From contig CACIZU010000003.1 of the NCBI GenBank assembly GCA_902591185.1, forward strand, positions 1-64,000: DNA of 64,000 nucleotides, given 5' to 3'. The notes under the pieces were generated by a model. That model was not told the origin of the DNA. It saw only the letters and a list, made by a program, of their open reading frames with translations, and made no database searches. Both the position numbers and the translations under genes were made by a program. This DNA comes from an uncultured Pelagibacteraceae bacterium (GTDB lineage: Bacteria > Pseudomonadota > Alphaproteobacteria > Pelagibacterales > Pelagibacteraceae). The stretch's first letter is position 1; each line of letters begins with the position of its first letter. Shown here piece after piece: positions 1 to 64,000 of the stretch.

Positions 1-1
1 G

Positions 2-1975
2 GAATTTTTTGTAGAAGGAAATATAGAAAATAAAAATTCTAAATTAAATGATCAATTGCTCAATTTAATAAGATTAAACTTTGACAATATCAATTTTGAA
101 AATATTAAATTTGCATCAAAAAATAATTTTTCTTTTAATGTTAATAATAAGATAAATTTTAAAAATTTAGTTATAACGTCAGAAATATTTGTTGATGAAA
201 TTAATTACAAGAAACCAAATTTATTAAATGATTATTTTTTTGAAGCTAAAGATATAATTTATCTAAAGGATCATAATATTAAAGCCACATATAAAAAAGA
301 TAATCTATCACTTGAAGGATCAGGAAAAATTCAATTAGAAAAAGATTTTGATGAAATAGATTATACAATTTCAAAAATTGACGATAAGATAAATTTTGAC
401 TCAAATATTAAATTGAGTGAATTAAAGATTAAAAACCAAAAAAATATAAAGACTTTTTTCCCAGAAATTAAGGAAATTATTAATTTAAAAGATCATCAAG
501 TTAATATTAAATTAATAGACAATGATTTATCACTTAAAGGATCAGGAAAAATTCAATTAGAAAAAGATTTTGATGAAATAGATTATACAATTTCAAAAAT
601 TGACGATAAGATAAATTTTGACTCAAATATTAAATTGAGTGAATTAAAGATTAAAAACCAAAAAAATATAAAGACTTTTTTCCCAGAAATTAAGGAAATT
701 ATTAATTTAAAAGATCATCAAGTTAATATTAAATTAATAGACAATGATTTATCACTTAAAGGATCAGGAAAAATTCAATTAGAAAAAGATTTTGATGAAA
801 TAGATTATACAATTTCAAAAATTGACGATAAGATAAATTTTGACTCAAATTTAACCTCTAATAAAACTTCATTTCAAATCGATAGTATAAATTATAAAAA
901 AGACAAAGACTCAAAATTACAGTTAACAGTATCTGGTAATTATGAAAAAACAAAAGGTTTGGCATTAGATCAGTTTACGATTTTTGCTAAAGATGATAAA
1001 ATTAATTTAAAAAATCTTTTACTTGATAGATATAAAAAAATTATAAAATTTGATGAATTAAATTTAGATTATTTTGATGCTGAGAATAAAAGAAATAAAT
1101 TTATACTTAAAAGAAAACAAAAGAATAACTATGAATTAAATGGATCAATTTTTAATGCCAATAGATTGATAACTGATTTGCTTAAAAGTAAAGATGATTC
1201 TAAAATTTTTAAAAATGATGTAAATTTAAGTTTAAATTTAAGTGAAGTTTATATTGGTGATAAAGACATTGTTAATAATTTAAAAGGCAAGTTAAATATT
1301 AGGGATAATAAAGTTTTTGAAGCTGATATTTCTGGACTTTTTGATAACAATGAAAGTTTAACGTTCACAATAAATACAAACAATGATGAAAAAATTACGA
1401 CTTTATTTTCATCGAAAGCTAAGCCTATTGTAAAAAGATATAAGTTTATCAAAGGTTATGAGGAAGGTTATTTAGATTTTTATTCATCAAAAAAAAATGA
1501 TATTTCCAGATCTAAACTTAATATTTATAATTTTAAATTACAAAAACTTCCTGCTTTGACCAAACTATTAACTCTTGCTTCATTGCAGGGGATCGCAGAT
1601 ACTTTATCAGGAGAGGGTATTAGATTTAATGAATTTGAGATGAATTTTAATAATAAAGATAGTTTAATGACAATTGATGAAATTTATGCAATTGGACCAG
1701 CAATTTCTATATTAATGAGTGGTTATGTTGATGATGAGAATAAACTTATTAGTTTAAGAGGAACTTTGGTACCTGCTACTACAATTAATAAATCAATTGG
1801 TTCAATACCTCTTTTAGGTAAAATTTTAGTTGGAGATAAAACTGGTGAAGGTGTGTTTGGAGTAAGTTTTAAGATCAAAGGTCCACCTAAAAATTTAAAG
1901 ACAACTGTAAATCCTGTTAAAACTTTAACACCAAGATTTATAACTAGAACACTTGAAAAGATTAAGAAAAATTAG
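2..1975 (+). CDS. AsmA/YhdP-like C-terminal domain protein (5' end outside window)
   Basis: Frame is open from base 2; the track start at 56 is a TTG inside the open frame. C-terminus (GIRFNEFEMNFNNKDSLMTIDEIYAIGPAISILMSGYVD...LVPATTINKSIGSIPLLGKIL) resembles AsmA-like C-terminal regions. Contains in-frame 74-aa repeats. Confidence 0.7.
   Translation, partial: EFFVEGNIENKNSKLNDQLLNLIRLNFDNINFENIKFASKNNFSFNVNNKINFKNLVITSEIFVDEINYKKPNLLNDYFFEAKDIIYLKDHNIKATYKKDNLSLEGSGKIQLEKDFDEIDYTISKIDDKINFDSNIKLSELKIKNQKNIKTFFPEIKEIINLKDHQVNIKLIDNDLSLKGSGKIQLEKDFDEIDYTISKIDDKINFDSNIKLSELKIKNQKNIKTFFPEIKEIINLKDHQVNIKLIDNDLSLKGSGKIQLEKDFDEIDYTISKIDDKINFDSNLTSNKTSFQIDSINYKKDKDSKLQLTVSGNYEKTKGLALDQFTIFAKDDKINLKNLLLDRYKKIIKFDELNLDYFDAENKRNKFILKRKQKNNYELNGSIFNANRLITDLLKSKDDSKIFKNDVNLSLNLSEVYIGDKDIVNNLKGKLNIRDNKVFEADISGLFDNNESLTFTINTNNDEKITTLFSSKAKPIVKRYKFIKGYEEGYLDFYSSKKNDISRSKLNIYNFKLQKLPALTKLLTLASLQGIADTLSGEGIRFNEFEMNFNNKDSLMTIDEIYAIGPAISILMSGYVDDENKLISLRGTLVPATTINKSIGSIPLLGKILVGDKTGEGVFGVSFKIKGPPKNLKTTVNPVKTLTPRFITRTLEKIKKN
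317..850 (+). repeat. 222-bp direct tandem repeat, about 2.4 copies, in frame (74 aa)
   Basis: GGATCAGGAAAAATTCAATTAG... starts at 317, 539 and 761. Copies 1 and 2 read identical by eye; copy 3 is identical to about 850. Confidence 0.95.
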
Positions 1976-3201
1976 TTTATTTCAATTTTAATATGCCTTT
2001 TTTTTCCAATAGAAAGCTTGAGATAATTGTCATTAAACAATTCATTTTTGATAATAAATTTTTCATCAGAAATTGTTTTTTCATTTATCTTAATAGCTTT
2101 TCCTTTAATCAATCTTCTTATTTCACTTTTAGAAGTTTCTAATTTTGATAAAATAACAAGACTTACAATATCTAATTGTTTATCCAAATCTTTAATTTGA
2201 ATTTTAATTGAGGGTAAATTTGACCCAAGTGAATTTCCTGAAAATGCTTCTTTAGCAGCCTGTTCGGCATTTTGTGCAGCTTTTTTACCATGGAGCATTG
2301 TTGTAGCTTCATTAGCCAGAAGAACCTTTAGCTCATTAATATCTCTACTTTTTTCTTTTTCAATTCTATCATTTTCTAGATCAGTAAAAATTTTTAAAAA
2401 TTTTACAACATCTCTATCATCTGTATTTCTCCAAAATTGCCAATATTCATATGCAGACAATAATTTTTCATCTAACCATATTGCTCCATTTTCAGATTTA
2501 CCCATTTTAGCTCCAGTAGCTAAAGTAATTAAAGGTGTTGTTAAACCATAACTCTGTTTATTAGAATATCTCTTAATAAGCTCGACACCATTTACAATGT
2601 TGCCCCATTGATCTGAACCGCCAATTTGTAAAGTGCAATCTTCATTTTTATTTAATTCTAAAAAGTCATAAGCCTGTAAAATCATATAGTTAAATTCCAT
2701 ATAACTAAGAGACTGTTCTCTTTCCAATCTTGTTTTAACACTATCAAAAGTTAACATTCTATTAATTGTAAAATGTTTTCCAATATCTCGAAGAAAAGAG
2801 ATGTAATTTAAATTTTTAAGCCAAATAAAATTGTTAACAAAAATAGGTTTTGTGTCAGGATTATTATTATTTAAAAATTTTTTTAAAACATTTTGAATAT
2901 TTTGAATATTTTTTTCAATCTCATCTTCGCTCAAAATTTTTCTAGTTTTATCTTTTCCTGATGGATCTCCTATTCTTGTTGTTCCACCTCCCAATAATAC
3001 TATTGGTCTATGTCCATTTTTCTGCAACAACCTAAGACACATTATCTGTAACAAACTTCCAACATGTAAACTTTCAGCCGTACAATCAAAACCAATATAT
3101 GCTTTGATTTTCTCTTTATCCATTAAATTAGATAATTCAGCTTCACTTGTACATTGATAGAAGAAGCCTCTATCTTTAAACTCTTTTAAAAATTTATTCA
3201 T
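1972..3201 (-). CDS. tyrS: Tyrosyl-tRNA synthetase
   Basis: AYIGFDCTAESLHVGSLLQIM, GGSDQWGNIVNG and KMGKSENGAIWLD motifs; C-terminal S4-like domain. Start set to MNKFLKEF rather than the longer ORF start at 3249. Confidence 0.97.
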   Translation of the reverse strand: MNKFLKEFKDRGFFYQCTSEAELSNLMDKEKIKAYIGFDCTAESLHVGSLLQIMCLRLLQKNGHRPIVLLGGGTTRIGDPSGKDKTRKILSEDEIEKNIQNIQNVLKKFLNNNNPDTKPIFVNNFIWLKNLNYISFLRDIGKHFTINRMLTFDSVKTRLEREQSLSYMEFNYMILQAYDFLELNKNEDCTLQIGGSDQWGNIVNGVELIKRYSNKQSYGLTTPLITLATGAKMGKSENGAIWLDEKLLSAYEYWQFWRNTDDRDVVKFLKIFTDLENDRIEKEKSRDINELKVLLANEATTMLHGKKAAQNAEQAAKEAFSGNSLGSNLPSIKIQIKDLDKQLDIVSLVILSKLETSKSEIRRLIKGKAIKINEKTISDEKFIIKNELFNDNYLKLSIGKKRHIKIEIN

Positions 3202-3248
3202 AAGTTTATAGTTACACAATATACAAATTTTTATTAAAAAGAATATCA

Positions 3249-4397
3249 ATGAAAAATAAATTATATACTGCTATTGGGTTAATGAGCGGTACTTCAATGG
3301 ACGGAGTTGATGCATCTTTAATTAGATCAAATGGAAATGATCAATTTACCAACGTTTTAGATGAATATTATGATTATGATGATGATTTGTATCGACGTTT
3401 AATTCATTTAAGAAATTTAATTCTAAATAATGATGATTTGAATAAACATTCTCAAAAATTGAATGAATTAGAGAAAGAAATTACTCTATTTCATAGTAAA
3501 ATTGTTAACGAAATAACATTAAAATATAATGATGAGATTGATTTTGTTGGTTTTCATGGTCAAACGATCTTTCATGATCCTGAAAAAAAAATTTCAAAGC
3601 AACTGGGTCAAGGTAAATTATTATCTCAATTAGTTAACAAAAAAGTTATTTATGATTTTAGACAAGAAGATTTAAAAAATAATGGTCAGGGAGCACCCTT
3701 AACGCCTATTTTCCATAATCTTTTGTCAAAAAATATCAATAAGAAATATCAAATTGAGTTTCCAATTTGTTTTATAAACATAGGTGGAATTTCAAATATA
3801 ACCAAAATAATTAAAAAAGATGAAAAAGTAGAAGAAAATTTAGAAGCATTTGACATAGGTCCTGGCAATTGTTTAATTGATGACTGGATAAGAAAAAATT
3901 CTAAAAAAAAATTTGATGAAAATGGTTCAATTGCAAAATCTGGAAAAATTAATCAGCTAATTTTAAAGCAATCAATTGAAAATTTTAAGATTAGCTTATA
4001 TGAAAAATCATTAGATGTAAAAAATTTTGATATTTCATTTGTACAAGGACTATCCCTTGAAGATGGATGTGCAACAATTACAAATTTTACAGCATATTTG
4101 ATTGCAAAAGGAATTGAATATTCAAACAACAATAATGATAAACCAATTAAATACCTAGTATGTGGAGGAGGAAGAAAAAATAGTTTTCTTATTCAAAGTA
4201 TTAAAGATTATATTTCAAATAAAAAAAATATAAGTTTAGATTTAATAGATAAATATGATTTTGATGGAGATTATATAGAATCCCAAGCTTTTGGTTATCT
4301 TGCAATAAGATCATTTTTAAATTTACCAATATCATATCCGAAAACAACTGGCTGTGTAAAACCTACAGTAGGTGGAAAATTAGTTAAAAACTTTTAA
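3249..4397 (+). CDS. anmK: Anhydro-N-acetylmuramic acid kinase
   Basis: GLMSGTSMDGVDASL, GFHGQTIFHDP, NIGGISNIT, FDIGPGNCLID, VCGGGRKN motifs. Confidence 0.95.
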   Translation: MKNKLYTAIGLMSGTSMDGVDASLIRSNGNDQFTNVLDEYYDYDDDLYRRLIHLRNLILNNDDLNKHSQKLNELEKEITLFHSKIVNEITLKYNDEIDFVGFHGQTIFHDPEKKISKQLGQGKLLSQLVNKKVIYDFRQEDLKNNGQGAPLTPIFHNLLSKNINKKYQIEFPICFINIGGISNITKIIKKDEKVEENLEAFDIGPGNCLIDDWIRKNSKKKFDENGSIAKSGKINQLILKQSIENFKISLYEKSLDVKNFDISFVQGLSLEDGCATITNFTAYLIAKGIEYSNNNNDKPIKYLVCGGGRKNSFLIQSIKDYISNKKNISLDLIDKYDFDGDYIESQAFGYLAIRSFLNLPISYPKTTGCVKPTVGGKLVKNF

Positions 4398-5050
4398 TAA
4401 AGAGCTATTTCTTTTTTTATATATTTATCAAGATTTTTAATTAAAGGGACTTCTGTTTTAGAAAAAAAATGATTAGCTTCAGGAACTGATTGAAATTCTA
4501 CTTTAATACCTTTTTGTGCACTTAATCTTTTATCTAGTTCAGTAATATATTCTAAAGGAACTAATTCATCTTTTTTACCATAAATCATTAAACCAGATGA
4601 GGGACATGGAGATAAAAAAGAAAAATCATAAACATTTGGTTGTGGTGATATGGCTATAAATCTATTTATTTCTGGTCTTCTCATAAGTAACTGCATTGCT
4701 ATTAATGATCCAAAAGAAAATCCTGATATCCAACATTGAGAATTATCAAAATTTTCTCTTTCTAACCAATCTAATGCTGCAGCAGCATCAGCAAGCTCAC
4801 CTTGACCGTTATCAAATTCCCCATCACTTTTACCAACTCCTCTAAAATTAACTCTGCAAACAGAAAAATCGTTATCCATAAATGTATGAAAAGTATCTAC
4901 AACAACTTTATTGTTCATTGTTCCTCCATATTGAGGATGAGGTTGCAATACTAGTGCAATAGGAGAAGTATTTTTTTTACTTTTATAATATTTAGCTTCA
5001 AGTCGTCCAGCTGGACCTGGAATAAATAGTTCTAAAATTTTATTATCCAT
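4394..5050 (-). CDS. Alpha/beta hydrolase
   Basis: LQPHPQYGGTMNNKVV, NFRGVGKSDGEFDNG, SGFSFGSLIAMQL nucleophile elbow, ANHFF. Confidence 0.85.
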   Translation of the reverse strand: MDNKILELFIPGPAGRLEAKYYKSKKNTSPIALVLQPHPQYGGTMNNKVVVDTFHTFMDNDFSVCRVNFRGVGKSDGEFDNGQGELADAAAALDWLERENFDNSQCWISGFSFGSLIAMQLLMRRPEINRFIAISPQPNVYDFSFLSPCPSSGLMIYGKKDELVPLEYITELDKRLSAQKGIKVEFQSVPEANHFFSKTEVPLIKNLDKYIKKEIALY

Positions 5051-5130
5051 AAGCGCTATTGATTATTATTCTCAAAAAAAGTTACGTTTATCATAACTGA
5101 GCGACAATATGTTAACTTTTTTTTTAATCT

Positions 5131-5155
5131 ATACTTGACCATTTTAGTCAGGTAT
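5131..5155 (+). promoter_or_regulatory. Putative type-1 IscR binding site
   Basis: ATACTTGACCATTTTAGTCAGGTAT matches 24 of 25 positions of the E. coli type-1 consensus ATASYYGACTRWWWYAGTCRRSTAT (recalled from literature). Confidence 0.8.
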
Positions 5156-5162
5156 GTATAAA
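5135..5162 (+). promoter_or_regulatory. Putative iscR-suf promoter
   Basis: TTGACC (5135-5140), 16-bp spacer, TATAAA (5157-5162), directly upstream of iscR. Confidence 0.65.
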
Positions 5163-5185
5163 AAGGCCTAAATTTAAAGGGTAAA

Positions 5186-5611
5186 ATGAAATTAACATCA
5201 AAAGGTAGATATGCCGTAATGGCATTAGTTGACTTAGCTCGGTTTGATAACATCAATCCAGTATCTCTAAGAGATATATCTTTAAGACAAGGTATTTCAT
5301 TAGATTACCTCGAGCAAATTTTTTCTAAGTTAAAGAAGAATCAAATTGTTAAAAGTATTCGAGGCACACAAGGAGGATATATATTATCAAAAAAACCAAA
5401 TGAGATTAAGTTAACTAATATTTTTCATGCAGTAGATGAAAAAGTCAAAACAGTACAATGCAAAAAAGATTCTAAAAAAGGATGTAATGGTAAAGCAACC
5501 AAGTGTATTACTCATAATCTTTGGGATGAATTAGAAAACCATATTAATAGTTTTTTTGAAAAGAAAAGTTTAGAAGATTTATTAAAAAGCAATAAAGAAC
5601 ATAGATATTAA
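5186..5611 (+). CDS. iscR: Rrf2-family Fe-S cluster regulator IscR
   Basis: MKLTSKGRYAVMALVDLA N-terminus; three-Cys region CKKDSKKGCNGKATKC; heads the suf operon. Confidence 0.93.
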   Translation: MKLTSKGRYAVMALVDLARFDNINPVSLRDISLRQGISLDYLEQIFSKLKKNQIVKSIRGTQGGYILSKKPNEIKLTNIFHAVDEKVKTVQCKKDSKKGCNGKATKCITHNLWDELENHINSFFEKKSLEDLLKSNKEHRY

Positions 5612-5614
5612 AAA

Positions 5615-7057
5615 ATGGATAATAGAGAAAAAGAAATTGAAAATTTAAAAGATTATAAATATGGTTTTTCAACAGATATTGAAAATACTAGAGCTCCTAA
5701 GGGATTGAACGAAGAAGTTATTAAATTTATTTCAAACATAAAAAAAGAACCTCAATGGATGTTAGATTTTAGATTAAAAGCATTTGAAAGATTTAAGTTA
5801 TTAAAAGAACCTGATTGGCAAAAACCTAAATACCCTAAAATAGATTATCAAGATTTGTATTATTATTCTGCTCCAAAAAGTATGGATGATAAACCAAAAA
5901 GTTTAGATGAACTTGACCCAAAACTTTTGGAAACTTATAAAAAACTTGGAATACCTCTTCAAGAACAAGCAAGATTAAATGGTATAGCAGTAGACGCGGT
6001 ATTTGACTCTGTATCTGTTGCAACAACATTTAAAGATGAATTGACAAAAAAAGGAATAATATTCTGTTCAATATCTGAAGCTATTCAAAAACATCCTGAC
6101 TTAGTTAAAAAATACTTAGGGTCTGTTATCCCTATAACAGATCATTTTTTTGCAACACTTAATTCTGCAGTATTTACTGACGGTTCATTTGTTTACATTC
6201 CTGAAGGAGTAAAATGCCCTATGGAACTATCGACTTATTTTAGAATTAATGCATCTGAAACAGGACAATTTGAAAGAACTTTAATTATTGCTGATAAAAG
6301 AAGTTATGTAAGTTATTTAGAAGGTTGCACTGCTCCAATGAGAGACGAAAATCAACTACATGCAGCAAATGTAGAACTTGTTGCTCTAGATGATGCTGAG
6401 ATAAAATATTCAACAGTTCAAAATTGGTATCCTGGTGATAAAGATGGAAAAGGGGGAATATATAATTTTGTCACTAAACGTGGATTATGTAAGGGTAAAA
6501 ATTCTAAAATTTCTTGGACACAAGTCGAAACTGGTTCTGCAATAACTTGGAAATATCCAAGTTGTATTTTAAAAGGGGATAACTCAGTTGGTGAATTTTA
6601 TTCAATTGCTATAACAAATAATCATCAAAAAGCTGATACTGGAACAAAAATGATCCATTTAGGCAAAAATACAAAAAGTAAAATTATATCAAAGGGAATT
6701 TCAGCAGGACACTCAGATATGACATATAGAGGGTTAGTAGATATTTCTTCAAAAGCTAATAATTCTAATAATTATACTCAATGTGATTCATTATTAATGG
6801 GCAATAAATGTGGAGCACACACTGTTCCATATATTAAAAATAAAAATTCGAAATCAAATATAGCTCATGAAGCTACAACATCAAAAATAAGTGAGGAACA
6901 ATTACATTACTGTCAGCAAAGAGGTTTAAATTCAGAGGAGGCAGTTGGATTAATTGTGAATGGTTTTTGCAAAGAAGTTTTACAGCAATTACCAATGGAA
7001 TTTGCAGTGGAAGCACAAAAATTAGTTGGCATTAGTTTAGAGGGGAGTGTGGGTTAA
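5615..7057 (+). CDS. sufB: Fe-S cluster assembly protein SufB
   Basis: [70 protein letters not shown]. Confidence 0.97.
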
Positions 7058-7791
7058 TGTTAAAAATAGAAAATTTAAATGCATCAATAGATAACAAATC
7101 TATATTAAAAGGTTTTTCTTTAAACATGAACCCTGGAGAAGTACATGCAATTATGGGTCCAAATGGATCTGGTAAAAGTACTTTGTCAAATATTTTATCT
7201 GGAAAAAAAGGATATGAAATTTCAGGGGAAGTTATTTTTGAAGAACAAAATTTATTTGATCTAGAAACAGAGGAGCGAGCGCATAAAGGAATTTTCTTAG
7301 CTTTCCAATATCCATTAGAAATTCCTGGAGTAAATACAAATATTTTTTTAAAAACTTCATTAAATGCAATTAGAAAAGCTAGAGGTGAAAAAGAACTTGA
7401 TGCAATTGAATTTTTAAAATTAGTAAAAGAAAAATCGAAGGAATTAAAATTTGATGAAGAAAAGTTAAATAGACAATTAAATGTCGGTTTTTCAGGAGGA
7501 GAAAAAAAGAAAAATGAAATTTTACAAATGTCTTTGTTGTCTCCTAAATTATCAATTCTTGATGAAACAGACTCGGGACTAGATATTGATGCTTTAAGAA
7601 TTGTTGCTGATGGTGTTAATGCTTTAAAAAATAAAACAAACTCTTTCTTAATTATTACACACTATCAAAGATTGCTTGATTATATAAAACCAGATTTTGT
7701 TCATGTGTTGATGAATGGAAAAATTATTAAGTCTGGTGGTCCAGAATTAGCTTTAGAGCTTGAGAAGAAAGGATATGAAAATTTTAAATAA
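7057..7791 (+). CDS. sufC: Fe-S cluster assembly ATPase SufC
   Basis: GPNGSGKSTLS Walker A, VGFSGGEKKKNEILQM signature, LDETDSGLDIDALR. Confidence 0.97.
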   Translation: MLKIENLNASIDNKSILKGFSLNMNPGEVHAIMGPNGSGKSTLSNILSGKKGYEISGEVIFEEQNLFDLETEERAHKGIFLAFQYPLEIPGVNTNIFLKTSLNAIRKARGEKELDAIEFLKLVKEKSKELKFDEEKLNRQLNVGFSGGEKKKNEILQMSLLSPKLSILDETDSGLDIDALRIVADGVNALKNKTNSFLIITHYQRLLDYIKPDFVHVLMNGKIIKSGGPELALELEKKGYENFK

Positions 7792-7794
7792 ATT

Positions 7795-9039
7795 ATGGAA
7801 CAGGTTCAAAAAGATTTTGATAATATAATAAGAACTTCAAACTTCTCTAAAAAAGAAGTTGAGATAAAGCAAGAATTTCTTAAAAAATTTTTAGAAAAAG
7901 GATTTCCAAATAGAAAACAAGAAAATTGGAAATTTTCTGATTTAAAACAAATTATAAGTAAAAATATTAATGAAATTAGTTTTTATAATGATTATTCAGT
8001 TTCTAATAAAATTGATACCTCTTTATTTGTTGATGAGTTAGAACATAATAAAATTGTTTTCATAAATGGAAGAATAGAAAAAATTGATTTTAATTATGAA
8101 AATAAAGATAAAGTAGAAATTATTGATGTTCTAAATTTAGAAAAAAATTTAAATGATATTAATTCTTTAATTGAACTAAATAATGCGTTTACTAATAAAT
8201 GTTATAAAGTTTTAATAAAAAGCGGGTATTCGTTAAAAAAACCTCTAATTATTTATCATATAACCAATGATAAGGTAATTTCTAAAAACATTAATCTAAG
8301 ATTAGATTTTGAATTAGAACAAAATAGCTCATTGAGATTAATAGATCTGTTTAAAGATAACTCAGAAAAAAATTTTTTAAATATATTTTATAATTTTGAT
8401 TTAAACAAAGATTCTATTCTTAAAAATTATAAAATAGACAAATCAATAAATAAGAATATCAAATATTCATTTAATAATATTGAACAGGATAAGAATAGTA
8501 TCTCCGAAACATTTGTATACTCATCTGGTTCAAATTTCTTAAAAAATGAAGTTAATTGTAATTTGAATGGTGAATTTTCGTCAGCTTTTATTAATGGGAT
8601 ATTTAAATTAAGCGATGATAAACAACATGAGATAAAAACAAATATTAATCATTTAACAGAAAACACTAAGAGTTATCAATTAATTAAAAGTGTTTTAGAA
8701 AATAATTCCAGAGCAGTATATCAAGGTAAAATATTTGTAAATTCTAAAGCTCAGAAAACGGATGGATATCAATTAAGTAAAGCTATTTTATTAAGTGAAA
8801 GTTCTGAATTCAATGCTAAACCAGAGTTAGAAATTTATGCAGATGATGTTAAATGTTCACACGGATCTGCTTCGGGAAGTTTAAATGAAAATTCAATCTT
8901 TTATTTGATGTCTAGAGGATTAAATTATCAACAAGCAAGAGAACTTTTAATTAATGGTTTTTTATTAGACGTAATTGAAAAAATAACAGACTCAGAAATA
9001 AAAAATTTAATTAAGAATATGATTGGAGTAAAAGAATGA
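7795..9039 (+). CDS. sufD: Fe-S cluster assembly protein SufD
   Basis: Position between sufC and sufS; KPELEIYADDVKCSHGSASGSL and FYLMSRGLNYQQARELLINGF. Confidence 0.95.
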   Translation: MEQVQKDFDNIIRTSNFSKKEVEIKQEFLKKFLEKGFPNRKQENWKFSDLKQIISKNINEISFYNDYSVSNKIDTSLFVDELEHNKIVFINGRIEKIDFNYENKDKVEIIDVLNLEKNLNDINSLIELNNAFTNKCYKVLIKSGYSLKKPLIIYHITNDKVISKNINLRLDFELEQNSSLRLIDLFKDNSEKNFLNIFYNFDLNKDSILKNYKIDKSINKNIKYSFNNIEQDKNSISETFVYSSGSNFLKNEVNCNLNGEFSSAFINGIFKLSDDKQHEIKTNINHLTENTKSYQLIKSVLENNSRAVYQGKIFVNSKAQKTDGYQLSKAILLSESSEFNAKPELEIYADDVKCSHGSASGSLNENSIFYLMSRGLNYQQARELLINGFLLDVIEKITDSEIKNLIKNMIGVKE

Positions 9040-10256
9040 GTCTTAATGACATTAAAAAAGAATTTCCAATTTTTGATGAAAAAATTCAAAACAATGATCT
9101 TGTTTACTTAGATAGCGCCAATTCATCTCAAAAACCAAAAATTGTAGTCGATAGAATTAATGAATTTTATACCAAGCAATTTTCTAATGTTGGTAGAAGT
9201 GTTCATTATCTTGCTGTAGCTGCAACTAATTTATACGAAAATACCAGGTCTTCTGTTCAAAAATATATAAATGCTAAAGATAAAAATGAAATTGTATTTA
9301 CTAAAGGCGCTACAGAAGCACTTAATCTAGTTGCAAATACTTTAGGACAAAATTATTTACAAGAAGGTGATGAAATATTAATTACAGAACTTGAACATCA
9401 TTCCAATTATGTTCCTTGGCATTTTTTAAGAAAATCAAAAAATATAAAAATAAATTTTGCTGAGATAAATGAATTAGGGGAAGTAACATTAGACGAAATA
9501 GAAAAAAAAATAACACCAAAAACAAAAATAATTTCAATTACACATTTATCAAATGTAACAGGTGCTATTTTACCAGTAAAAGAAATAACAAAACTAGCAC
9601 ATTCAAAAGGAATAATTGTTGTTGTTGACGGATGTCAAGGAGCACCACATTTAAAATTAGATATTCAAGATTTGGATTGTGATTTCTATGCAATTTCATG
9701 TCATAAAATGTATGGACCAACAGGCTTAGGTGTTTTATATGGAAAGAAAAAGTGGTTAGAGGAACTTCCACCATACCAAGGTGGAGGAGGAATGATAAAT
9801 GAAGTTAAAAAAGATAGAATTTCCTATGGCGATTTACCAAATAAATATGAAGCAGGAACTATGGCAACAGCTCAGGTTATCGCATTTGATCAATCAATAA
9901 AATTTTTAGAGAGTATAGGTATAGAAAATATTATGAAACACGAAGCCGAATTAATTGATTATGGACAAGAACTATTACAGAAAAATAATTCTGTTAAACT
10001 AATAGGCAATCCAAAAAATAAAGGTGGGATATTATCATTTACTTTAGAAGGGATACATCCTCATGATATTGCGACCATATTAGATGAAGATGGAATTGCA
10101 ATTAGAGCTGGACACCATTGCTGTCAAATTTTACATGATAAGTTAAATATTACAGCTAGCGCAAGGGCATCTGTTGGAATTTATAATACTAGAGAAGATT
10201 TAGATAAACTTAATGATTCAATTAACAACTGTAAAAAAATGTTTAATTTAAAATGA
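9036..10256 (+). CDS. sufS: Cysteine desulfurase SufS
   Basis: YLDSANSSQKP, FTKGATEALNLVA, CHKMYGPTGLGVLYG, RAGHHCCQ. Confidence 0.96.
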   Translation: MSLNDIKKEFPIFDEKIQNNDLVYLDSANSSQKPKIVVDRINEFYTKQFSNVGRSVHYLAVAATNLYENTRSSVQKYINAKDKNEIVFTKGATEALNLVANTLGQNYLQEGDEILITELEHHSNYVPWHFLRKSKNIKINFAEINELGEVTLDEIEKKITPKTKIISITHLSNVTGAILPVKEITKLAHSKGIIVVVDGCQGAPHLKLDIQDLDCDFYAISCHKMYGPTGLGVLYGKKKWLEELPPYQGGGGMINEVKKDRISYGDLPNKYEAGTMATAQVIAFDQSIKFLESIGIENIMKHEAELIDYGQELLQKNNSVKLIGNPKNKGGILSFTLEGIHPHDIATILDEDGIAIRAGHHCCQILHDKLNITASARASVGIYNTREDLDKLNDSINNCKKMFNLK

Positions 10257-10717
10257 ATTTAAAAGAATTATATCAAGAAATAATATTAGAGCATGGTAAA
10301 AACCCCAGAAATCTTCGTAAAACAGAAGATTTTAATAAAGATGCAAAAGGAAATAATCCTTTATGTGGAGATAATGTTCATGTTTATTTAAAATTAAATG
10401 GACAAAAAATTGTTGAAGATATTTCTTTTGAAGGTAGTGGTTGTGCTATTTCAATGGCTTCGGCCTCTATAATGACAGATTTAATTAGAGGTAAAAATAA
10501 AAATGAAGCTAAAGAAATAGTAGAAGATTTCCTAGGCATGATTAAAAAAAATCCAGAATTAAAATCAGAATATTTAAAAGAAGATGAAAAAACTAAATTA
10601 ATGTGTTTATCAGGTGTAAAGCAGTATCCCATGAGAGTTAAGTGCGCAACATTATCTTGGCACACTTTAGTTTCTGCTTTTGATAATAATAAAGAAGAGG
10701 TTAAAACAGAGAATTAA
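10253..10717 (+). CDS. sufU: SufU-type Fe-S scaffold/sulfur-transfer protein
   Basis: NPLCGDNVHVYL, FEGSGCAISMASASIM, long insert before MRVKCATLSWHTL, typical of SufU rather than IscU. Confidence 0.9.
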   Translation: MNLKELYQEIILEHGKNPRNLRKTEDFNKDAKGNNPLCGDNVHVYLKLNGQKIVEDISFEGSGCAISMASASIMTDLIRGKNKNEAKEIVEDFLGMIKKNPELKSEYLKEDEKTKLMCLSGVKQYPMRVKCATLSWHTLVSAFDNNKEEVKTEN

Positions 10718-10720
10718 AAT

Positions 10721-11020
10721 ATGTCTAAAAAAGAACAAATTATCGAAGAAATTAGAAAAATTTATGATCCTGAATTACCTGTAAATATTTATGAATTGGG
10801 ATTAATTTATGACATTATGGTTGAGGATGATAAGTTTGCTAAAATTAAAATGACATTAACTACGCCAAATTGTCCAGTTGCAGAAAGTTTACCAAAAGAA
10901 GTAAAAGAGGGTGCTATGCAAGTAGAAGGTATTGAAGAGGTTGATCTTGAATTAGTCTGGGATCCACCATGGAATAAAGATATGATGTCTGAAGCAGCTA
11001 AACTAGAATTAAACTTGTAA
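10721..11020 (+). CDS. DUF59/MIP18-family SufT-like protein
   Basis: IRKIYDPELPVNIYELGLIYDI, MTLTTPNCPVAESLP; suf operon context. Confidence 0.92.
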   Translation: MSKKEQIIEEIRKIYDPELPVNIYELGLIYDIMVEDDKFAKIKMTLTTPNCPVAESLPKEVKEGAMQVEGIEEVDLELVWDPPWNKDMMSEAAKLELNL

Positions 11021-11355
11021 TGAATCAAATTATTAAATTAAGCGATAATGCAGCGATAAGAATTAAAGAGATTATGTCTAATGCTGAAAAAGATTCACTT
11101 GGAGTAAGAGTGTCTGTTAAGACAGGAGGTTGTGCTGGTATGTCTTATGTTATGGAATATACAAAAGAAGCAAACCCTAATGATGAAGTTATTGAAGATA
11201 AAGGAGTTAAAGTTTTTGTTGATTCAGCAGCCATAATGTATCTGCTTGGTACTGAAATGGATTATAAAAAGGAAGAACTTTCTTCGTCTTTTGTATTTAA
11301 TAATCCCAATGAAACTGAGCGTTGCGGATGTGGAGAGTCTTTTAAAATCAAATAG
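11020..11355 (+). CDS. HesB/IscA/SufA family iron-sulfur carrier
   Basis: GVRVSVKTGGCAGMSYVMEY and CGCGESF C-terminus. Confidence 0.94.
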   Translation: MNQIIKLSDNAAIRIKEIMSNAEKDSLGVRVSVKTGGCAGMSYVMEYTKEANPNDEVIEDKGVKVFVDSAAIMYLLGTEMDYKKEELSSSFVFNNPNETERCGCGESFKIK

Positions 11356-11421
11356 GTTGTATTATCCTGATAATTGCATAGCTGTATTGCATTATTTGCA
11401 TAACTAGTATACAGATTCTCT

Positions 11422-11592
11422 ATGAATAAATTTGAATTTAAAAATCTAGTTAAAAACCTTAAAAATTCTCTGAAAGAAAAAACTTTTTTCAAAGATCTGC
11501 GAAAAGAAGTAGAAACAGGTGCTAACGGCACGCAAGACTACGTTGTAAAAAAAGGTGTTAACAAAGATACAATTGCAACAACTAAGCAGTAA
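11422..11592 (+). CDS. Small hypothetical protein (56 aa), not in the supplied track
   Basis: Manual translation: MNKFEFKNLVKNLKNSLKEKTFFKDLRKEVETGANGTQDYVVKKGVNKDTIATTKQ; fills the iscA-glnA gap. Confidence 0.45.
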   Translation: MNKFEFKNLVKNLKNSLKEKTFFKDLRKEVETGANGTQDYVVKKGVNKDTIATTKQ

Positions 11593-11599
11593 TTAATTA

Positions 11600-13006
11600 C
11601 TAACTACTGTAATACATCTCAAACTCAACTGGATGAGGCGCATGTTCAAATTTATGTATTTCTTCAAACTTAAGCGCAATGTAAGCATCAATTTGATCAT
11701 CTGTAAATACACCGCCTTGAGTTAAAAACTCTCTATCTTTATCTAAACTTTCCATAGCCTCTCTTAGAGAGCCACAAACAGTTGGTATTGCACTAACTTC
11801 TTCTGGTGGTAATTCATACAAATCTTTATCAAAAGATTCACCTGGGTGAATTTTATTTTGAATTCCATCAAGCCCGGCCATAAGCATTGCAGCAAAAGTT
11901 AAATAAGGGTTTCCAGAAGCATCTGGAAATCTTATTTCACATCTTGCACCTTTTTTACTTAAAGTAATTGGTATACGACATGAAGCAGATCTATTTCTAG
12001 CTGAATAAGCGAGAAGTACTGGAGCCTCAAAACCTGGAACTAATCTTTTATAACTATTAGTTGTTGAGTTAGCAAAAGCATTAATTGCTTTAGCATGTTT
12101 TAAAATTCCACCAATATAGTGTAAAGCTGTTTCTGATAAACCAGCATAAGCATCACCAGAAAATATTGGTGTATCACCTTTCCAAATTGATTGGTGTATA
12201 TGCATACCTGAACCATTATCGCCTGCAACGGGTTTTGGCATAAATGTAGCTGTTTTGCCAAATGAATGTGTAACCATTTGCACAACATATTTATACAATT
12301 GAACATTATCAGCTTGATTAACTAAAGTTCCAAAATACATACCAAGTTCATGTTGGCTTGGAGCAACTTCATGATGATGTTTTTCAACTTTAATTCCAAC
12401 TTCTTTTAAGTTTTTCAAATATTCACCTCGCATGTCTTGTTCACTGTCAACAGGAGGAACCGGAAAGTATCCACCTTTTATAGGAGGTCTATGACCCATG
12501 TTTCCATTTTCATAAACTTTACCAGAGTTGTATGGTCCTTCTTTACTATCAAGAACAAATCCAGTGTTATTTGGATCATTGTTAATTCTTACATCATCAA
12601 AAACAAAAAATTCTGGCTCAGGACCAAAGAATGCCTTATCTCCAATACCTGAAGATTTTAAATATTCCTCAGCTTTTTTTGCAACACCTCTGGGATCTCT
12701 TTCATAAGGAGATTTTTTAACAGCATCTAAAATATCACAAAATAAAATTACAGTATTATGAGAAGTAAACGGATCCATTATCATTCTTGAAGTATCAGGT
12801 TTTAAAATCATGTCTGACTCGTTAATAGCTTTCCAACCAGCAATTGAAGAACCATCAAAAAATACTCCATCATTTAACATTTCTTCATCAACAATAGTTG
12901 CATCCATAGTTAAATGTTGAAGTTTTCCTCTTGGGTCAGTAAATCTAAGATCTACGAATTCTGCTTCTTTTTCTTTAATAAATTTTAAAACATTTACTGC
13001 GCTCAT
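11600..13006 (-). CDS. glnA: Glutamine synthetase type I
   Basis: [74 protein letters not shown]. Confidence 0.97.
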
Positions 13007-13159
13007 TTTTTTTCCTATTAAATATTGTTAGTTTTTAATATCAAAAAATTATAGATTAATATTGTTTATTATTGATATACCACCTATGCATTTTTTACAT
13101 ATATAAATGGGAATTAATGAGAAATAATCAATTCACGATTTGTTACAATTATTAGTTGA

Positions 13160-13639
13160 ATGGAAAATATATTAGACAAGGAATCAGTTAGAAGGGTTAT
13201 TAAAATTTTAGATGAATTTGACCCAAGTTTAAAGATAGAAATTTTAAATAGTTCAGCCAGAACCGCTGAAGATGCTGCCTCATCTTTAAATTGTGAAGTT
13301 GGGGCAATAGTAAAAAGTTTATTATTGAGAACTGACAATGATTTTATTTTATGTTTAGTGTCAGGTGATAATCGTTGCTCTCTAAATAAGGTTAAAAAAA
13401 TTATAAATTTAAAAGATGTTTCCATGGCAGATGCTGACCAAGTTAAAAGTGTAACTGGTTTTTCAATAGGAGGTGTTTCACCTATTGCTCATTTAAAAAA
13501 AATTAAAATACTGGTAGATTTGTCTTTATCAAGGTTTGAGTATGTTTATGCTGCAGCAGGGCATCCTAATTCTATTTTTAAGATTACTTATAAACAGTTA
13601 GTTAAGCTTACTAATGGTAAAGAAGAGGATATAGTTTAA
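13160..13639 (+). CDS. YbaK/EbsC-type aminoacyl-tRNA deacylase
   Basis: SARTAEDAASSLNCEVGAIVKSLLLR, SVTGFSIGGVSPIAH, YVYAAAGHPNSIFKIT. Confidence 0.9.
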   Translation: MENILDKESVRRVIKILDEFDPSLKIEILNSSARTAEDAASSLNCEVGAIVKSLLLRTDNDFILCLVSGDNRCSLNKVKKIINLKDVSMADADQVKSVTGFSIGGVSPIAHLKKIKILVDLSLSRFEYVYAAAGHPNSIFKITYKQLVKLTNGKEEDIV

Positions 13640-14527
13640 ATGAGAAAGCCAAAATTATTAGATTATTTACTTCTAACAATTTTAGCTTTGATATGGGCAT
13701 CAGCTTTTTTTAATATCAAAATTGCAACATATTCTTTTGGACCAGTAACAATTGCTTTTTTGAGAGTTTTTTTTGGGGCAATTCCAGTTTTACTTCTTTG
13801 TTATTATAAAAATATAAAAATTGAAGCTTTTTCAAAAGACTGGCATTGGTTTGCAATGATAGGTTTTATTAATTTAGTGGCACCATTTTTTTTAATAGCA
13901 TATGGAGTTAAATCTGTTCAGAGTAATTTGGCAGCTATTCTAATGTCTACCACACCATTAAGCTCAACAGTTTTGGGTCACTTTTACACAAAAAATGAAA
14001 AGTTTAATTTAGTTAAAACTTTTGGAATTTTAATTGGGTTTTCAGGAATAGTATTTTTATTTTCTGACAATATTTTAATTGATGAAAATAATTTTATTTC
14101 AGCATTATTAATTTTATTAGGATCAACCTGTTATGTAATAGGAGGTGTTTTAACTTTAAAGATTAGTAAGAAAAAAAATGAAAATGTAACAAGTTCAATA
14201 TTAATTTGGGCAATTATAATTTTAATACCACTTGTATGTTTTATAGAGCAACCTTGGCAATCAATTCCAAGAACTGATTCATTAATATCTGTTATTTATC
14301 TTGGAATAGTTCCAACTGGAATTGCTTGGATGTTACGTTTTAGAGTTTTAAAAAATAATGGTTTGATTTTTCAATCGCAAGTTTCTTATTTAATACCAAT
14401 ATTTGGAACTATTTTGGGTTATATATTTTTAAAAGAATTAATAACAATTAAAGTTTTAATATCGTTAATAGCAGTTTGTATTGGAGTTTATTTTGTTAGA
14501 AAAGCAGATGATAGAAAGTTTATTTAA
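13640..14527 (+). CDS. EamA/DMT-family transporter
   Basis: About ten hydrophobic segments in two repeats; ILALIWASAFFNIKIA. Confidence 0.9.
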   Translation: MRKPKLLDYLLLTILALIWASAFFNIKIATYSFGPVTIAFLRVFFGAIPVLLLCYYKNIKIEAFSKDWHWFAMIGFINLVAPFFLIAYGVKSVQSNLAAILMSTTPLSSTVLGHFYTKNEKFNLVKTFGILIGFSGIVFLFSDNILIDENNFISALLILLGSTCYVIGGVLTLKISKKKNENVTSSILIWAIIILIPLVCFIEQPWQSIPRTDSLISVIYLGIVPTGIAWMLRFRVLKNNGLIFQSQVSYLIPIFGTILGYIFLKELITIKVLISLIAVCIGVYFVRKADDRKFI

Positions 14528-15425
14528 GTCTTGCCATTGCTTCAATATGTGAAGGCCTTGTTTCACAACAACCACCTAATATTGTAGCACCATTTTCTTT
14601 AAATTTTTTTGCAATTTCTCCAATTTTATCTGGGGTCAAATCTGATCTATGACCAAGAAATTCATTCGGATTCCCACCAAAATTTTTGAAAAATGATGAT
14701 GTGTAACCTTCTTTAGGATTAGTTGTTATAAACCCATTTAATTTAAACCCAAATGGAACATTTAATTGTTTAATTTCTGTTAAGTTTTTTTCGTAATTTT
14801 CTGGAGATACACAAGAAAGCATGACACCCAATAATTGATCATCAATAACACTTTTAATATCAGAAATCTTTTCACCACTAGGTAAATTAGTTCCCTCTGA
14901 TATATGAATACCAATCAAGTAAGGTTTTTTAAATTCTTTGATGGCATTAATTCCACATTTAAACTCTTTAATACTGCTCCATACATCGAAATAAAAAAAA
15001 TCAACATATTGATCTAGTAACATAGCTTGTTCGTTAAAAGTTTTTGTTATTTCTTCTTCGTTTCTTTGATCTGCTTCATAAGTTAATTCTTGAGGAGGTA
15101 GCCCACCAGCGATCAAAATATTTGGAAATTCTTTTTTTACTTTTTGAGCAATTTCACCCGCTTTTTTATTTAGATACTCAAATTTATCCTCAATGTTATT
15201 TTCTTTTAATCTTTTTCTTCTTGTTGTGAATGTGGTAGTTACAATTACTTCAGCTCCAGCCTTTACAAAATCTCTATGTGTGTCTTGAAGTAATTGATGA
15301 TAATTTTCATCTAGAATTGCATTGGCACTCCATAAAGTGCCATTAGGTTTCATGCCCCTTGCCAGAAGCTCTTGACCCATACCGCCATCTAATATTCTTG
15401 TTTGTTTAAAAAAATTTAAGTCCAT
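14520..15425 (-). CDS. Homocysteine S-methyltransferase family protein (BhmT-like)
   Basis: RILDGGMGQELLARG and zinc-site GGCCETRPSHIEA; start set to MDLNFFKQ, downstream of the riboswitch region. Confidence 0.9.
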   Translation of the reverse strand: MDLNFFKQTRILDGGMGQELLARGMKPNGTLWSANAILDENYHQLLQDTHRDFVKAGAEVIVTTTFTTRRKRLKENNIEDKFEYLNKKAGEIAQKVKKEFPNILIAGGLPPQELTYEADQRNEEEITKTFNEQAMLLDQYVDFFYFDVWSSIKEFKCGINAIKEFKKPYLIGIHISEGTNLPSGEKISDIKSVIDDQLLGVMLSCVSPENYEKNLTEIKQLNVPFGFKLNGFITTNPKEGYTSSFFKNFGGNPNEFLGHRSDLTPDKIGEIAKKFKENGATILGGCCETRPSHIEAMARLK

Positions 15426-15430
15426 TATAC

Positions 15431-15490
15431 TCCTCACTTTTTTAGTGCTTTAGCATTATGCTAGGTGCACAATATAGTTCAAATACCTTG
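15431..15490 (-). promoter_or_regulatory. Putative SAM-V riboswitch
   Basis: Minus-strand RNA: CAAGGUAUUUGAACUAUAUUGUGCACCUAGCAUAAUGCUAAAGCACUAAAAAAGUGAGGA; GUGC/GCAC pairing and a CUAAAAA core running into the GAGGAG Shine-Dalgarno. Confidence 0.78.
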
Positions 15491-15513
15491 CTTATTGATT
15501 TTATGTGGGATTT

Positions 15514-15556
15514 CCTTTTTAGCAGTTAATGCCCGCAATAGGATCAAATCGGCAAT
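15514..15556 (-). promoter_or_regulatory. Putative SAM-II riboswitch in tandem with SAM-V
   Basis: Minus-strand RNA: UUGCCGAUUUGAUCCUAUUGCGGGCAUUAACUGCUAAAAAGG; GAUUUGAUC..UAUUGC loop and GCUAAAAAGG core as in SAM-II. Confidence 0.75.
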
Positions 15557-15616
15557 AAACTTATAAAACTTTAATAATTATTTGTAAACTATTTTTTAAA
15601 GACAATTAAATTAAGA

Positions 15617-16363
15617 CTATGGTATCAGTCTTATACCCATTCTTATTGCTACAAAAATAACTAACAGTGAAGTTATTAAGGCAAGAGTCTTATTAGATAA
15701 AAACTTTATATTTAAGAAATTTCCAATTTGACCTCCTATAAAAACACATAAGAAAAGTGGCCAAAAATTGAAAAATTCATCAAACACAATGTCTTTAGTT
15801 AATTGACCAGCTACACCAAATATTGAATTAATTAAGATAAATAAAGAGGCTGCTGCTGTAATGTGTTTTGGATATCCGGCTTTCATCAAAAATAAAATTG
15901 GACTTAAAAATATACCACCACCAATTCCAACAATACCTGAGATAAACCCTATTATAGAACCAATAAAAATTGACAATAAATTTGAAATTTTTTTTATTTT
16001 AAACTCATCTTTATTAAAAAACTTACTTTCAATAAATAAAAAAATACCAGCAATCATCAAAACAAAAAATAATAATATTTCAAATAAATCTTTTTCTATT
16101 GAAATTGAAGCTCCAAAAAAAGCAAATGGTATAGAGCCTACAAGGTATGGTGTTAACAATTTAAGATTAATATTACCTGATCTTAAGTAGTTAATTGAAT
16201 TTCCTGATACTACAATGATATTGCAAAATAGAGCTATTACAGGAAAAATATAGTAGGGAAAATCCCAAATTAACATTAAAGCTAGATAAGTGGAACCTCC
16301 ACCGAAACCTACACTAGAGTACAAAATTGCTGTTATAAAGAAAAATATTGATAATATAATCAT
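15617..16363 (-). CDS. TauE/SafE (TSUP) family transporter
   Basis: Hydrophobic; SVGFGGGSTYLALML and GIVGIGGGIFLSPILFL repeats. Confidence 0.9.
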   Translation of the reverse strand: MIILSIFFFITAILYSSVGFGGGSTYLALMLIWDFPYYIFPVIALFCNIIVVSGNSINYLRSGNINLKLLTPYLVGSIPFAFFGASISIEKDLFEILLFFVLMIAGIFLFIESKFFNKDEFKIKKISNLLSIFIGSIIGFISGIVGIGGGIFLSPILFLMKAGYPKHITAAASLFILINSIFGVAGQLTKDIVFDEFFNFWPLFLCVFIGGQIGNFLNIKFLSNKTLALITSLLVIFVAIRMGIRLIP

Positions 16364-16378
16364 ACTTAAAAAATTATC

Positions 16379-16879
16379 ATGAATGTAAATATAGCTTTAT
16401 TAACTGTAACAGATACTAGAACTTTTGATAATGATAAATCTGGTACTATTCTTGTTGATAAAATTAAAGAAGCCAATCATAGTTTAATTGATAGAAAAAT
16501 TTGCAAAGATAATAAAAAAGATATTATTTTAATTTTAAAAGAGTGGATTAACCAAAAAGACATTGATGTAATTATAACTACTGGTGGCACTGGATTGACT
16601 GGAAGGGATATAACTCCAGAGGCTGTTGATGAAGTTGCAGATAAACATATACCAGGATTTGGCGAAGTTTTTAGAAATATAAGCTTAAAAACAGTAGGAA
16701 CTTCTGCGATACAATCAAGAGCTTGTGCAGTTTTGGCAAATGGTAAATATATTTTTGCTCTTCCCGGTTCTTCTGGTGGAGTTACTGACGCTTGGGATGG
16801 AATTCTAAAACATCAATTAGATATTAATCACAAACCTTGTAATTTTGTTGAATTGTTCCCAAGACTAAAAGAAAAGTAA
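16379..16879 (+). CDS. moaB: Molybdenum cofactor biosynthesis protein MoaB/MogA family
   Basis: LTVTDTRTFDNDKSG, ITTGGTGLTGRDITPEAV, ALPGSSGGVTDAWDGIL. Confidence 0.93.
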   Translation: MNVNIALLTVTDTRTFDNDKSGTILVDKIKEANHSLIDRKICKDNKKDIILILKEWINQKDIDVIITTGGTGLTGRDITPEAVDEVADKHIPGFGEVFRNISLKTVGTSAIQSRACAVLANGKYIFALPGSSGGVTDAWDGILKHQLDINHKPCNFVELFPRLKEK

Positions 16880-17125
16880 TTATTTTTGGTATTTTTCTTT
16901 CCATTCAGAATAAGGCATACCATAAATATGATTTCTTGCATCAGGATCTGAAATTTCAATTCCTTTTTTTTGTGCCTCTTCTCGATACCATCTGGATAAA
17001 CAATTTCTACAAAAACCTGCTAAGTTCATTAGATCAATATTTTGAACATCTTTTCTTTCATCTAAATGTTTTATTAACCTATCAAGAGTTGCTGATTGAA
17101 TTTCTTTTTTTATATTATCATCCAT
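16880..17125 (-). CDS. DUF1244 family protein
   Basis: LIKHLDERKDVQNIDLMNLAGFCRNCLSRWYREEAQKKG. Confidence 0.88.
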   Translation of the reverse strand: MDDNIKKEIQSATLDRLIKHLDERKDVQNIDLMNLAGFCRNCLSRWYREEAQKKGIEISDPDARNHIYGMPYSEWKEKYQK

Positions 17126-17128
17126 AAT

Positions 17129-17701
17129 TTATATCTTTTTTTTTATTCTAATTCTTAAAGTAAGCAAAACAAGTATAATTACGGAGTAAATTAATGGTTT
17201 AAAAAAAATAGTCTTTGATAACCAAATATAATGAAGAGATCCAAAAACTGCAATTACATATATAAGTCTGTGTAATTTTTTCCAGTTATGTTTTAATAAT
17301 TTTGTCATTTTTTGAGATGATGTTGTGGCTAGAGGAATTAGCAATAACCAAGCAGAAAATCCAATAAAAATATATTTCTTTTTCAGAATATCATTCAAAA
17401 TTGGTTTCAGATCAAATCTATAATCTAGACCTATATATGTTAATAGATGGATAGTTGCATAAAAAAAAACAAATAAGCCAAACATTCTTCTAAATTTTAT
17501 CCAAAAGTTAAAATTTGTAAATCTCTTAAGAGGGCTCATGGCTAAAGTTATACAAATAAAAATTAGAGTCCATTCACCAAAATGCTTCATGATTTTTTTT
17601 ATAGGTTCTGCTCCTAATTGATTATTATAAATATCTAAAGAAATTGTAGTTAATGGCCATAAACATAAAATAAAAATGAAAATTTTGGAATATTTTATCA
17701 A
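17129..17701 (-). CDS. msrQ: MsrQ/YedZ heme-binding membrane subunit
   Basis: GEWTLIFICITLAMSPLKR, FRRMFGLFVFFYATIHLLTYIGLD; downstream of msrP. Confidence 0.92.
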   Translation of the reverse strand: MIKYSKIFIFILCLWPLTTISLDIYNNQLGAEPIKKIMKHFGEWTLIFICITLAMSPLKRFTNFNFWIKFRRMFGLFVFFYATIHLLTYIGLDYRFDLKPILNDILKKKYIFIGFSAWLLLIPLATTSSQKMTKLLKHNWKKLHRLIYVIAVFGSLHYIWLSKTIFFKPLIYSVIILVLLTLRIRIKKKI

Positions 17702-17711
17702 TGTAATTTAT

Positions 17712-18623
17712 TTAAAAATATTTTTTTAAATCCATACCTGAGTAAAGATTGGCTACTTCGTCTCCATAACCATTAAACATTTGAGTTGGAATTCTTTCAC
17801 TCAAAATTCCTGAACCAACAACTCGCTCTGAAGCTTGAGACCATCTTGGATGATCTACGTTAGGATTAACATTTGAATAAAATCCATATTCTTTTGGTGA
17901 GGCTCTCATCCAAGAGGAGGTTGGCATTTTTTCAACTAATTTAATATTTACTATCGCTTTTGTACTTTTAAATCCATATTTCCAAGGAATAATAAGTCTC
18001 AATGGAGCTCCATTTTGATTTGGAAGTTCTTTATTATAAAGACCTGTTACTAGTGTTGTTAAAGGATGCATCGCCTCATCTATTCTTAACCCTTCTTTGT
18101 ATGGCCATTTGAGAATTGGATAACGTTGACCAGGCATTTGTTCTGGGTCATAGACAGATGTAAATTCAACAAACTTACCTCTACTTTTTGGTCTGGCTTT
18201 TTCTAAAATTTTACTTAGAGAAAAGCCAAGCCAAGGTATAACCATTGACCATCCTTCAACACATCTTAATCTGTAAATTCGTTCTTCACTTGGGAACATG
18301 TTTTTTATTTCCTGAACAGTTAAAGTAATTTTTTTTTCAACTTCACCATCTATTGTTATTTCCCAGGGTTTTGTCTTAAAGTTTTGAGATTTTTCTACTG
18401 GGTCAGATTTTCTAGTCCCAAATTCATAGTAATTATTATAAGTAGTGATAAATCTATATTCAGTAATTTTTTTCTCCAAGTTGTTAGTTGATGCATTTAC
18501 CGTATTAATTATGTTTTGACCTATAATTAATGAACCAGTAGTTATTCCAAATCTTTTAATAAACTCTCTTCTTCTATTATATATTTTTTCAGGTGTGATT
18601 TCTGAATATTTAATTTTTTTCAC
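17712..18623 (-). CDS. msrP: MsrP/YedY molybdopterin sulfoxide reductase subunit
   Basis: Twin-arginine leader RRREFIKRFG; YRLRCVEGWSMVIPWLGFSL; SWMRASPKEYGFYSNVNP. Confidence 0.95.
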   Translation of the reverse strand: MKKIKYSEITPEKIYNRRREFIKRFGITTGSLIIGQNIINTVNASTNNLEKKITEYRFITTYNNYYEFGTRKSDPVEKSQNFKTKPWEITIDGEVEKKITLTVQEIKNMFPSEERIYRLRCVEGWSMVIPWLGFSLSKILEKARPKSRGKFVEFTSVYDPEQMPGQRYPILKWPYKEGLRIDEAMHPLTTLVTGLYNKELPNQNGAPLRLIIPWKYGFKSTKAIVNIKLVEKMPTSSWMRASPKEYGFYSNVNPNVDHPRWSQASERVVGSGILSERIPTQMFNGYGDEVANLYSGMDLKKYF

Positions 18624-19062
18624 GTAGTATAGGGTTTCCTTTTAACCAAGCGCTTTCATCATTAGTATAATGTTCTTTTTTCCATATAGGAGATTTTTTT
18701 TTAATTTCTTCAATTATATATCTTGATAAAACATAAGCTTGCTCACGATGTTTGCAAGCAACAGCAATGATAATGCTAATTTCTCCAAGTTTTAAGTAAC
18801 CTTTAATATGTTCAATAAATACTGCTTTATCTTTGATATTTAATTTTTTATCTACTTTATTGTAGATTTCTTCAAAACTTTTAACGACTAATTCATCATG
18901 ACTATCATAAGTAATACCAGTTACAGTTTTATTATTATTTTGATCACGTACTGTTCCGGTAAAAAAAATTGAAGCTCCGAACTTAAAAGATGAGATAAAA
19001 TTTTCAGCTTTTTGAATTGATAATTTATTATCTTTTGAATTAATTATTTTAGTATGAAGCAT
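18610..19062 (-). CDS. moaE: Molybdopterin synthase catalytic subunit
   Basis: GASIFFTGTVRDQN, HIKGYLKLGEISIIIAVACKHREQAY, PIWKKEHY. Confidence 0.93.
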   Translation of the reverse strand: MLHTKIINSKDNKLSIQKAENFISSFKFGASIFFTGTVRDQNNNKTVTGITYDSHDELVVKSFEEIYNKVDKKLNIKDKAVFIEHIKGYLKLGEISIIIAVACKHREQAYVLSRYIIEEIKKKSPIWKKEHYTNDESAWLKGNPILREKN

Positions 19063-19331
19063 TAACCTCCTCCGATAGGTGGTATAATAGCAATCTTTTC
19101 ATTGTTTGTTATTTTATAATTATCACTTACGATCTTATTTTTTTCTGAGCAAAACGCTGATGAATTTACTATATTTTTAAAATTTTTATTACCATTAAAA
19201 TTTTTATCTAAATAATTTATTATTTTAGTTCTGATATCTTTAATAGTTGAATTATTATCGACATTAAATTCTAATGAATCTTGATTGCTAAAATCTCTGC
19301 TTGCTCCAAATAATTCTATTTTTATCTTCAT
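19062..19331 (-). CDS. moaD: Molybdopterin synthase sulfur-carrier subunit
   Basis: ThiS/MoaD fold, AIIPPIGGG C-terminus, adjacent to moaE. Confidence 0.88.
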   Translation of the reverse strand: MKIKIELFGASRDFSNQDSLEFNVDNNSTIKDIRTKIINYLDKNFNGNKNFKNIVNSSAFCSEKNKIVSDNYKITNNEKIAIIPPIGGG

Positions 19332-19335
19332 TAAA

Positions 19336-19881
19336 TTAAAATAAATCTTTTAAAAACTTTGGTAGACCATCAGGGTTTGTCCATAAACCACTTTTACCAC
19401 CTTCTTTGATTAGCAGTTTAATATTATCAATTTTTAAATGTGGATTTACTATTTTGCTCAAATCATAAATTGTAATTAGCGCAGCATTCACACCCATAAT
19501 AGCTTCCATTTCCACACCAGTTTTTGCATAAGCAGATACTACACAAAAAACTTCAAGCGAATTATCTTTGTCATGCATAATAATTTTAGTAGCTGTATGA
19601 TCGATCGGCAAAGGATGGCAAAGTGGTATTAGTTCACTTGTTTTTTTAACACCTAATACAGCAGATACTTCCGCTAAAGTTATAGGATCGCCTTTTGGCA
19701 TTTGCTTATTTTTAATTAATTCAAAAACTTTGTTACCAACAAAAATTTTTCCAGAAGCTAAAGCTCTTCTAAATGTTTCTTTTTTTGATGAAACATCAAC
19801 CATATTAAAAGAATTTTTTTTAAAAATTTCTTTTGCCCAATCTTTTAATTCATTTTGCTTAACTATTTTTAATTTAGTCAA
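19336..19881 (-). CDS. moaC: Cyclic pyranopterin monophosphate synthase
   Basis: MVDVSSKKETFRRALASG, ELIPLCHPLPIDH, KTGVEMEAIMGV. Confidence 0.95.
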   Translation of the reverse strand: MTKLKIVKQNELKDWAKEIFKKNSFNMVDVSSKKETFRRALASGKIFVGNKVFELIKNKQMPKGDPITLAEVSAVLGVKKTSELIPLCHPLPIDHTATKIIMHDKDNSLEVFCVVSAYAKTGVEMEAIMGVNAALITIYDLSKIVNPHLKIDNIKLLIKEGGKSGLWTNPDGLPKFLKDLF

Positions 19882-20874
19882 TTATCCTCCAGTTTTAGAT
19901 AAATTTTTAGTAGAACCTGTTTTTCCAAGTTCTAAGTAATGAGATTCTTTTTTAAATTGCATTTGTTTTAAGATAAGATCTTTTAATTCACTAAGTTGAT
20001 TGTCGTTTTGTAATAAGTGTCTAACGCTTATTCCAGTATTTCCAAATAAACAAAGTCTTAAATCTCCCCTAGATGTAATTCTTAAACGATTACAACTTTT
20101 ACAAAAATCTTTTGAATAAGGAGCAATTATTCCAAACTTACCTTTATATTCGGGATTTATATAATTTAAAGAAGGACCCGCATCTTTTCCGAAAGTTTGG
20201 TAAATCCATTTATTTTCATCTAAATAATTTTTAAATACTTTAGATGGAATATGGTATTTTTTGAAATATTCTAAATTGTCACCTGTTTGCATTAATTCTA
20301 TATATCTAAAATCAATTTTATTATTTTGAATAAAGTTTGACCATTCATCAAAATCTTTTTTTGATGAGTTAATTTCATTTAGTAGAACACCATTAATTTT
20401 AATATTTTCAAATCCAAAGTCTTGTAACTTTTTTATTCCTTGCAAAATTTCTGGCAATCTATCATGACCGGTAATATTTTTAAAAGTTTCACGATTAAGA
20501 CTGTCTATACTTATATTTATTCCATTTAGGCCAGTATTTGCTAAAAATTTTGCTTTTCTATCTAAGTGATAACCGTTTGTCGTAATTACAACATTTTTTA
20601 TTCCAGATTCAATTTTTAAAACTTTGATAATTTCAAAAAAATCTTTTCTTACTGTTGGTTCTCCACCTGTAATTCTAATTTTACGAACTCCTAATTCGGA
20701 AAAACATTTTGTTAGTCGTTTAATTTCATCCAAATGAAGAAATTTTCTATTATCACTTTTGTCAACTTGATATCCGTTTGGTAAACAATAGCCACATTTA
20801 AAATTACACACATCTGTAATTGACATTCTAATATAAGGAAATGTTCTGCCGAAACTATCTTTAAGAATATTCAT
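19882..20874 (-). CDS. moaA: GTP 3',8-cyclase (radical SAM)
   Basis: FKCGYCLP CX3CX2C-type cluster, RITGGEPTVRKD, FCKSCNRLRITSRGDLRLCLFG. Confidence 0.96.
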   Translation of the reverse strand: MNILKDSFGRTFPYIRMSITDVCNFKCGYCLPNGYQVDKSDNRKFLHLDEIKRLTKCFSELGVRKIRITGGEPTVRKDFFEIIKVLKIESGIKNVVITTNGYHLDRKAKFLANTGLNGINISIDSLNRETFKNITGHDRLPEILQGIKKLQDFGFENIKINGVLLNEINSSKKDFDEWSNFIQNNKIDFRYIELMQTGDNLEYFKKYHIPSKVFKNYLDENKWIYQTFGKDAGPSLNYINPEYKGKFGIIAPYSKDFCKSCNRLRITSRGDLRLCLFGNTGISVRHLLQNDNQLSELKDLILKQMQFKKESHYLELGKTGSTKNLSKTGG

Positions 20875-20940
20875 ATGATATATTTTATAATATATTTTAA
20901 TTTAAAATAACATGCATAAAATTCTTTATGAAATTACTAA

Positions 20941-21954
20941 CTAAAATTTAATTTTCTCTAATTTTTTTGTTTTTAAAGATTTAATAGCAGTCTCAGCTAA
21001 GATTAATGATAATCTACCATCTTCAAAATTTGCTAATGGTTTAATATTTTTTTTACAGAGTTTTGCTAAATCATTTAACTGAATTTTGTAAGCGTCAGAA
21101 TATCTTTCAATAAAAAAATTTTTGAAAGTAGATTTATTATTAGTTGAATTTTTAGAATAAAAGGAAGTCTCCTGATCTCTTTGATTGTCAGAAATTATCA
21201 TACCTTTAGAACCAAAGAGTTCAATTCGTTGATCATATCCAAAGCTACAGTGTCTGGAATTAATAATTATACACTGAACTCCTTTTTTTGTTTTCATTAC
21301 AACTGTAGCTAATTCTAAATCTTTAACTTTTTTGAATTTTTTATCTGTAAAATATTCGCCTGTCGCAAATAATGAATTAAATTTATCTGATCCGGCATAG
21401 TATCTGGCTAAATCAAAATCGTGTATCATCATGTCTTTAAATATACCACCAGATGTCTTTAAATAGTTTAATGTAGGTGGAGCAGGGTCACGACTTGTTA
21501 TTATTATCTTTTCTAATTTACCTATCTTACCTTTAAGTAAATTTTTTTTTAAAGAGTTATGAGCAGGGTCATATCTTCTATTAAAGCCTATTTGAATTTT
21601 AGGATTATGTTTAGCAATATTTTTTTTACATTGATTAATCTTTTTTAAATTTAAGTCTAAAGGTTTTTCACAGAAAACGATTTTTTTATTTTTAACTGCC
21701 TCTTTTATAAATTTTAAATGAGTTTTGGTACTTGTAGATATAAAAATACTTTTAATATTTTTATCTTTGAAAGCTACAGATGGGTTTTTAATAGGTATAC
21801 ATTGATATTTTTTGGATAATTTTTTTGTTAATTTTTTATCTATATCAAAAACATACTTTAAATTAAATTCAGGATGATTGATTAAATTTTCAGCGTGCAT
21901 TTGACCAATTCTTCCAAGGCCAAATAAGGCGATATTAATTATATTTTTACCCAT
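20941..21954 (-). CDS. Gfo/Idh/MocA oxidoreductase (inositol 2-dehydrogenase-like)
   Basis: ALFGLGRIGQMHAENL, EKPLDLNL, GFNRRYDP, FKDMMIHDFDLARY. Confidence 0.9.
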   Translation of the reverse strand: MGKNIINIALFGLGRIGQMHAENLINHPEFNLKYVFDIDKKLTKKLSKKYQCIPIKNPSVAFKDKNIKSIFISTSTKTHLKFIKEAVKNKKIVFCEKPLDLNLKKINQCKKNIAKHNPKIQIGFNRRYDPAHNSLKKNLLKGKIGKLEKIIITSRDPAPPTLNYLKTSGGIFKDMMIHDFDLARYYAGSDKFNSLFATGEYFTDKKFKKVKDLELATVVMKTKKGVQCIIINSRHCSFGYDQRIELFGSKGMIISDNQRDQETSFYSKNSTNNKSTFKNFFIERYSDAYKIQLNDLAKLCKKNIKPLANFEDGRLSLILAETAIKSLKTKKLEKIKF

Positions 21955-23072
21955 CTTTTTCTTTTAGAAGAAACTTTGCAGGCATTTATAAACTTTGCAG
22001 TTTCTAGTCCTTCATCTTCATTTGGGTAAAAAAATCTTTTTTTAGATTTAGTTTTTAATGAGTCAGAAAATTCTTTGTAGATATTTGCAAAAGCATCTAA
22101 ATAACCTTCTGGATGACCAAATTTAATTCTTGAAAATTTTTTAGATAATTCTGCATTATGAAATCCTCTTTCAAGCAATTTAACGGCTCCTTTTCCAGGA
22201 TTTAATTTTAAATAACCAGGATTATTTTGCACCCATTCCAAACTACCTTTAGAACCAAATACTCTTATTTTTAAGCCATAAACACCACCCCTTGCCATTA
22301 CATTTGTCCAAAACATTCCTTTTGCTCCATTTGTAAAATTGATCATTACTTGGGCGTTATCATCCATCTTAATTTTATTTGAAATTTGTTTTATATCAGC
22401 AAATACTTGTTTTCCTTTTAATCCAGAAATATATGAAGCCAAATGGTATGCGTGTGTTCCAATTTCATTAAGTACAGCTGAAACTCCAACTATTTTATTA
22501 TCTATTTTCCATGTTAATTTCTTCTTTGCATTTTTAGAAGTTATTTTTGTTCCTCCAGACCAATCTTGAATATATTCAACGTTAATATATTGAACTTTCC
22601 CAATTTTTCCTTTTTCAATTAACACCTTAGCTTCTCTTACCATAGGATAAGAGGAATAATTATGAGTTAGAGCATATTTAATTTTTTTATTAGATTTAAT
22701 TTTTTTATATAGTTTTTTAGCTTGATCTAAATTTCCCGCAAAAGGCTTATCAGAGATAATATGAATATTTTTATCTATAAATTTTTCAGCTATAACTTGA
22801 TGACTTGCAGGAGGCGTCATTATTGAAACTACCTTAATACAGTCATTTCTTTTGGATTCTTTATCTGCCATTTCTTTATAGTTTGAGTAACACCTGTCTT
22901 TTGAAATCCCTATACTTTTCCCAAAACTTATTGATAATTTTGAATTTCTTGAAAAAACACCAGCAACTATTTCATAACGATCATCAAATCTTGCTGAAAT
23001 TCTATGTACATGGCCAATCCAAGAATTAGGACCACCACCAACTATTCCTAAAGATAATTTTTTTGTTTTCAT
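21939..23072 (-). CDS. Gfo/Idh/MocA oxidoreductase
   Basis: LGIVGGGPNSWIGHVHR, SDKPFAGNLDQA, LNEIGTHAYHLASYISG. Start set to MKTKKLSLG; the longer ORF overlaps iolE. Confidence 0.9.
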   Translation of the reverse strand: MKTKKLSLGIVGGGPNSWIGHVHRISARFDDRYEIVAGVFSRNSKLSISFGKSIGISKDRCYSNYKEMADKESKRNDCIKVVSIMTPPASHQVIAEKFIDKNIHIISDKPFAGNLDQAKKLYKKIKSNKKIKYALTHNYSSYPMVREAKVLIEKGKIGKVQYINVEYIQDWSGGTKITSKNAKKKLTWKIDNKIVGVSAVLNEIGTHAYHLASYISGLKGKQVFADIKQISNKIKMDDNAQVMINFTNGAKGMFWTNVMARGGVYGLKIRVFGSKGSLEWVQNNPGYLKLNPGKGAVKLLERGFHNAELSKKFSRIKFGHPEGYLDAFANIYKEFSDSLKTKSKKRFFYPNEDEGLETAKFINACKVSSKRKRWVKI

Positions 23073-23112
23073 TGTGTTTGCAGTTTCATATATCATAACA
23101 AAAAGAAATATT

Positions 23113-24012
23113 ATGTCAGTAAAATTAGGAATAGCACCAATAGCATGGAGCAATGATGACATGCCTGAACTAGGAGGAGATACTCCTTTAGAACAATGTC
23201 TTTCAGAAGCAAATGAAGCTGGATTTTCAGGAATAGAGTCTGGTGGTAAATTTCCAAAAAAATCTGAAGAACTTATCCCTTTATTAGAAAAATATAACTT
23301 AAAATTATGTTCAGGATGGTATGGAGCAAATTTAAGAAAAAATTCTGTGAAAGATGAAATTGTTGCAATTCAAGAACAGCTAAAGCTTTTTCAAGATTGT
23401 AAAGCACCTTGCATAGTTTTTGCAGAAGTTTCCGATTCTATTGCGGGCGATCCAAATAGACCTTTATCAACTAGACCTCAAATGGATAATGAAGAATGGA
23501 GTAATTTTTGTAAAAAAATTTCAGAAATTGGAAAATATCTAGAAGATCAAGATATGCCATTAGCTTATCATCATCATATGGGTACAGTAATTGAATCACA
23601 AAAAGACACAGAAAGACTTTTAGAAAGCACTAATGATCAAGTTAAATTAATTTTAGACACTGGACATATGCTTTTTGCTGGAGGAAATTCTATTGAAGTA
23701 GCTGAAAATTTTAAAGAAAGAATTGTCCACATTCATTGCAAAGACATGAGAAAAAATATTTTAAATAAATCACTAGAAAAAGATTTAAGTTTTAGACAAG
23801 CTTTTTTAGAAGGTGCTTTTACAGTTCCTGGAGATGGATGTATTGATTATAAACCTTTATTAAATTTTTTAAAAACAAATAATTATAATGGTTGGTTAGT
23901 AGTTGAAGCAGAGCAGGACCCATCTAAAGCAAACCCTTTAGAGTATGCCAAAATCGGATTTAATTATTTATCTAAAGTTTGTAAAGAAGTAGATTTAGAT
24001 ATTATTTTATAA
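23113..24012 (+). CDS. iolE: Myo-inosose-2 dehydratase (IolE-like)
   Basis: LGIAPIAWSNDDMPELGGDTPLEQCLSEANEAGFSGIE and YHHHMGTVIE. Start set to MSVKLG. Confidence 0.9.
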   Translation: MSVKLGIAPIAWSNDDMPELGGDTPLEQCLSEANEAGFSGIESGGKFPKKSEELIPLLEKYNLKLCSGWYGANLRKNSVKDEIVAIQEQLKLFQDCKAPCIVFAEVSDSIAGDPNRPLSTRPQMDNEEWSNFCKKISEIGKYLEDQDMPLAYHHHMGTVIESQKDTERLLESTNDQVKLILDTGHMLFAGGNSIEVAENFKERIVHIHCKDMRKNILNKSLEKDLSFRQAFLEGAFTVPGDGCIDYKPLLNFLKTNNYNGWLVVEAEQDPSKANPLEYAKIGFNYLSKVCKEVDLDIIL

Positions 24013-24963
24013 TTTTACAATTTTTGACGTTTCCAACTTATTATCAAAAAAATCAATAATATTTTGTACAGTTTCTTTACCCATTCTAGTCATACATTCT
24101 TCTGTGAAAGAAGCTGTATGTGGACTTAAAAAAACTTTATCATTTTTTAATAAAGGATTATTTTGTTCAGGTGGCTCAGTTTTAAAAACATCTAAACCAG
24201 CACCAAAAATTAAATTTTCTTTTAAAGCTCTATCTAAATCAATTTCATTAACAATTCCGCCTCGGGCAGCATTAATTACGATGCAATTTTTTTTCATAGT
24301 TTGGAGCAAATCATAGTTAATTATATTTTTAGTTTTATCATTTAAAGGGATGTGAAGAGATATTGCATCCATGTCTTTGCAAGTTTCTTCCATGCTATCT
24401 ACTTTGATACCACCTAGTTTTTCTATTATATCTTGAGAAACAAAGGGATCATAAACAAAAACTTTCATTTCAAATCCTAGGCATCTTTTTATTAAAGCTT
24501 TACCTATTCTCCCAAATCCTGCAATTAGGATATTTTTATCCCATAATTCAACAGTTTTAGGTAATTTATTTCTATCATTAAATTTCCCTTCTTTAACAGT
24601 GTCATCATACATATTTTTTCTTTTGGATATATTAAGCAACAAGAACATTACATGTTCAGCTACAGCAATTGCATTAGCTGTTGCAGTAATAGCAAGAGTT
24701 AAATTCTTCTTTTTAGAAACTTCTAAATCGATATTGTCATATCCAACACCATGTCTTGAAATAATCTTTAAATTGTTTGCAGACTCAATTACATTACCAG
24801 GTAATTTTGCAGTTCTAATAGATATACCATCACAATTTTTTATTTTTGATTTTAAAAATTCAGTGTCAATATTTTCAACAACTTCAAATTCATAATCTGG
24901 ATTTTTTTTTAATAACTCAATACCAGCTTCATGAATAGGTTGTATAATTAATATTTTTTTCAT
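24007..24963 (-). CDS. D-isomer-specific 2-hydroxyacid dehydrogenase
   Basis: ISRHGVGYDNIDL, ILIAGFGRIGKAL, INAARGGIVNE, LSPHTASFT. Confidence 0.92.
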   Translation of the reverse strand: MKKILIIQPIHEAGIELLKKNPDYEFEVVENIDTEFLKSKIKNCDGISIRTAKLPGNVIESANNLKIISRHGVGYDNIDLEVSKKKNLTLAITATANAIAVAEHVMFLLLNISKRKNMYDDTVKEGKFNDRNKLPKTVELWDKNILIAGFGRIGKALIKRCLGFEMKVFVYDPFVSQDIIEKLGGIKVDSMEETCKDMDAISLHIPLNDKTKNIINYDLLQTMKKNCIVINAARGGIVNEIDLDRALKENLIFGAGLDVFKTEPPEQNNPLLKNDKVFLSPHTASFTEECMTRMGKETVQNIIDFFDNKLETSKIVKL

Positions 24964-24974
24964 ATTAGAAAAAT

Positions 24975-25970
24975 TTATTTTGTTAACAAATTTGATAGAT
25001 CTCTATGGTTGTGTTTAAAGGTTGGTAAGGGATATTTAAAAGCATATTTTCTTGGTATACATTTATTTTTAGCTTTTTCCCAAAGAGCTACCCATTGTTT
25101 GTAATTATGAATTTTAATATTTTTTTTGTTTTTACTTCTGACATAAAAATTAGGCAAGGGTTTACGTCCCGAAGGTGTTCCAGCTCTGTTATATCTTATA
25201 TCAGCACTAATTCTAAAATTATTAGATTTGTTTGGAAGTGAGCAATGTATTGAATATTTGTGTAAAAGTATAATGTCACCTACATTGGCTTGTAGATATG
25301 TTGGTTTAAATTTATCTAAAAGTTTACTATTTTTAATTTCTACCTGTCCTCTGTATCCAGATATGTGGTTTAGTAATCCCATTTTATTAATTTCTTTAAC
25401 CGTTATCATACATCCGTTGTTTTTAGTTGTTTTAGTGAATGGTATCCAAACAGTAACCATATCACAAAATTTTTGGCCGTGAGTAGATAATACAGCTGCA
25501 TCTTGATGCCAAGGTGTTCTTCCACTTAAACCATCATGCACTGATCCTTTGGGTAATTTTTTTTCTGGTTGTTTAATCCTAGTATTTTGTACTGGGCTAG
25601 ATAAAATTTCAGAACCTAAAATTTTTTCTACAACATCTAATATTTTTTTATTTGTAATTAGATTCCAAAGCGAATGTGAAGCAAAGTAATCACTATCTTT
25701 TTTAACGTGATCTCTAGGTAATCTCGTATTGAAATATTGATCTAGATCATAAATATTTAATTTTGATACATAAGTGTATTTTTTTCTAAAATCATAATTT
25801 AACGCTTTATTTCTGTAAGTTTTTGGAGCAAACTTTTGGATGAGGCAGTCCATAACGAATTCCATGTCCTTCATGATAGGTTTTAAATCTTTATTGAAAT
25901 TTAAAATGTTTTTTACTTTTACAAATCCATCTCTCTTTAAGATTTCTTTAATTTTTGAGTTGCTCTTCAT
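24975..25970 (-). CDS. Phytanoyl-CoA dioxygenase (PhyH) family oxygenase
   Basis: TPWHQDAAVLS (HxD), MVTVWIPFTKTTKNNGCMITV, HKYSIHCSLPNKSNNFRISADIRY. Confidence 0.85.
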   Translation of the reverse strand: MKSNSKIKEILKRDGFVKVKNILNFNKDLKPIMKDMEFVMDCLIQKFAPKTYRNKALNYDFRKKYTYVSKLNIYDLDQYFNTRLPRDHVKKDSDYFASHSLWNLITNKKILDVVEKILGSEILSSPVQNTRIKQPEKKLPKGSVHDGLSGRTPWHQDAAVLSTHGQKFCDMVTVWIPFTKTTKNNGCMITVKEINKMGLLNHISGYRGQVEIKNSKLLDKFKPTYLQANVGDIILLHKYSIHCSLPNKSNNFRISADIRYNRAGTPSGRKPLPNFYVRSKNKKNIKIHNYKQWVALWEKAKNKCIPRKYAFKYPLPTFKHNHRDLSNLLTK

Positions 25971-25971
25971 T

Positions 25972-26838
25972 TTAGCTAGTCTTTTTTAGCAGATAATTTG
26001 AATCATGAAAAGAAGTAAGCATTCTTTTATTATTAGGCACAATAGTTGGAAAATAATTATTATTTTTAAATGACCAGATAACAGGTTTGTTTAATGCATA
26101 ACTTCCATAAATAAAAAATCTTTTTGGACAGTCAAATTCTTTAAATCTTTTAACTCCATGATAAGAATTTGGTGTAGACTTAAAAAAGATAACTGTTCCT
26201 TGTTTGGGAGTAAATTCTTTAACAATTTTTAGCTCACTACCTTTTGGAAATCTTCTAAAACTTTTTCTTATATTTTTCTTATATTTTTTTTTATATAAAG
26301 TAAGTGAACCACCATTTTTTTTAGGTATATCTGTAAGATAAATTAAAAAATTATACAATCTATTCACATCATCTCTATGAGGTCTTAAACGATAACCACC
26401 CTTAGAAACTGAAAAATCTATATCCAAATTAAGTATCGGATTTTTATAATTATCGCCTAATAATTTTGTTAGCTCTTTGGAATTAACTTTTCTTTTAAGT
26501 GTAAATTTCTTTGAATTAAATGATCTTGGATTATATAAATTTGTCCAAGTATTTTCTTTAAATCTTGATTTAAATATTTTTTCTATTTTTTTAAAAAAAA
26601 TTTTACTATTAAATTTCTTAAATAACTTTAATGAATATTCAGAATTTTTTAAATAAATTTCGAAATTTTTTGAACCTTTGTTTATTCTACTTCTCCCTCC
26701 CATTATTATATCATCAAATGATTTAGATGAACTTATTTCAGAGATTAAATTTTTACAGATATTTTTAGGAATAGCTTTTTCAGCAACTAAAACAGGAAAA
26801 TTATTTTTAATTTTTTTTAATTTTCCTATATTTATCAT
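25972..26838 (-). CDS. 2OG-Fe(II) oxygenase family protein
   Basis: RLRPHRDDVNRLYNFLIYLTDIPKKNGGSLTLY...TPKQGTVIFFKSTPNSYHGVKRF (HxD...H). Confidence 0.82.
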   Translation of the reverse strand: MINIGKLKKIKNNFPVLVAEKAIPKNICKNLISEISSSKSFDDIIMGGRSRINKGSKNFEIYLKNSEYSLKLFKKFNSKIFFKKIEKIFKSRFKENTWTNLYNPRSFNSKKFTLKRKVNSKELTKLLGDNYKNPILNLDIDFSVSKGGYRLRPHRDDVNRLYNFLIYLTDIPKKNGGSLTLYKKKYKKNIRKSFRRFPKGSELKIVKEFTPKQGTVIFFKSTPNSYHGVKRFKEFDCPKRFFIYGSYALNKPVIWSFKNNNYFPTIVPNNKRMLTSFHDSNYLLKKTS

Positions 26839-27783
26839 TCAACTGTACATCCCTTCTTTAACTTTAATCATTTTATACATCAGATCATTTAAAGGAGTTG
26901 GGATTTTATGATTTTTTCCAAGCCTAGACACTTCACCACTAATAAAATCAATTTCTGTTTTTCTTCTATATAGGACGTCAAACGCCATGGATGATTTATT
27001 GGTTTGCTTAGAGTCCACTATTTTATTGAACATAAACAGACATTCATCTTCAGAAACCTCTATTCCTTCAGCTAAAGCAACTTTTCTAGTTTCTAGAATT
27101 ATTTCTTTGCCTAAAGATCTAGAAATAGACTGATTATTATTATCAATATAAAGTTCCGTGTGATTTAGATCAAAAATTGCAGATAAAGGACCTATTGCAG
27201 TAAGTGCAAATAATTTCATCCATTTCCTTTTTTTAACATCTTCAGCAGCAATCATTTCTAAACCATGTGCTGTAAATGTGTCAGCAATTTCTTTTACCCT
27301 GTCACTTACTCCACCATCGTATTCTCCAATCCAGGAAGGTAGAGCAGCATGATTTTTTATATGACCTGGGCCTAATATATTTGATGCTTGTGTCGTAGTT
27401 CCACCTAATACTTTTTCTTTGCCAACAATTTTTTGTATAATTGCTTCATGACCAATACCGTTTTGAAAAGACATGAATACAGTTTTTTCTCCAATGATAT
27501 TTTTGATACTTTTGAGAGCGGGCTCTAAGGCAGTTGCTTTGCACATTACAATTATAGCATCAACAGGATCTACACTTGATGGATCTGTTGTTGCTTTAAC
27601 TTTAATAAATCTATCGCCACCATGACCATCCATTTTAAGACCATTTTTATTTATAGCTTCTACATGTTCTTTCCAAACATCTATTAGGATTACGTTTAGT
27701 CCTTTTTCAGCTAACAAACCTCCAAACAGACAGCCCATTGCACCAGCGCCTAAAACAGCAACTTTTAAATCTTTATTTATCAT
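26839..27783 (-). CDS. Ketopantoate reductase (PanE/ApbA) family protein
   Basis: VAVLGAGAMGCLFGGLLAEKG, SFQNGIGHEA, KWMKLFALTAIGPLSAIF. Start set to MINKDLK. Confidence 0.9.
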   Translation of the reverse strand: MINKDLKVAVLGAGAMGCLFGGLLAEKGLNVILIDVWKEHVEAINKNGLKMDGHGGDRFIKVKATTDPSSVDPVDAIIVMCKATALEPALKSIKNIIGEKTVFMSFQNGIGHEAIIQKIVGKEKVLGGTTTQASNILGPGHIKNHAALPSWIGEYDGGVSDRVKEIADTFTAHGLEMIAAEDVKKRKWMKLFALTAIGPLSAIFDLNHTELYIDNNNQSISRSLGKEIILETRKVALAEGIEVSEDECLFMFNKIVDSKQTNKSSMAFDVLYRRKTEIDFISGEVSRLGKNHKIPTPLNDLMYKMIKVKEGMYS

Positions 27784-27810
27784 TAAAGCCTTTTCCAAAA
27801 TTAATTTATG

Positions 27811-27836
27811 TATAGATATTATATATATTATCTATA
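27811..27836. promoter_or_regulatory. 26-bp near-perfect palindrome in a divergent promoter region (putative operator)
   Basis: TATAGATATTATATATATTATCTATA; only positions 9 and 18 break the symmetry. Confidence 0.5.
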
Positions 27837-27872
27837 GACATTATGCAAAATAAAATATAGCTTAATATAGTA

Positions 27873-28841
27873 ATGCAATTGGAAATAGAAAAAGCAAAAT
27901 TTACAGAATATCCATTAGAAAAAATTTCTGAAGCTTTACAATTAGGCTTATCACAAAATTATAAAGTAGTTGAAGTGTCAGTTGTTGAATGTCCAAACTT
28001 AAGAGAGTGGGGCTGTCCATCAGAAGGTATTAGTGGAAATCAAAAGATTATTGATGTTGGTGGAGAGCCTTATATGCACGATCCAAAATTTATTGGTGCT
28101 GAATTTGATTATGAAGAAATTTCTAAAATGATAGGTTCAGAAAAATCTTATGCTTTAGGGGCTGGCTCAGGTGCAATGTCATGTTTAGAGGGTCATTGTG
28201 GAGAATTAGTGATTAATGAAAATTTAATTACCTCTGAGTCAAAATCAATTATTGCTCGTGTAGGAATAAATAAAGAATGTATTGCTGAAAAATATACAGC
28301 AAGGAAACATGGTGGCTTAGGCAATGTTTATTATACTGATGGTGTTAAAGGAAAAGTTATTAAAATTAAGATAAAAGGAAGATCTGGTGAACAGGGTTCT
28401 TTATCACAAGCAATGAGAGTAGCCTTGGCTGATAATTTGCAAATCGATGGAAAAAAACACATTGCTCTCGCTGGTGTTTTTAGAATTTTAAATGGAAAAA
28501 TTAGATCTCATGTTCAACCTGATTACGCTGATATTAAACATGAATACTATGATCCTAAACAAATGAAGTGCGTAAAAGATTTTTTGCAATTCTATGAACC
28601 TGTTGGACCAGAATTGCAAGCTTATAGTGTGCTTTGGACAGGTGACCCAACAGGAGGAGATCTTAATTTAAGAGAGTCGGGAGAACATACTCATTTTCAT
28701 TCCTATACAAAAGAAAATGTAGCTGGTCATTACCATTTTGATGTAACACCTGAAGATATTGAATATGAGGGATATTTTAATACTGCTGATGAAGTGCACA
28801 GAGTTAATAATATATACAAGGAATTAGCTAACAAAAAATAA
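27873..28841 (+). CDS. DUF1907 (C11orf54/PTD012-like) protein
   Basis: YALGAGSGAMSCLEGHCGELVIN, GGLGNVYYTDG, ESGEHTHFHSYTKENVAGHYHFD. Confidence 0.75.
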   Translation: MQLEIEKAKFTEYPLEKISEALQLGLSQNYKVVEVSVVECPNLREWGCPSEGISGNQKIIDVGGEPYMHDPKFIGAEFDYEEISKMIGSEKSYALGAGSGAMSCLEGHCGELVINENLITSESKSIIARVGINKECIAEKYTARKHGGLGNVYYTDGVKGKVIKIKIKGRSGEQGSLSQAMRVALADNLQIDGKKHIALAGVFRILNGKIRSHVQPDYADIKHEYYDPKQMKCVKDFLQFYEPVGPELQAYSVLWTGDPTGGDLNLRESGEHTHFHSYTKENVAGHYHFDVTPEDIEYEGYFNTADEVHRVNNIYKELANKK

Positions 28842-28876
28842 TATTAATTTAACTTTCTTTAAGATAACATTTTAGA

Positions 28877-29290
28877 ATGAAGAAACAGTTTAAATACCCT
28901 AAACACTTTGAGGAACAGAAAAAAATCCCAAAGATTACTCAAAAAAGAATTAAATTAGCTGAAGTTTCGCTAGGTGATTTCGAAGGAAGATTAGAGAACG
29001 AACTACTTAATTGGTTTTCTTTAACACCTCAGCATTGGATAATGCTGCACATGGTAATGCTTGCTTATTATAAAAATAAATCAATTACTAAAAACCAACT
29101 ATTAAAAGTCATTGAAAAATCTTACTTAACCTCAAACGTTTATATAGACACAGCTATTAAAAAAGGTTTTTTTAGAATTATTAGAAACGAAAAAGACAAG
29201 AGATCAATTTTTATTTTACCATCGGTAATTACAATAAAAACTTTTGAAGGGTTTATTGATAGAAGAGATATTCTTTATAAAGGTATTTAA
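28877..29290 (+). CDS. MarR-like winged-helix regulator
   Basis: Wing-like IIRNEKDKRSIFILPS after a helical region; only regulator recognised in the inositol-like part of the island. Confidence 0.65.
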   Translation: MKKQFKYPKHFEEQKKIPKITQKRIKLAEVSLGDFEGRLENELLNWFSLTPQHWIMLHMVMLAYYKNKSITKNQLLKVIEKSYLTSNVYIDTAIKKGFFRIIRNEKDKRSIFILPSVITIKTFEGFIDRRDILYKGI

Positions 29291-30105
29291 TGAAAAATAT
29301 TTATACTTGGGCTGCGCAACCAGCTAAACGAACTTTAACAGTAGCTGATCTAAAAGTAGCTAAAGGCAAAAAGAAATTTACTCAAGTTACAGCAAACTCA
29401 CATGAAGAAGCTTATGCTGCAGAGAAAGCTGGTTTTGATATGATCATCTGCCAAGCTAAAAATGTTTTAAAAGTAAGAGAAGGATCAAAGCATTTATTTT
29501 TAACAGCTTCTTTAATTCTTAATGAATATGTTACTAAAGAAGATATTATGAGAGGAGCATTCAAAGCATTAGAGGGTGGTGCTGACGCTGTAATGACACC
29601 TAGAAGCATGGATGTTGTCGAAATGTTAACTAAAGAAGATGTTCCTGTTATGGGTCATTTAGGTTTGGTACCTAGAAAATCTACTTCACTTGGTGGAATG
29701 AGAGCAATAGGAAAAACCTCAAATGAAGCATTTGAATTATTTCAAAAATTTAAAAGATTAGAAGATGCAGGTGCTTTTTCAGCAGAATGTGAAGTTATAC
29801 CAGAAAATGTAATGGGTGAAATTTCTAAAAGAACAAATATCGTAACAGTATCCTTAGGAGCAGGAAGAAATGCCGATGTAATGTATTTATTTATGGAAGA
29901 TATATGTGGAGATACAGAAAATTTACCAAGACATTCAAAAGCTTATGGTAATTTATTAAAACTTAGAAATGAAATTAAACTTGAGAGGATAAGAGCCCTT
30001 AAAGCTTTCAAAAAAGATTCTATGAGTGGAAAATTTCCAGGAAAAAAACAATCTTCTAATTTAGATAAAATACAATTTGAGGAATTTTTAAATCAATTAG
30101 ATTAA
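29290..30105 (+). CDS. PanB-like (ketopantoate hydroxymethyltransferase family) protein, divergent
   Basis: VPVMGHLGLVPRKSTSLGGMRAIGKTSNEA matches the PanB VPVxGHLGLTPQS..GGYKVQGR region; EDAGAFSAECEVIP matches PanB; metal-ligand motifs replaced. Confidence 0.8.
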   Translation: MKNIYTWAAQPAKRTLTVADLKVAKGKKKFTQVTANSHEEAYAAEKAGFDMIICQAKNVLKVREGSKHLFLTASLILNEYVTKEDIMRGAFKALEGGADAVMTPRSMDVVEMLTKEDVPVMGHLGLVPRKSTSLGGMRAIGKTSNEAFELFQKFKRLEDAGAFSAECEVIPENVMGEISKRTNIVTVSLGAGRNADVMYLFMEDICGDTENLPRHSKAYGNLLKLRNEIKLERIRALKAFKKDSMSGKFPGKKQSSNLDKIQFEEFLNQLD

Positions 30106-30893
30106 TAAGCTTTAGACTCTTCTTTTTTTGAAGAACCTTTCATTTTATCTACTATAGCTTTTGCTCCAGCGCTTAAAGCTCTTTGATCAGCACCAATTGT
30201 TACAAAATTAAAACCTTTATCTATCATTTTTTTGGCATATTCTGTGGTGCCATTATGAATTCCAGCAAAAATATTATTTTTTTTAGCATGTTCTAAAATT
30301 CTTAAAATTTCTGAATAAGCTTTTGTATTTTCTGGTCTATCAAAACCTGGTTCTTCACCTATAGCTAAACTTAAATCTGCTGGACCAATATAAATTCCAT
30401 CAACACCTGGTGTTGACATAATTTCATCAAGTTTATCTAAGGATTCTTTTGTTTCTATCATGGCTAATTTAAGCATTTCATCATTTGCATGTTTTGCGTA
30501 ATCAGAACCACCATAAATCAAACCTCTTACTGGACCAAAACTTCTATAACCTCTAGGAGGATACATGCATGCTTGAACAAATCTTTCAGCTTCTTCTTTA
30601 TTGCTTACCATTGGGCAGATAATACCATAACAACCCGCATCAAGAATTTTCATTATTTGGCCTGGCTCATTCCAATTTACTCTAGCAAGTGGAGTAACAT
30701 CTGTTGTTGATATGGTTTGCAACATTGGAAGAGCATTAGTGTAATCAACTAAACCATGTTGCATATCAATTGTAAGAGAATCCCATCCTTGATGAGCCAT
30801 AACTTCAGTTGAAACAGTGCTAGGAATTTGTAGCCAACCATTTACGACAGGCTTACCATCCTTCATCATTTGTTTTATTTTGTTTGGTCGCAT
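30102..30893 (-). CDS. HpcH/HpaI-family aldolase
   Basis: DSLTIDMQHGLVDY, LARVNWNEPGQIMKILDAGCYGIICPMVSNKEEA, YPPRGYRSFGP, DGIYIGPADLSLAIG. Confidence 0.93.
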   Translation of the reverse strand: MRPNKIKQMMKDGKPVVNGWLQIPSTVSTEVMAHQGWDSLTIDMQHGLVDYTNALPMLQTISTTDVTPLARVNWNEPGQIMKILDAGCYGIICPMVSNKEEAERFVQACMYPPRGYRSFGPVRGLIYGGSDYAKHANDEMLKLAMIETKESLDKLDEIMSTPGVDGIYIGPADLSLAIGEEPGFDRPENTKAYSEILRILEHAKKNNIFAGIHNGTTEYAKKMIDKGFNFVTIGADQRALSAGAKAIVDKMKGSSKKEESKAY

Positions 30894-30896
30894 AAT

Positions 30897-32339
30897 TTAT
30901 ATTTTTAGACCCAAGTGTGTATATTTTACGTTTAAATAATCTTTAATTGCTCCAGATCCACCTTCACGTCCATAACCAGTTTGTTTTATACCTCCAAATG
31001 GTGCTTCAGCGATTGCAACCACCCCTGTATTAACTGCAACACATCCTGACTCTAATTTTTCAGATCCTATATGAGCTTTGTCCATAGAATTTGTATACAA
31101 ATAACTACACAAACCTAAATCGTTATCATTTGCTCTCTCAATAACTTCGTCAAAAGTTTTGAAAGTCAAAATAGGTACAAGTGGACCAAAAGGTTCTTCT
31201 TTCATAATCGTAAAATTATCTTTTACATCATCAAAAACTGTTGGCTCGTAATAGTATCCTTTATTAAAACCAGAAGGTCTTTTTCCACCCATTAACACTT
31301 TTGCACCTTCACTTTTTGTTGTCTCTACTAATTTTTCTATTTCTTCTAATCTCTTTGCGGTAGTTAAGGGTCCTAATTCAACACCTTCGTCCATACCATT
31401 ACCTATTTTTAGTTTTTTTGCTTTATCCATAAAAGCACTAACAAACTCATCTTTTCTATTTTCTTGGATATAAAATCTATTAGGTGAAATACATACCTGG
31501 CCATTATTTCTAAATTTACCAGCTATTGCTATATCAGCAACTTTGTTCATATCTACATCTTCACATACAATAAAAGGAGAGTGTCCACTTAACTCCATAG
31601 TAACTCTTTGAACTTTGTCAGCTGCTTTTTTTAAAATTATCTTACCAACTCTTGTTGAGCCGGTAATTGAAACTTTTTTAATTATATCAGACTCCATTAG
31701 TTCGTTAGATATTTCAGCTGGATCACCTGATAGAAGATTTACCACTCCATCTGGTACACCAGCTTCTTTACATATATTAACCAATTCCATTACTGCACCA
31801 GGTGTTATTACATCTGGTTTACAAATAACTGAACATCCAGCAGCTAAAGCTGTTGAAATTTTTCTTGCAGCTAAAACTATTGGAAAGTTCCATGGAACTA
31901 AAGCGGCTACTACGCCAATCGGTTGATAGTAAACATGCACTCTAGTATCTGGAAATCTACTTTGAGCTGTTTGTCCATAAATTCTTTTAGTTTCTTCAGC
32001 ATTCCATTCAAAAATATCAGCACCACCACCAACTTCACCCACACCTTCAGCTAAAGGTTTTCCTACTTCAAGAGTTAACCATTTGGCAAGGACATCTTTT
32101 CTCTCTCTCATTAAGTCTGCAATCTTTCTAATTATATAAGATCTTTGCCAAGGGGGAGTGTTTTTCCAAATCTCCAAACCTTTTTCTGCAGATTTTAAAG
32201 CTCTCTGTACGTCAGCAGATGAGGCTTTTGATGCTTTTCCAATCACTTCTTCAGTAGCAGGATTAATTACATCATATGTTTCTTTTTTTTCAGCTTGTTG
32301 CCATTTACCGTCAATGAATTGTCCAAATTTACTATACAT
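30897..32339 (-). CDS. NAD(P)-dependent aldehyde dehydrogenase
   Basis: VAALVPWNFPIVLAARKI, VSITGSTRVGK, MELSGHSPFIVCEDVD, FRNNGQVCISPNR, EEPFGPLVPI. Confidence 0.95.
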   Translation of the reverse strand: MYSKFGQFIDGKWQQAEKKETYDVINPATEEVIGKASKASSADVQRALKSAEKGLEIWKNTPPWQRSYIIRKIADLMRERKDVLAKWLTLEVGKPLAEGVGEVGGGADIFEWNAEETKRIYGQTAQSRFPDTRVHVYYQPIGVVAALVPWNFPIVLAARKISTALAAGCSVICKPDVITPGAVMELVNICKEAGVPDGVVNLLSGDPAEISNELMESDIIKKVSITGSTRVGKIILKKAADKVQRVTMELSGHSPFIVCEDVDMNKVADIAIAGKFRNNGQVCISPNRFYIQENRKDEFVSAFMDKAKKLKIGNGMDEGVELGPLTTAKRLEEIEKLVETTKSEGAKVLMGGKRPSGFNKGYYYEPTVFDDVKDNFTIMKEEPFGPLVPILTFKTFDEVIERANDNDLGLCSYLYTNSMDKAHIGSEKLESGCVAVNTGVVAIAEAPFGGIKQTGYGREGGSGAIKDYLNVKYTHLGLKI

Positions 32340-32432
32340 AGATTTTATTTTTAAGTTAAATTAATTAGGTTCTATAATTTATCAATATAATTATATATAA
32401 ACACTATACACAATAAAAGACAAACTTGATTT

Positions 32433-34277
32433 ATGAAGAAAATTACACTTACATGCGCACACGCGATAGTTAAATATTTAATAGCGCAAAAGATATTAAT
32501 TAATGGCAAAAAAGAACCTTTGTTTCCAGGTGTATTTGGAATTTTTGGGCATGGAAATGTAGCTTGTTTAGGACAAGCTCTTGAAGAAAATCAAAAAGAA
32601 CTTCCAACTTATAGAGGTCATCATGAACAAAATATGGCTTTAACAGGCATCGGTTATGCTAGAGCAAAAAGAAGGCAGCAGATATTTGTAGCAACATCAT
32701 CAGTAGGTCCTGGCGCAACAAATATGGTTACTGCAGCAGCAGTAGCGATGAGCAACCGATTACCAATTTTATTTTTACCAGGAGACACTTATGCAAATAG
32801 AATGCCAGATCCAGTCTTACAACAAGTCGAACACTTTAATAATCCGGGAATTACTGTAAATGATGCATTTAAACCAGTCACTCGATATTTTGATAGAATT
32901 ACAAGGCCAGAACAGATCATCCAATCTTTTCCAACAGCAGTCCAAACAATGTTGGACCCGGCAGATTGCGGCCCAGCCTGTATAGCTTTAAGCCAAGATG
33001 TCCAAGGTCAAACATTTGATTATCCAGAAGAATTTTTTAAAGAAAAAATTCATGCAATTAGAAGACCTAGACCAGATGAATTTCAAATTAAAGAAGCGGC
33101 TCAAAAAATTAAGTCCTCAAAAAATCCAATAATTATTTCTGGTGGTGGAGTTTTTTATTCAGATGCTATGGAAGAATTAAGCAACTTTGCAATTAAACAC
33201 AACATACCAGTTACTCAAACAGTAATGGGATATTCTACAATGAAAAGAGATCATTCGCATTATGCAGGTCAAATAGGTGGGTTAGGAGGAAAAAATACAA
33301 ATTCACTTGCTAAACAAACAGATCTCGCAATTGCAGTTGGAACAAAACTAGCAGACTTTACAACAGGATCATGGGCAAATTTTGAAAATGAAAACTTTAA
33401 ACTTGTTTCAATAAATGTTTCTAGATTTGATGCAAATAAACATTTGGCTCAAGCAGTGGTAGGAGATGCAAAAGTTTCATTAGATGAGCTTTCATTAGCG
33501 CTAGGTGATTGGAAAGCAGAAGATGAATGGAATAAAAAATCTCAAATAGAATTAAAAGCTTGGAATGAACATGTAGATAAAGTGAGTGCACCTTCTAATC
33601 AGGAAATTCCAAGTTATGTTCAAGTGATAGGATCTGTTTATAGAAATTCTGATCCTTCAGATATTGCTGTAACAGCTGCAGGAGGATTAGTTGGAGAAGT
33701 GGCTCAAGTTTGGAGACCTAGAGAATTAAATACTCATGAAACAGAGTGGGGCTTTAGTTGTATGAGTTATGAAATATCTGGAGCTTTAGGAATCAAAATG
33801 GCAAATCCTGACAAAGAAGTTATTTCTTTTGTTGGCGATGGATCTTATCTTTTAAATAATACAGATATATATTCTTCTGTTATCACTAAGAATAAACTTA
33901 TTATAATAGTTTGTGATAATGGTGGTTTTGCAGTTATAAATAGACTTCAATTATTTAAAGGTGGAAAAGAATTTAACAATTTATTAAAGAGCTCAAAAAC
34001 TCCTGGACTAGTTGATATTGATTTTGCTAAACATGCAGCAAGCATGGGAGCTAAATCAGAAGAAGTAAGCTCACTTTCAGATCTTGAAGAAGCATTTAAG
34101 AGAGCAAAAAAATCAAACATAACTTATGTAATTTCAATAAAAACTCATGCTTATAAATGGATGGAAGGTTCAGCTTTTTGGGATAGTCCAACATTAGAGA
34201 TGCCTACAACCAAAGAGAATAAAGAAGCTTTAAAACTACATAAAGAAGGAAAGTCAAAACAAAGACAAGGTGTATAA
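32433..34277 (+). CDS. iolD: 3D-(3,5/4)-trihydroxycyclohexane-1,2-dione acylhydrolase (IolD-like, ThDP-dependent)
   Basis: FPGVFGIFGHGNVACLGQAL, YRGHHEQNMALTGIGYARA, SSVGPGATNMVTAAAVAMSNRLPILFLPGD, VSFVGDGSYLLNNTDI. Confidence 0.93.
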   Translation: MKKITLTCAHAIVKYLIAQKILINGKKEPLFPGVFGIFGHGNVACLGQALEENQKELPTYRGHHEQNMALTGIGYARAKRRQQIFVATSSVGPGATNMVTAAAVAMSNRLPILFLPGDTYANRMPDPVLQQVEHFNNPGITVNDAFKPVTRYFDRITRPEQIIQSFPTAVQTMLDPADCGPACIALSQDVQGQTFDYPEEFFKEKIHAIRRPRPDEFQIKEAAQKIKSSKNPIIISGGGVFYSDAMEELSNFAIKHNIPVTQTVMGYSTMKRDHSHYAGQIGGLGGKNTNSLAKQTDLAIAVGTKLADFTTGSWANFENENFKLVSINVSRFDANKHLAQAVVGDAKVSLDELSLALGDWKAEDEWNKKSQIELKAWNEHVDKVSAPSNQEIPSYVQVIGSVYRNSDPSDIAVTAAGGLVGEVAQVWRPRELNTHETEWGFSCMSYEISGALGIKMANPDKEVISFVGDGSYLLNNTDIYSSVITKNKLIIIVCDNGGFAVINRLQLFKGGKEFNNLLKSSKTPGLVDIDFAKHAASMGAKSEEVSSLSDLEEAFKRAKKSNITYVISIKTHAYKWMEGSAFWDSPTLEMPTTKENKEALKLHKEGKSKQRQGV

Positions 34278-34285
34278 TTCTTTGT

Positions 34286-35443
34286 ATGAATAAAGTATTT
34301 AAAGTTGGTCTAATAGGCTGCGGACATATTTCTGAAACATACTTTAGAGCTGAAAAATATTTTAATAACATCAAAATTATTAAATGCGCAGATATAAATC
34401 ATAAAAACGCATTAAAATGTGCAAAAACTTATAAAATTAAAGCATTAACTGTAAAAGAGCTATTAAAAGACAAAGAAATAGAAATTATTCTTAATCTAAC
34501 AATTCCTAAAGCACATTATCAGGTAGCAAAAAAAGCTTTAACTAATGGGAAGCATGTTTATTCAGAAAAGCCGTTAGCAATAAATTTTAAAGATGGAAAA
34601 GAACTTTTGAAATTAGCCAAAAAGGGAAAACTTTATATTGGTAATGCGCCAGATACATTTTTAGGTGGAGGCATTCAAAAATCAAAAGAATTAGTTGATA
34701 AAAAAATTATTGGTAAAATTAATTTAGGAAATGCTATTTTTGCTTTTCCAGGAATTCAATCTTATCATCCTAATCCAGAACCATGGTTTGCAAAAAATGA
34801 AGGAGGACCAGTAATTGATATGGGTCCTTATTATTTAACTGCTTTAGTAAATTTATTAGGACCAGCAAAAAAAGTAACAGGAAGCATTGTTCATGGTGCC
34901 AAAAGGAGAACTATAGGAACAGGACATAAAAAAAACAAAACATTTAAGGTAAAATGTCCTACTACTTATTTATCTACTATTACTTTTAAAAATGGAACAA
35001 TTATTAGATTAACTCTTTCGTTTGATGTTATCGCACATCAAAGAAATCATATTGAGCTTTACGGAGATAAAGGTTCAATGATTGTACCTGATCCAAATAT
35101 GTTTGGTGGATCAGTTTATATTTGTAAAAAATTAGGCGACACATGGAAAGAGTATAAGGTTAATAAAATGCCTCTTGGAAAAATTAATATTAAATCTCAA
35201 AGCTCAAGAGCTAACGAGTCACCAACAAATGCAAATTATAGAGGGGTTGGATTAGCAGAAATGGCTAACTCAATAGAAAATAAAAAAATTAATAAATGCA
35301 ATGGTGAACTTTCATTACATGTTTTAGATATCATCAAATCTACAATGAAAGCTTGTGTATCAGGCAAATCTCAATCAATCAAAACAACTTGCGCAAAACC
35401 TCTACCTTTTTCTTTAAAACAAATAAGAAAAATACTAAAATAA
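34286..35443 (+). CDS. Gfo/Idh/MocA oxidoreductase
   Basis: VGLIGCGHISETYFRA, YSEKPLAINF, GGPVIDMGPYYLTALVNLLGPAKKV. Confidence 0.92.
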   Translation: MNKVFKVGLIGCGHISETYFRAEKYFNNIKIIKCADINHKNALKCAKTYKIKALTVKELLKDKEIEIILNLTIPKAHYQVAKKALTNGKHVYSEKPLAINFKDGKELLKLAKKGKLYIGNAPDTFLGGGIQKSKELVDKKIIGKINLGNAIFAFPGIQSYHPNPEPWFAKNEGGPVIDMGPYYLTALVNLLGPAKKVTGSIVHGAKRRTIGTGHKKNKTFKVKCPTTYLSTITFKNGTIIRLTLSFDVIAHQRNHIELYGDKGSMIVPDPNMFGGSVYICKKLGDTWKEYKVNKMPLGKINIKSQSSRANESPTNANYRGVGLAEMANSIENKKINKCNGELSLHVLDIIKSTMKACVSGKSQSIKTTCAKPLPFSLKQIRKILK

Positions 35444-35461
35444 TTTTTTGAATAACAATTT

Positions 35462-36484
35462 ATGTCAAAATTAATAGTTATATCTGATCCTTTTCCTAGA
35501 ACACTCGAACTCATTTTTACAAAAAAAAAACTTAAGGAACTTAAATCTAAGTATAAAGTTTTAACTGTTTCAAAAAAAAATCCAAAAAAATTTTATGAAA
35601 AAAATATACATAAAGCTACATTTATAATGGGTCAGCCAAGTTTAGATAAAAAACTTCTATCTAAAGCAAAAAAACTAAAAGCTATTATTAATGTTGAAAG
35701 TAACTTTATGAATAATATGGACTATGATTATTGTTTTAAAAAAGGCATTCATGTAATAGCAACATCTCCTGTATTTTCAAAACCAGTTGCGGAAATTGCT
35801 TTAGGAATGACTTTATCTTTATTACGAAATATCCATACTGCTCATTCAGATTTTATCAAAGGAAAAGAAAGCTATGGATTAGAGAGCAATCTTAAAGCTT
35901 CATTATTATCAGAAAAAAAAATAGGGCTATTAGGTTTTGGAGATTTAGCTAAATCCTTATATCCACTGTTGTTACCATTTACTAAGGACATAAATGTATA
36001 TGATCCCTGGATACCTCAAAAAAAAATTAAAAAGTTAGGATTTAACTCAATGAGTTTAAACCAAATGTTTAAAAATTGTGAAATTATCTATGTATTGGCT
36101 GCTGTAACTACAAAAAATAAAAATCTGATAGATAAAAAATTATTAAATAAAATGAAATCCAATTCATTATTTATCTTAATGAGCAGAGCTGCAATTGTAA
36201 ATTTTAAGGATTTAATCAAACGAGTAAAAAAAGGTGATATATTTGTTGCAACAGATGTATTTCCAGAGGAACCTGTGACAAAAAATAATCCAATTAGAAA
36301 AGTTAAAAATATTCTATTTTCAGCACACAGAGCAGGAGCCTTGGAATCAGCCTTCTTTAATATGGGAAATATCGTCTTAAAAGATATGAATTTAATTTCT
36401 AAAAATTTACAACCAAAATTTTGTAAAAGAGCTGAACATAAAACGGTAGGTTTGTTGGCATCAAAACCTGTTGCAATTAATTAA
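35462..36484 (+). CDS. 2-hydroxyacid dehydrogenase (NAD-binding)
   Basis: KIGLLGFGDLAKSLYPLL, LMSRAAIVNFKDL, FSAHRAGALESA. Confidence 0.85.
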   Translation: MSKLIVISDPFPRTLELIFTKKKLKELKSKYKVLTVSKKNPKKFYEKNIHKATFIMGQPSLDKKLLSKAKKLKAIINVESNFMNNMDYDYCFKKGIHVIATSPVFSKPVAEIALGMTLSLLRNIHTAHSDFIKGKESYGLESNLKASLLSEKKIGLLGFGDLAKSLYPLLLPFTKDINVYDPWIPQKKIKKLGFNSMSLNQMFKNCEIIYVLAAVTTKNKNLIDKKLLNKMKSNSLFILMSRAAIVNFKDLIKRVKKGDIFVATDVFPEEPVTKNNPIRKVKNILFSAHRAGALESAFFNMGNIVLKDMNLISKNLQPKFCKRAEHKTVGLLASKPVAIN

Positions 36485-36506
36485 TTTTTTTATATTTTCA
36501 TTATTT

Positions 36507-37256
36507 ATGTCCACAACAAAAAATCTACTTCTAGAAGCAAAAGGAGTAACAAAATATTTTGGTACCATCACTGCTTTGGAAAATGTCAATTTAAAAATAC
36601 ATGGCGGAGAATGCTTGGGAGTGGTGGGAGATAATGGTGCAGGAAAATCTACTCTGATGAAAGTTCTGTCGGGACTTTATAAACCCAGCGCAGGATCTTT
36701 ATTTTTTGAAGGAAATGAAAAAGTTTTAGAAAGTCCAAGAGACTCTCAAATTTTAGGCTTAGAGATGGTTTACCAAGATCTTGCTTTAGCAGGAAATCTT
36801 CCAATTGGAGAAAATATATTTTTAGGAAGGGAACCAACTAAAAATTTAGGATTAATGAAATTATTAGATTTTAAAAAGATTAAAGAATTAACTGATGCTC
36901 ATTTAGGAAAATTAAAAATTAATGTAAAAAGCGCAGATCAAAAAGTTGAAGAACTTTCAGGAGGTCAAAGGCAAGCTGTAGCAATTGCAAGGTCAACTGC
37001 TTTTGATGCCAAAGTGGTTATTATGGATGAACCAACAGCGGCTCTTGCCATAAAAGAAGTTGGAAAAGTTCTTGATCTTATAAATAGTTTAAAAAAAACA
37101 GGTGTAGGTGTAATTGTAATCAGTCATAGAATGGATGATATATTCACTGTATGCGATCGAGTGATGGCTTTATTTCAAGGAACAAATTTTGCTGAAGCTG
37201 AACTTTCAAAAACTTCAAGAGATGAAGTTATTGGTTGGATTATGGGTAAGAAATAA
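36507..37256 (+). CDS. Ribose-type sugar ABC transporter ATP-binding protein (single domain)
   Basis: GDNGAGKSTLMKVLSGL, EELSGGQRQAVAIARS, VIMDEPTAAL. Start set to MSTTKN. Confidence 0.95.
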   Translation: MSTTKNLLLEAKGVTKYFGTITALENVNLKIHGGECLGVVGDNGAGKSTLMKVLSGLYKPSAGSLFFEGNEKVLESPRDSQILGLEMVYQDLALAGNLPIGENIFLGREPTKNLGLMKLLDFKKIKELTDAHLGKLKINVKSADQKVEELSGGQRQAVAIARSTAFDAKVVIMDEPTAALAIKEVGKVLDLINSLKKTGVGVIVISHRMDDIFTVCDRVMALFQGTNFAEAELSKTSRDEVIGWIMGKK

Positions 37257-38272
37257 TGATTGAAGAAAAAGATAAGAAACAAGAAAGTCTATATTTAAAA
37301 TTAATTCCATATTTTGATAAATATGGAATTTTGCTTTTGTTGTTAATAATGATATTGGTCATGCATATTTTACAGCCTGATGTATTTTTATCATGGCGAA
37401 ATGTTACTAACGTTTTCAAACAAATATCATGGCAATCAATGTTAGCTTTAGGCGTATTTATGGTGATTGTAACTGCAGGAATAGATCTTTCGGTAGGTTC
37501 AATCATGATGTTATCCCTAATGATTTTAGCAATAGTTGCAAAAGCAGGAGCCCCCTGGTTTATAGTTGTTATTACACCTTTAATTGCTGGGTTTTTATGT
37601 GGGTTAATTAATGGAGCTGGAATTACATTTTTAAGAATGCCTCATCCATTTATAATGACCTTAGGTACATTATATATTTTTAGAGGAACAGGAAATCTTA
37701 TATCGGGCGGAACACCAATTAGTGGTTTTACAGATGAAGTAAGATATTTAGGACATGGTAGAATTGATCTTACTTGGTTAGGATTAGAAAAATCACAATA
37801 TCTTCCTGTAAGTTTAGTTTTAATTGCAATTGTGTATTTTATTTTTTGGATTTTTATGAATCATTCCCGAACTGGAAAATGGATATATGCTATTGGAGGA
37901 AATCCTAATGCAGCTAGAGCATCAGGTATAAATGTTAATAAAATTTTAATAATCGTTTATTCTTTATGTGGATTTTTATCTGGAATTGGAGCACTGATTT
38001 TAGCTGGTAGAGCTGACTCTGGTTATCCGAATGCTGGACTTCAATCAGAACTTGATGCAATAGCGGCATGTATAATTGGAGGAGCTAGTTTTTTTGGTGG
38101 AAGAGGAACTGTGCTAGGAGTATTTGCTGGTGTGATGATAATGGGAATATTGAGAAATGGTCTTAATTTAATGGACGTTAGTTCATTTTGGCAACAAGTT
38201 TTAATTGGGTCAATTATTGTCTTAGCAGTTTACATAGATGTTTTAAGAAGAGATTTAAGTACAAGAAAATAA
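37256..38272 (+). CDS. Ribose-type sugar ABC transporter permease
   Basis: VIVTAGIDLSVGSIMMLS, GGNPNAARASGINV, IGGASFFGGRGTVLGVFAGV. Confidence 0.95.
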   Translation: MIEEKDKKQESLYLKLIPYFDKYGILLLLLIMILVMHILQPDVFLSWRNVTNVFKQISWQSMLALGVFMVIVTAGIDLSVGSIMMLSLMILAIVAKAGAPWFIVVITPLIAGFLCGLINGAGITFLRMPHPFIMTLGTLYIFRGTGNLISGGTPISGFTDEVRYLGHGRIDLTWLGLEKSQYLPVSLVLIAIVYFIFWIFMNHSRTGKWIYAIGGNPNAARASGINVNKILIIVYSLCGFLSGIGALILAGRADSGYPNAGLQSELDAIAACIIGGASFFGGRGTVLGVFAGVMIMGILRNGLNLMDVSSFWQQVLIGSIIVLAVYIDVLRRDLSTRK

Positions 38273-38293
38273 TTACACGTTACAGTTGATTTA

Positions 38294-38335
38294 ATAGAGA
38301 TTATTAGATTTTTTATAGAGATTATTAGATTTTTT
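38294..38335 (+). repeat. 21-bp tandem repeat, two copies
   Basis: ATAGAGATTATTAGATTTTTT repeated at 38294 and 38315, between permease and binding-protein genes. Confidence 0.9.
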
Positions 38336-38407
38336 ATAAAGTATTGAAGTTTAAGCAAAAGTTATATTAAATTTATTTTTTAAAAAACTAACGAGGGAAA
38401 ATAATAA

Positions 38408-39331
38408 ATGAAAAACTTAACAAAAATAATTAGTGTATTTATTACAACTGTTTTTCTTTTAGCAAGTATTTCAACAAGTGCTAATGCTGGAAAAAGAATA
38501 TTATTCAGCATTAAAGGTCCTGGGTCAGGAAATCCTTTTTGGGCATCCGTAGAAAAAGGAGCTAAAGAAGAAGCTGCAAAATTAGGTGTAGATCTAGTTT
38601 TGGTTGCACCACCACAAGAAGGTGATGTTCAAGCGCAAATTAACCAAGTAGAAGATCAACTTGCAAAAGGTGTTGATGCAATAGCGCTTGCACCAGGTGA
38701 TCCAAATGCTTTTGCTCCAATCGTAGATGATGCTATCAAAAGCGGAGTTCCAGTTGTATTCGTTGATACTAAAGGAATTAATGAAGGTGTAACTTTTATT
38801 GGAACAAATAATAAAAATGGTGCTGCATTAGCTGCTAAGTTTATTTGCGATAAAACTCCAAAAGGTGCTGATGTTGCAGTTTTAACTGGAATTGAGTCTC
38901 AGTCTACAGCTCTACTTAGAAGAGATGGAGCAGTTCAAGGACTTAAAGATTGCGGTCTAAATCTAGTAGCTACACAAACTGCAGAATGGGATACAGCAAA
39001 AGGAAGATCTGTAACTGAATCAATCATTCTTAAAAATCCAAATATTAAAGCTATATTTGCATCAAATGACAATATGGGATTAGGTGCTATGCAAGCTCTT
39101 AAAGATGCTGACATGAATGATGTAGTAGTAGTTGGATTTGATGCTACTCCAGATGCTGCTAAAAGTATTTTAGCAGGGGGTATGACAGCTACAATCGCTC
39201 AGTTTTCTTACAACATGGGTGCTTATGGAGTTAAATATGCACTTGAGTTAGCTAATGGTGGTAGTATTGATATAAATATTGATACTGGTACTCAATTAGT
39301 AACTAAAGAAAACGCTAACGATTTTAAATAA
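38408..39331 (+). CDS. Ribose-type sugar ABC transporter substrate-binding protein
   Basis: Signal peptide; GSGNPFWASVEKGAKEEAAKLGVDLV, IALAPGDPNAFAPIVDDAIKSGVPVVFVDT. Confidence 0.94.
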   Translation: MKNLTKIISVFITTVFLLASISTSANAGKRILFSIKGPGSGNPFWASVEKGAKEEAAKLGVDLVLVAPPQEGDVQAQINQVEDQLAKGVDAIALAPGDPNAFAPIVDDAIKSGVPVVFVDTKGINEGVTFIGTNNKNGAALAAKFICDKTPKGADVAVLTGIESQSTALLRRDGAVQGLKDCGLNLVATQTAEWDTAKGRSVTESIILKNPNIKAIFASNDNMGLGAMQALKDADMNDVVVVGFDATPDAAKSILAGGMTATIAQFSYNMGAYGVKYALELANGGSIDINIDTGTQLVTKENANDFK

Positions 39332-39352
39332 TCTTTAGAAAAAATTATAATT

Positions 39353-39388
39353 AAAAGGGTGGAATTTTTATTTCACCCTTTTTTTTTA
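39353..39388 (+). terminator. Intrinsic terminator after substrate-binding protein
   Basis: AAAAGGGTGGAATTTTTATTTCACCCTTTTTTTT. Confidence 0.85.
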
Positions 39389-39405
39389 TGTAATATAATA
39401 ATCTA

Positions 39406-39870
39406 ATGTTAATTAATATTAATCCAATTCTAAACCCTGAACTTTTATATAATTTAAGAGCTATGGGTCATGGAGATAAGTTAGTTTTAACAGACGCTAA
39501 CTTTCCCGCATATTCTCATTCTTTGAATAATAAAGTAATTAGATTAGATGGTGTTAATATTTATGAAGCTACGAAAGCTATTCTATCTGTCTTTCCATTA
39601 GACAGTTTTATAGACTCTGCTGCAAATAGAATGCAGGTAGATAATAAACCAGATGAATTAACAGAATGCCACAAAGATTTTATTAAAGCTGTCAAGGAAA
39701 GTTCTGGAGAAAATTGGAAAATTGGTTCAATTGAAAGACAAGAATTTTATAAAGAGGCGAAGAAATCTTACTTAATAGTATCTACTTCTGAAACAAGACC
39801 ATACGGATGTTTTATATTAACAAAAGGAGTAATAAAACCAGACGGTAGTGTTTGGGTTCTTGATAAATAA
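39406..39870 (+). CDS. RbsD/FucU family sugar pyranase/mutarotase
   Basis: LRAMGHGDKLVLTDANFPA; followed by a PfkB kinase. Confidence 0.9.
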   Translation: MLININPILNPELLYNLRAMGHGDKLVLTDANFPAYSHSLNNKVIRLDGVNIYEATKAILSVFPLDSFIDSAANRMQVDNKPDELTECHKDFIKAVKESSGENWKIGSIERQEFYKEAKKSYLIVSTSETRPYGCFILTKGVIKPDGSVWVLDK

Positions 39871-40781
39871 TGAACTCAATTTGTATTTTTGGGGTATTTG
39901 TAGCTGATCTTTGTTTTTTTGCTGAAAAAATTCCTGTTAAAGGTGAGACAGTTTTAGGGAAAAATTATTTAGTTGGACCAGGTGGAAAAGGATCAAATCA
40001 AGCAATTGCTGCAGCCAGATTAAATGGAAATGTTAATTTCATAACCAAAATTGGTAAAGATAATCATGCCGATATGGCATTTAGATTGTATGAAGATGCA
40101 GGAGTAAAAACTTCATCTATAATTCAAGACGAAAATCTTTCTACGGGCGTTGCAGGCATAATGATTGATGATAACGGTAGTAATGCAATAAATATTGTTT
40201 CAGGTGCAGCTGCGCATCTTAATAATCAAGATATAGATAAAAATTTGGAAATATTTAAAAAATCTAAAATTTTTCTTACTCAAATGGAAACTCCTGAAGA
40301 GGTAACTATATACTCTTTAAAAAAAGCTAAAGAAAATGACTGTATAACAGTTTTAAATCCAGCACCAGCAAGAAATATAGAGAAAGAGGATTTTAATTTA
40401 TTAGATTTTTTTACACCAAATGAAAATGAGGCTGAATTTTATTTAAATAAAAAAATTAAGTCTGAACAAGATGTTAAAAATGCTGCAAGTGAATTTTTAA
40501 AAAAAGGTGTAAAAAATATTATAATCACCTTAGGAGAAAAAGGAGTTTATTTTGCCAATAAAAATGAAGAATATTTTATTGATGCTTTAAAGTTGAAGGA
40601 TGAAGTTATAGATACAACAGGAGCAGGAGATGCTTTTAATGGAGCATTTGTCGTAGCGTTAGCTAATGAACTTAAATATAAAGAAGCATTACAATTTGCA
40701 AATAAAGTTGCTGGAATATCGGCAACAAGATTAGGAGCTGCAAGCTCAATGCCAACTTTAAATGAGGTCGATAAATATTAA
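39870..40781 (+). CDS. PfkB-family sugar kinase (ribokinase-like)
   Basis: VGPGGKGSNQAIAAARL, NPAPARNIEK, TLGEKGVYF, DTTGAGDAFNGAFVVAL. Confidence 0.92.
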   Translation: MNSICIFGVFVADLCFFAEKIPVKGETVLGKNYLVGPGGKGSNQAIAAARLNGNVNFITKIGKDNHADMAFRLYEDAGVKTSSIIQDENLSTGVAGIMIDDNGSNAINIVSGAAAHLNNQDIDKNLEIFKKSKIFLTQMETPEEVTIYSLKKAKENDCITVLNPAPARNIEKEDFNLLDFFTPNENEAEFYLNKKIKSEQDVKNAASEFLKKGVKNIIITLGEKGVYFANKNEEYFIDALKLKDEVIDTTGAGDAFNGAFVVALANELKYKEALQFANKVAGISATRLGAASSMPTLNEVDKY

Positions 40782-40791
40782 TAACTAAATT

Positions 40792-41787
40792 TTAATTTTT
40801 TTTATTCTCAGCCATTGATAAAGCAATTTTAAATGAATTTAATAAAGGTTCTAAATTTGCTATATTTTTCCCAGCTATTTCAAAAGCAGTTCCATGAGCT
40901 GTGGTTGTAATAGGCACTGTTAAGCCGCCTTGAACTGTTACACCTCTATCAAAACCAAATGCTTTAAGACCAGATTGTAAAGCATCGTGATACATACCGA
41001 CCATACAATCATGTTTTTTATTTTTATAAGCTACGATAAAAGATGTGTCGCAAGGCAATGGTCCATCTGTATTTAGACCAAGTTTTTTTGCCTCTTCTAT
41101 CGCAGGAATAATTTCATCCTTTTCCTCAGTTCCAAACTCAGCATGAGGATTAAGTGCTTGAACAGCAATTCTAGGATTTTTTACTCCATTTAATTTCATT
41201 ACTTCATCAATTAACTTAATTGGTTTTAAAATATTTTCTTTTGTAATTTTGCTTGCAACTTCTTTTATAGGAATATGAGATGTAACTCTGGCAGTCCAAA
41301 AATTGTCTATAACATTAAATTCGCAACAAAAACTTTTCACTTCTAGTTTATCAGCCATTAGTTGCAACTCATCAGAATATCTATTTCCTCCTAGTTTTAA
41401 ACTAGTTTTGTTAAAGGGAGCAAAATTGATCGCATCAATTTTATTTTTTTTAGCTAATTCTAAAGCAAGATCAAGAGCCTCCAAAATACTTTCGCCAGAC
41501 TCTTTTGAAGGTTCTGCAATTTTATAATGATGATTTTTACCTTTAGAAATATCTAAAAAAAATCTATTTGTATTTTTAAAATTAATTTGATCAAAATTAT
41601 CTACAGTTTCCAATTTATGAGAATATCCTGATATTTTATTTCCTTCATCAAAAATATTTTTTTCTCCAATAATTACTAAATTAGCTTTGTTTGTAATTTC
41701 TTCTTTTAGTAGTTTAGATAATAATTCTGGCCCGATACCAGACGGATCACCAAGAAGCAATGCAATATTAATTTTATTTTGGGCCAT
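40792..41787 (-). CDS. PdxA/PdxA2-family 4-phospho-hydroxyacid dehydrogenase
   Basis: LLGDPSGIGPELLSKLL, LNPHAEFGTEEKDEIIPAI, GMYHDALQSGLKAFGFDRGVTVQGGL, TTAHGTAFEIAGK. Confidence 0.9.
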   Translation of the reverse strand: MAQNKINIALLLGDPSGIGPELLSKLLKEEITNKANLVIIGEKNIFDEGNKISGYSHKLETVDNFDQINFKNTNRFFLDISKGKNHHYKIAEPSKESGESILEALDLALELAKKNKIDAINFAPFNKTSLKLGGNRYSDELQLMADKLEVKSFCCEFNVIDNFWTARVTSHIPIKEVASKITKENILKPIKLIDEVMKLNGVKNPRIAVQALNPHAEFGTEEKDEIIPAIEEAKKLGLNTDGPLPCDTSFIVAYKNKKHDCMVGMYHDALQSGLKAFGFDRGVTVQGGLTVPITTTAHGTAFEIAGKNIANLEPLLNSFKIALSMAENKKN

Positions 41788-41855
41788 TTTTTTCTTAAGC
41801 TTTGTATCAGATTATGTTTAAATAATTAATTATAAATTAACTAAAGAGGGAAATA

Positions 41856-42827
41856 ATGAAAAAAAGTTTTAAACTTTTCTTAGCTGCTGCGTTTCTAGTG
41901 ACTGAATTTTTTGTTATAGCATTACCAATGCTTACTACTTCTGCAAGAGCAGATGGTGCTATACAAGCGATTACTCATGCTGGTTTCGGTGGTGGTACTG
42001 ACGTAACTACTAGAATGATGCTTTTAAGAGCTCGTAGAGTTCTTAAACAAGATATGCAATTAGTTAACAAAAAAGGTGGCGGTGGAGCAGTATCAATGGA
42101 TTATATGATGAGCTTACCTGCAGATGGTCAACATACTTTAACCTGGACTACTGGTCACGCTGTATCAATGGCGCTAGGCAAAACTAAAGTTAAAATTAGT
42201 GACATGCAACCACTAGCAAGAGGTACTGATGATCCTCAATTATTTGTTGTAAATTGTAAAGCAGACATCAAAGATGCTAAAAAATTTATTAGTACTCAAA
42301 AATCAAAATCACTTAAATATGGAACAACTCATGTTGGTGGAATTGATGATGTTAGTGCAATTGCATTTACTAAAAAAGGTGGATTAAAAGATCCTACTAT
42401 TGTTGCTTATAAAGGTGTTGCTCCAATTAAAACAAACCTTATCAAAGGAGATATTGATGTAGGTGTTTTAAATTTAGGAGAAGCATTAACTGAGATAAAC
42501 GATGGTACACTTTGTGTTTCAATTGTTTTAGCAAATAATAGAATGGCTAAAATTGGAGATTCTCCAACAGCTAAAGAATTAGGAATTCCTGTTTCTTTAT
42601 CTACGGTTAGAGGATTTGTAACTAAAAAAGGAGCTCCAGCTGAAAGAGTTAAAGAATTAGAAGCTGGAATGATGAAAGCAATGAGTCACAACTATTACAA
42701 AAATTTCTTAACTGAAATTGGTCTTGATGAAACAAGTGTAGTTGGTGCTGACGAATGGGGTAAGCAAATGGAAGAAATGCTTACTGAAATGACTGCACAG
42801 CTTAAAGCTTTAGGTTACATTAAGTAA
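41856..42827 (+). CDS. Tripartite tricarboxylate (TTT/TctC-like) substrate-binding protein
   Basis: Signal peptide; AITHAGFGGGTDVTTRMMLL; VVNKKGGGGAV-like motif; followed by TctB/TctA. Confidence 0.88.
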   Translation: MKKSFKLFLAAAFLVTEFFVIALPMLTTSARADGAIQAITHAGFGGGTDVTTRMMLLRARRVLKQDMQLVNKKGGGGAVSMDYMMSLPADGQHTLTWTTGHAVSMALGKTKVKISDMQPLARGTDDPQLFVVNCKADIKDAKKFISTQKSKSLKYGTTHVGGIDDVSAIAFTKKGGLKDPTIVAYKGVAPIKTNLIKGDIDVGVLNLGEALTEINDGTLCVSIVLANNRMAKIGDSPTAKELGIPVSLSTVRGFVTKKGAPAERVKELEAGMMKAMSHNYYKNFLTEIGLDETSVVGADEWGKQMEEMLTEMTAQLKALGYIK

Positions 42828-42851
42828 TTATCAAAGAAGTACATTTTACTA

Positions 42852-43355
42852 ATGAATAATGTACAAAAGCAAAAAAGGGCAAACAAAAGTTTGCCCTTTT
42901 TTTTTAAAGATGAGTTTAAAGTTTCTTTTATAATAATATTTATCTCAACTATTTTATTAATAACAACTTTTACATTTGATATTGTTCCTCCAATTTTAAA
43001 TAGAGGTATACAGCCAGCAACTTTTCCAAAAGGATTATTAATTTTAATAATAGGCTTAACTTTAATCATATATTATTTATCAATAAAAAAACCTTGGAAA
43101 GTTGAAAAAAAACTACCAAAGACTTTTTTTTTAACATTATTGAGTTTTTTAATTTTTGTCATTGTTTCAAAAACTTTAGACTTCTTTTTGGCAATTTCTT
43201 TATTATCTGTCTTTGTTTCATACTATTGGGGTGAAAGACGGATACTTTATTTGATACTAGTTAGTGTAATCTTTCCCATTATAGTATTTATTTTTTTTGA
43301 AACAATTTTAGGATTAAGATTTCCACCGGGTATAATTACAAATATTTATTATTAA
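42852..43355 (+). CDS. TctB-like small membrane subunit
   Basis: Four hydrophobic segments; sits between TctC-like and TctA-like genes. Confidence 0.8.
   Translation: MNNVQKQKRANKSLPFFFKDEFKVSFIIIFISTILLITTFTFDIVPPILNRGIQPATFPKGLLILIIGLTLIIYYLSIKKPWKVEKKLPKTFFLTLLSFLIFVIVSKTLDFFLAISLLSVFVSYYWGERRILYLILVSVIFPIIVFIFFETILGLRFPPGIITNIYY
42874..42905 (+). terminator. Strong intrinsic terminator, within the first codons of the tctB ORF
   Basis: AAAGGGCAAAC AAAA GTTTGCCCTTT followed by a T tract (42897-42905). Confidence 0.85.
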
Positions 43356-43362
43356 GTTTAAA

Positions 43363-44841
43363 ATGGAAAATTTACTTTTAATGATGGCTCCGTTATTTAG
43401 CTCTAAACTTTTATTGGTTTTATTTTTTGGAACTTTATTTGGTTTGATTTTAGGAGTTTTACCAGGCCTAGGTCCAACAACGGGTGGTGCACTAATTTTA
43501 CCTTTTACAATGACTTTAGATCCACTTTCAGCAATTGTGTTGTTAACTTCAATTTATTGTGCCGGAACTTATGGTGGAGCAATCACAGCAATCTTGATTA
43601 ATACTCCAGGCACTCCTGCAGCAGCAGCTACTTGCTTAGATGGATATCCATTAGCTCAAAAAGGTGAGGCTGGTAGAGCATTAGGAATGGCCACAGTCTC
43701 TAGTACGGTTGGAGGTATTTTTAGTGTGATAATATTAGTTTTTTTTGCACCATTACTTGCAAAACTTGCTTATGAATTTGGACAACCTGAATATTTTGCT
43801 TTAGCTATTTTCGGATTAACTATGTTGGCATCTATAGGAGATGGAAGTCCAATTAAAAATTTAATTGCAGGAGCTTTTGGAATATTAATTTCAACAATTG
43901 GAAAAGATTTCATGACTTCTATAGATAGATTTACCTATGGGATTAATGAATTATCAGAAGGTATAGGTTTTATTCCTGTTGTAGTAGGTTTATTTGCAAT
44001 AAGTGAAATGTTAACTCAATCAACATTACTAAACCAAGTTTTTAAAAGAGTTGCTTTAAAAGCGGTAAAATTACCTTCTTTAAATGATTACAAATTAACA
44101 TGGAAAACAATATTGAGATCATCTGGTATTGGATCTTTTATAGGAGTATTGCCTGCAGAAGGAGGAACTGTAGCATCATTAATAGGTTATTCTGAAGCAA
44201 AAAGATTTTCAAAGAAGCCAGAGGATTTTGGTAAAGGTTCAATTGAAGGAATAGCAGGAGCTGAAGCTGCTAATAATGCTGCAACGGGTGGTGCAATGGT
44301 TCCAACTCTTGCTTTAGGAATTCCAGGAAGTGCTACTACAGCTGTAATATTAACAGGTCTAATTATTCATGGAGTAAGACCTGGGCCCGATTTATTTAGA
44401 GAGCAACCAGAATTTTTATATGGAATTTTTGGCGCAATGTTAATTGCCAATGTCCTCTTTTTTATATTTGGTTTTTTTGGTGCTAAAATTTTTGCCCGTA
44501 TAACTTTAGTACCAAATAAAATTTTGTGGCCAATGATATTTGCAGTTTCTGTTTGTGGAACCTATTCACTAAGTCAATCTATTATTGATGTTTGGATAAT
44601 GCTTTTATTTGGGGTGATTGGTTTTTTTATGCGAAGATATGGTTTTTCAGTAGTTCCAGTGATAATTGGGTTAATCTTAGGAGAATTGGTTGAGGGAACT
44701 CTCAGACAGTCTTTGGTGATATTTGATGGTAATTGGCTGATGTTTTTAACTAGACCTATAGCACTAACATTTTTTATTTTATCTTTAATTGGTTTAGCTT
44801 TTCCATTATTAAGATCAAAAAAAAGAAAAAAGATATTATGA
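43363..44841 (+). CDS. TctA-like large membrane subunit
   Basis: GVLPGLGPTTGGALILPFT, TYGGAITAILINTPGTPAAAATCLDGYPLAQKGEAGRALG, LGIPGSATTAVILTGLIIHGVRPGP. Confidence 0.96.
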   Translation: MENLLLMMAPLFSSKLLLVLFFGTLFGLILGVLPGLGPTTGGALILPFTMTLDPLSAIVLLTSIYCAGTYGGAITAILINTPGTPAAAATCLDGYPLAQKGEAGRALGMATVSSTVGGIFSVIILVFFAPLLAKLAYEFGQPEYFALAIFGLTMLASIGDGSPIKNLIAGAFGILISTIGKDFMTSIDRFTYGINELSEGIGFIPVVVGLFAISEMLTQSTLLNQVFKRVALKAVKLPSLNDYKLTWKTILRSSGIGSFIGVLPAEGGTVASLIGYSEAKRFSKKPEDFGKGSIEGIAGAEAANNAATGGAMVPTLALGIPGSATTAVILTGLIIHGVRPGPDLFREQPEFLYGIFGAMLIANVLFFIFGFFGAKIFARITLVPNKILWPMIFAVSVCGTYSLSQSIIDVWIMLLFGVIGFFMRRYGFSVVPVIIGLILGELVEGTLRQSLVIFDGNWLMFLTRPIALTFFILSLIGLAFPLLRSKKRKKIL

Positions 44842-45587
44842 TTAAATTTGATTTAACTAACAGAGTAGCAATTGTAACTGGTGGCGCTCAAGGTTTTGGT
44901 TTAGCTATTACAGAGAGATTTGTTGAGGCAGGTGCTAAGGTTGTTATTTGGGACATTGATGAAGATGCGGTTAAAAAAGCATTAGAAAAAATAAATTCAA
45001 ATAATCTTAGTTATCAAATTGTAGATGTAAGTAATTTTGAAAATATTAATAAAAATCTAACTGAAACTGAAAACAAACATGGAAAGATAGACATCTTTAT
45101 AAATAATGCTGGTATAGCAGGTATGAATACTACAGTTGCAGAATATCCACTAGATGAATGGAAAAAAGTTATGGATTTAAATTTAAACTCAGTATTTTAT
45201 TGTTGCAAAGCAGTTGTTCCTTTTATGATTAAAAATGATTATGGAAGAATAGTTAATATTGCTTCAATTGCTGGAAAAGAAGGAAATCCTAATGCAAGTG
45301 CCTACAGTACATCAAAAGCAGGTGTGATTGGTCTTACTAAATCACTTGGAAAAGAACTAGCTTTAAAAAATATAGCTGTAAATTGTGTTACTCCAGCAGC
45401 TGCAAAAACAAGGATTTTTGATCAAATGACAGAAGAACATATTAATTATATGTTATCTAAAATACCAAGAAATAAATTTGCTAAAGTAGAAGAATTAGCT
45501 TCTTTAGTTACTTGGTTGTCTAGTGAAGAAAATTCATTCTCTACGGCTGCAGTATTTGATTTAAGTGGTGGAAGAGCTACCTATTAG
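44838..45587 (+). CDS. SDR family oxidoreductase
   Basis: VTGGAQGFGLAI, INNAGIAGMN, NIASIAGKEGNPNASAYSTSKAG. Confidence 0.95.
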   Translation: MIKFDLTNRVAIVTGGAQGFGLAITERFVEAGAKVVIWDIDEDAVKKALEKINSNNLSYQIVDVSNFENINKNLTETENKHGKIDIFINNAGIAGMNTTVAEYPLDEWKKVMDLNLNSVFYCCKAVVPFMIKNDYGRIVNIASIAGKEGNPNASAYSTSKAGVIGLTKSLGKELALKNIAVNCVTPAAAKTRIFDQMTEEHINYMLSKIPRNKFAKVEELASLVTWLSSEENSFSTAAVFDLSGGRATY

Positions 45588-45589
45588 TT

Positions 45590-46492
45590 ATGCAAATTGG
45601 TATTGATGTAGGTGCAACTAAAATTGAGAGCGTTGTATTAGAAGAAAATGGACAAGAAAAACATAGATCAAGAACAGCATGTCCTAAAGAATACTTATCT
45701 ATTATTAACACTATTAAAGATATCCATCATAAATTAGAAAAAGAATTTCAAAAAGATTTGTCAATTGGTGTTTGTCATCCAGGAATACATTCTCCACAAA
45801 CCGGTTTGGTTAAAAATGCACCTAATTGTTATTGGTTAGAAAAAAAACCTTTTCAAAGTGATCTTCGTAAAGCACTAGGTAAAGAAGTTTTTTGTGAAAA
45901 TGATGCAAATTGTTTTGCTTTATCTGAAGCAATTGATGGATCTGGAAAACATTATAAAATAGTTTATGGAATTATTTTAGGTTCTGGTGCAGGTGGAGGA
46001 CTTGTAATCGACAAACAAATTGTAAGTGGTCCAAATGGAGTTGCAGGTGAGTGGGGTCATAACCAAATTCCATATTTTGCAGCAAAAAAAGAAAACTTTG
46101 ATTCAAACAACGCAAGAGAAGCTGAAATTGAAAGTTTTATATCAGGACTTGGATTGGCAAAAAGATTTAACAAAATTTATGGAAAAAATTTAAAGACTAA
46201 TGAAATATTTGAATTATATAGAAAACATGATTTAGATGCAGAAAGATTTATTGATGAATTTAAATTAAATTTGGCAATGTCGTTATCCGGAATCATAAAT
46301 ATTTTAGATCCTGACGCTTTTATTTTTGGTGGAGGTGTTTCAAATGAAATTGATTTTTTAAGTGAAATTGAATCAATGGTTAAAAAATTTGTTATAGGAA
46401 AAGAATACGATGGTGTATTTTTGAAACCTAAATTTGGTGATGCCAGTGGTGTTAGAGGTGCAGCGAGACTAGGAAGAAGCGCTACATATTAA
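45590..46492 (+). CDS. ROK-family sugar kinase
   Basis: IGIDVGATKIESVV, ENDANCFALSEA, GIILGSGAGGGLVID, GEWGHNQI, FIFGGGVSNE. Confidence 0.94.
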   Translation: MQIGIDVGATKIESVVLEENGQEKHRSRTACPKEYLSIINTIKDIHHKLEKEFQKDLSIGVCHPGIHSPQTGLVKNAPNCYWLEKKPFQSDLRKALGKEVFCENDANCFALSEAIDGSGKHYKIVYGIILGSGAGGGLVIDKQIVSGPNGVAGEWGHNQIPYFAAKKENFDSNNAREAEIESFISGLGLAKRFNKIYGKNLKTNEIFELYRKHDLDAERFIDEFKLNLAMSLSGIINILDPDAFIFGGGVSNEIDFLSEIESMVKKFVIGKEYDGVFLKPKFGDASGVRGAARLGRSATY

Positions 46493-46567
46493 AATACAAT
46501 TAATAGTTGAGTTAAAAAAACTATTTTTAAATTTTTTTTTAATAAATTAGACAAAATTTTAAAAAAA

Positions 46568-46600
46568 AAAATAACAACTTCTAGTTGCTATTTTTTTTTT
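46568..46600 (+). terminator. Putative intrinsic terminator after ROK kinase
   Basis: AAATAACAACTTCTAGTTGCTATTTTTTTTTT; one mismatch in stem. Confidence 0.6.
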
Positions 46601-46678
46601 AATTATGAATTACTACTCATTCTACCTATAGTCTTTTTTTAAAAAAAATAAGTTAACTTAATAAATAAGAGGAAAGAC

Positions 46679-47935
46679 ATGAAAAAAATAATAATCGCTT
46701 TAATTGCATTAGCGTTTACTTCTACTTCTTCTATTGCAGGACCTAAAATTGAGGTATTGCATTGGTGGACTTCAGGTGGTGAAGCTGCTGCTCTTAAAGT
46801 TTTAAAAGATGATTTTGCTGCTAATGGTGGTGAATGGATGGACATGCCTGTAACAGGTGGTGGTGGAGACGCCGCTAACGTTGCATTAAAAGCAAGAATA
46901 GTTGCTGGTGATCCACCATCTGCTTCTCAAATTAAAGGTCCTACAATTCAAGAGTATGACCAAGAAGGTGTAGTAGCTCCATATAATATAGATTCAATAG
47001 CTCAATCAGAAGGTTGGGATAATTTATTGGATCCAATGATTGCAGCTATCCACAAATGTCAAAACAACAGCGGACCTTATTGTGCTGCTCCAGTAAACAT
47101 TCATAGAATTGACTGGATGTGGGCTAATAAAGCTGTGTTTGATGCGAATGGAATTTCTGTTCCAACTACATGGGATGATTTGAATGCTGCTGCTGACAAG
47201 TTACAAGCTGCTGGAATAATTCCTTTTGCTCACGGCGGACAAGCTTGGCAAGACGCTACAGTATTTGAAGCAGTTGCTATGGGTATTGGTGGAAACAATT
47301 ATTACAAAAATTGTTACGTAAAATTAGATGAAAACTGTCTAAGAAGCGAAACTACAGTAAAAGTTTTTGACCAAATGAGAAAACTACAAGGTTATACAGA
47401 TCCAGGTAGTCCAGGAAGAGACTGGAACGTTGCTACCGGAATGGTTATTGAAGGTAAAGCTGGTTTTCAAATTATGGGTGACTGGGCTAAAGGAGAATTT
47501 ACAGCTGCTGGTAAAGAACCAGGTGTAGATTACTACTGTGCTGCAACTCCATCAAACAATGGTTATTTATATAACGTAGATAGTTTTATTTTTTATAAAT
47601 CTGACGACCCAGACAAGCAAGATGGTCAAAAATTATTGGCTAAACTTATGATGGGTAAAAACTTCCAAAAAGTTTTTAACTTATACAAAGGTTCAATACC
47701 AGCTCGTCTAGACGTATCAATGGATGAATTTGACAATTGTGCAAAGACATCTAATGCAGATATTAAAACTGCAGGTGCAAAAGGTGGATTAGTTCCAAGT
47801 TTTGCTCATGGTATGGCACAAGGTAATACTATGAAAGCTGCTCTACAAGATATAATCACAGAACACTTTAATTCTGATATGTCTTCTGTAGATGCTGCTA
47901 ATGCTTTAGCTGATTCAGTTTTAGCAAATATGTAA
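46679..47935 (+). CDS. Sugar ABC transporter substrate-binding protein (glucose/mannose GtsA-like)
   Basis: Signal peptide; KIEVLHWWTSGGEAAALKVLKDDFAANGGEWMDMPVTGGGGDAA; IPFAHGGQAWQD. Confidence 0.9.
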   Translation: MKKIIIALIALAFTSTSSIAGPKIEVLHWWTSGGEAAALKVLKDDFAANGGEWMDMPVTGGGGDAANVALKARIVAGDPPSASQIKGPTIQEYDQEGVVAPYNIDSIAQSEGWDNLLDPMIAAIHKCQNNSGPYCAAPVNIHRIDWMWANKAVFDANGISVPTTWDDLNAAADKLQAAGIIPFAHGGQAWQDATVFEAVAMGIGGNNYYKNCYVKLDENCLRSETTVKVFDQMRKLQGYTDPGSPGRDWNVATGMVIEGKAGFQIMGDWAKGEFTAAGKEPGVDYYCAATPSNNGYLYNVDSFIFYKSDDPDKQDGQKLLAKLMMGKNFQKVFNLYKGSIPARLDVSMDEFDNCAKTSNADIKTAGAKGGLVPSFAHGMAQGNTMKAALQDIITEHFNSDMSSVDAANALADSVLANM

Positions 47936-47946
47936 AAAACAAAATC

Positions 47947-47980
47947 AAAAAGGCCACTTTTAATTAAGTGGCCTTTTTTT
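47947..47980 (+). terminator. Intrinsic terminator between binding protein and permease
   Basis: AAAAAGGCCACTTTTAATTAAGTGGCCTTTTTTT. Confidence 0.9.
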
Positions 47981-48004
47981 CAAATCAAAATTTATTATAT
48001 TTAA

Positions 48005-48880
48005 ATGTTTAAGTGGTTAGAAAAAAATTTACCTAAAATTGTATTAACGCCAGCAGTTGGGTTAATCAGTTGGTTTGTTTATGGATTTGTTCTTTGGACT
48101 TTTTATATATCTTTTACTAATTCAAAAATTTTACCTAAATATGAATTATGGGGTGTTGGTCAATATGTTAAGTTATGGGCTTCTCGTAAATGGCTAATTT
48201 CAGTAGATAACTTACTTGTATTTACAGCACTTTTTTTAATTTTATGTATTGTAATAGGAATAATTCTTGCAATTTTTCTAGACCAAAAAATAAGAGCAGA
48301 AGGGGTTTTAAGAACCATTTACTTATACCCAATGGCTCTTTCTTTTATTGTTACTGGTACAGCTTGGAAATGGATTTTAAATCCAACTTTAGGTATTCAA
48401 AAAATGTTTATAGATTGGGGTTTTGAGAATTTTACTTTTGATTGGTTGGTTAATAGAGAAATGGCCATATATACCATTGTTATTGCCGGTGTTTGGCAGT
48501 CAGCAGGTTTTGTGATGGCTTTATTTTTAGCTGGATTGAGATCTGTAGAGGATGAAATTGTTAAAGCTGCTAAAATTGATGGAGCTGGTTTATTTACAGT
48601 ATATTGGAAAATCCTAATTCCTATGATGAGACCAGTTTTTTTTACAAGTTTTGTAATATTGGTTCATATTTCAATAAAAAGTTATGATTTAATTGTAGCT
48701 CTTACTCAAGGTGGCCCAGGTATTTCGACAACTATGCCAGCTTTATTTATGACTCAAGCTGCTTTTCACAAAAGTCAAGTTGGTTTATCTGCTGCAAGCG
48801 CAATGATGATGTTTATGGCAGTTGCTGCAGTAATTATACCTTATTTATATTCTGAGTTAAGGAGAGAAAATGCAAGCTAA
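48005..48880 (+). CDS. Sugar ABC transporter permease (MalF-type)
   Basis: Hydrophobic; EAA-like loop EDEIVKAAKIDGAGLFTVYWKILIPMMRP. Confidence 0.93.
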   Translation: MFKWLEKNLPKIVLTPAVGLISWFVYGFVLWTFYISFTNSKILPKYELWGVGQYVKLWASRKWLISVDNLLVFTALFLILCIVIGIILAIFLDQKIRAEGVLRTIYLYPMALSFIVTGTAWKWILNPTLGIQKMFIDWGFENFTFDWLVNREMAIYTIVIAGVWQSAGFVMALFLAGLRSVEDEIVKAAKIDGAGLFTVYWKILIPMMRPVFFTSFVILVHISIKSYDLIVALTQGGPGISTTMPALFMTQAAFHKSQVGLSAASAMMMFMAVAAVIIPYLYSELRRENAS

Positions 48881-49775
48881 AACAGTTAACTCAAATTATA
48901 AAAAACTAGAACAAAAGTCTAAATATACAAACATGTTTTTAAGATGGTTTTTGTATTTTGTGTTAATACTTTTTGCATCTTATTTTATATTTCCACTTTA
49001 CGTGATGATTGTAACTTCTCTTAAAACAATGGAAGAAATTCGACAAGGAACATTGCTAACATGGCCTAGTTCTCTAAATTTTGACTCATGGCTAGTTGCT
49101 TGGGGAGGAAGAGGTTATGGCGCAGGAGATACTTTTCTAAGACCTTATTTTTGGAATTCAATTAAAATGGTAGTTCCTGCAGTATTTTTTTCAACCTTTA
49201 TAGGTGCTATGACAGGTTATGTTTTAACTAAATGGAGATTTAAAGGAGATAGTTGGGTTTTTCTATTTTTGTTATTCGGTTGCTTTATACCTTTTCAAGC
49301 AATTTTATTACCAATGGCAAGAACTTTGGGAGCATTAGGTATTTCAAATTCAATTATTGGTTTAGTGGTTGTCCACACTGTTTATGGAATTCCTTTTACT
49401 ACTTTGTTTTTTAGAAATTATTATGTTTCTATTCCAACAGAACTAGTCAAAGCCGCAAGAATAGATGGTGCAGGATTTTTTAAAATATTTTTTAAAATAC
49501 TGCTTCCTATATCTGCGCCAATAATTGTTGTTACTGTAATTTGGCAGTTCACTCAAATATGGAATGATTTTTTATTTGGATCTACTTTTTCATTTGGTGA
49601 AGCTGCACCAATTCAAGTAGCTTTAAACAACATGGTTTTATCAAGTACAAGCGTTAAAGAGTATAATGTTGATATGGCTTCTGCAATAATTGCAGGTATC
49701 CCAACACTTATTGTTTATGTCTTGGCTGGTAAGTATTTTATTAGAGGATTAACATCAGGAGCAGTGAAAGGATAA
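48870..49775 (+). CDS. Sugar ABC transporter permease (MalG-type)
   Basis: Hydrophobic; PTELVKAARIDGAGFFKIFFKILLPISAP. Confidence 0.94.
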   Translation: MQAKTVNSNYKKLEQKSKYTNMFLRWFLYFVLILFASYFIFPLYVMIVTSLKTMEEIRQGTLLTWPSSLNFDSWLVAWGGRGYGAGDTFLRPYFWNSIKMVVPAVFFSTFIGAMTGYVLTKWRFKGDSWVFLFLLFGCFIPFQAILLPMARTLGALGISNSIIGLVVVHTVYGIPFTTLFFRNYYVSIPTELVKAARIDGAGFFKIFFKILLPISAPIIVVTVIWQFTQIWNDFLFGSTFSFGEAAPIQVALNNMVLSSTSVKEYNVDMASAIIAGIPTLIVYVLAGKYFIRGLTSGAVKG

Positions 49776-49777
49776 AA

Positions 49778-50872
49778 ATGAAAACATTAAAAATTGAAGA
49801 GCTTTCAAAAAATTTTGGAACTACAGAGGTGTTAAAAAAAATTAATCTCGAGATTGATGAAGGAAATTTTTTAGTACTTTTAGGGCCTTCTGGTTGCGGA
49901 AAATCAACTTTACTTAATATAATTGCTGGCCTTGAAACTATTAATGAGGGAAACGTTTATATTGATGACTACAATGTAAGCAAAGTAGAGCCTAAAGATA
50001 GGAATATTGCCATGGTTTTTCAATCTTACGCTTTATATCCATCAATGAATGTAAAAGAAAATATGGTTTTTGGTTTAAAACAAGCAAAAATATCAAAAGA
50101 AAAAATTGAAGAACAGCTGACTAAAGTCTCTTCTTTTTTGCAAGTAGACGAACTGTTAAATAGAAAACCTTCTCAATTATCTGGTGGTCAAAGACAGCGA
50201 GTTGCAATTGGTAGAGCTTTAGTTAGAGAACCAAGAATTTTCTTATTTGATGAACCTTTATCAAACTTAGACGCTAAATTGAGAGTTGAAATGAGAAGAG
50301 AAATTAAAAAACTTCACCAAAAATTAAAAACTACTGTTGTGTATGTAACTCATGACCAAACTGAAGCTATGAGTTTAGGAACTAAAATAGCAATAATGAA
50401 TCATGGTGTAATACAACAAAATGATTCACCAGAAAATATTTACAATAAACCTAGCAATACATTTGTTGCTGATTTTATTGGTTCTCCTTCGATGAATTTG
50501 ATTAAAGGTAAATTAAAACAAAGTTCAGATAAAATTTTTTTTACTGCTGAAGGAACAAATTTTGATATTCCAATTAACAATTATGATTTTAACAATACAT
50601 CTCAATTAGATAATAAAGAAGTGTGTTTTGGAATTAGGCCAGAACATATCCATTTTAAAAAATCTAATGAAGATGATTTTGAAGTTAATCTAAGAGCTGA
50701 TTTAAGTGAATATATTGGCCATGAACAAATCATGACTTTTAACTACGCAAATCAAGACCTTTTAGCAAAATTCCCATCAACAATTAAAATAGAGTTAAAC
50801 AAAGAAACAAAATTATATTTTGATTTAACACAAGTTTCATTATTTGATGCTAATTCAGAAGATAGAATTTAA
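49778..50872 (+). CDS. Sugar ABC transporter ATP-binding protein (UgpC/MalK-type)
   Basis: GPSGCGKSTLLNIIAGLE, QLSGGQRQRVAIGRALVREP, LFDEPLSNLDAKLR; C-terminal TOBE-like region. Confidence 0.95.
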   Translation: MKTLKIEELSKNFGTTEVLKKINLEIDEGNFLVLLGPSGCGKSTLLNIIAGLETINEGNVYIDDYNVSKVEPKDRNIAMVFQSYALYPSMNVKENMVFGLKQAKISKEKIEEQLTKVSSFLQVDELLNRKPSQLSGGQRQRVAIGRALVREPRIFLFDEPLSNLDAKLRVEMRREIKKLHQKLKTTVVYVTHDQTEAMSLGTKIAIMNHGVIQQNDSPENIYNKPSNTFVADFIGSPSMNLIKGKLKQSSDKIFFTAEGTNFDIPINNYDFNNTSQLDNKEVCFGIRPEHIHFKKSNEDDFEVNLRADLSEYIGHEQIMTFNYANQDLLAKFPSTIKIELNKETKLYFDLTQVSLFDANSEDRI

Positions 50873-50874
50873 TT

Positions 50875-51636
50875 ATGAAAGTAAAATATTCAGATTTAAA
50901 AAATAAAAGAGTTTTTATTTCAGGAGGTGGATCAGGAATTGGCGCAACAATAGTAGAGCATTTTTGTGAACAAAATAGCGAAGTTTATTTTATAGATATT
51001 AATATAAAAGCTTCAAAAAAATTAATAAAGAATATTAAAAAAAAAAAATTGAAAACCCCAAATTTTATTGAATGCAATATTTTAGATGTAAAAAGGTTAC
51101 AAAATATAATTAAAGAAATTATTAATAAGAAGGGGCCTATACATTGTTTAATAAATAGTGCTGCTAATGATGACAGACATACTACAGAACAAGTTGATGA
51201 AAAATATTGGGAAAATAGAATGGATATTAATTTAAAACATTATTTTTTTGCTGCACAAGCTGTGGTTAAAGGAATGAAAAAAATTAAGACAGGATCAATT
51301 GTAAATTTAAGCTCTGTATCATGGATGTTGGGAGAAGGAGATAAAGTAGTTTATGAAACTGCGAAATCAGCAGTAATTGGACTAACCAGATCTTTTGCCC
51401 AAGAGTTTGGGAAATATAATATTAGAACTAATTCAGTAATACCTGGCTCAATAGCTACTGAAAGACAGATCAAACATTGGTTAACACCAAAATATAAAAA
51501 ACTCATTCTAGACAGCCAGGCTTTAAAGCGCCAACTAAAACCTGAAGATGTGGCAAGACTGGTGTTATTTTTATCTTCTGATCAATCATCAGGATGTACA
51601 AAACAAAGTTTTGTAGTTGATGGTGGAATTACTTAA
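50875..51636 (+). CDS. SDR family oxidoreductase
   Basis: FISGGGSGIGATIVEHF, NLSSVSWMLGEGDKVVYETAKSAVIGLTR, FVVDGGIT. Confidence 0.93.
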   Translation: MKVKYSDLKNKRVFISGGGSGIGATIVEHFCEQNSEVYFIDINIKASKKLIKNIKKKKLKTPNFIECNILDVKRLQNIIKEIINKKGPIHCLINSAANDDRHTTEQVDEKYWENRMDINLKHYFFAAQAVVKGMKKIKTGSIVNLSSVSWMLGEGDKVVYETAKSAVIGLTRSFAQEFGKYNIRTNSVIPGSIATERQIKHWLTPKYKKLILDSQALKRQLKPEDVARLVLFLSSDQSSGCTKQSFVVDGGIT

Positions 51637-51699
51637 TTTAAGTTCAGTATATTAAATTCAAAAAAAGATATATATCTTACAAGTTTTGAAATCTTATAA

Positions 51700-52746
51700 A
51701 TGAAATTAAAGATAAAAAAAATAAACATTTCAATTGTTGGAACTGGTTTAATGGGTTTACAACATATTAAAGCTATTTTAAAATCTCAAAAAGCAAATTT
51801 ACACTCTATTGTTGATATAAGTAAGAATGCAAAAAACCTTTCTAAAAAATATAAAGTTCCTCTTTACTCAAATGTAGTTGAACTTTTAAAGTCTCAAAAT
51901 TTAGATGCTGTAATTGTAGCTACTCCAAATCAACTTCATGAAAAACACACAGTGAGTTTTTTAAAAAATAAGATACCTGTTTTATTAGAGAAACCTATCT
52001 CTGATAATCTAAAATCTGCAAAAAAAATAATAGATATTTCAAAAAGAAATAAAATACCTCTTTTGATTGGATATCATAGAAGACACAATTCTATCGTTTC
52101 AAAGGTAAAAAATATTATTAGCACAGGTAAACTTGGTAAGATTGTATCTGCAAATGTTTTATGTTGGATTTACAAACATAAAGAATATTACAAAGAAAAA
52201 TGGAGAGTTAGTAAAGGTGGTGGTCCATTAGGTATTAATCTTGTGCATGATATTGATATGATTTGTTATTTGCTCGGTCCTATTAAATATGTTCAAGCAT
52301 TTACAACCAACAAAAATAGAAAATTTAAAATTGAAGATACTGCAACTGTAAGTTTAATATTTAAGTCAGGAGCTTTATGCACTTTAAATATTTCTGACAC
52401 TATTGTTGCTCCCTGGAGTTATGAATTAACAGCAGGTGAAAATCCAGCTTATCCAAGAACCAATCAATCAGCTTATATGATAGGAGGAACAAAAGGATCT
52501 CTTCAATTTCCAAATTTAAAATATTGGTTTTATAAAAAAGAAAGAAGTTGGTGGAATAAAATTCTAGTAAGAAAAGATAAAAACAGGAAAGATGACAATA
52601 CATTGATCAATCAAATAAATCATTTTTCGGATGTGGTTATTAAAAAAACTAAGCCTAAAGTAAACGGTAATGACGGATTGATATCTCTTAAAATTTTTGC
52701 TGCAATTAAAAAAAGCGCAATGTCAGGCAAAAAAGTTAAAATTTAA
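51700..52746 (+). CDS. Gfo/Idh/MocA oxidoreductase
   Basis: SIVGTGLMGLQHIKAIL, LEKPISDNL, GYHRRHNSIV, GPLGINLVHDIDMICYLLGP. Confidence 0.92.
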   Translation: MKLKIKKINISIVGTGLMGLQHIKAILKSQKANLHSIVDISKNAKNLSKKYKVPLYSNVVELLKSQNLDAVIVATPNQLHEKHTVSFLKNKIPVLLEKPISDNLKSAKKIIDISKRNKIPLLIGYHRRHNSIVSKVKNIISTGKLGKIVSANVLCWIYKHKEYYKEKWRVSKGGGPLGINLVHDIDMICYLLGPIKYVQAFTTNKNRKFKIEDTATVSLIFKSGALCTLNISDTIVAPWSYELTAGENPAYPRTNQSAYMIGGTKGSLQFPNLKYWFYKKERSWWNKILVRKDKNRKDDNTLINQINHFSDVVIKKTKPKVNGNDGLISLKIFAAIKKSAMSGKKVKI

Positions 52747-52808
52747 ACATAAGTATTGTTAAATTATCATTAAATTTTTTAATCATACATTGTTTTGACA
52801 TATTTTAT

Positions 52809-53333
52809 TTGTTAACTTTATTTATGAAAAAAATATTCTTACTAATTATTTTAAGCTTATTTTTTATTACAAACGGTAATGCTGCTTGTGATGATCCTTT
52901 AACTGATGGTGTTGATTATTCAAACTGTAGATTTTCAGATGCACAGGATTTGCAAGGAAGTTATCTTCCAAACTCAAACCTTTCATTTGCAAGTTTTATT
53001 CAAGTAAATTTTGACAAAAGTATAATGATGAATTCAAATTTATCATTTGGTACTTTTCCTGAGTCTACATTTGTAAGAGCAAATCTTTATGAGACTGTTT
53101 CAATTGGAGCTAATTTTGAAAAATCTAACTTTAGTGGCTCAAATTTAACTAGAGTTGATTTTATGGGTGCAACTTTAATTGAAGCTAATTTCCAGAATTC
53201 TAATCTAATGGAAGCAAATTTTACTTCTTCTAATATAACAAATGCGAACTTTGATGGAGCTAATTTAATTGGAGCAACTTGGACAAATGGAGAAACTTGC
53301 GGTCCAGAGTCCATTGGTGTTTGTAATAAGTAA
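52809..53333 (+). CDS. Secreted pentapeptide-repeat protein
   Basis: Signal peptide then A(N/D)LXX-type repeats (ANLYETV..ANFEKSNFSGSNLTRVDFMGATLIEANFQNSNLMEANF). Confidence 0.85.
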   Translation: MLTLFMKKIFLLIILSLFFITNGNAACDDPLTDGVDYSNCRFSDAQDLQGSYLPNSNLSFASFIQVNFDKSIMMNSNLSFGTFPESTFVRANLYETVSIGANFEKSNFSGSNLTRVDFMGATLIEANFQNSNLMEANFTSSNITNANFDGANLIGATWTNGETCGPESIGVCNK

Positions 53334-53339
53334 CAATTA

Positions 53340-53636
53340 ATGAACAATTCAATCAAGACAGATGATGTGATTTTTAATTTCTTTAAACAAATATGTGATG
53401 AAAAAGATGACGTGAAATGTTTAGAATTAGGAAAAAATTGGATTCATGCAATGGAAACCAATTTATCTACCATGGAATCTAATCTAAATGGAGCAGATAA
53501 ACTGAAGCATAGAGATAATATACAAAGTAATCGTGATCACTTGAATAGTTTAAAAAAGAAAAGCTCTTCAGAATGGCGAGAATATGCAACTCAATGTATG
53601 ATTGAAATAATGAATCATAAAGGTCATCAGTCATAA
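53340..53636 (+). CDS. Small hypothetical protein (98 aa)
   Basis: Open frame directly after the pentapeptide gene; mostly helical, charged. Confidence 0.6.
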   Translation: MNNSIKTDDVIFNFFKQICDEKDDVKCLELGKNWIHAMETNLSTMESNLNGADKLKHRDNIQSNRDHLNSLKKKSSSEWREYATQCMIEIMNHKGHQS

Positions 53637-53761
53637 GTAATCAAGAAAAAGTTTTTTGGTTATATGCGCATCTTTAATAATCTTTACTTTGTAATACTTA
53701 ATTGAAAAATATTTTTTGTAAAAGACTTTCAATATTCGTAAAAATATAATAATAATTTTCT

Positions 53762-53825
53762 AAAGGGGTGTCTTAACAGACTGAGATTAAACCCTAAGAA
53801 CCTGTCCGGTAATTCAGAAAGGGAG
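53762..53825 (+). promoter_or_regulatory. TPP riboswitch (THI element)
   Basis: AAAGGGGTGTCTTAACAGACTGAGATTAAACCCTAAGAACCTGTCCGGTAATTCAGAAAGGGAG: THI-box signatures GGGGTGT, CTGAGA, ACCCT, AACCTG, CCGGTAAT, GGGA. Confidence 0.93.
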
Positions 53826-53829
53826 AATA

Positions 53830-55272
53830 ATGGATAAAACATATTTTATAAGTCAATCGACATCATTAACATTAGTAATCATCATTAGTTTGATTTTTGC
53901 GATTTTAGGAATTTATCATTCTAAGAAATATCAAGGGATAAACAATTATTTAACAGCAAATAGAAATATTGGATTATTTTCTTTAACAACAAGTTTGGTT
54001 GCTTCAGCATTAGGTGCTTGGATTTTATTTGGGCCTGCAGCAGCAGCCACTTGGGGTGGAATTGGTGCGGTAATTGGTTATGCTCTAGGCACAGCTTTTC
54101 CAATGTTTTTTTTAATTTATTTAGGAAGAAAAATAAGAAATGAATTTCCAAAAGGATCATCTTTGATTGAATTTGTGAGAAAAAAATTTGGAAAAAGTTT
54201 ATTCAAACTAATTTTATTAATGACTATATTTTATATGTTTATTTTTTTATGCGCCGAAGTTACAGCCGTAGCAGTTTTAATAAACTATATATCAGGAACT
54301 GAACTTTGGATTACTGCATTAACAGTACTTTTGGCAACTCTAACTTATACATTATATGGCGGTTTAAGAGCTTCAATATACACAGACAATATACAAATGA
54401 TTGTAATTGGGGTTCTTTTATTGATTTCAGTTTCATACATAAGCTCATTTACAGGAGATGAATTTTCTTTTGCATTTGTAGAGAAAAAAAATCCACAATT
54501 ATTAAGTGCTTCTTACATTCCTAATTATACAGCTGGCTTAACATTTTTTATAGCTGTAGCAGCAACGAACTTGTTTCATCAGGGAAATTGGCAAAGAGTA
54601 TATGCAGCAAAAAATTATAAAACTTTAAAAAAAAGTTTAATTATTTCTTTTTTTATTATTGTTCCGATTGTTTTTTTTATGGGTTTTGCTGGAATAGTTT
54701 CCTTTTCAATAGACTCAAGTAATAGACCAGATCTTGGATTTTTTACATTATTATTAAAAGAGCAAATTGAATTTTTATCATTAATAATAGTTATTCTTGG
54801 ATTGGCTTTAACTATTTCAACAGTAGATACTTTGATAAACGCGATTTCAAGTTTATTTGTTGTGGATGGCAAGGCAACGTTTAATCTTGATAAAAAAACA
54901 GATTATTTAAAACTATCTAAATATTTTATCATATTTCTTTCATTGATTGCTTTTATTATTGCCTCAAAAGGATTTGATATTTTATATTTATTTTTATTAG
55001 CAGATTTATTTTGTTGTGCTTTTGTTTTAACTGTTTTTTACAGCTTCTATAATAAAAATATTAATGAAAAAACTGCTTACATATCAATTGTAGTAGGTTT
55101 AGTAGGTGGTTTTTTATTGTTCCCGTTTCCTGATTTTTCTAAAAGTTTATTAGTTGGAATATTGATGCCTAAGGAAATGTTTACACCTTTTATTGTTCAG
55201 TCTTTATTATTTTTATCTTTTGTTGTAGCGACCTTCTTGCCTGCAATAATTTTAAGAATAAAAAAATTTTAG
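53830..55272 (+). CDS. thiV: Sodium:solute symporter family transporter, ThiV-type (thiamin pyrimidine precursor uptake)
   Basis: SSS-family membrane protein (GAWILFGPAAAATWGGIGAVIGYALGTAFP) directly behind a TPP riboswitch, as described for SAR11 ThiV. Confidence 0.85.
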   Translation: MDKTYFISQSTSLTLVIIISLIFAILGIYHSKKYQGINNYLTANRNIGLFSLTTSLVASALGAWILFGPAAAATWGGIGAVIGYALGTAFPMFFLIYLGRKIRNEFPKGSSLIEFVRKKFGKSLFKLILLMTIFYMFIFLCAEVTAVAVLINYISGTELWITALTVLLATLTYTLYGGLRASIYTDNIQMIVIGVLLLISVSYISSFTGDEFSFAFVEKKNPQLLSASYIPNYTAGLTFFIAVAATNLFHQGNWQRVYAAKNYKTLKKSLIISFFIIVPIVFFMGFAGIVSFSIDSSNRPDLGFFTLLLKEQIEFLSLIIVILGLALTISTVDTLINAISSLFVVDGKATFNLDKKTDYLKLSKYFIIFLSLIAFIIASKGFDILYLFLLADLFCCAFVLTVFYSFYNKNINEKTAYISIVVGLVGGFLLFPFPDFSKSLLVGILMPKEMFTPFIVQSLLFLSFVVATFLPAIILRIKKF

Positions 55273-55275
55273 CAA

Positions 55276-55647
55276 TTATTCTGAAGCATCTATTTGAGAA
55301 TAAATTTTTTCTCTATTGGTTTCACCTATAGTACGGGATAATTCTTTGTTATTTTTGTAGACAATAATAGTTGACCAATAATTAATATCTAATAATTTTG
55401 CAATATCTTTATTTTTTTTTTGCTCAAAACTTAAAAATAAAACATCCACAAAGTCTTCTTTTGCTTCATTTAATATTTTGACTTGTTTGGAACAAGAGTG
55501 ACAAGTTTTATTCCATGAATTAATAACTACAGTTTTACCTTCCATTTGTGCTTTTTTAAAAATTTCATTTGTAAAAGTAGTTTCTTTAGAATTAACGAAA
55601 GAGTTGCAATTTAAGATTACAAATAACAAAAGTAAAAATTTTTTCAT
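55276..55647 (-). CDS. Exported thioredoxin-like protein
   Basis: Signal peptide and NSWNKTCHSCSKQ (CxxC) in a thioredoxin-like fold. Confidence 0.8.
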   Translation of the reverse strand: MKKFLLLLFVILNCNSFVNSKETTFTNEIFKKAQMEGKTVVINSWNKTCHSCSKQVKILNEAKEDFVDVLFLSFEQKKNKDIAKLLDINYWSTIIVYKNNKELSRTIGETNREKIYSQIDASE

Positions 55648-55719
55648 AATTTTAGTTATTATAGTTTATTTAAATTTATTGTAATCTAAGAAATTGTCTT
55701 TATATACTCTGAAGTCAGC

Positions 55720-56655
55720 ATGTCAGAAAACCAAATAATCATTAATAACTTATCAAAAATTTACGATAATGGCTTTAAAGCACTAAAAAATATTAATCTT
55801 AACGTTAAAAAAGGTGAAATTTTTGCAATGCTTGGACCTAATGGTGCTGGGAAAACAACATTAATCAACATTATCTGTGGAATTGTAAAATCTTCATCTG
55901 GAAAAGTTACAGTAGATAATTTTAATATTATCGATGATTATAGAGAAACTCGTTCAAGAATTGGATTGGTTCCTCAAGAACTAACTTTAGAACAATTTGA
56001 AACAGTTTTTAATAATGTGTCTTATTCTAGAGGCTTGTATGGAAAAAAACCTGATCCAGCTCACATCGAAAAAATTTTAAAAGATTTAATTTTATGGGAT
56101 AAAAAAGATTTAAGATTAAATCAGCTTTCGGGTGGAATGAAAAGAAGAGTTTTAATTGCAAAAGCACTTTCTCATGAACCATCAATATTATTTTTAGACG
56201 AACCAACAGCGGGAGTTGATGTTGAATTAAGAAAGGAAATGTGGAAATTGGTTGAAAACTTAAGAAAAACAGGTGTAACAATTATTTTAACCACTCATTA
56301 TATAGAAGAAGCAGAGGCTATTGCTGATCGAGTTGGTGTTATTAATCAAGGAGAGATTATTATTGTAGATGATACAAAAGCATTGTTAAAAAAAATGGGT
56401 CATAAAAAACTTACCATTGAACTTCAGGAAAAAATTAATGAAATTCCAGTTCAGCTTAAAAAGTATAAATTAATATTAGGTAATGACAATATGTCTTTAG
56501 ATTACACTTATAATGTTCAAGATGAACAAACAGGTATTACCAACTTGTTGCAAGAATTAAAAGATGTAGGCTTGAAATTAAGAGATTTAAAAACTGAACA
56601 AAATAGCTTAGAAAAAATATTTGTTAGCTTAGTGAGGGAAAATAATGAAGTTTAA
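55720..56655 (+). CDS. ABC-2 type transporter ATP-binding protein
   Basis: [48 protein letters not shown]. Confidence 0.95.
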
Positions 56656-57412
56656 TTTTTACGCTTTTAAAGCAATTTACTTTCATGAAATGGACCGGTT
56701 CAAAAGAACATTAGGACAATCTTTGATTTCACCAGTGTTATCTACTTCGTTATATTTTATTGTATTTGGTTCTGTCATTGGTGGATATGTTGAAAATATT
56801 GATGGCATTAGTTATGGATCTTATATTGTACCAGGTTTACTTATGTTAACTTTGTTAACACAATCAATTAGCAATACTTCATTTGGAATTTTCTTTCCTA
56901 AATTTAATGGAACAATTTATGAAATTTTAGCAGCACCAATATCTACGTTTGAAATAGTATTGGCTTTTGTTGGAGCTGGAGCAACAAAAACTCTTATCAT
57001 AGGTGTTGTAATATTTATAACTTCAACTTTCTTTGTTGATGTTTATGTACAAAAACCATTTTTAATGATTATGTTACTTGTACTGGTAGCATTTACTTTT
57101 GCTTTATTTGGTTTCTTAATAGGTCTGATGAGTTCTAATTTTGAACAACTGTCAGTAATACCTACTTTAGTTATTACTCCTATGGTTTTTTTAGGTGGAA
57201 GTTTATATTCTTTAGATATGTTACCTCCATTTTGGCAAACAGTTACTTACTTTAATCCTGTAGTTTATTTGATAAATGGTATGAGATTTTCTTTTTATGG
57301 TGTTTCTGATTTTAATATTTGGATAAGTATTGGATCAATGATTTTATTCTTAGTTTTATGTGTGACAGTAGTAACCTTATTGCTTAAAAAAGGTTATAAT
57401 ATAAAGAATTAA
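56645..57412 (+). CDS. ABC-2 type transporter permease
   Basis: Hydrophobic; [41 protein letters not shown]. Confidence 0.94.
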
Positions 57413-57417
57413 ACAAA

Positions 57418-57452
57418 CAAAAAAATAGCCCAGTTAAGGGCTATTAAAAAAT
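57418..57452. terminator. Bidirectional intrinsic terminator between convergent genes
   Basis: AAAAAAATAGCCCAGTTAAGGGCTATTAAAAAA. Confidence 0.75.
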
Positions 57453-57468
57453 ATGAGGGAATTAATTT

Positions 57469-58743
57469 TTAAAATTGTTCGGATTCTGTAGAACCAGCCA
57501 TTGCAGTTGTTGAACTTGTTCCACTACTTATCGTGTTTGAAACAGCATCAAAATATGAGGTTCCAACTTCTCTTTGATGTTTAACGCTTGTATAACCATC
57601 TTTCTCTCGAGAAAATTCTTGTTGTTGAATTTTAGAGTAAGCAGCCATACCTTCTTTTTTATATTTTTCAGCAAGCTCAAAAATAGCTATATTTTGAGTA
57701 TGAAATCCAGCAAGAGTGATAAATTGAAATTTATATCCCATTTTGCTTATCTCTTGTTGAAAAGAAGCAATTTCATCATCGCTTAAATGTTTTTTCCAAT
57801 TAAATGAAGGAGAACAATTATATGCTAATAATTTTCCAGGAAATTTTTCATGTATTGCATCAGCAAATTTTTTCGCTTCTTTTAGATTTGGAGTTGCTGT
57901 TTCACACCAGATTAAATCTGAATAAGGTGCGTAAGCAAGGCCTCTTGAGATAGCTTGTTCAATTCCATCTTTTACGTAAAAGAAGCCTTCTGGTGATCTT
58001 TCACCTGTTAAAAATGGTTTGTCATTTTCATCATGATCATTTGTAATTAATTTTGCAGCATTAGCATCTGTTCTTGCCAAAATAATTAATGGTACATCAG
58101 CAATATCTGCAGCAAGTCTTGCAGCTTTTAAATTTTTAATCATTGTTCCTGTTGGAACTAAGACTTTACCACCCATATGACCACATTTTTTTTCACTAGC
58201 TAATTGATCTTCAAAGTGAACGCCAGCAGCACCAGCTTTAATAAATTTTTTTGCAAGCTCAAATACGTTTAGTGGTCCACCAAAACCTGCTTCACCATCT
58301 GCAATAATTGGCAACATATAATCAACTTTATTTTCTTTATTCATGTCACCATCTTTAATTTCCATATGTTGAATTTGATCAGCTCTAATTAAAGCATTAT
58401 TCATAGATTCAACTAATTTTGGTGCGCTATCGTAAGGATATAAAGATTGATCAGGATACATTTCCCCAGCAGTATTTGCATCTGCCGCAACTTGCCATCC
58501 ACTTAAGTAAATAGCTTTTAATCCTGCTTTAGCATGTTGAACAGCATGATTTCCTGAAAGAGAACCCAATGTATTAATATAAGGTTCAGAATTTAATAAT
58601 TTCCATAACTTTTCTGATTGTTGTTTACACAAAGAATATTCAATTTTAATTGAACCTCTAAGTCTTTCAACTTCTTCAGTAGAATAATCACGTTTAATTC
58701 CAAGAAATCTTTTTAAATCGTATGAGATATTTTCTGCACTCAT
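57469..58743 (-). CDS. aceA: Isocitrate lyase
   Basis: [56 protein letters not shown]. Confidence 0.97.
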
Positions 58744-58790
58744 TTTAGTAAATCCTTTAGTTATTTAGAAAATGTAATAAGTTGAACGAA

Positions 58791-58952
58791 TTAATTACCG
58801 TTGTTGAGAGTATCAACTAGATCTTTCATTCCACTTGAACCCCAATCACAATGATCATCTCTCATATAAATTCCTCTACTATTATGTTTAATCAGATCTT
58901 CATGACTGATGATTTGAGCTTCATTTTCTTTATTTTTTAATTTTTCGTCCAT
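58791..58952 (-). CDS. Small hypothetical protein (53 aa) in the aceA leader, not in the supplied track
   Basis: Manual translation: MDEKLKNKENEAQIISHEDLIKHNSRGIYMRDDHCDWGSSGMKDLVDTLNNGN; 47 nt upstream of aceA. Confidence 0.55.
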   Translation of the reverse strand: MDEKLKNKENEAQIISHEDLIKHNSRGIYMRDDHCDWGSSGMKDLVDTLNNGN

Positions 58953-58965
58953 ATAAAGCTTTTAA

Positions 58966-59055
58966 TTTACAAGATTTACAAAATCTATAAAAAACTAAAA
59001 AAAGCTTGTAAATCAAAGAAAAAAATTGTAAAAATAAATTTACAAAATTTACAAA
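58966..59055. promoter_or_regulatory. Cluster of TTTACAA/TTGTAAA boxes in the aceA-regulator divergent region
   Basis: TTTACAAGATTTACAAA (58966-58982), TTGTAAA (59006, 59026), TTTACAAAATTTACAAA (59039-59055). Confidence 0.65.
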
Positions 59056-59063
59056 TAGTAAAT

Positions 59064-60494
59064 ATGAGTCAATTAGATTTAAAAATAGGACCTAAAATCA
59101 AGGCTTTTAGAAGAAAGCTTGGTCTTCAAGCAAACAAGTTAGCTGAAGAATTAAGCATATCCCCGAGTTATTTAAATTTAATTGAGAGTGGAAAAAGAAA
59201 AATTGATGGGGATCTTCTTTTAAAAGTTTGTGAAAAACTTAATATTGAATTGTCTCATCTTACTTCCAAAACAGATATTAATTTACAAAATACAATTTCT
59301 GAAATTTTAGATGACACTTTATTTGAGGATTTAGATATTTTAGGACCTGAAGTAAAAGATCTAGTCAGTACAAATCCAAAAATTGGAAAAGCTATTGTAA
59401 GGCTCGGAGATATTTTAAAAAAAAAGGATCATGAATTAGTTAATAAGATTGAAAAAATTTCAGGAAAAATAGTTGATAATAGAAAAAATTCTTTTCCAGG
59501 AGAAGTAATTTCAGACTTTCTTCAACAAAATAAAAATTATTTTCCTAAACTAGAAGATTTCGCAAATCAAGTTTTTGATAAAATTCAAAAAAATAATCGA
59601 ACTAGATACATTGCTCTTTGTGAATATTTAAGCTCAGAATATTCAATTAAAGTAAAAGATGTAATACCTGATGAAAACAAACCATTTTCAAAAATATTTA
59701 ACAAAAACAAAAAAGAACTTTTGTTAAGTGATTATAGTTCATTAGAGACAAAAAAACTTCATGCAGCTGCTCGAATTGCGCAAGAAGGTGCTGATAAAGA
59801 AATAGATAATTATTTGTCTCAATTTAGCTTTCCATCAGATGAGTCAAGAAAATTGACTAAAGTTGCTTTATTAAATTATACAGGTGCAGCAATTTTAATG
59901 CCTTACAAGCTTTTTCATTCTGAATGTAAAAAATTAAAATATGATTTACAACTTTTACAAAATACATTTGCTACATCATTTGAACAAGTTGCTCACAGAG
60001 TAACAAGTCTTCAAGATCCTAAATTACCAGGAATACCATTTCATATGTTGAGAACTGATATAGCAGGAAACATCTCTAAAAGGTTTTCTTTATCCGGTAT
60101 AGAAATACCAAGATATGGAGGAGCTTGTCCTAGATGGAATGTTTATTCAGCTTTTACAAGACCAGGAGTAATTCAAGCAGCGGTAAGTAAAATGACTAAT
60201 GGTGAAAAATATGTTTGTATAGCCAGAACTGTTGAAAAAGGTATTGGTAGATACGGTCAATCAAAAAGTATTTTATCAATAGGTTTGGGCTGTGAAGCTA
60301 AATATGCAAAAGAATTTGTTTATACAGAAAATTTAGATATATCAGATAAAAAAACAGAAATACCCATAGGTGTATCATGCAGAACCTGTGACAGATTAGA
60401 TTGTTCACAAAGAGCATTTCCTCCTTTACATAAAAAATTTGACGTAGATATTAATTCTAGGGGAGTATCTGTTTATGTTAACGACAAAAATTAA
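59064..60494 (+). CDS. XRE-family short-chain fatty acyl regulator (ScfR/RamB-type)
   Basis: HTH at IKAFRRKLGLQANKLAEELSISPSYLNLIESGKR; IALCEYLSSEY; C-terminal Cys motif GVSCRTCDRLDCSQRAFPPLHK; divergent to aceA. Confidence 0.9.
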   Translation: MSQLDLKIGPKIKAFRRKLGLQANKLAEELSISPSYLNLIESGKRKIDGDLLLKVCEKLNIELSHLTSKTDINLQNTISEILDDTLFEDLDILGPEVKDLVSTNPKIGKAIVRLGDILKKKDHELVNKIEKISGKIVDNRKNSFPGEVISDFLQQNKNYFPKLEDFANQVFDKIQKNNRTRYIALCEYLSSEYSIKVKDVIPDENKPFSKIFNKNKKELLLSDYSSLETKKLHAAARIAQEGADKEIDNYLSQFSFPSDESRKLTKVALLNYTGAAILMPYKLFHSECKKLKYDLQLLQNTFATSFEQVAHRVTSLQDPKLPGIPFHMLRTDIAGNISKRFSLSGIEIPRYGGACPRWNVYSAFTRPGVIQAAVSKMTNGEKYVCIARTVEKGIGRYGQSKSILSIGLGCEAKYAKEFVYTENLDISDKKTEIPIGVSCRTCDRLDCSQRAFPPLHKKFDVDINSRGVSVYVNDKN

Positions 60495-60511
60495 TTAAGT
60501 AATTTCATAAA

Positions 60512-61135
60512 ATGATAAAAGTTTTGAAGGATAAATTGAAGCCTAGAATTAAAGCCAGAATTCGAAAAAATAAACAAATTTTAAAGAAAAAATTAAAACC
60601 AAGAATTAAAGCCAGAATTCGAAAAAATAAACAAATTTTCAGTAAAAAAATTATTAATTTTTTTGAATGGGTAAAAGGGGCAGAATTAGTGGAGCTTAAA
60701 AAATGTAATACAGAAGAAGATCCTGTTAGACCTGAATTAGATAACAATTTTAGAACAGGTTATGGTCGTAAAATTTATGGTGTTAAATATAAAGGAGAAA
60801 TTCATGCTGTAATGTGTTTTGGATATACCAATAAAATACCAAAAAGTGTTGAAGAATTAGAAAAATTAAGCATGGATGCTTTTTTACAAAGTGCATTGAG
60901 AGATCAAAATATTGGGAAAATAGCAATTGCTTATACAGTTTGGTCTAAAAAAAAAGGTGGAGGAAAATTAATTGTTAAAGAAGTATTTAAAAAAATAAAA
61001 AAATCTAACCATTTAAATAGATTGGTAACACTTTCGCCACTTACAGAAATGGCAACAAAATTTCATGAAAGAAATGGTGCAAAACTTTTACAAATTAATG
61101 AAACTACGCAAAATTTTGAATATAAAATAATGTAA
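60512..61135 (+). CDS. GNAT-like acyltransferase with a basic N-terminal repeat
   Basis: N-terminal (KLKPRIKARIRKNKQI)x2; C-terminus LSPLTEMATKFHERNGAKLLQ is GNAT-like. Confidence 0.55.
   Translation: MIKVLKDKLKPRIKARIRKNKQILKKKLKPRIKARIRKNKQIFSKKIINFFEWVKGAELVELKKCNTEEDPVRPELDNNFRTGYGRKIYGVKYKGEIHAVMCFGYTNKIPKSVEELEKLSMDAFLQSALRDQNIGKIAIAYTVWSKKKGGGKLIVKEVFKKIKKSNHLNRLVTLSPLTEMATKFHERNGAKLLQINETTQNFEYKIM
60533..60646 (+). repeat. 57-bp tandem repeat (19 aa, in frame), two copies
   Basis: Copies start at 60533 and 60590; shared AGAATTAAAGCCAGAATTCGAAAAAATAAACAAATTTT. Confidence 0.92.
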
Positions 61136-61139
61136 TTTT

Positions 61140-61703
61140 ATGAATTTTCTAAAGTTTTATATTTTAATATTTTGTACTTTGTTTTTTTTCACGTATTCTA
61201 ATGTAATGGCATATGAAGAAGCAAATTATGAAGTGGTATCTTCAAATGAAGTTTATGAGATTAGAAAATATTCTAATCGTTTAGCTGCTGAAACAATAAC
61301 TACTAACCAAAACAATAGTTTTAGAAAATTATTTAACTATATATCTGGAAGCAATAAAACTAACGAAAAAATTAAAATGACTACCCCGGTAACTCAAATA
61401 GAGAGAGAAGGAAAAATGACTATGCAATTTTATTTACCAAGTAAATATAATAAAGAAGATGTCCCTAATCCTTCTAAATCAGATATAAAGATTGTAAATA
61501 TTGAAGGAGGTTATTATGCTGTTATTAGATATTCAGGAAGAGCCTCAGATAAAAATTTTATTAAACATAAAGATATTTTAGAGAAAGAATTGTTGAAAAA
61601 TAATATTTTAGTTTTAAGTCAGCCTATAAAAGCAACGTATAATGGACCATTTACCTTACCGATGTTTCGTAGAAATGAGGCAATGTTTAAAGTTAAATTT
61701 TAA
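61140..61703 (+). CDS. SOUL family heme-binding protein
   Basis: YEVVSSNEVYEIRKYSNRLAAET, KIKMTTPVTQ, YNGPFTLPMFRRNEAMFKV. Confidence 0.92.
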   Translation: MNFLKFYILIFCTLFFFTYSNVMAYEEANYEVVSSNEVYEIRKYSNRLAAETITTNQNNSFRKLFNYISGSNKTNEKIKMTTPVTQIEREGKMTMQFYLPSKYNKEDVPNPSKSDIKIVNIEGGYYAVIRYSGRASDKNFIKHKDILEKELLKNNILVLSQPIKATYNGPFTLPMFRRNEAMFKVKF

Positions 61704-61720
61704 TCTAAGAATAATTTTAA

Positions 61721-62779
61721 GTGTTTAATTTTTTAAGTTTTTTAATTTTAATTATTGCCTATAATTGCGTAACAATAGCAATGGAAAAAATACCCTATCA
61801 TCATCTTCCCGATGGAACATTTAGAAATCCTGAGGGGTCTCCTAAAAGAGACACAAATTTTAAATGGTCATTTAAAGTTTTTAATCAGGAGAAAAAAAAA
61901 TTAGATATGAGTGTTCCTAGCGAACATGTTGTTAATAAAGAGAAAGTGTTATCTGATTTAGAAAAATTAAAAGACGAAGATTATATTGCTTGGATAGGGC
62001 ATGCTACATTTTTAATTAAATTAGGAGACACGACTATTATAACAGATCCTGTTTTTTCTAAAAATGCAGGACCTTTTATATTTGGACCCAAAAGATTTAC
62101 AGAACCAGCCTTAAATCTTAAAGAAATTCCTAGAATAGACTTATTTTTACTTACCCATAATCATTATGATCACCAAGATATGATGACCATAAGAAGATTT
62201 CCATATAAGAGTGCAAAAGTTATGCTTCCACTAAAACTTGGTAAATATTTTAAAAGAAATGGATATAAAGATGTGAATGAAATGGATTGGTATGATGAAA
62301 TAGAGATTAATGAAAAATTAAAAATCACATTTCTTCCAGCGGTTCATTGGTCTAAAAGAAGTTTATCAGATACTAATAAATCATTATGGGGCAATTTTTT
62401 AATTGAATATAATGGTAAAAAAATCTTATTTGCTTGCGATACTGGTGTGGGAAATATTTATAAAGACCTAGGTAACAAATATGGCCCAATAGATCTTTCT
62501 TTTATAAATATTGGTGCGTATAATTTTTATCCAATATCTCCATATAAAGATAAATCTGTTTATCATACAAATCCTGAAGAGGCTCTTAGTATTGGAAGAA
62601 ATTTAAAGAGTAAAAAAGTAATAGGAATGCATTGGGGTACATTTGTTTTATCTTTAGAGCCGATAATGGAACCCCCAGTTAGATTTAAAAATAATGCTGA
62701 AAAATTTGGCTTTAAAAAAGAAGAAGCAATTATATTTAAGATTGGTCAAATAAGTAAAATTGATGATATTATAAATTAA
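61721..62779 (+). CDS. Metallo-beta-lactamase fold hydrolase (NAPE-PLD/UlaG-like)
   Basis: WIGHATFLIKLGDTTIITDPVFS, LLTHNHYDHQDMMTI, FACDTGVGNIY, GMHWGTF. GTG start. Confidence 0.9.
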   Translation: MFNFLSFLILIIAYNCVTIAMEKIPYHHLPDGTFRNPEGSPKRDTNFKWSFKVFNQEKKKLDMSVPSEHVVNKEKVLSDLEKLKDEDYIAWIGHATFLIKLGDTTIITDPVFSKNAGPFIFGPKRFTEPALNLKEIPRIDLFLLTHNHYDHQDMMTIRRFPYKSAKVMLPLKLGKYFKRNGYKDVNEMDWYDEIEINEKLKITFLPAVHWSKRSLSDTNKSLWGNFLIEYNGKKILFACDTGVGNIYKDLGNKYGPIDLSFINIGAYNFYPISPYKDKSVYHTNPEEALSIGRNLKSKKVIGMHWGTFVLSLEPIMEPPVRFKNNAEKFGFKKEEAIIFKIGQISKIDDIIN

Positions 62780-62785
62780 TTTAAG

Positions 62786-63415
62786 ATGTGCGGTAGATAC
62801 GTAGTAAATAACCCAGTTTCAAAAACAAACAAGTTAGTAAAATCTGCAATTCAAGTTGAAGATATTGAGAATTATAATGCTCATCCATATCAAAAACTTC
62901 CAGTTATAAAGAAGTATAAAAATGGAAATACCCTAGAAAATTTAAAGTGGGGATTAATTCCAAGTTGGGCTAAAGATAAAGACTTTAAAGCATTAATTAA
63001 TGCTAGATTAGAAACTATTGATGAAAAAGTTTCTTTTAAAAAACTAATTAAAAATAATAGATGTGCTGCTGTAGCTGATGGTTTTTATGAATGGAAAAGA
63101 GAAGAAAAAGAAAAGACTCCACATTTTTTTTCAAGACAAGATAACAAAACTATTTTTTTTGCAGGTATTTATGAAGAGGATCAATTTTGTTTAATTACTG
63201 AAGAAGCTAAAGAAAATATTAAAGAAATTCATCATAGACAACCTGTAATTCTTAATCAAAGTGATGTTAATCGTTATTTGAATTTAGAACTTCAAGGCTC
63301 AGCTTTTTTAAAAGAATGTAGTAAACCTGATTTAATTTTCCACGAAGTTTCTAAAGATGTAAATAAACCAACAAATAATAGCGCATCATTAATTCAAAGT
63401 TTTAGCAATGGATAA
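62786..63415 (+). CDS. SRAP-domain (YedK/HMCES) abasic-site response protein
   Basis: MCGRYVVNN with Cys2, LKWGLIPSWAKD, NARLETIDEK, ADGFYEWKR. Confidence 0.94.
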   Translation: MCGRYVVNNPVSKTNKLVKSAIQVEDIENYNAHPYQKLPVIKKYKNGNTLENLKWGLIPSWAKDKDFKALINARLETIDEKVSFKKLIKNNRCAAVADGFYEWKREEKEKTPHFFSRQDNKTIFFAGIYEEDQFCLITEEAKENIKEIHHRQPVILNQSDVNRYLNLELQGSAFLKECSKPDLIFHEVSKDVNKPTNNSASLIQSFSNG

Positions 63416-63442
63416 AAAATTTAATTTAGTTTAAACTAGAAT

Positions 63443-64000
63443 ATGCTTACTTATATTGTCCCATTTATCATATTGATCTTAGTTGTAGTTTTTATTCATG
63501 AATATGGACATTATTATTTTGCAAAAAAATATGGTGTAGGTGTTACAGATTTTTCTATTGGATTTGGAAGAGAAATTATTGGCTGGAATGATAAATATGG
63601 CACACGTTGGAAGATTTGCTGGATACCATTAGGAGGATATGTAAAGTTTTTTGGTGATCGAAATGTTTTTTCACAAGCTGATCAAGAAAAAATTTTAAAA
63701 CAATACAATAAAAAAGATCAAGAAAAATTATTTGTTTTAAAACCATTGTACCAAAGAGTTTTAATAGTATTTGGTGGACCACTTGCTAATTTTTTATTAG
63801 CAATTGCTATATTTTTTTCAATTTACACTTTTATTGGAAAAGATTTTACACCAGCTGTAATCAATGAAGTACAAAAAGATAGTCCTGCAATGATTGGTGG
63901 GTTAAAACAGAATGATATTATTTTAGAAATAGATGGTAACAAAGTTAACAGCATCATGGATGTCTCTAAATATATTACAACTTCAATAGGTGTATTTATA
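63443..64000 (+). CDS. rseP: RseP-type site-2 metalloprotease, truncated by window edge
   Basis: VVVFIHEYGHYYFAKKYGVGVTDFSIGFG (HExxH), WIPLGGYVKFFGD, FGGPLANFLLA, PDZ-like DSPAMIGGLKQNDIILEIDG. Confidence 0.92.
   Translation, partial: MLTYIVPFIILILVVVFIHEYGHYYFAKKYGVGVTDFSIGFGREIIGWNDKYGTRWKICWIPLGGYVKFFGDRNVFSQADQEKILKQYNKKDQEKLFVLKPLYQRVLIVFGGPLANFLLAIAIFFSIYTFIGKDFTPAVINEVQKDSPAMIGGLKQNDIILEIDGNKVNSIMDVSKYITTSIGVFI

Follow-up and report, generated by a model that had tools for sequence, protein, structure and literature searches.

The window, a stretch of 64,000 nucleotides with a GC content of 28.9%, carries an island in which the upper genes of inositol catabolism (IolG, IolE and IolD) lie together with an aldehyde dehydrogenase (ALDH), an HpcH/HpaI class II aldolase (HpcH), a D-2-hydroxyacid dehydrogenase (HadhA), two Gfo/Idh/MocA oxidoreductases (GfoA and GfoB), a ROK kinase and optional modules (Table 1). 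The source is a Pelagibacter (SAR11) genome: the best 80 relatives of IolD in named genomes all belonged to Pelagibacter or Pelagibacteraceae. A search of phages with IolD returned distant matches only, all below 60% identity.

Families were called with Pfam and NCBIfam profiles at their curated cut-offs, and nearest structures were taken from sequence comparison with the PDB. The source assembly is 73% complete, so that absence from it alone is weak evidence, and relatives were therefore used. The same-genus set comprised 119 genomes (the source genome and 118 genomes at ≥85% completeness), a second set of 41 relatives was searched with the IolB and IolC profiles, and gene neighbourhoods were compared in 9 relatives and in 80 named loci taken from the best 80 IolD relatives. 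Genome G215 is complete, G215 and G350 are single-contig and island-bearing, and G404 is 96% complete.

Table 1. Features of the island with positions in the window, strand and profile or structural match
Feature	Position	Strand	Match or remark
IolG, inositol 2-dehydrogenase	20941–21954	-	TIGR04380, 359.8 bits (cut-off 355)
GfoA, second Gfo/Idh/MocA oxidoreductase	21939–23072	-	Pfam GFO_IDH_MocA; 23072 is the likely start judged from sequence, the longest ORF extends to 23162
IolE, inosose dehydratase	23113–24012	+	TIGR04379, 409.9 bits (cut-off 290)
HadhA, D-2-hydroxyacid dehydrogenase, PGDH/glyoxylate reductase-like	24007–24963	-	Pfam 2-Hacid_dh_C; PDB relatives
PhyH-type oxygenase, optional	24975–25970	-	PF05721; not in minimal islands
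2OG-Fe(II) oxygenase, optional	25972–26838	-	PF13640; not in minimal islands
PanE/ApbA-like reductase, optional	26839–27798	-	TIGR00745, 248 bits (cut-off 141)
DUF1907 protein, homologue of human C11orf54, optional	27873–28841	+	PF08925; PDB 1xcr, E=1.3e-34
137-aa protein, no known family	28877–29290	+	Conserved between DUF1907 and PanB-like
PanB-like protein, optional	29290–30105	+	PF02548 over residues 61–251 only
HpcH/HpaI class II aldolase, proposed to cleave a C-C bond	30102–30893	-	PF03328
ALDH, SSADH-like, proposed 5-deoxyglucuronate dehydrogenase	30897–32339	-	Pfam Aldedh
IolD, trihydroxycyclohexane-1,2-dione acylhydrolase	32433–34277	+	TIGR04377, 801 bits (cut-off 715)
GfoB, Gfo/Idh/MocA oxidoreductase	34286–35443	+	Pfam
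HadhB, second 2-hydroxyacid dehydrogenase, optional	35462–36484	+	Not in minimal islands
Ribose-type ABC ATPase (single domain)	36471–37256	+	Optional cassette
Ribose-type ABC permease	37256–38272	+	Optional cassette
Ribose/allose-type substrate-binding protein	38408–39331	+	Nearest PDB entries are D-ribose-binding proteins
RbsD/FucU mutarotase	39406–39870	+	PF05025
Ribokinase (PfkB)	39870–40781	+	TIGR02152, 328 bits (cut-off 300)
ROK kinase	45590–46492	+	PF00480; usual zinc Cys motif missing

Core enzymes of the island

IolE and IolD, already recognized in the first-pass annotation, both exceeded their NCBIfam cut-offs; IolG had been assigned there to the right family and left as a generic Gfo/Idh/MocA dehydrogenase, and TIGR04380 identifies it. 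IolD was found in 58 of the 119 same-genus genomes. HadhA adjoins IolE in all 21 loci that contain IolE, and GfoA, which possibly acts on another inositol isomer, does so in 14 of them, the remaining 7 being locus ends.

The ALDH scored 258 bits against the methylmalonate-semialdehyde dehydrogenase (MMSDH) model (cut-off 448.5), in agreement with the earlier reading that it is not MMSDH-like. It resembles succinate-semialdehyde dehydrogenase (SSADH) instead, scoring 495.2 bits against TIGR01780 (under the cut-off of 646.35) and having as its nearest PDB entry 3jz4, an SSADH. Enzymes of the SSADH type act on aldehydes with a distant carboxylate. By alignment, two arginines of the ALDH match Arg213 and Arg334, the carboxylate-binding residues of human SSADH (PMC11681614); the position of Ser498 is apparently Ala, which counts against the interpretation preferred below.

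HpcH shares its family and active-site motifs with the Sphingomonas wittichii hydroxyketoacid aldolase (SwHKA) and with the HpaI and GarL aldolases, and across 80 orthologues its metal and active-site motifs show little or no variation. It differs from HpaI and GarL in falling under both curated cut-offs (TIGR02311, 177.3 versus 368.8 bits; TIGR03239, 151.7 versus 406.75 bits) and in having IolD as its genomic partner. Class II aldolases of the HpcH type both form and break the C3–C4 bond of 3,4-dihydroxy-2-oxo acids. The nearest PDB relative was the S. wittichii enzyme (203 bits, compared with 147 for HpaI and 131 for the GarL-type entry 1dxe), and by this criterion HpcH may be an SwHKA-like, hydroxypyruvate-using aldolase; the S. 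wittichii enzyme uses hydroxypyruvate as donor and also accepts pyruvate (PMC10099721, PMC7610986). Its Phe210, an aromatic residue that aids hydroxypyruvate use, seems to be aligned to His in HpcH, and this too counts against the preferred interpretation.

Enzymes of the textbook route

Compared with the canonical Bacillus subtilis pathway (IolG, E, D, B, C, J, A), the island has IolG, IolE and IolD over their cut-offs, and an MMSDH is present in the genome; it differs in having neither IolB nor an IolC over cut-off, with ALDH, HpcH and HadhA associated instead. The first-pass annotation had seen no IolB in the island, and genome-wide profile searches extended this absence to all 119 same-genus genomes (source genome included), to the 41 relatives and to the island proteins themselves; the control genomes of Bacillus, Caulobacter and Corynebacterium were IolB-positive in the same search. 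No kinase reached the IolC cut-off in any of the 41 genomes. The PfkB kinase, suggested earlier as a stand-in for IolC, meets the ribokinase cut-off and scores only 98 bits (cut-off 300) against IolC_N; it is also missing from minimal islands, and was rejected for this role.

The DUF2090 aldolase is carried by 9 of the 11 bacteria that use inositol and for which fitness data exist (PMC9007349). It was found in none of 12 genomes, including the single-contig island-bearers G215 and G350, and was likewise discarded as the replacement aldolase. The IolC-DUF2090 fusion variant described by Price et al. (PMC9007349) resembles the present case in that a late inositol step has been swapped to a non-IolJ aldolase, whereas it still passes through IolB and IolC. 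For IolA the earlier reading was half right: the island contains no MMSDH-like ALDH, but a canonical IolA/MMSDH is encoded elsewhere in the same genome, outside the window and the island (G000:C1:2681-4114; 706.7 bits, cut-off 448.5).

Conserved linkage and the predicted route

Among the 119 same-genus genomes, 57 contained both IolD and HpcH, 57 neither, 4 HpcH only and 1 IolD only (Fisher p = 7e-28, a value that takes no account of phylogeny and that physical linkage makes in part automatic). In four of the five discordant genomes (G370, G413, G436, G429) contigs stop inside the island; the single true exception is G379, which keeps ALDH-HpcH-ROK without IolD. Across the 9 relatives and 80 named loci the invariant block consists of HpcH-ALDH divergent from IolD-GfoB. 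ALDH adjoins IolD in 78 of 80 loci and HpcH in 76 of 79 (the other three being locus ends), GfoB adjoins IolD in 78 of 80 (the other two being locus ends), and at locus L090, a point against the route proposed below, neither ALDH nor HpcH lies within the 10 kb examined. The minimal island of G215 is composed of a transporter, IolG, IolE, a small membrane protein, HadhA, HpcH, ALDH, IolD, GfoB and ROK. This minimal set only, with an inositol/rhizopine-type transporter, is present in the complete G215 and the 96%-complete G404; the transporter binding protein of G215 is nearest to the rhizopine-binding family (316 bits, under the cut-off of 420). Rhizopines are inositol derivatives.

From this arrangement we infer the reactions after IolD, their order and their products. 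In 5-deoxyglucuronate C1 is an aldehyde, C2–C4 bear hydroxyls and C6 is a carboxylate. Inositol would be converted by IolG, IolE and IolD to 5-deoxy-D-glucuronate as in the textbook route; ALDH would then oxidize the C1 aldehyde to give 5-deoxyglucarate, replacing IolB isomerization and IolC phosphorylation, and the neighbouring C2 hydroxyl would be oxidized to a 2-keto acid, most likely by HadhA, for which this role is proposed, or possibly by GfoB. C2 of 5-deoxyglucarate has the D (R) configuration, as expected for a D-2-hydroxyacid dehydrogenase. HpcH would cleave the 3,4-dihydroxy-2-oxo acid to hydroxypyruvate and malonate semialdehyde, in place of the phospho-aldol cleavage by IolJ or DUF2090, and malonate semialdehyde, which is a product of the textbook route too, would be converted to acetyl-CoA by the IolA/MMSDH encoded elsewhere. 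A phosphate-free oxidative route in general, with 5-deoxyglucarate and then a 2-keto acid as intermediates and malonate semialdehyde plus either hydroxypyruvate or pyruvate as products, in which ALDH and HpcH replace IolB, IolC and IolJ, is given a probability of roughly 0.65. The exact series IolG/IolE/IolD, ALDH, HadhA (or GfoB) and HpcH to hydroxypyruvate and malonate semialdehyde is put forward tentatively, at slightly under even odds. A bypass from ALDH to HpcH had been suggested in the first-pass annotation, and that part has the support of comparative genomics, namely the lack of IolB and IolC and the near-perfect tracking of IolD.

The identity of the three-carbon product bears on an unlikely variant, in which ALDH would again form 5-deoxyglucarate, an acid-sugar dehydratase would yield 4-hydroxy-2-oxoadipate and HpcH would release pyruvate and malonate semialdehyde. 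Its HpcH step would be close to the HpaI reaction, and HpaI is the best NCBIfam model for HpcH (177 bits, under cut-off); pyruvate, which the S. wittichii aldolase also takes, poses less of a disposal problem than hydroxypyruvate. A possible sink for the latter, the PF13660 glycerate kinase, was absent from all 12 genomes searched and was dropped, an absence that also counts against the preferred route. An enolase-superfamily dehydratase adjoins the island in some relatives, but none lies in the island of the window and no enolase-type match over cut-off was obtained in the island-bearing G404 and G361, so that this enzyme is not conserved as a core step.

Canonical chemistry carried out by non-homologous enzymes, with a new isomerase for IolB, the ROK kinase for IolC and HpcH or another aldolase for IolJ, is a still more doubtful explanation. 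In G215 and G404, whose islands are minimal, a ROK kinase orthologue does come after GfoB, and in the larger islands it stands at the right end; however, no conserved isomerase candidate was found, the donors of HpcH aldolases are 2-oxo acids and not ketose phosphates (PMC7610986), and the ALDH would be left without a role because MMSDH is encoded elsewhere. Least probable is that ALDH and HpcH act on a substrate of their own and are only housed together with an inositol pathway that is incomplete or completed in another way. G379, which lacks IolD, shows that the pair may act on another substrate, but IolD is intact and well over cut-off in dozens of genomes, 57 of them with HpcH, and ALDH-HpcH remain beside IolD whichever optional modules come or go.

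The oxidative route, its late steps being predicted, would make the island a variant of inositol catabolism not described before in the literature covered. That literature, which included few subscription journals, yielded nothing relevant on the breakdown of inositol by SAR11 or on DUF1907 together with inositol. An earlier survey of inositol clusters demanded at least three of iolB, iolC, iolD and iolE (PMC9430895), so islands with D plus E lie outside it, and the ALDH/HpcH route escapes present annotation. If true, the route would spare the ATP cost of sugar phosphorylation, which would fit SAR11 streamlining, and it gives the uncharacterized ALDH-HpcH pair a testable predicted function. 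Few marine organisms are as abundant as the SAR11 bacteria, and inositol is a common metabolite. IolD without IolB is more widespread, occurring in about 18 of 47 IolD-bearing alphaproteobacterial genomes of a class sample (two of them Pelagibacter), and the second half of inositol breakdown may therefore vary more than textbooks hold. HpcH was not found in the stretches examined of IolB-less alphaproteobacteria other than SAR11, which points to another solution there.

Optional modules

Two optional blocks were distinguished. The first comprises the PhyH and 2OG oxygenases, the PanE-like reductase, DUF1907, the 137-aa protein and the PanB-like protein, and the second HadhB, the ribose-type ABC transporter, RbsD and ribokinase; DUF1907 is present in 36 and the second block in 26–27 of 40 full-length loci. 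The first-pass gene list (DUF1907, PanB-like, PanE-like, PhyH, 2OG, HpcH and two 2-hydroxyacid dehydrogenases) was sound apart from the 137-aa ORF, which it had overlooked. Its placing of the PanB-like, PanE-like, DUF1907 and oxygenase proteins in the vacant pathway slots was abandoned, as all are missing from the minimal islands used for rejecting core roles (G215, G404, G020 and G023). The PanB-like protein is a partial match to ketopantoate hydroxymethyltransferase and lies under both NCBIfam cut-offs.

The PanE-like gene is the divergent partner of DUF1907, adjacent to it in 60 of 63 loci (the other three being locus ends). Human C11orf54, the DUF1907 protein, is a 3-dehydro-L-gulonate decarboxylase, a decarboxylase of beta-keto acids (PMC12435205). 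The protein of the island likewise keeps the zinc-binding His motif, which aligns with 1xcr and is conserved in 66 orthologues, and its gene adjoins that of a dehydrogenase, whereas it is bacterial and belongs to an optional module. As a guess, the PanE-like dehydrogenase and DUF1907 may oxidize a sugar acid and then decarboxylate it.

IolD without IolB in Alphaproteobacteria

Among the 47 genomes of the alphaproteobacterial class sample with IolD above the cut-off, about 18 gave no meaningful IolB match genome-wide, examples being genomes G152, G236, G284, G307 and G133 (loci L128, L129, L131, L127 and L133). Neither HpcH nor an IolC-DUF2090 homologue was found beside IolD in the non-SAR11 IolB-less loci examined, and IolB-less alphaproteobacteria may use further routes for completing inositol breakdown.

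ALDH, HpcH and ROK kinase without IolD

Locus L141 of genome G379 contains uninterrupted reading frames for ALDH, HpcH and a ROK kinase; IolD is absent, and the flanking genes resemble those of the inositol island in the complete genome G215. This set may be what is left of such an island, or the ALDH-HpcH pair may serve another purpose here. The window's ROK-family kinase is a conserved gene that marks the islands' right-hand end.

Accessory genes and adjoining cassette

The recurring PanE-like/DUF1907/PanB-like module may process another sugar acid. In minimal islands, the 166-aa protein is located between IolE and the 2-hydroxyacid dehydrogenase HadhA; it is missing from the window's island. 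The PdxA-like/Tct-type transporter cassette adjoins the inositol island and is distinct from it, and in some relatives it also contains an acid-sugar dehydratase.

Coordinates of the ROK kinase sets, accessory genes and adjoining cassette
Feature	Location	Description
ROK-family kinase	window 45590-46492	lacks usual CGxxGC zinc motif
ALDH-HpcH-ROK set	L141 7182-10305	
Divergent module	window 26839-30105	PanE-like dehydrogenase, DUF1907 decarboxylase homologue, 137-aa protein, PanB-like protein
137-aa protein	window 28877-29290	conserved; between DUF1907 and PanB-like genes; no family match
166-aa protein	L135 354-854; L146 14059-14559; L029 14821-15324	conserved; probable membrane protein; no family match
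Separate cassette	window 40792-46492	PdxA-like dehydrogenase, Tct-type tripartite transporter, SDR
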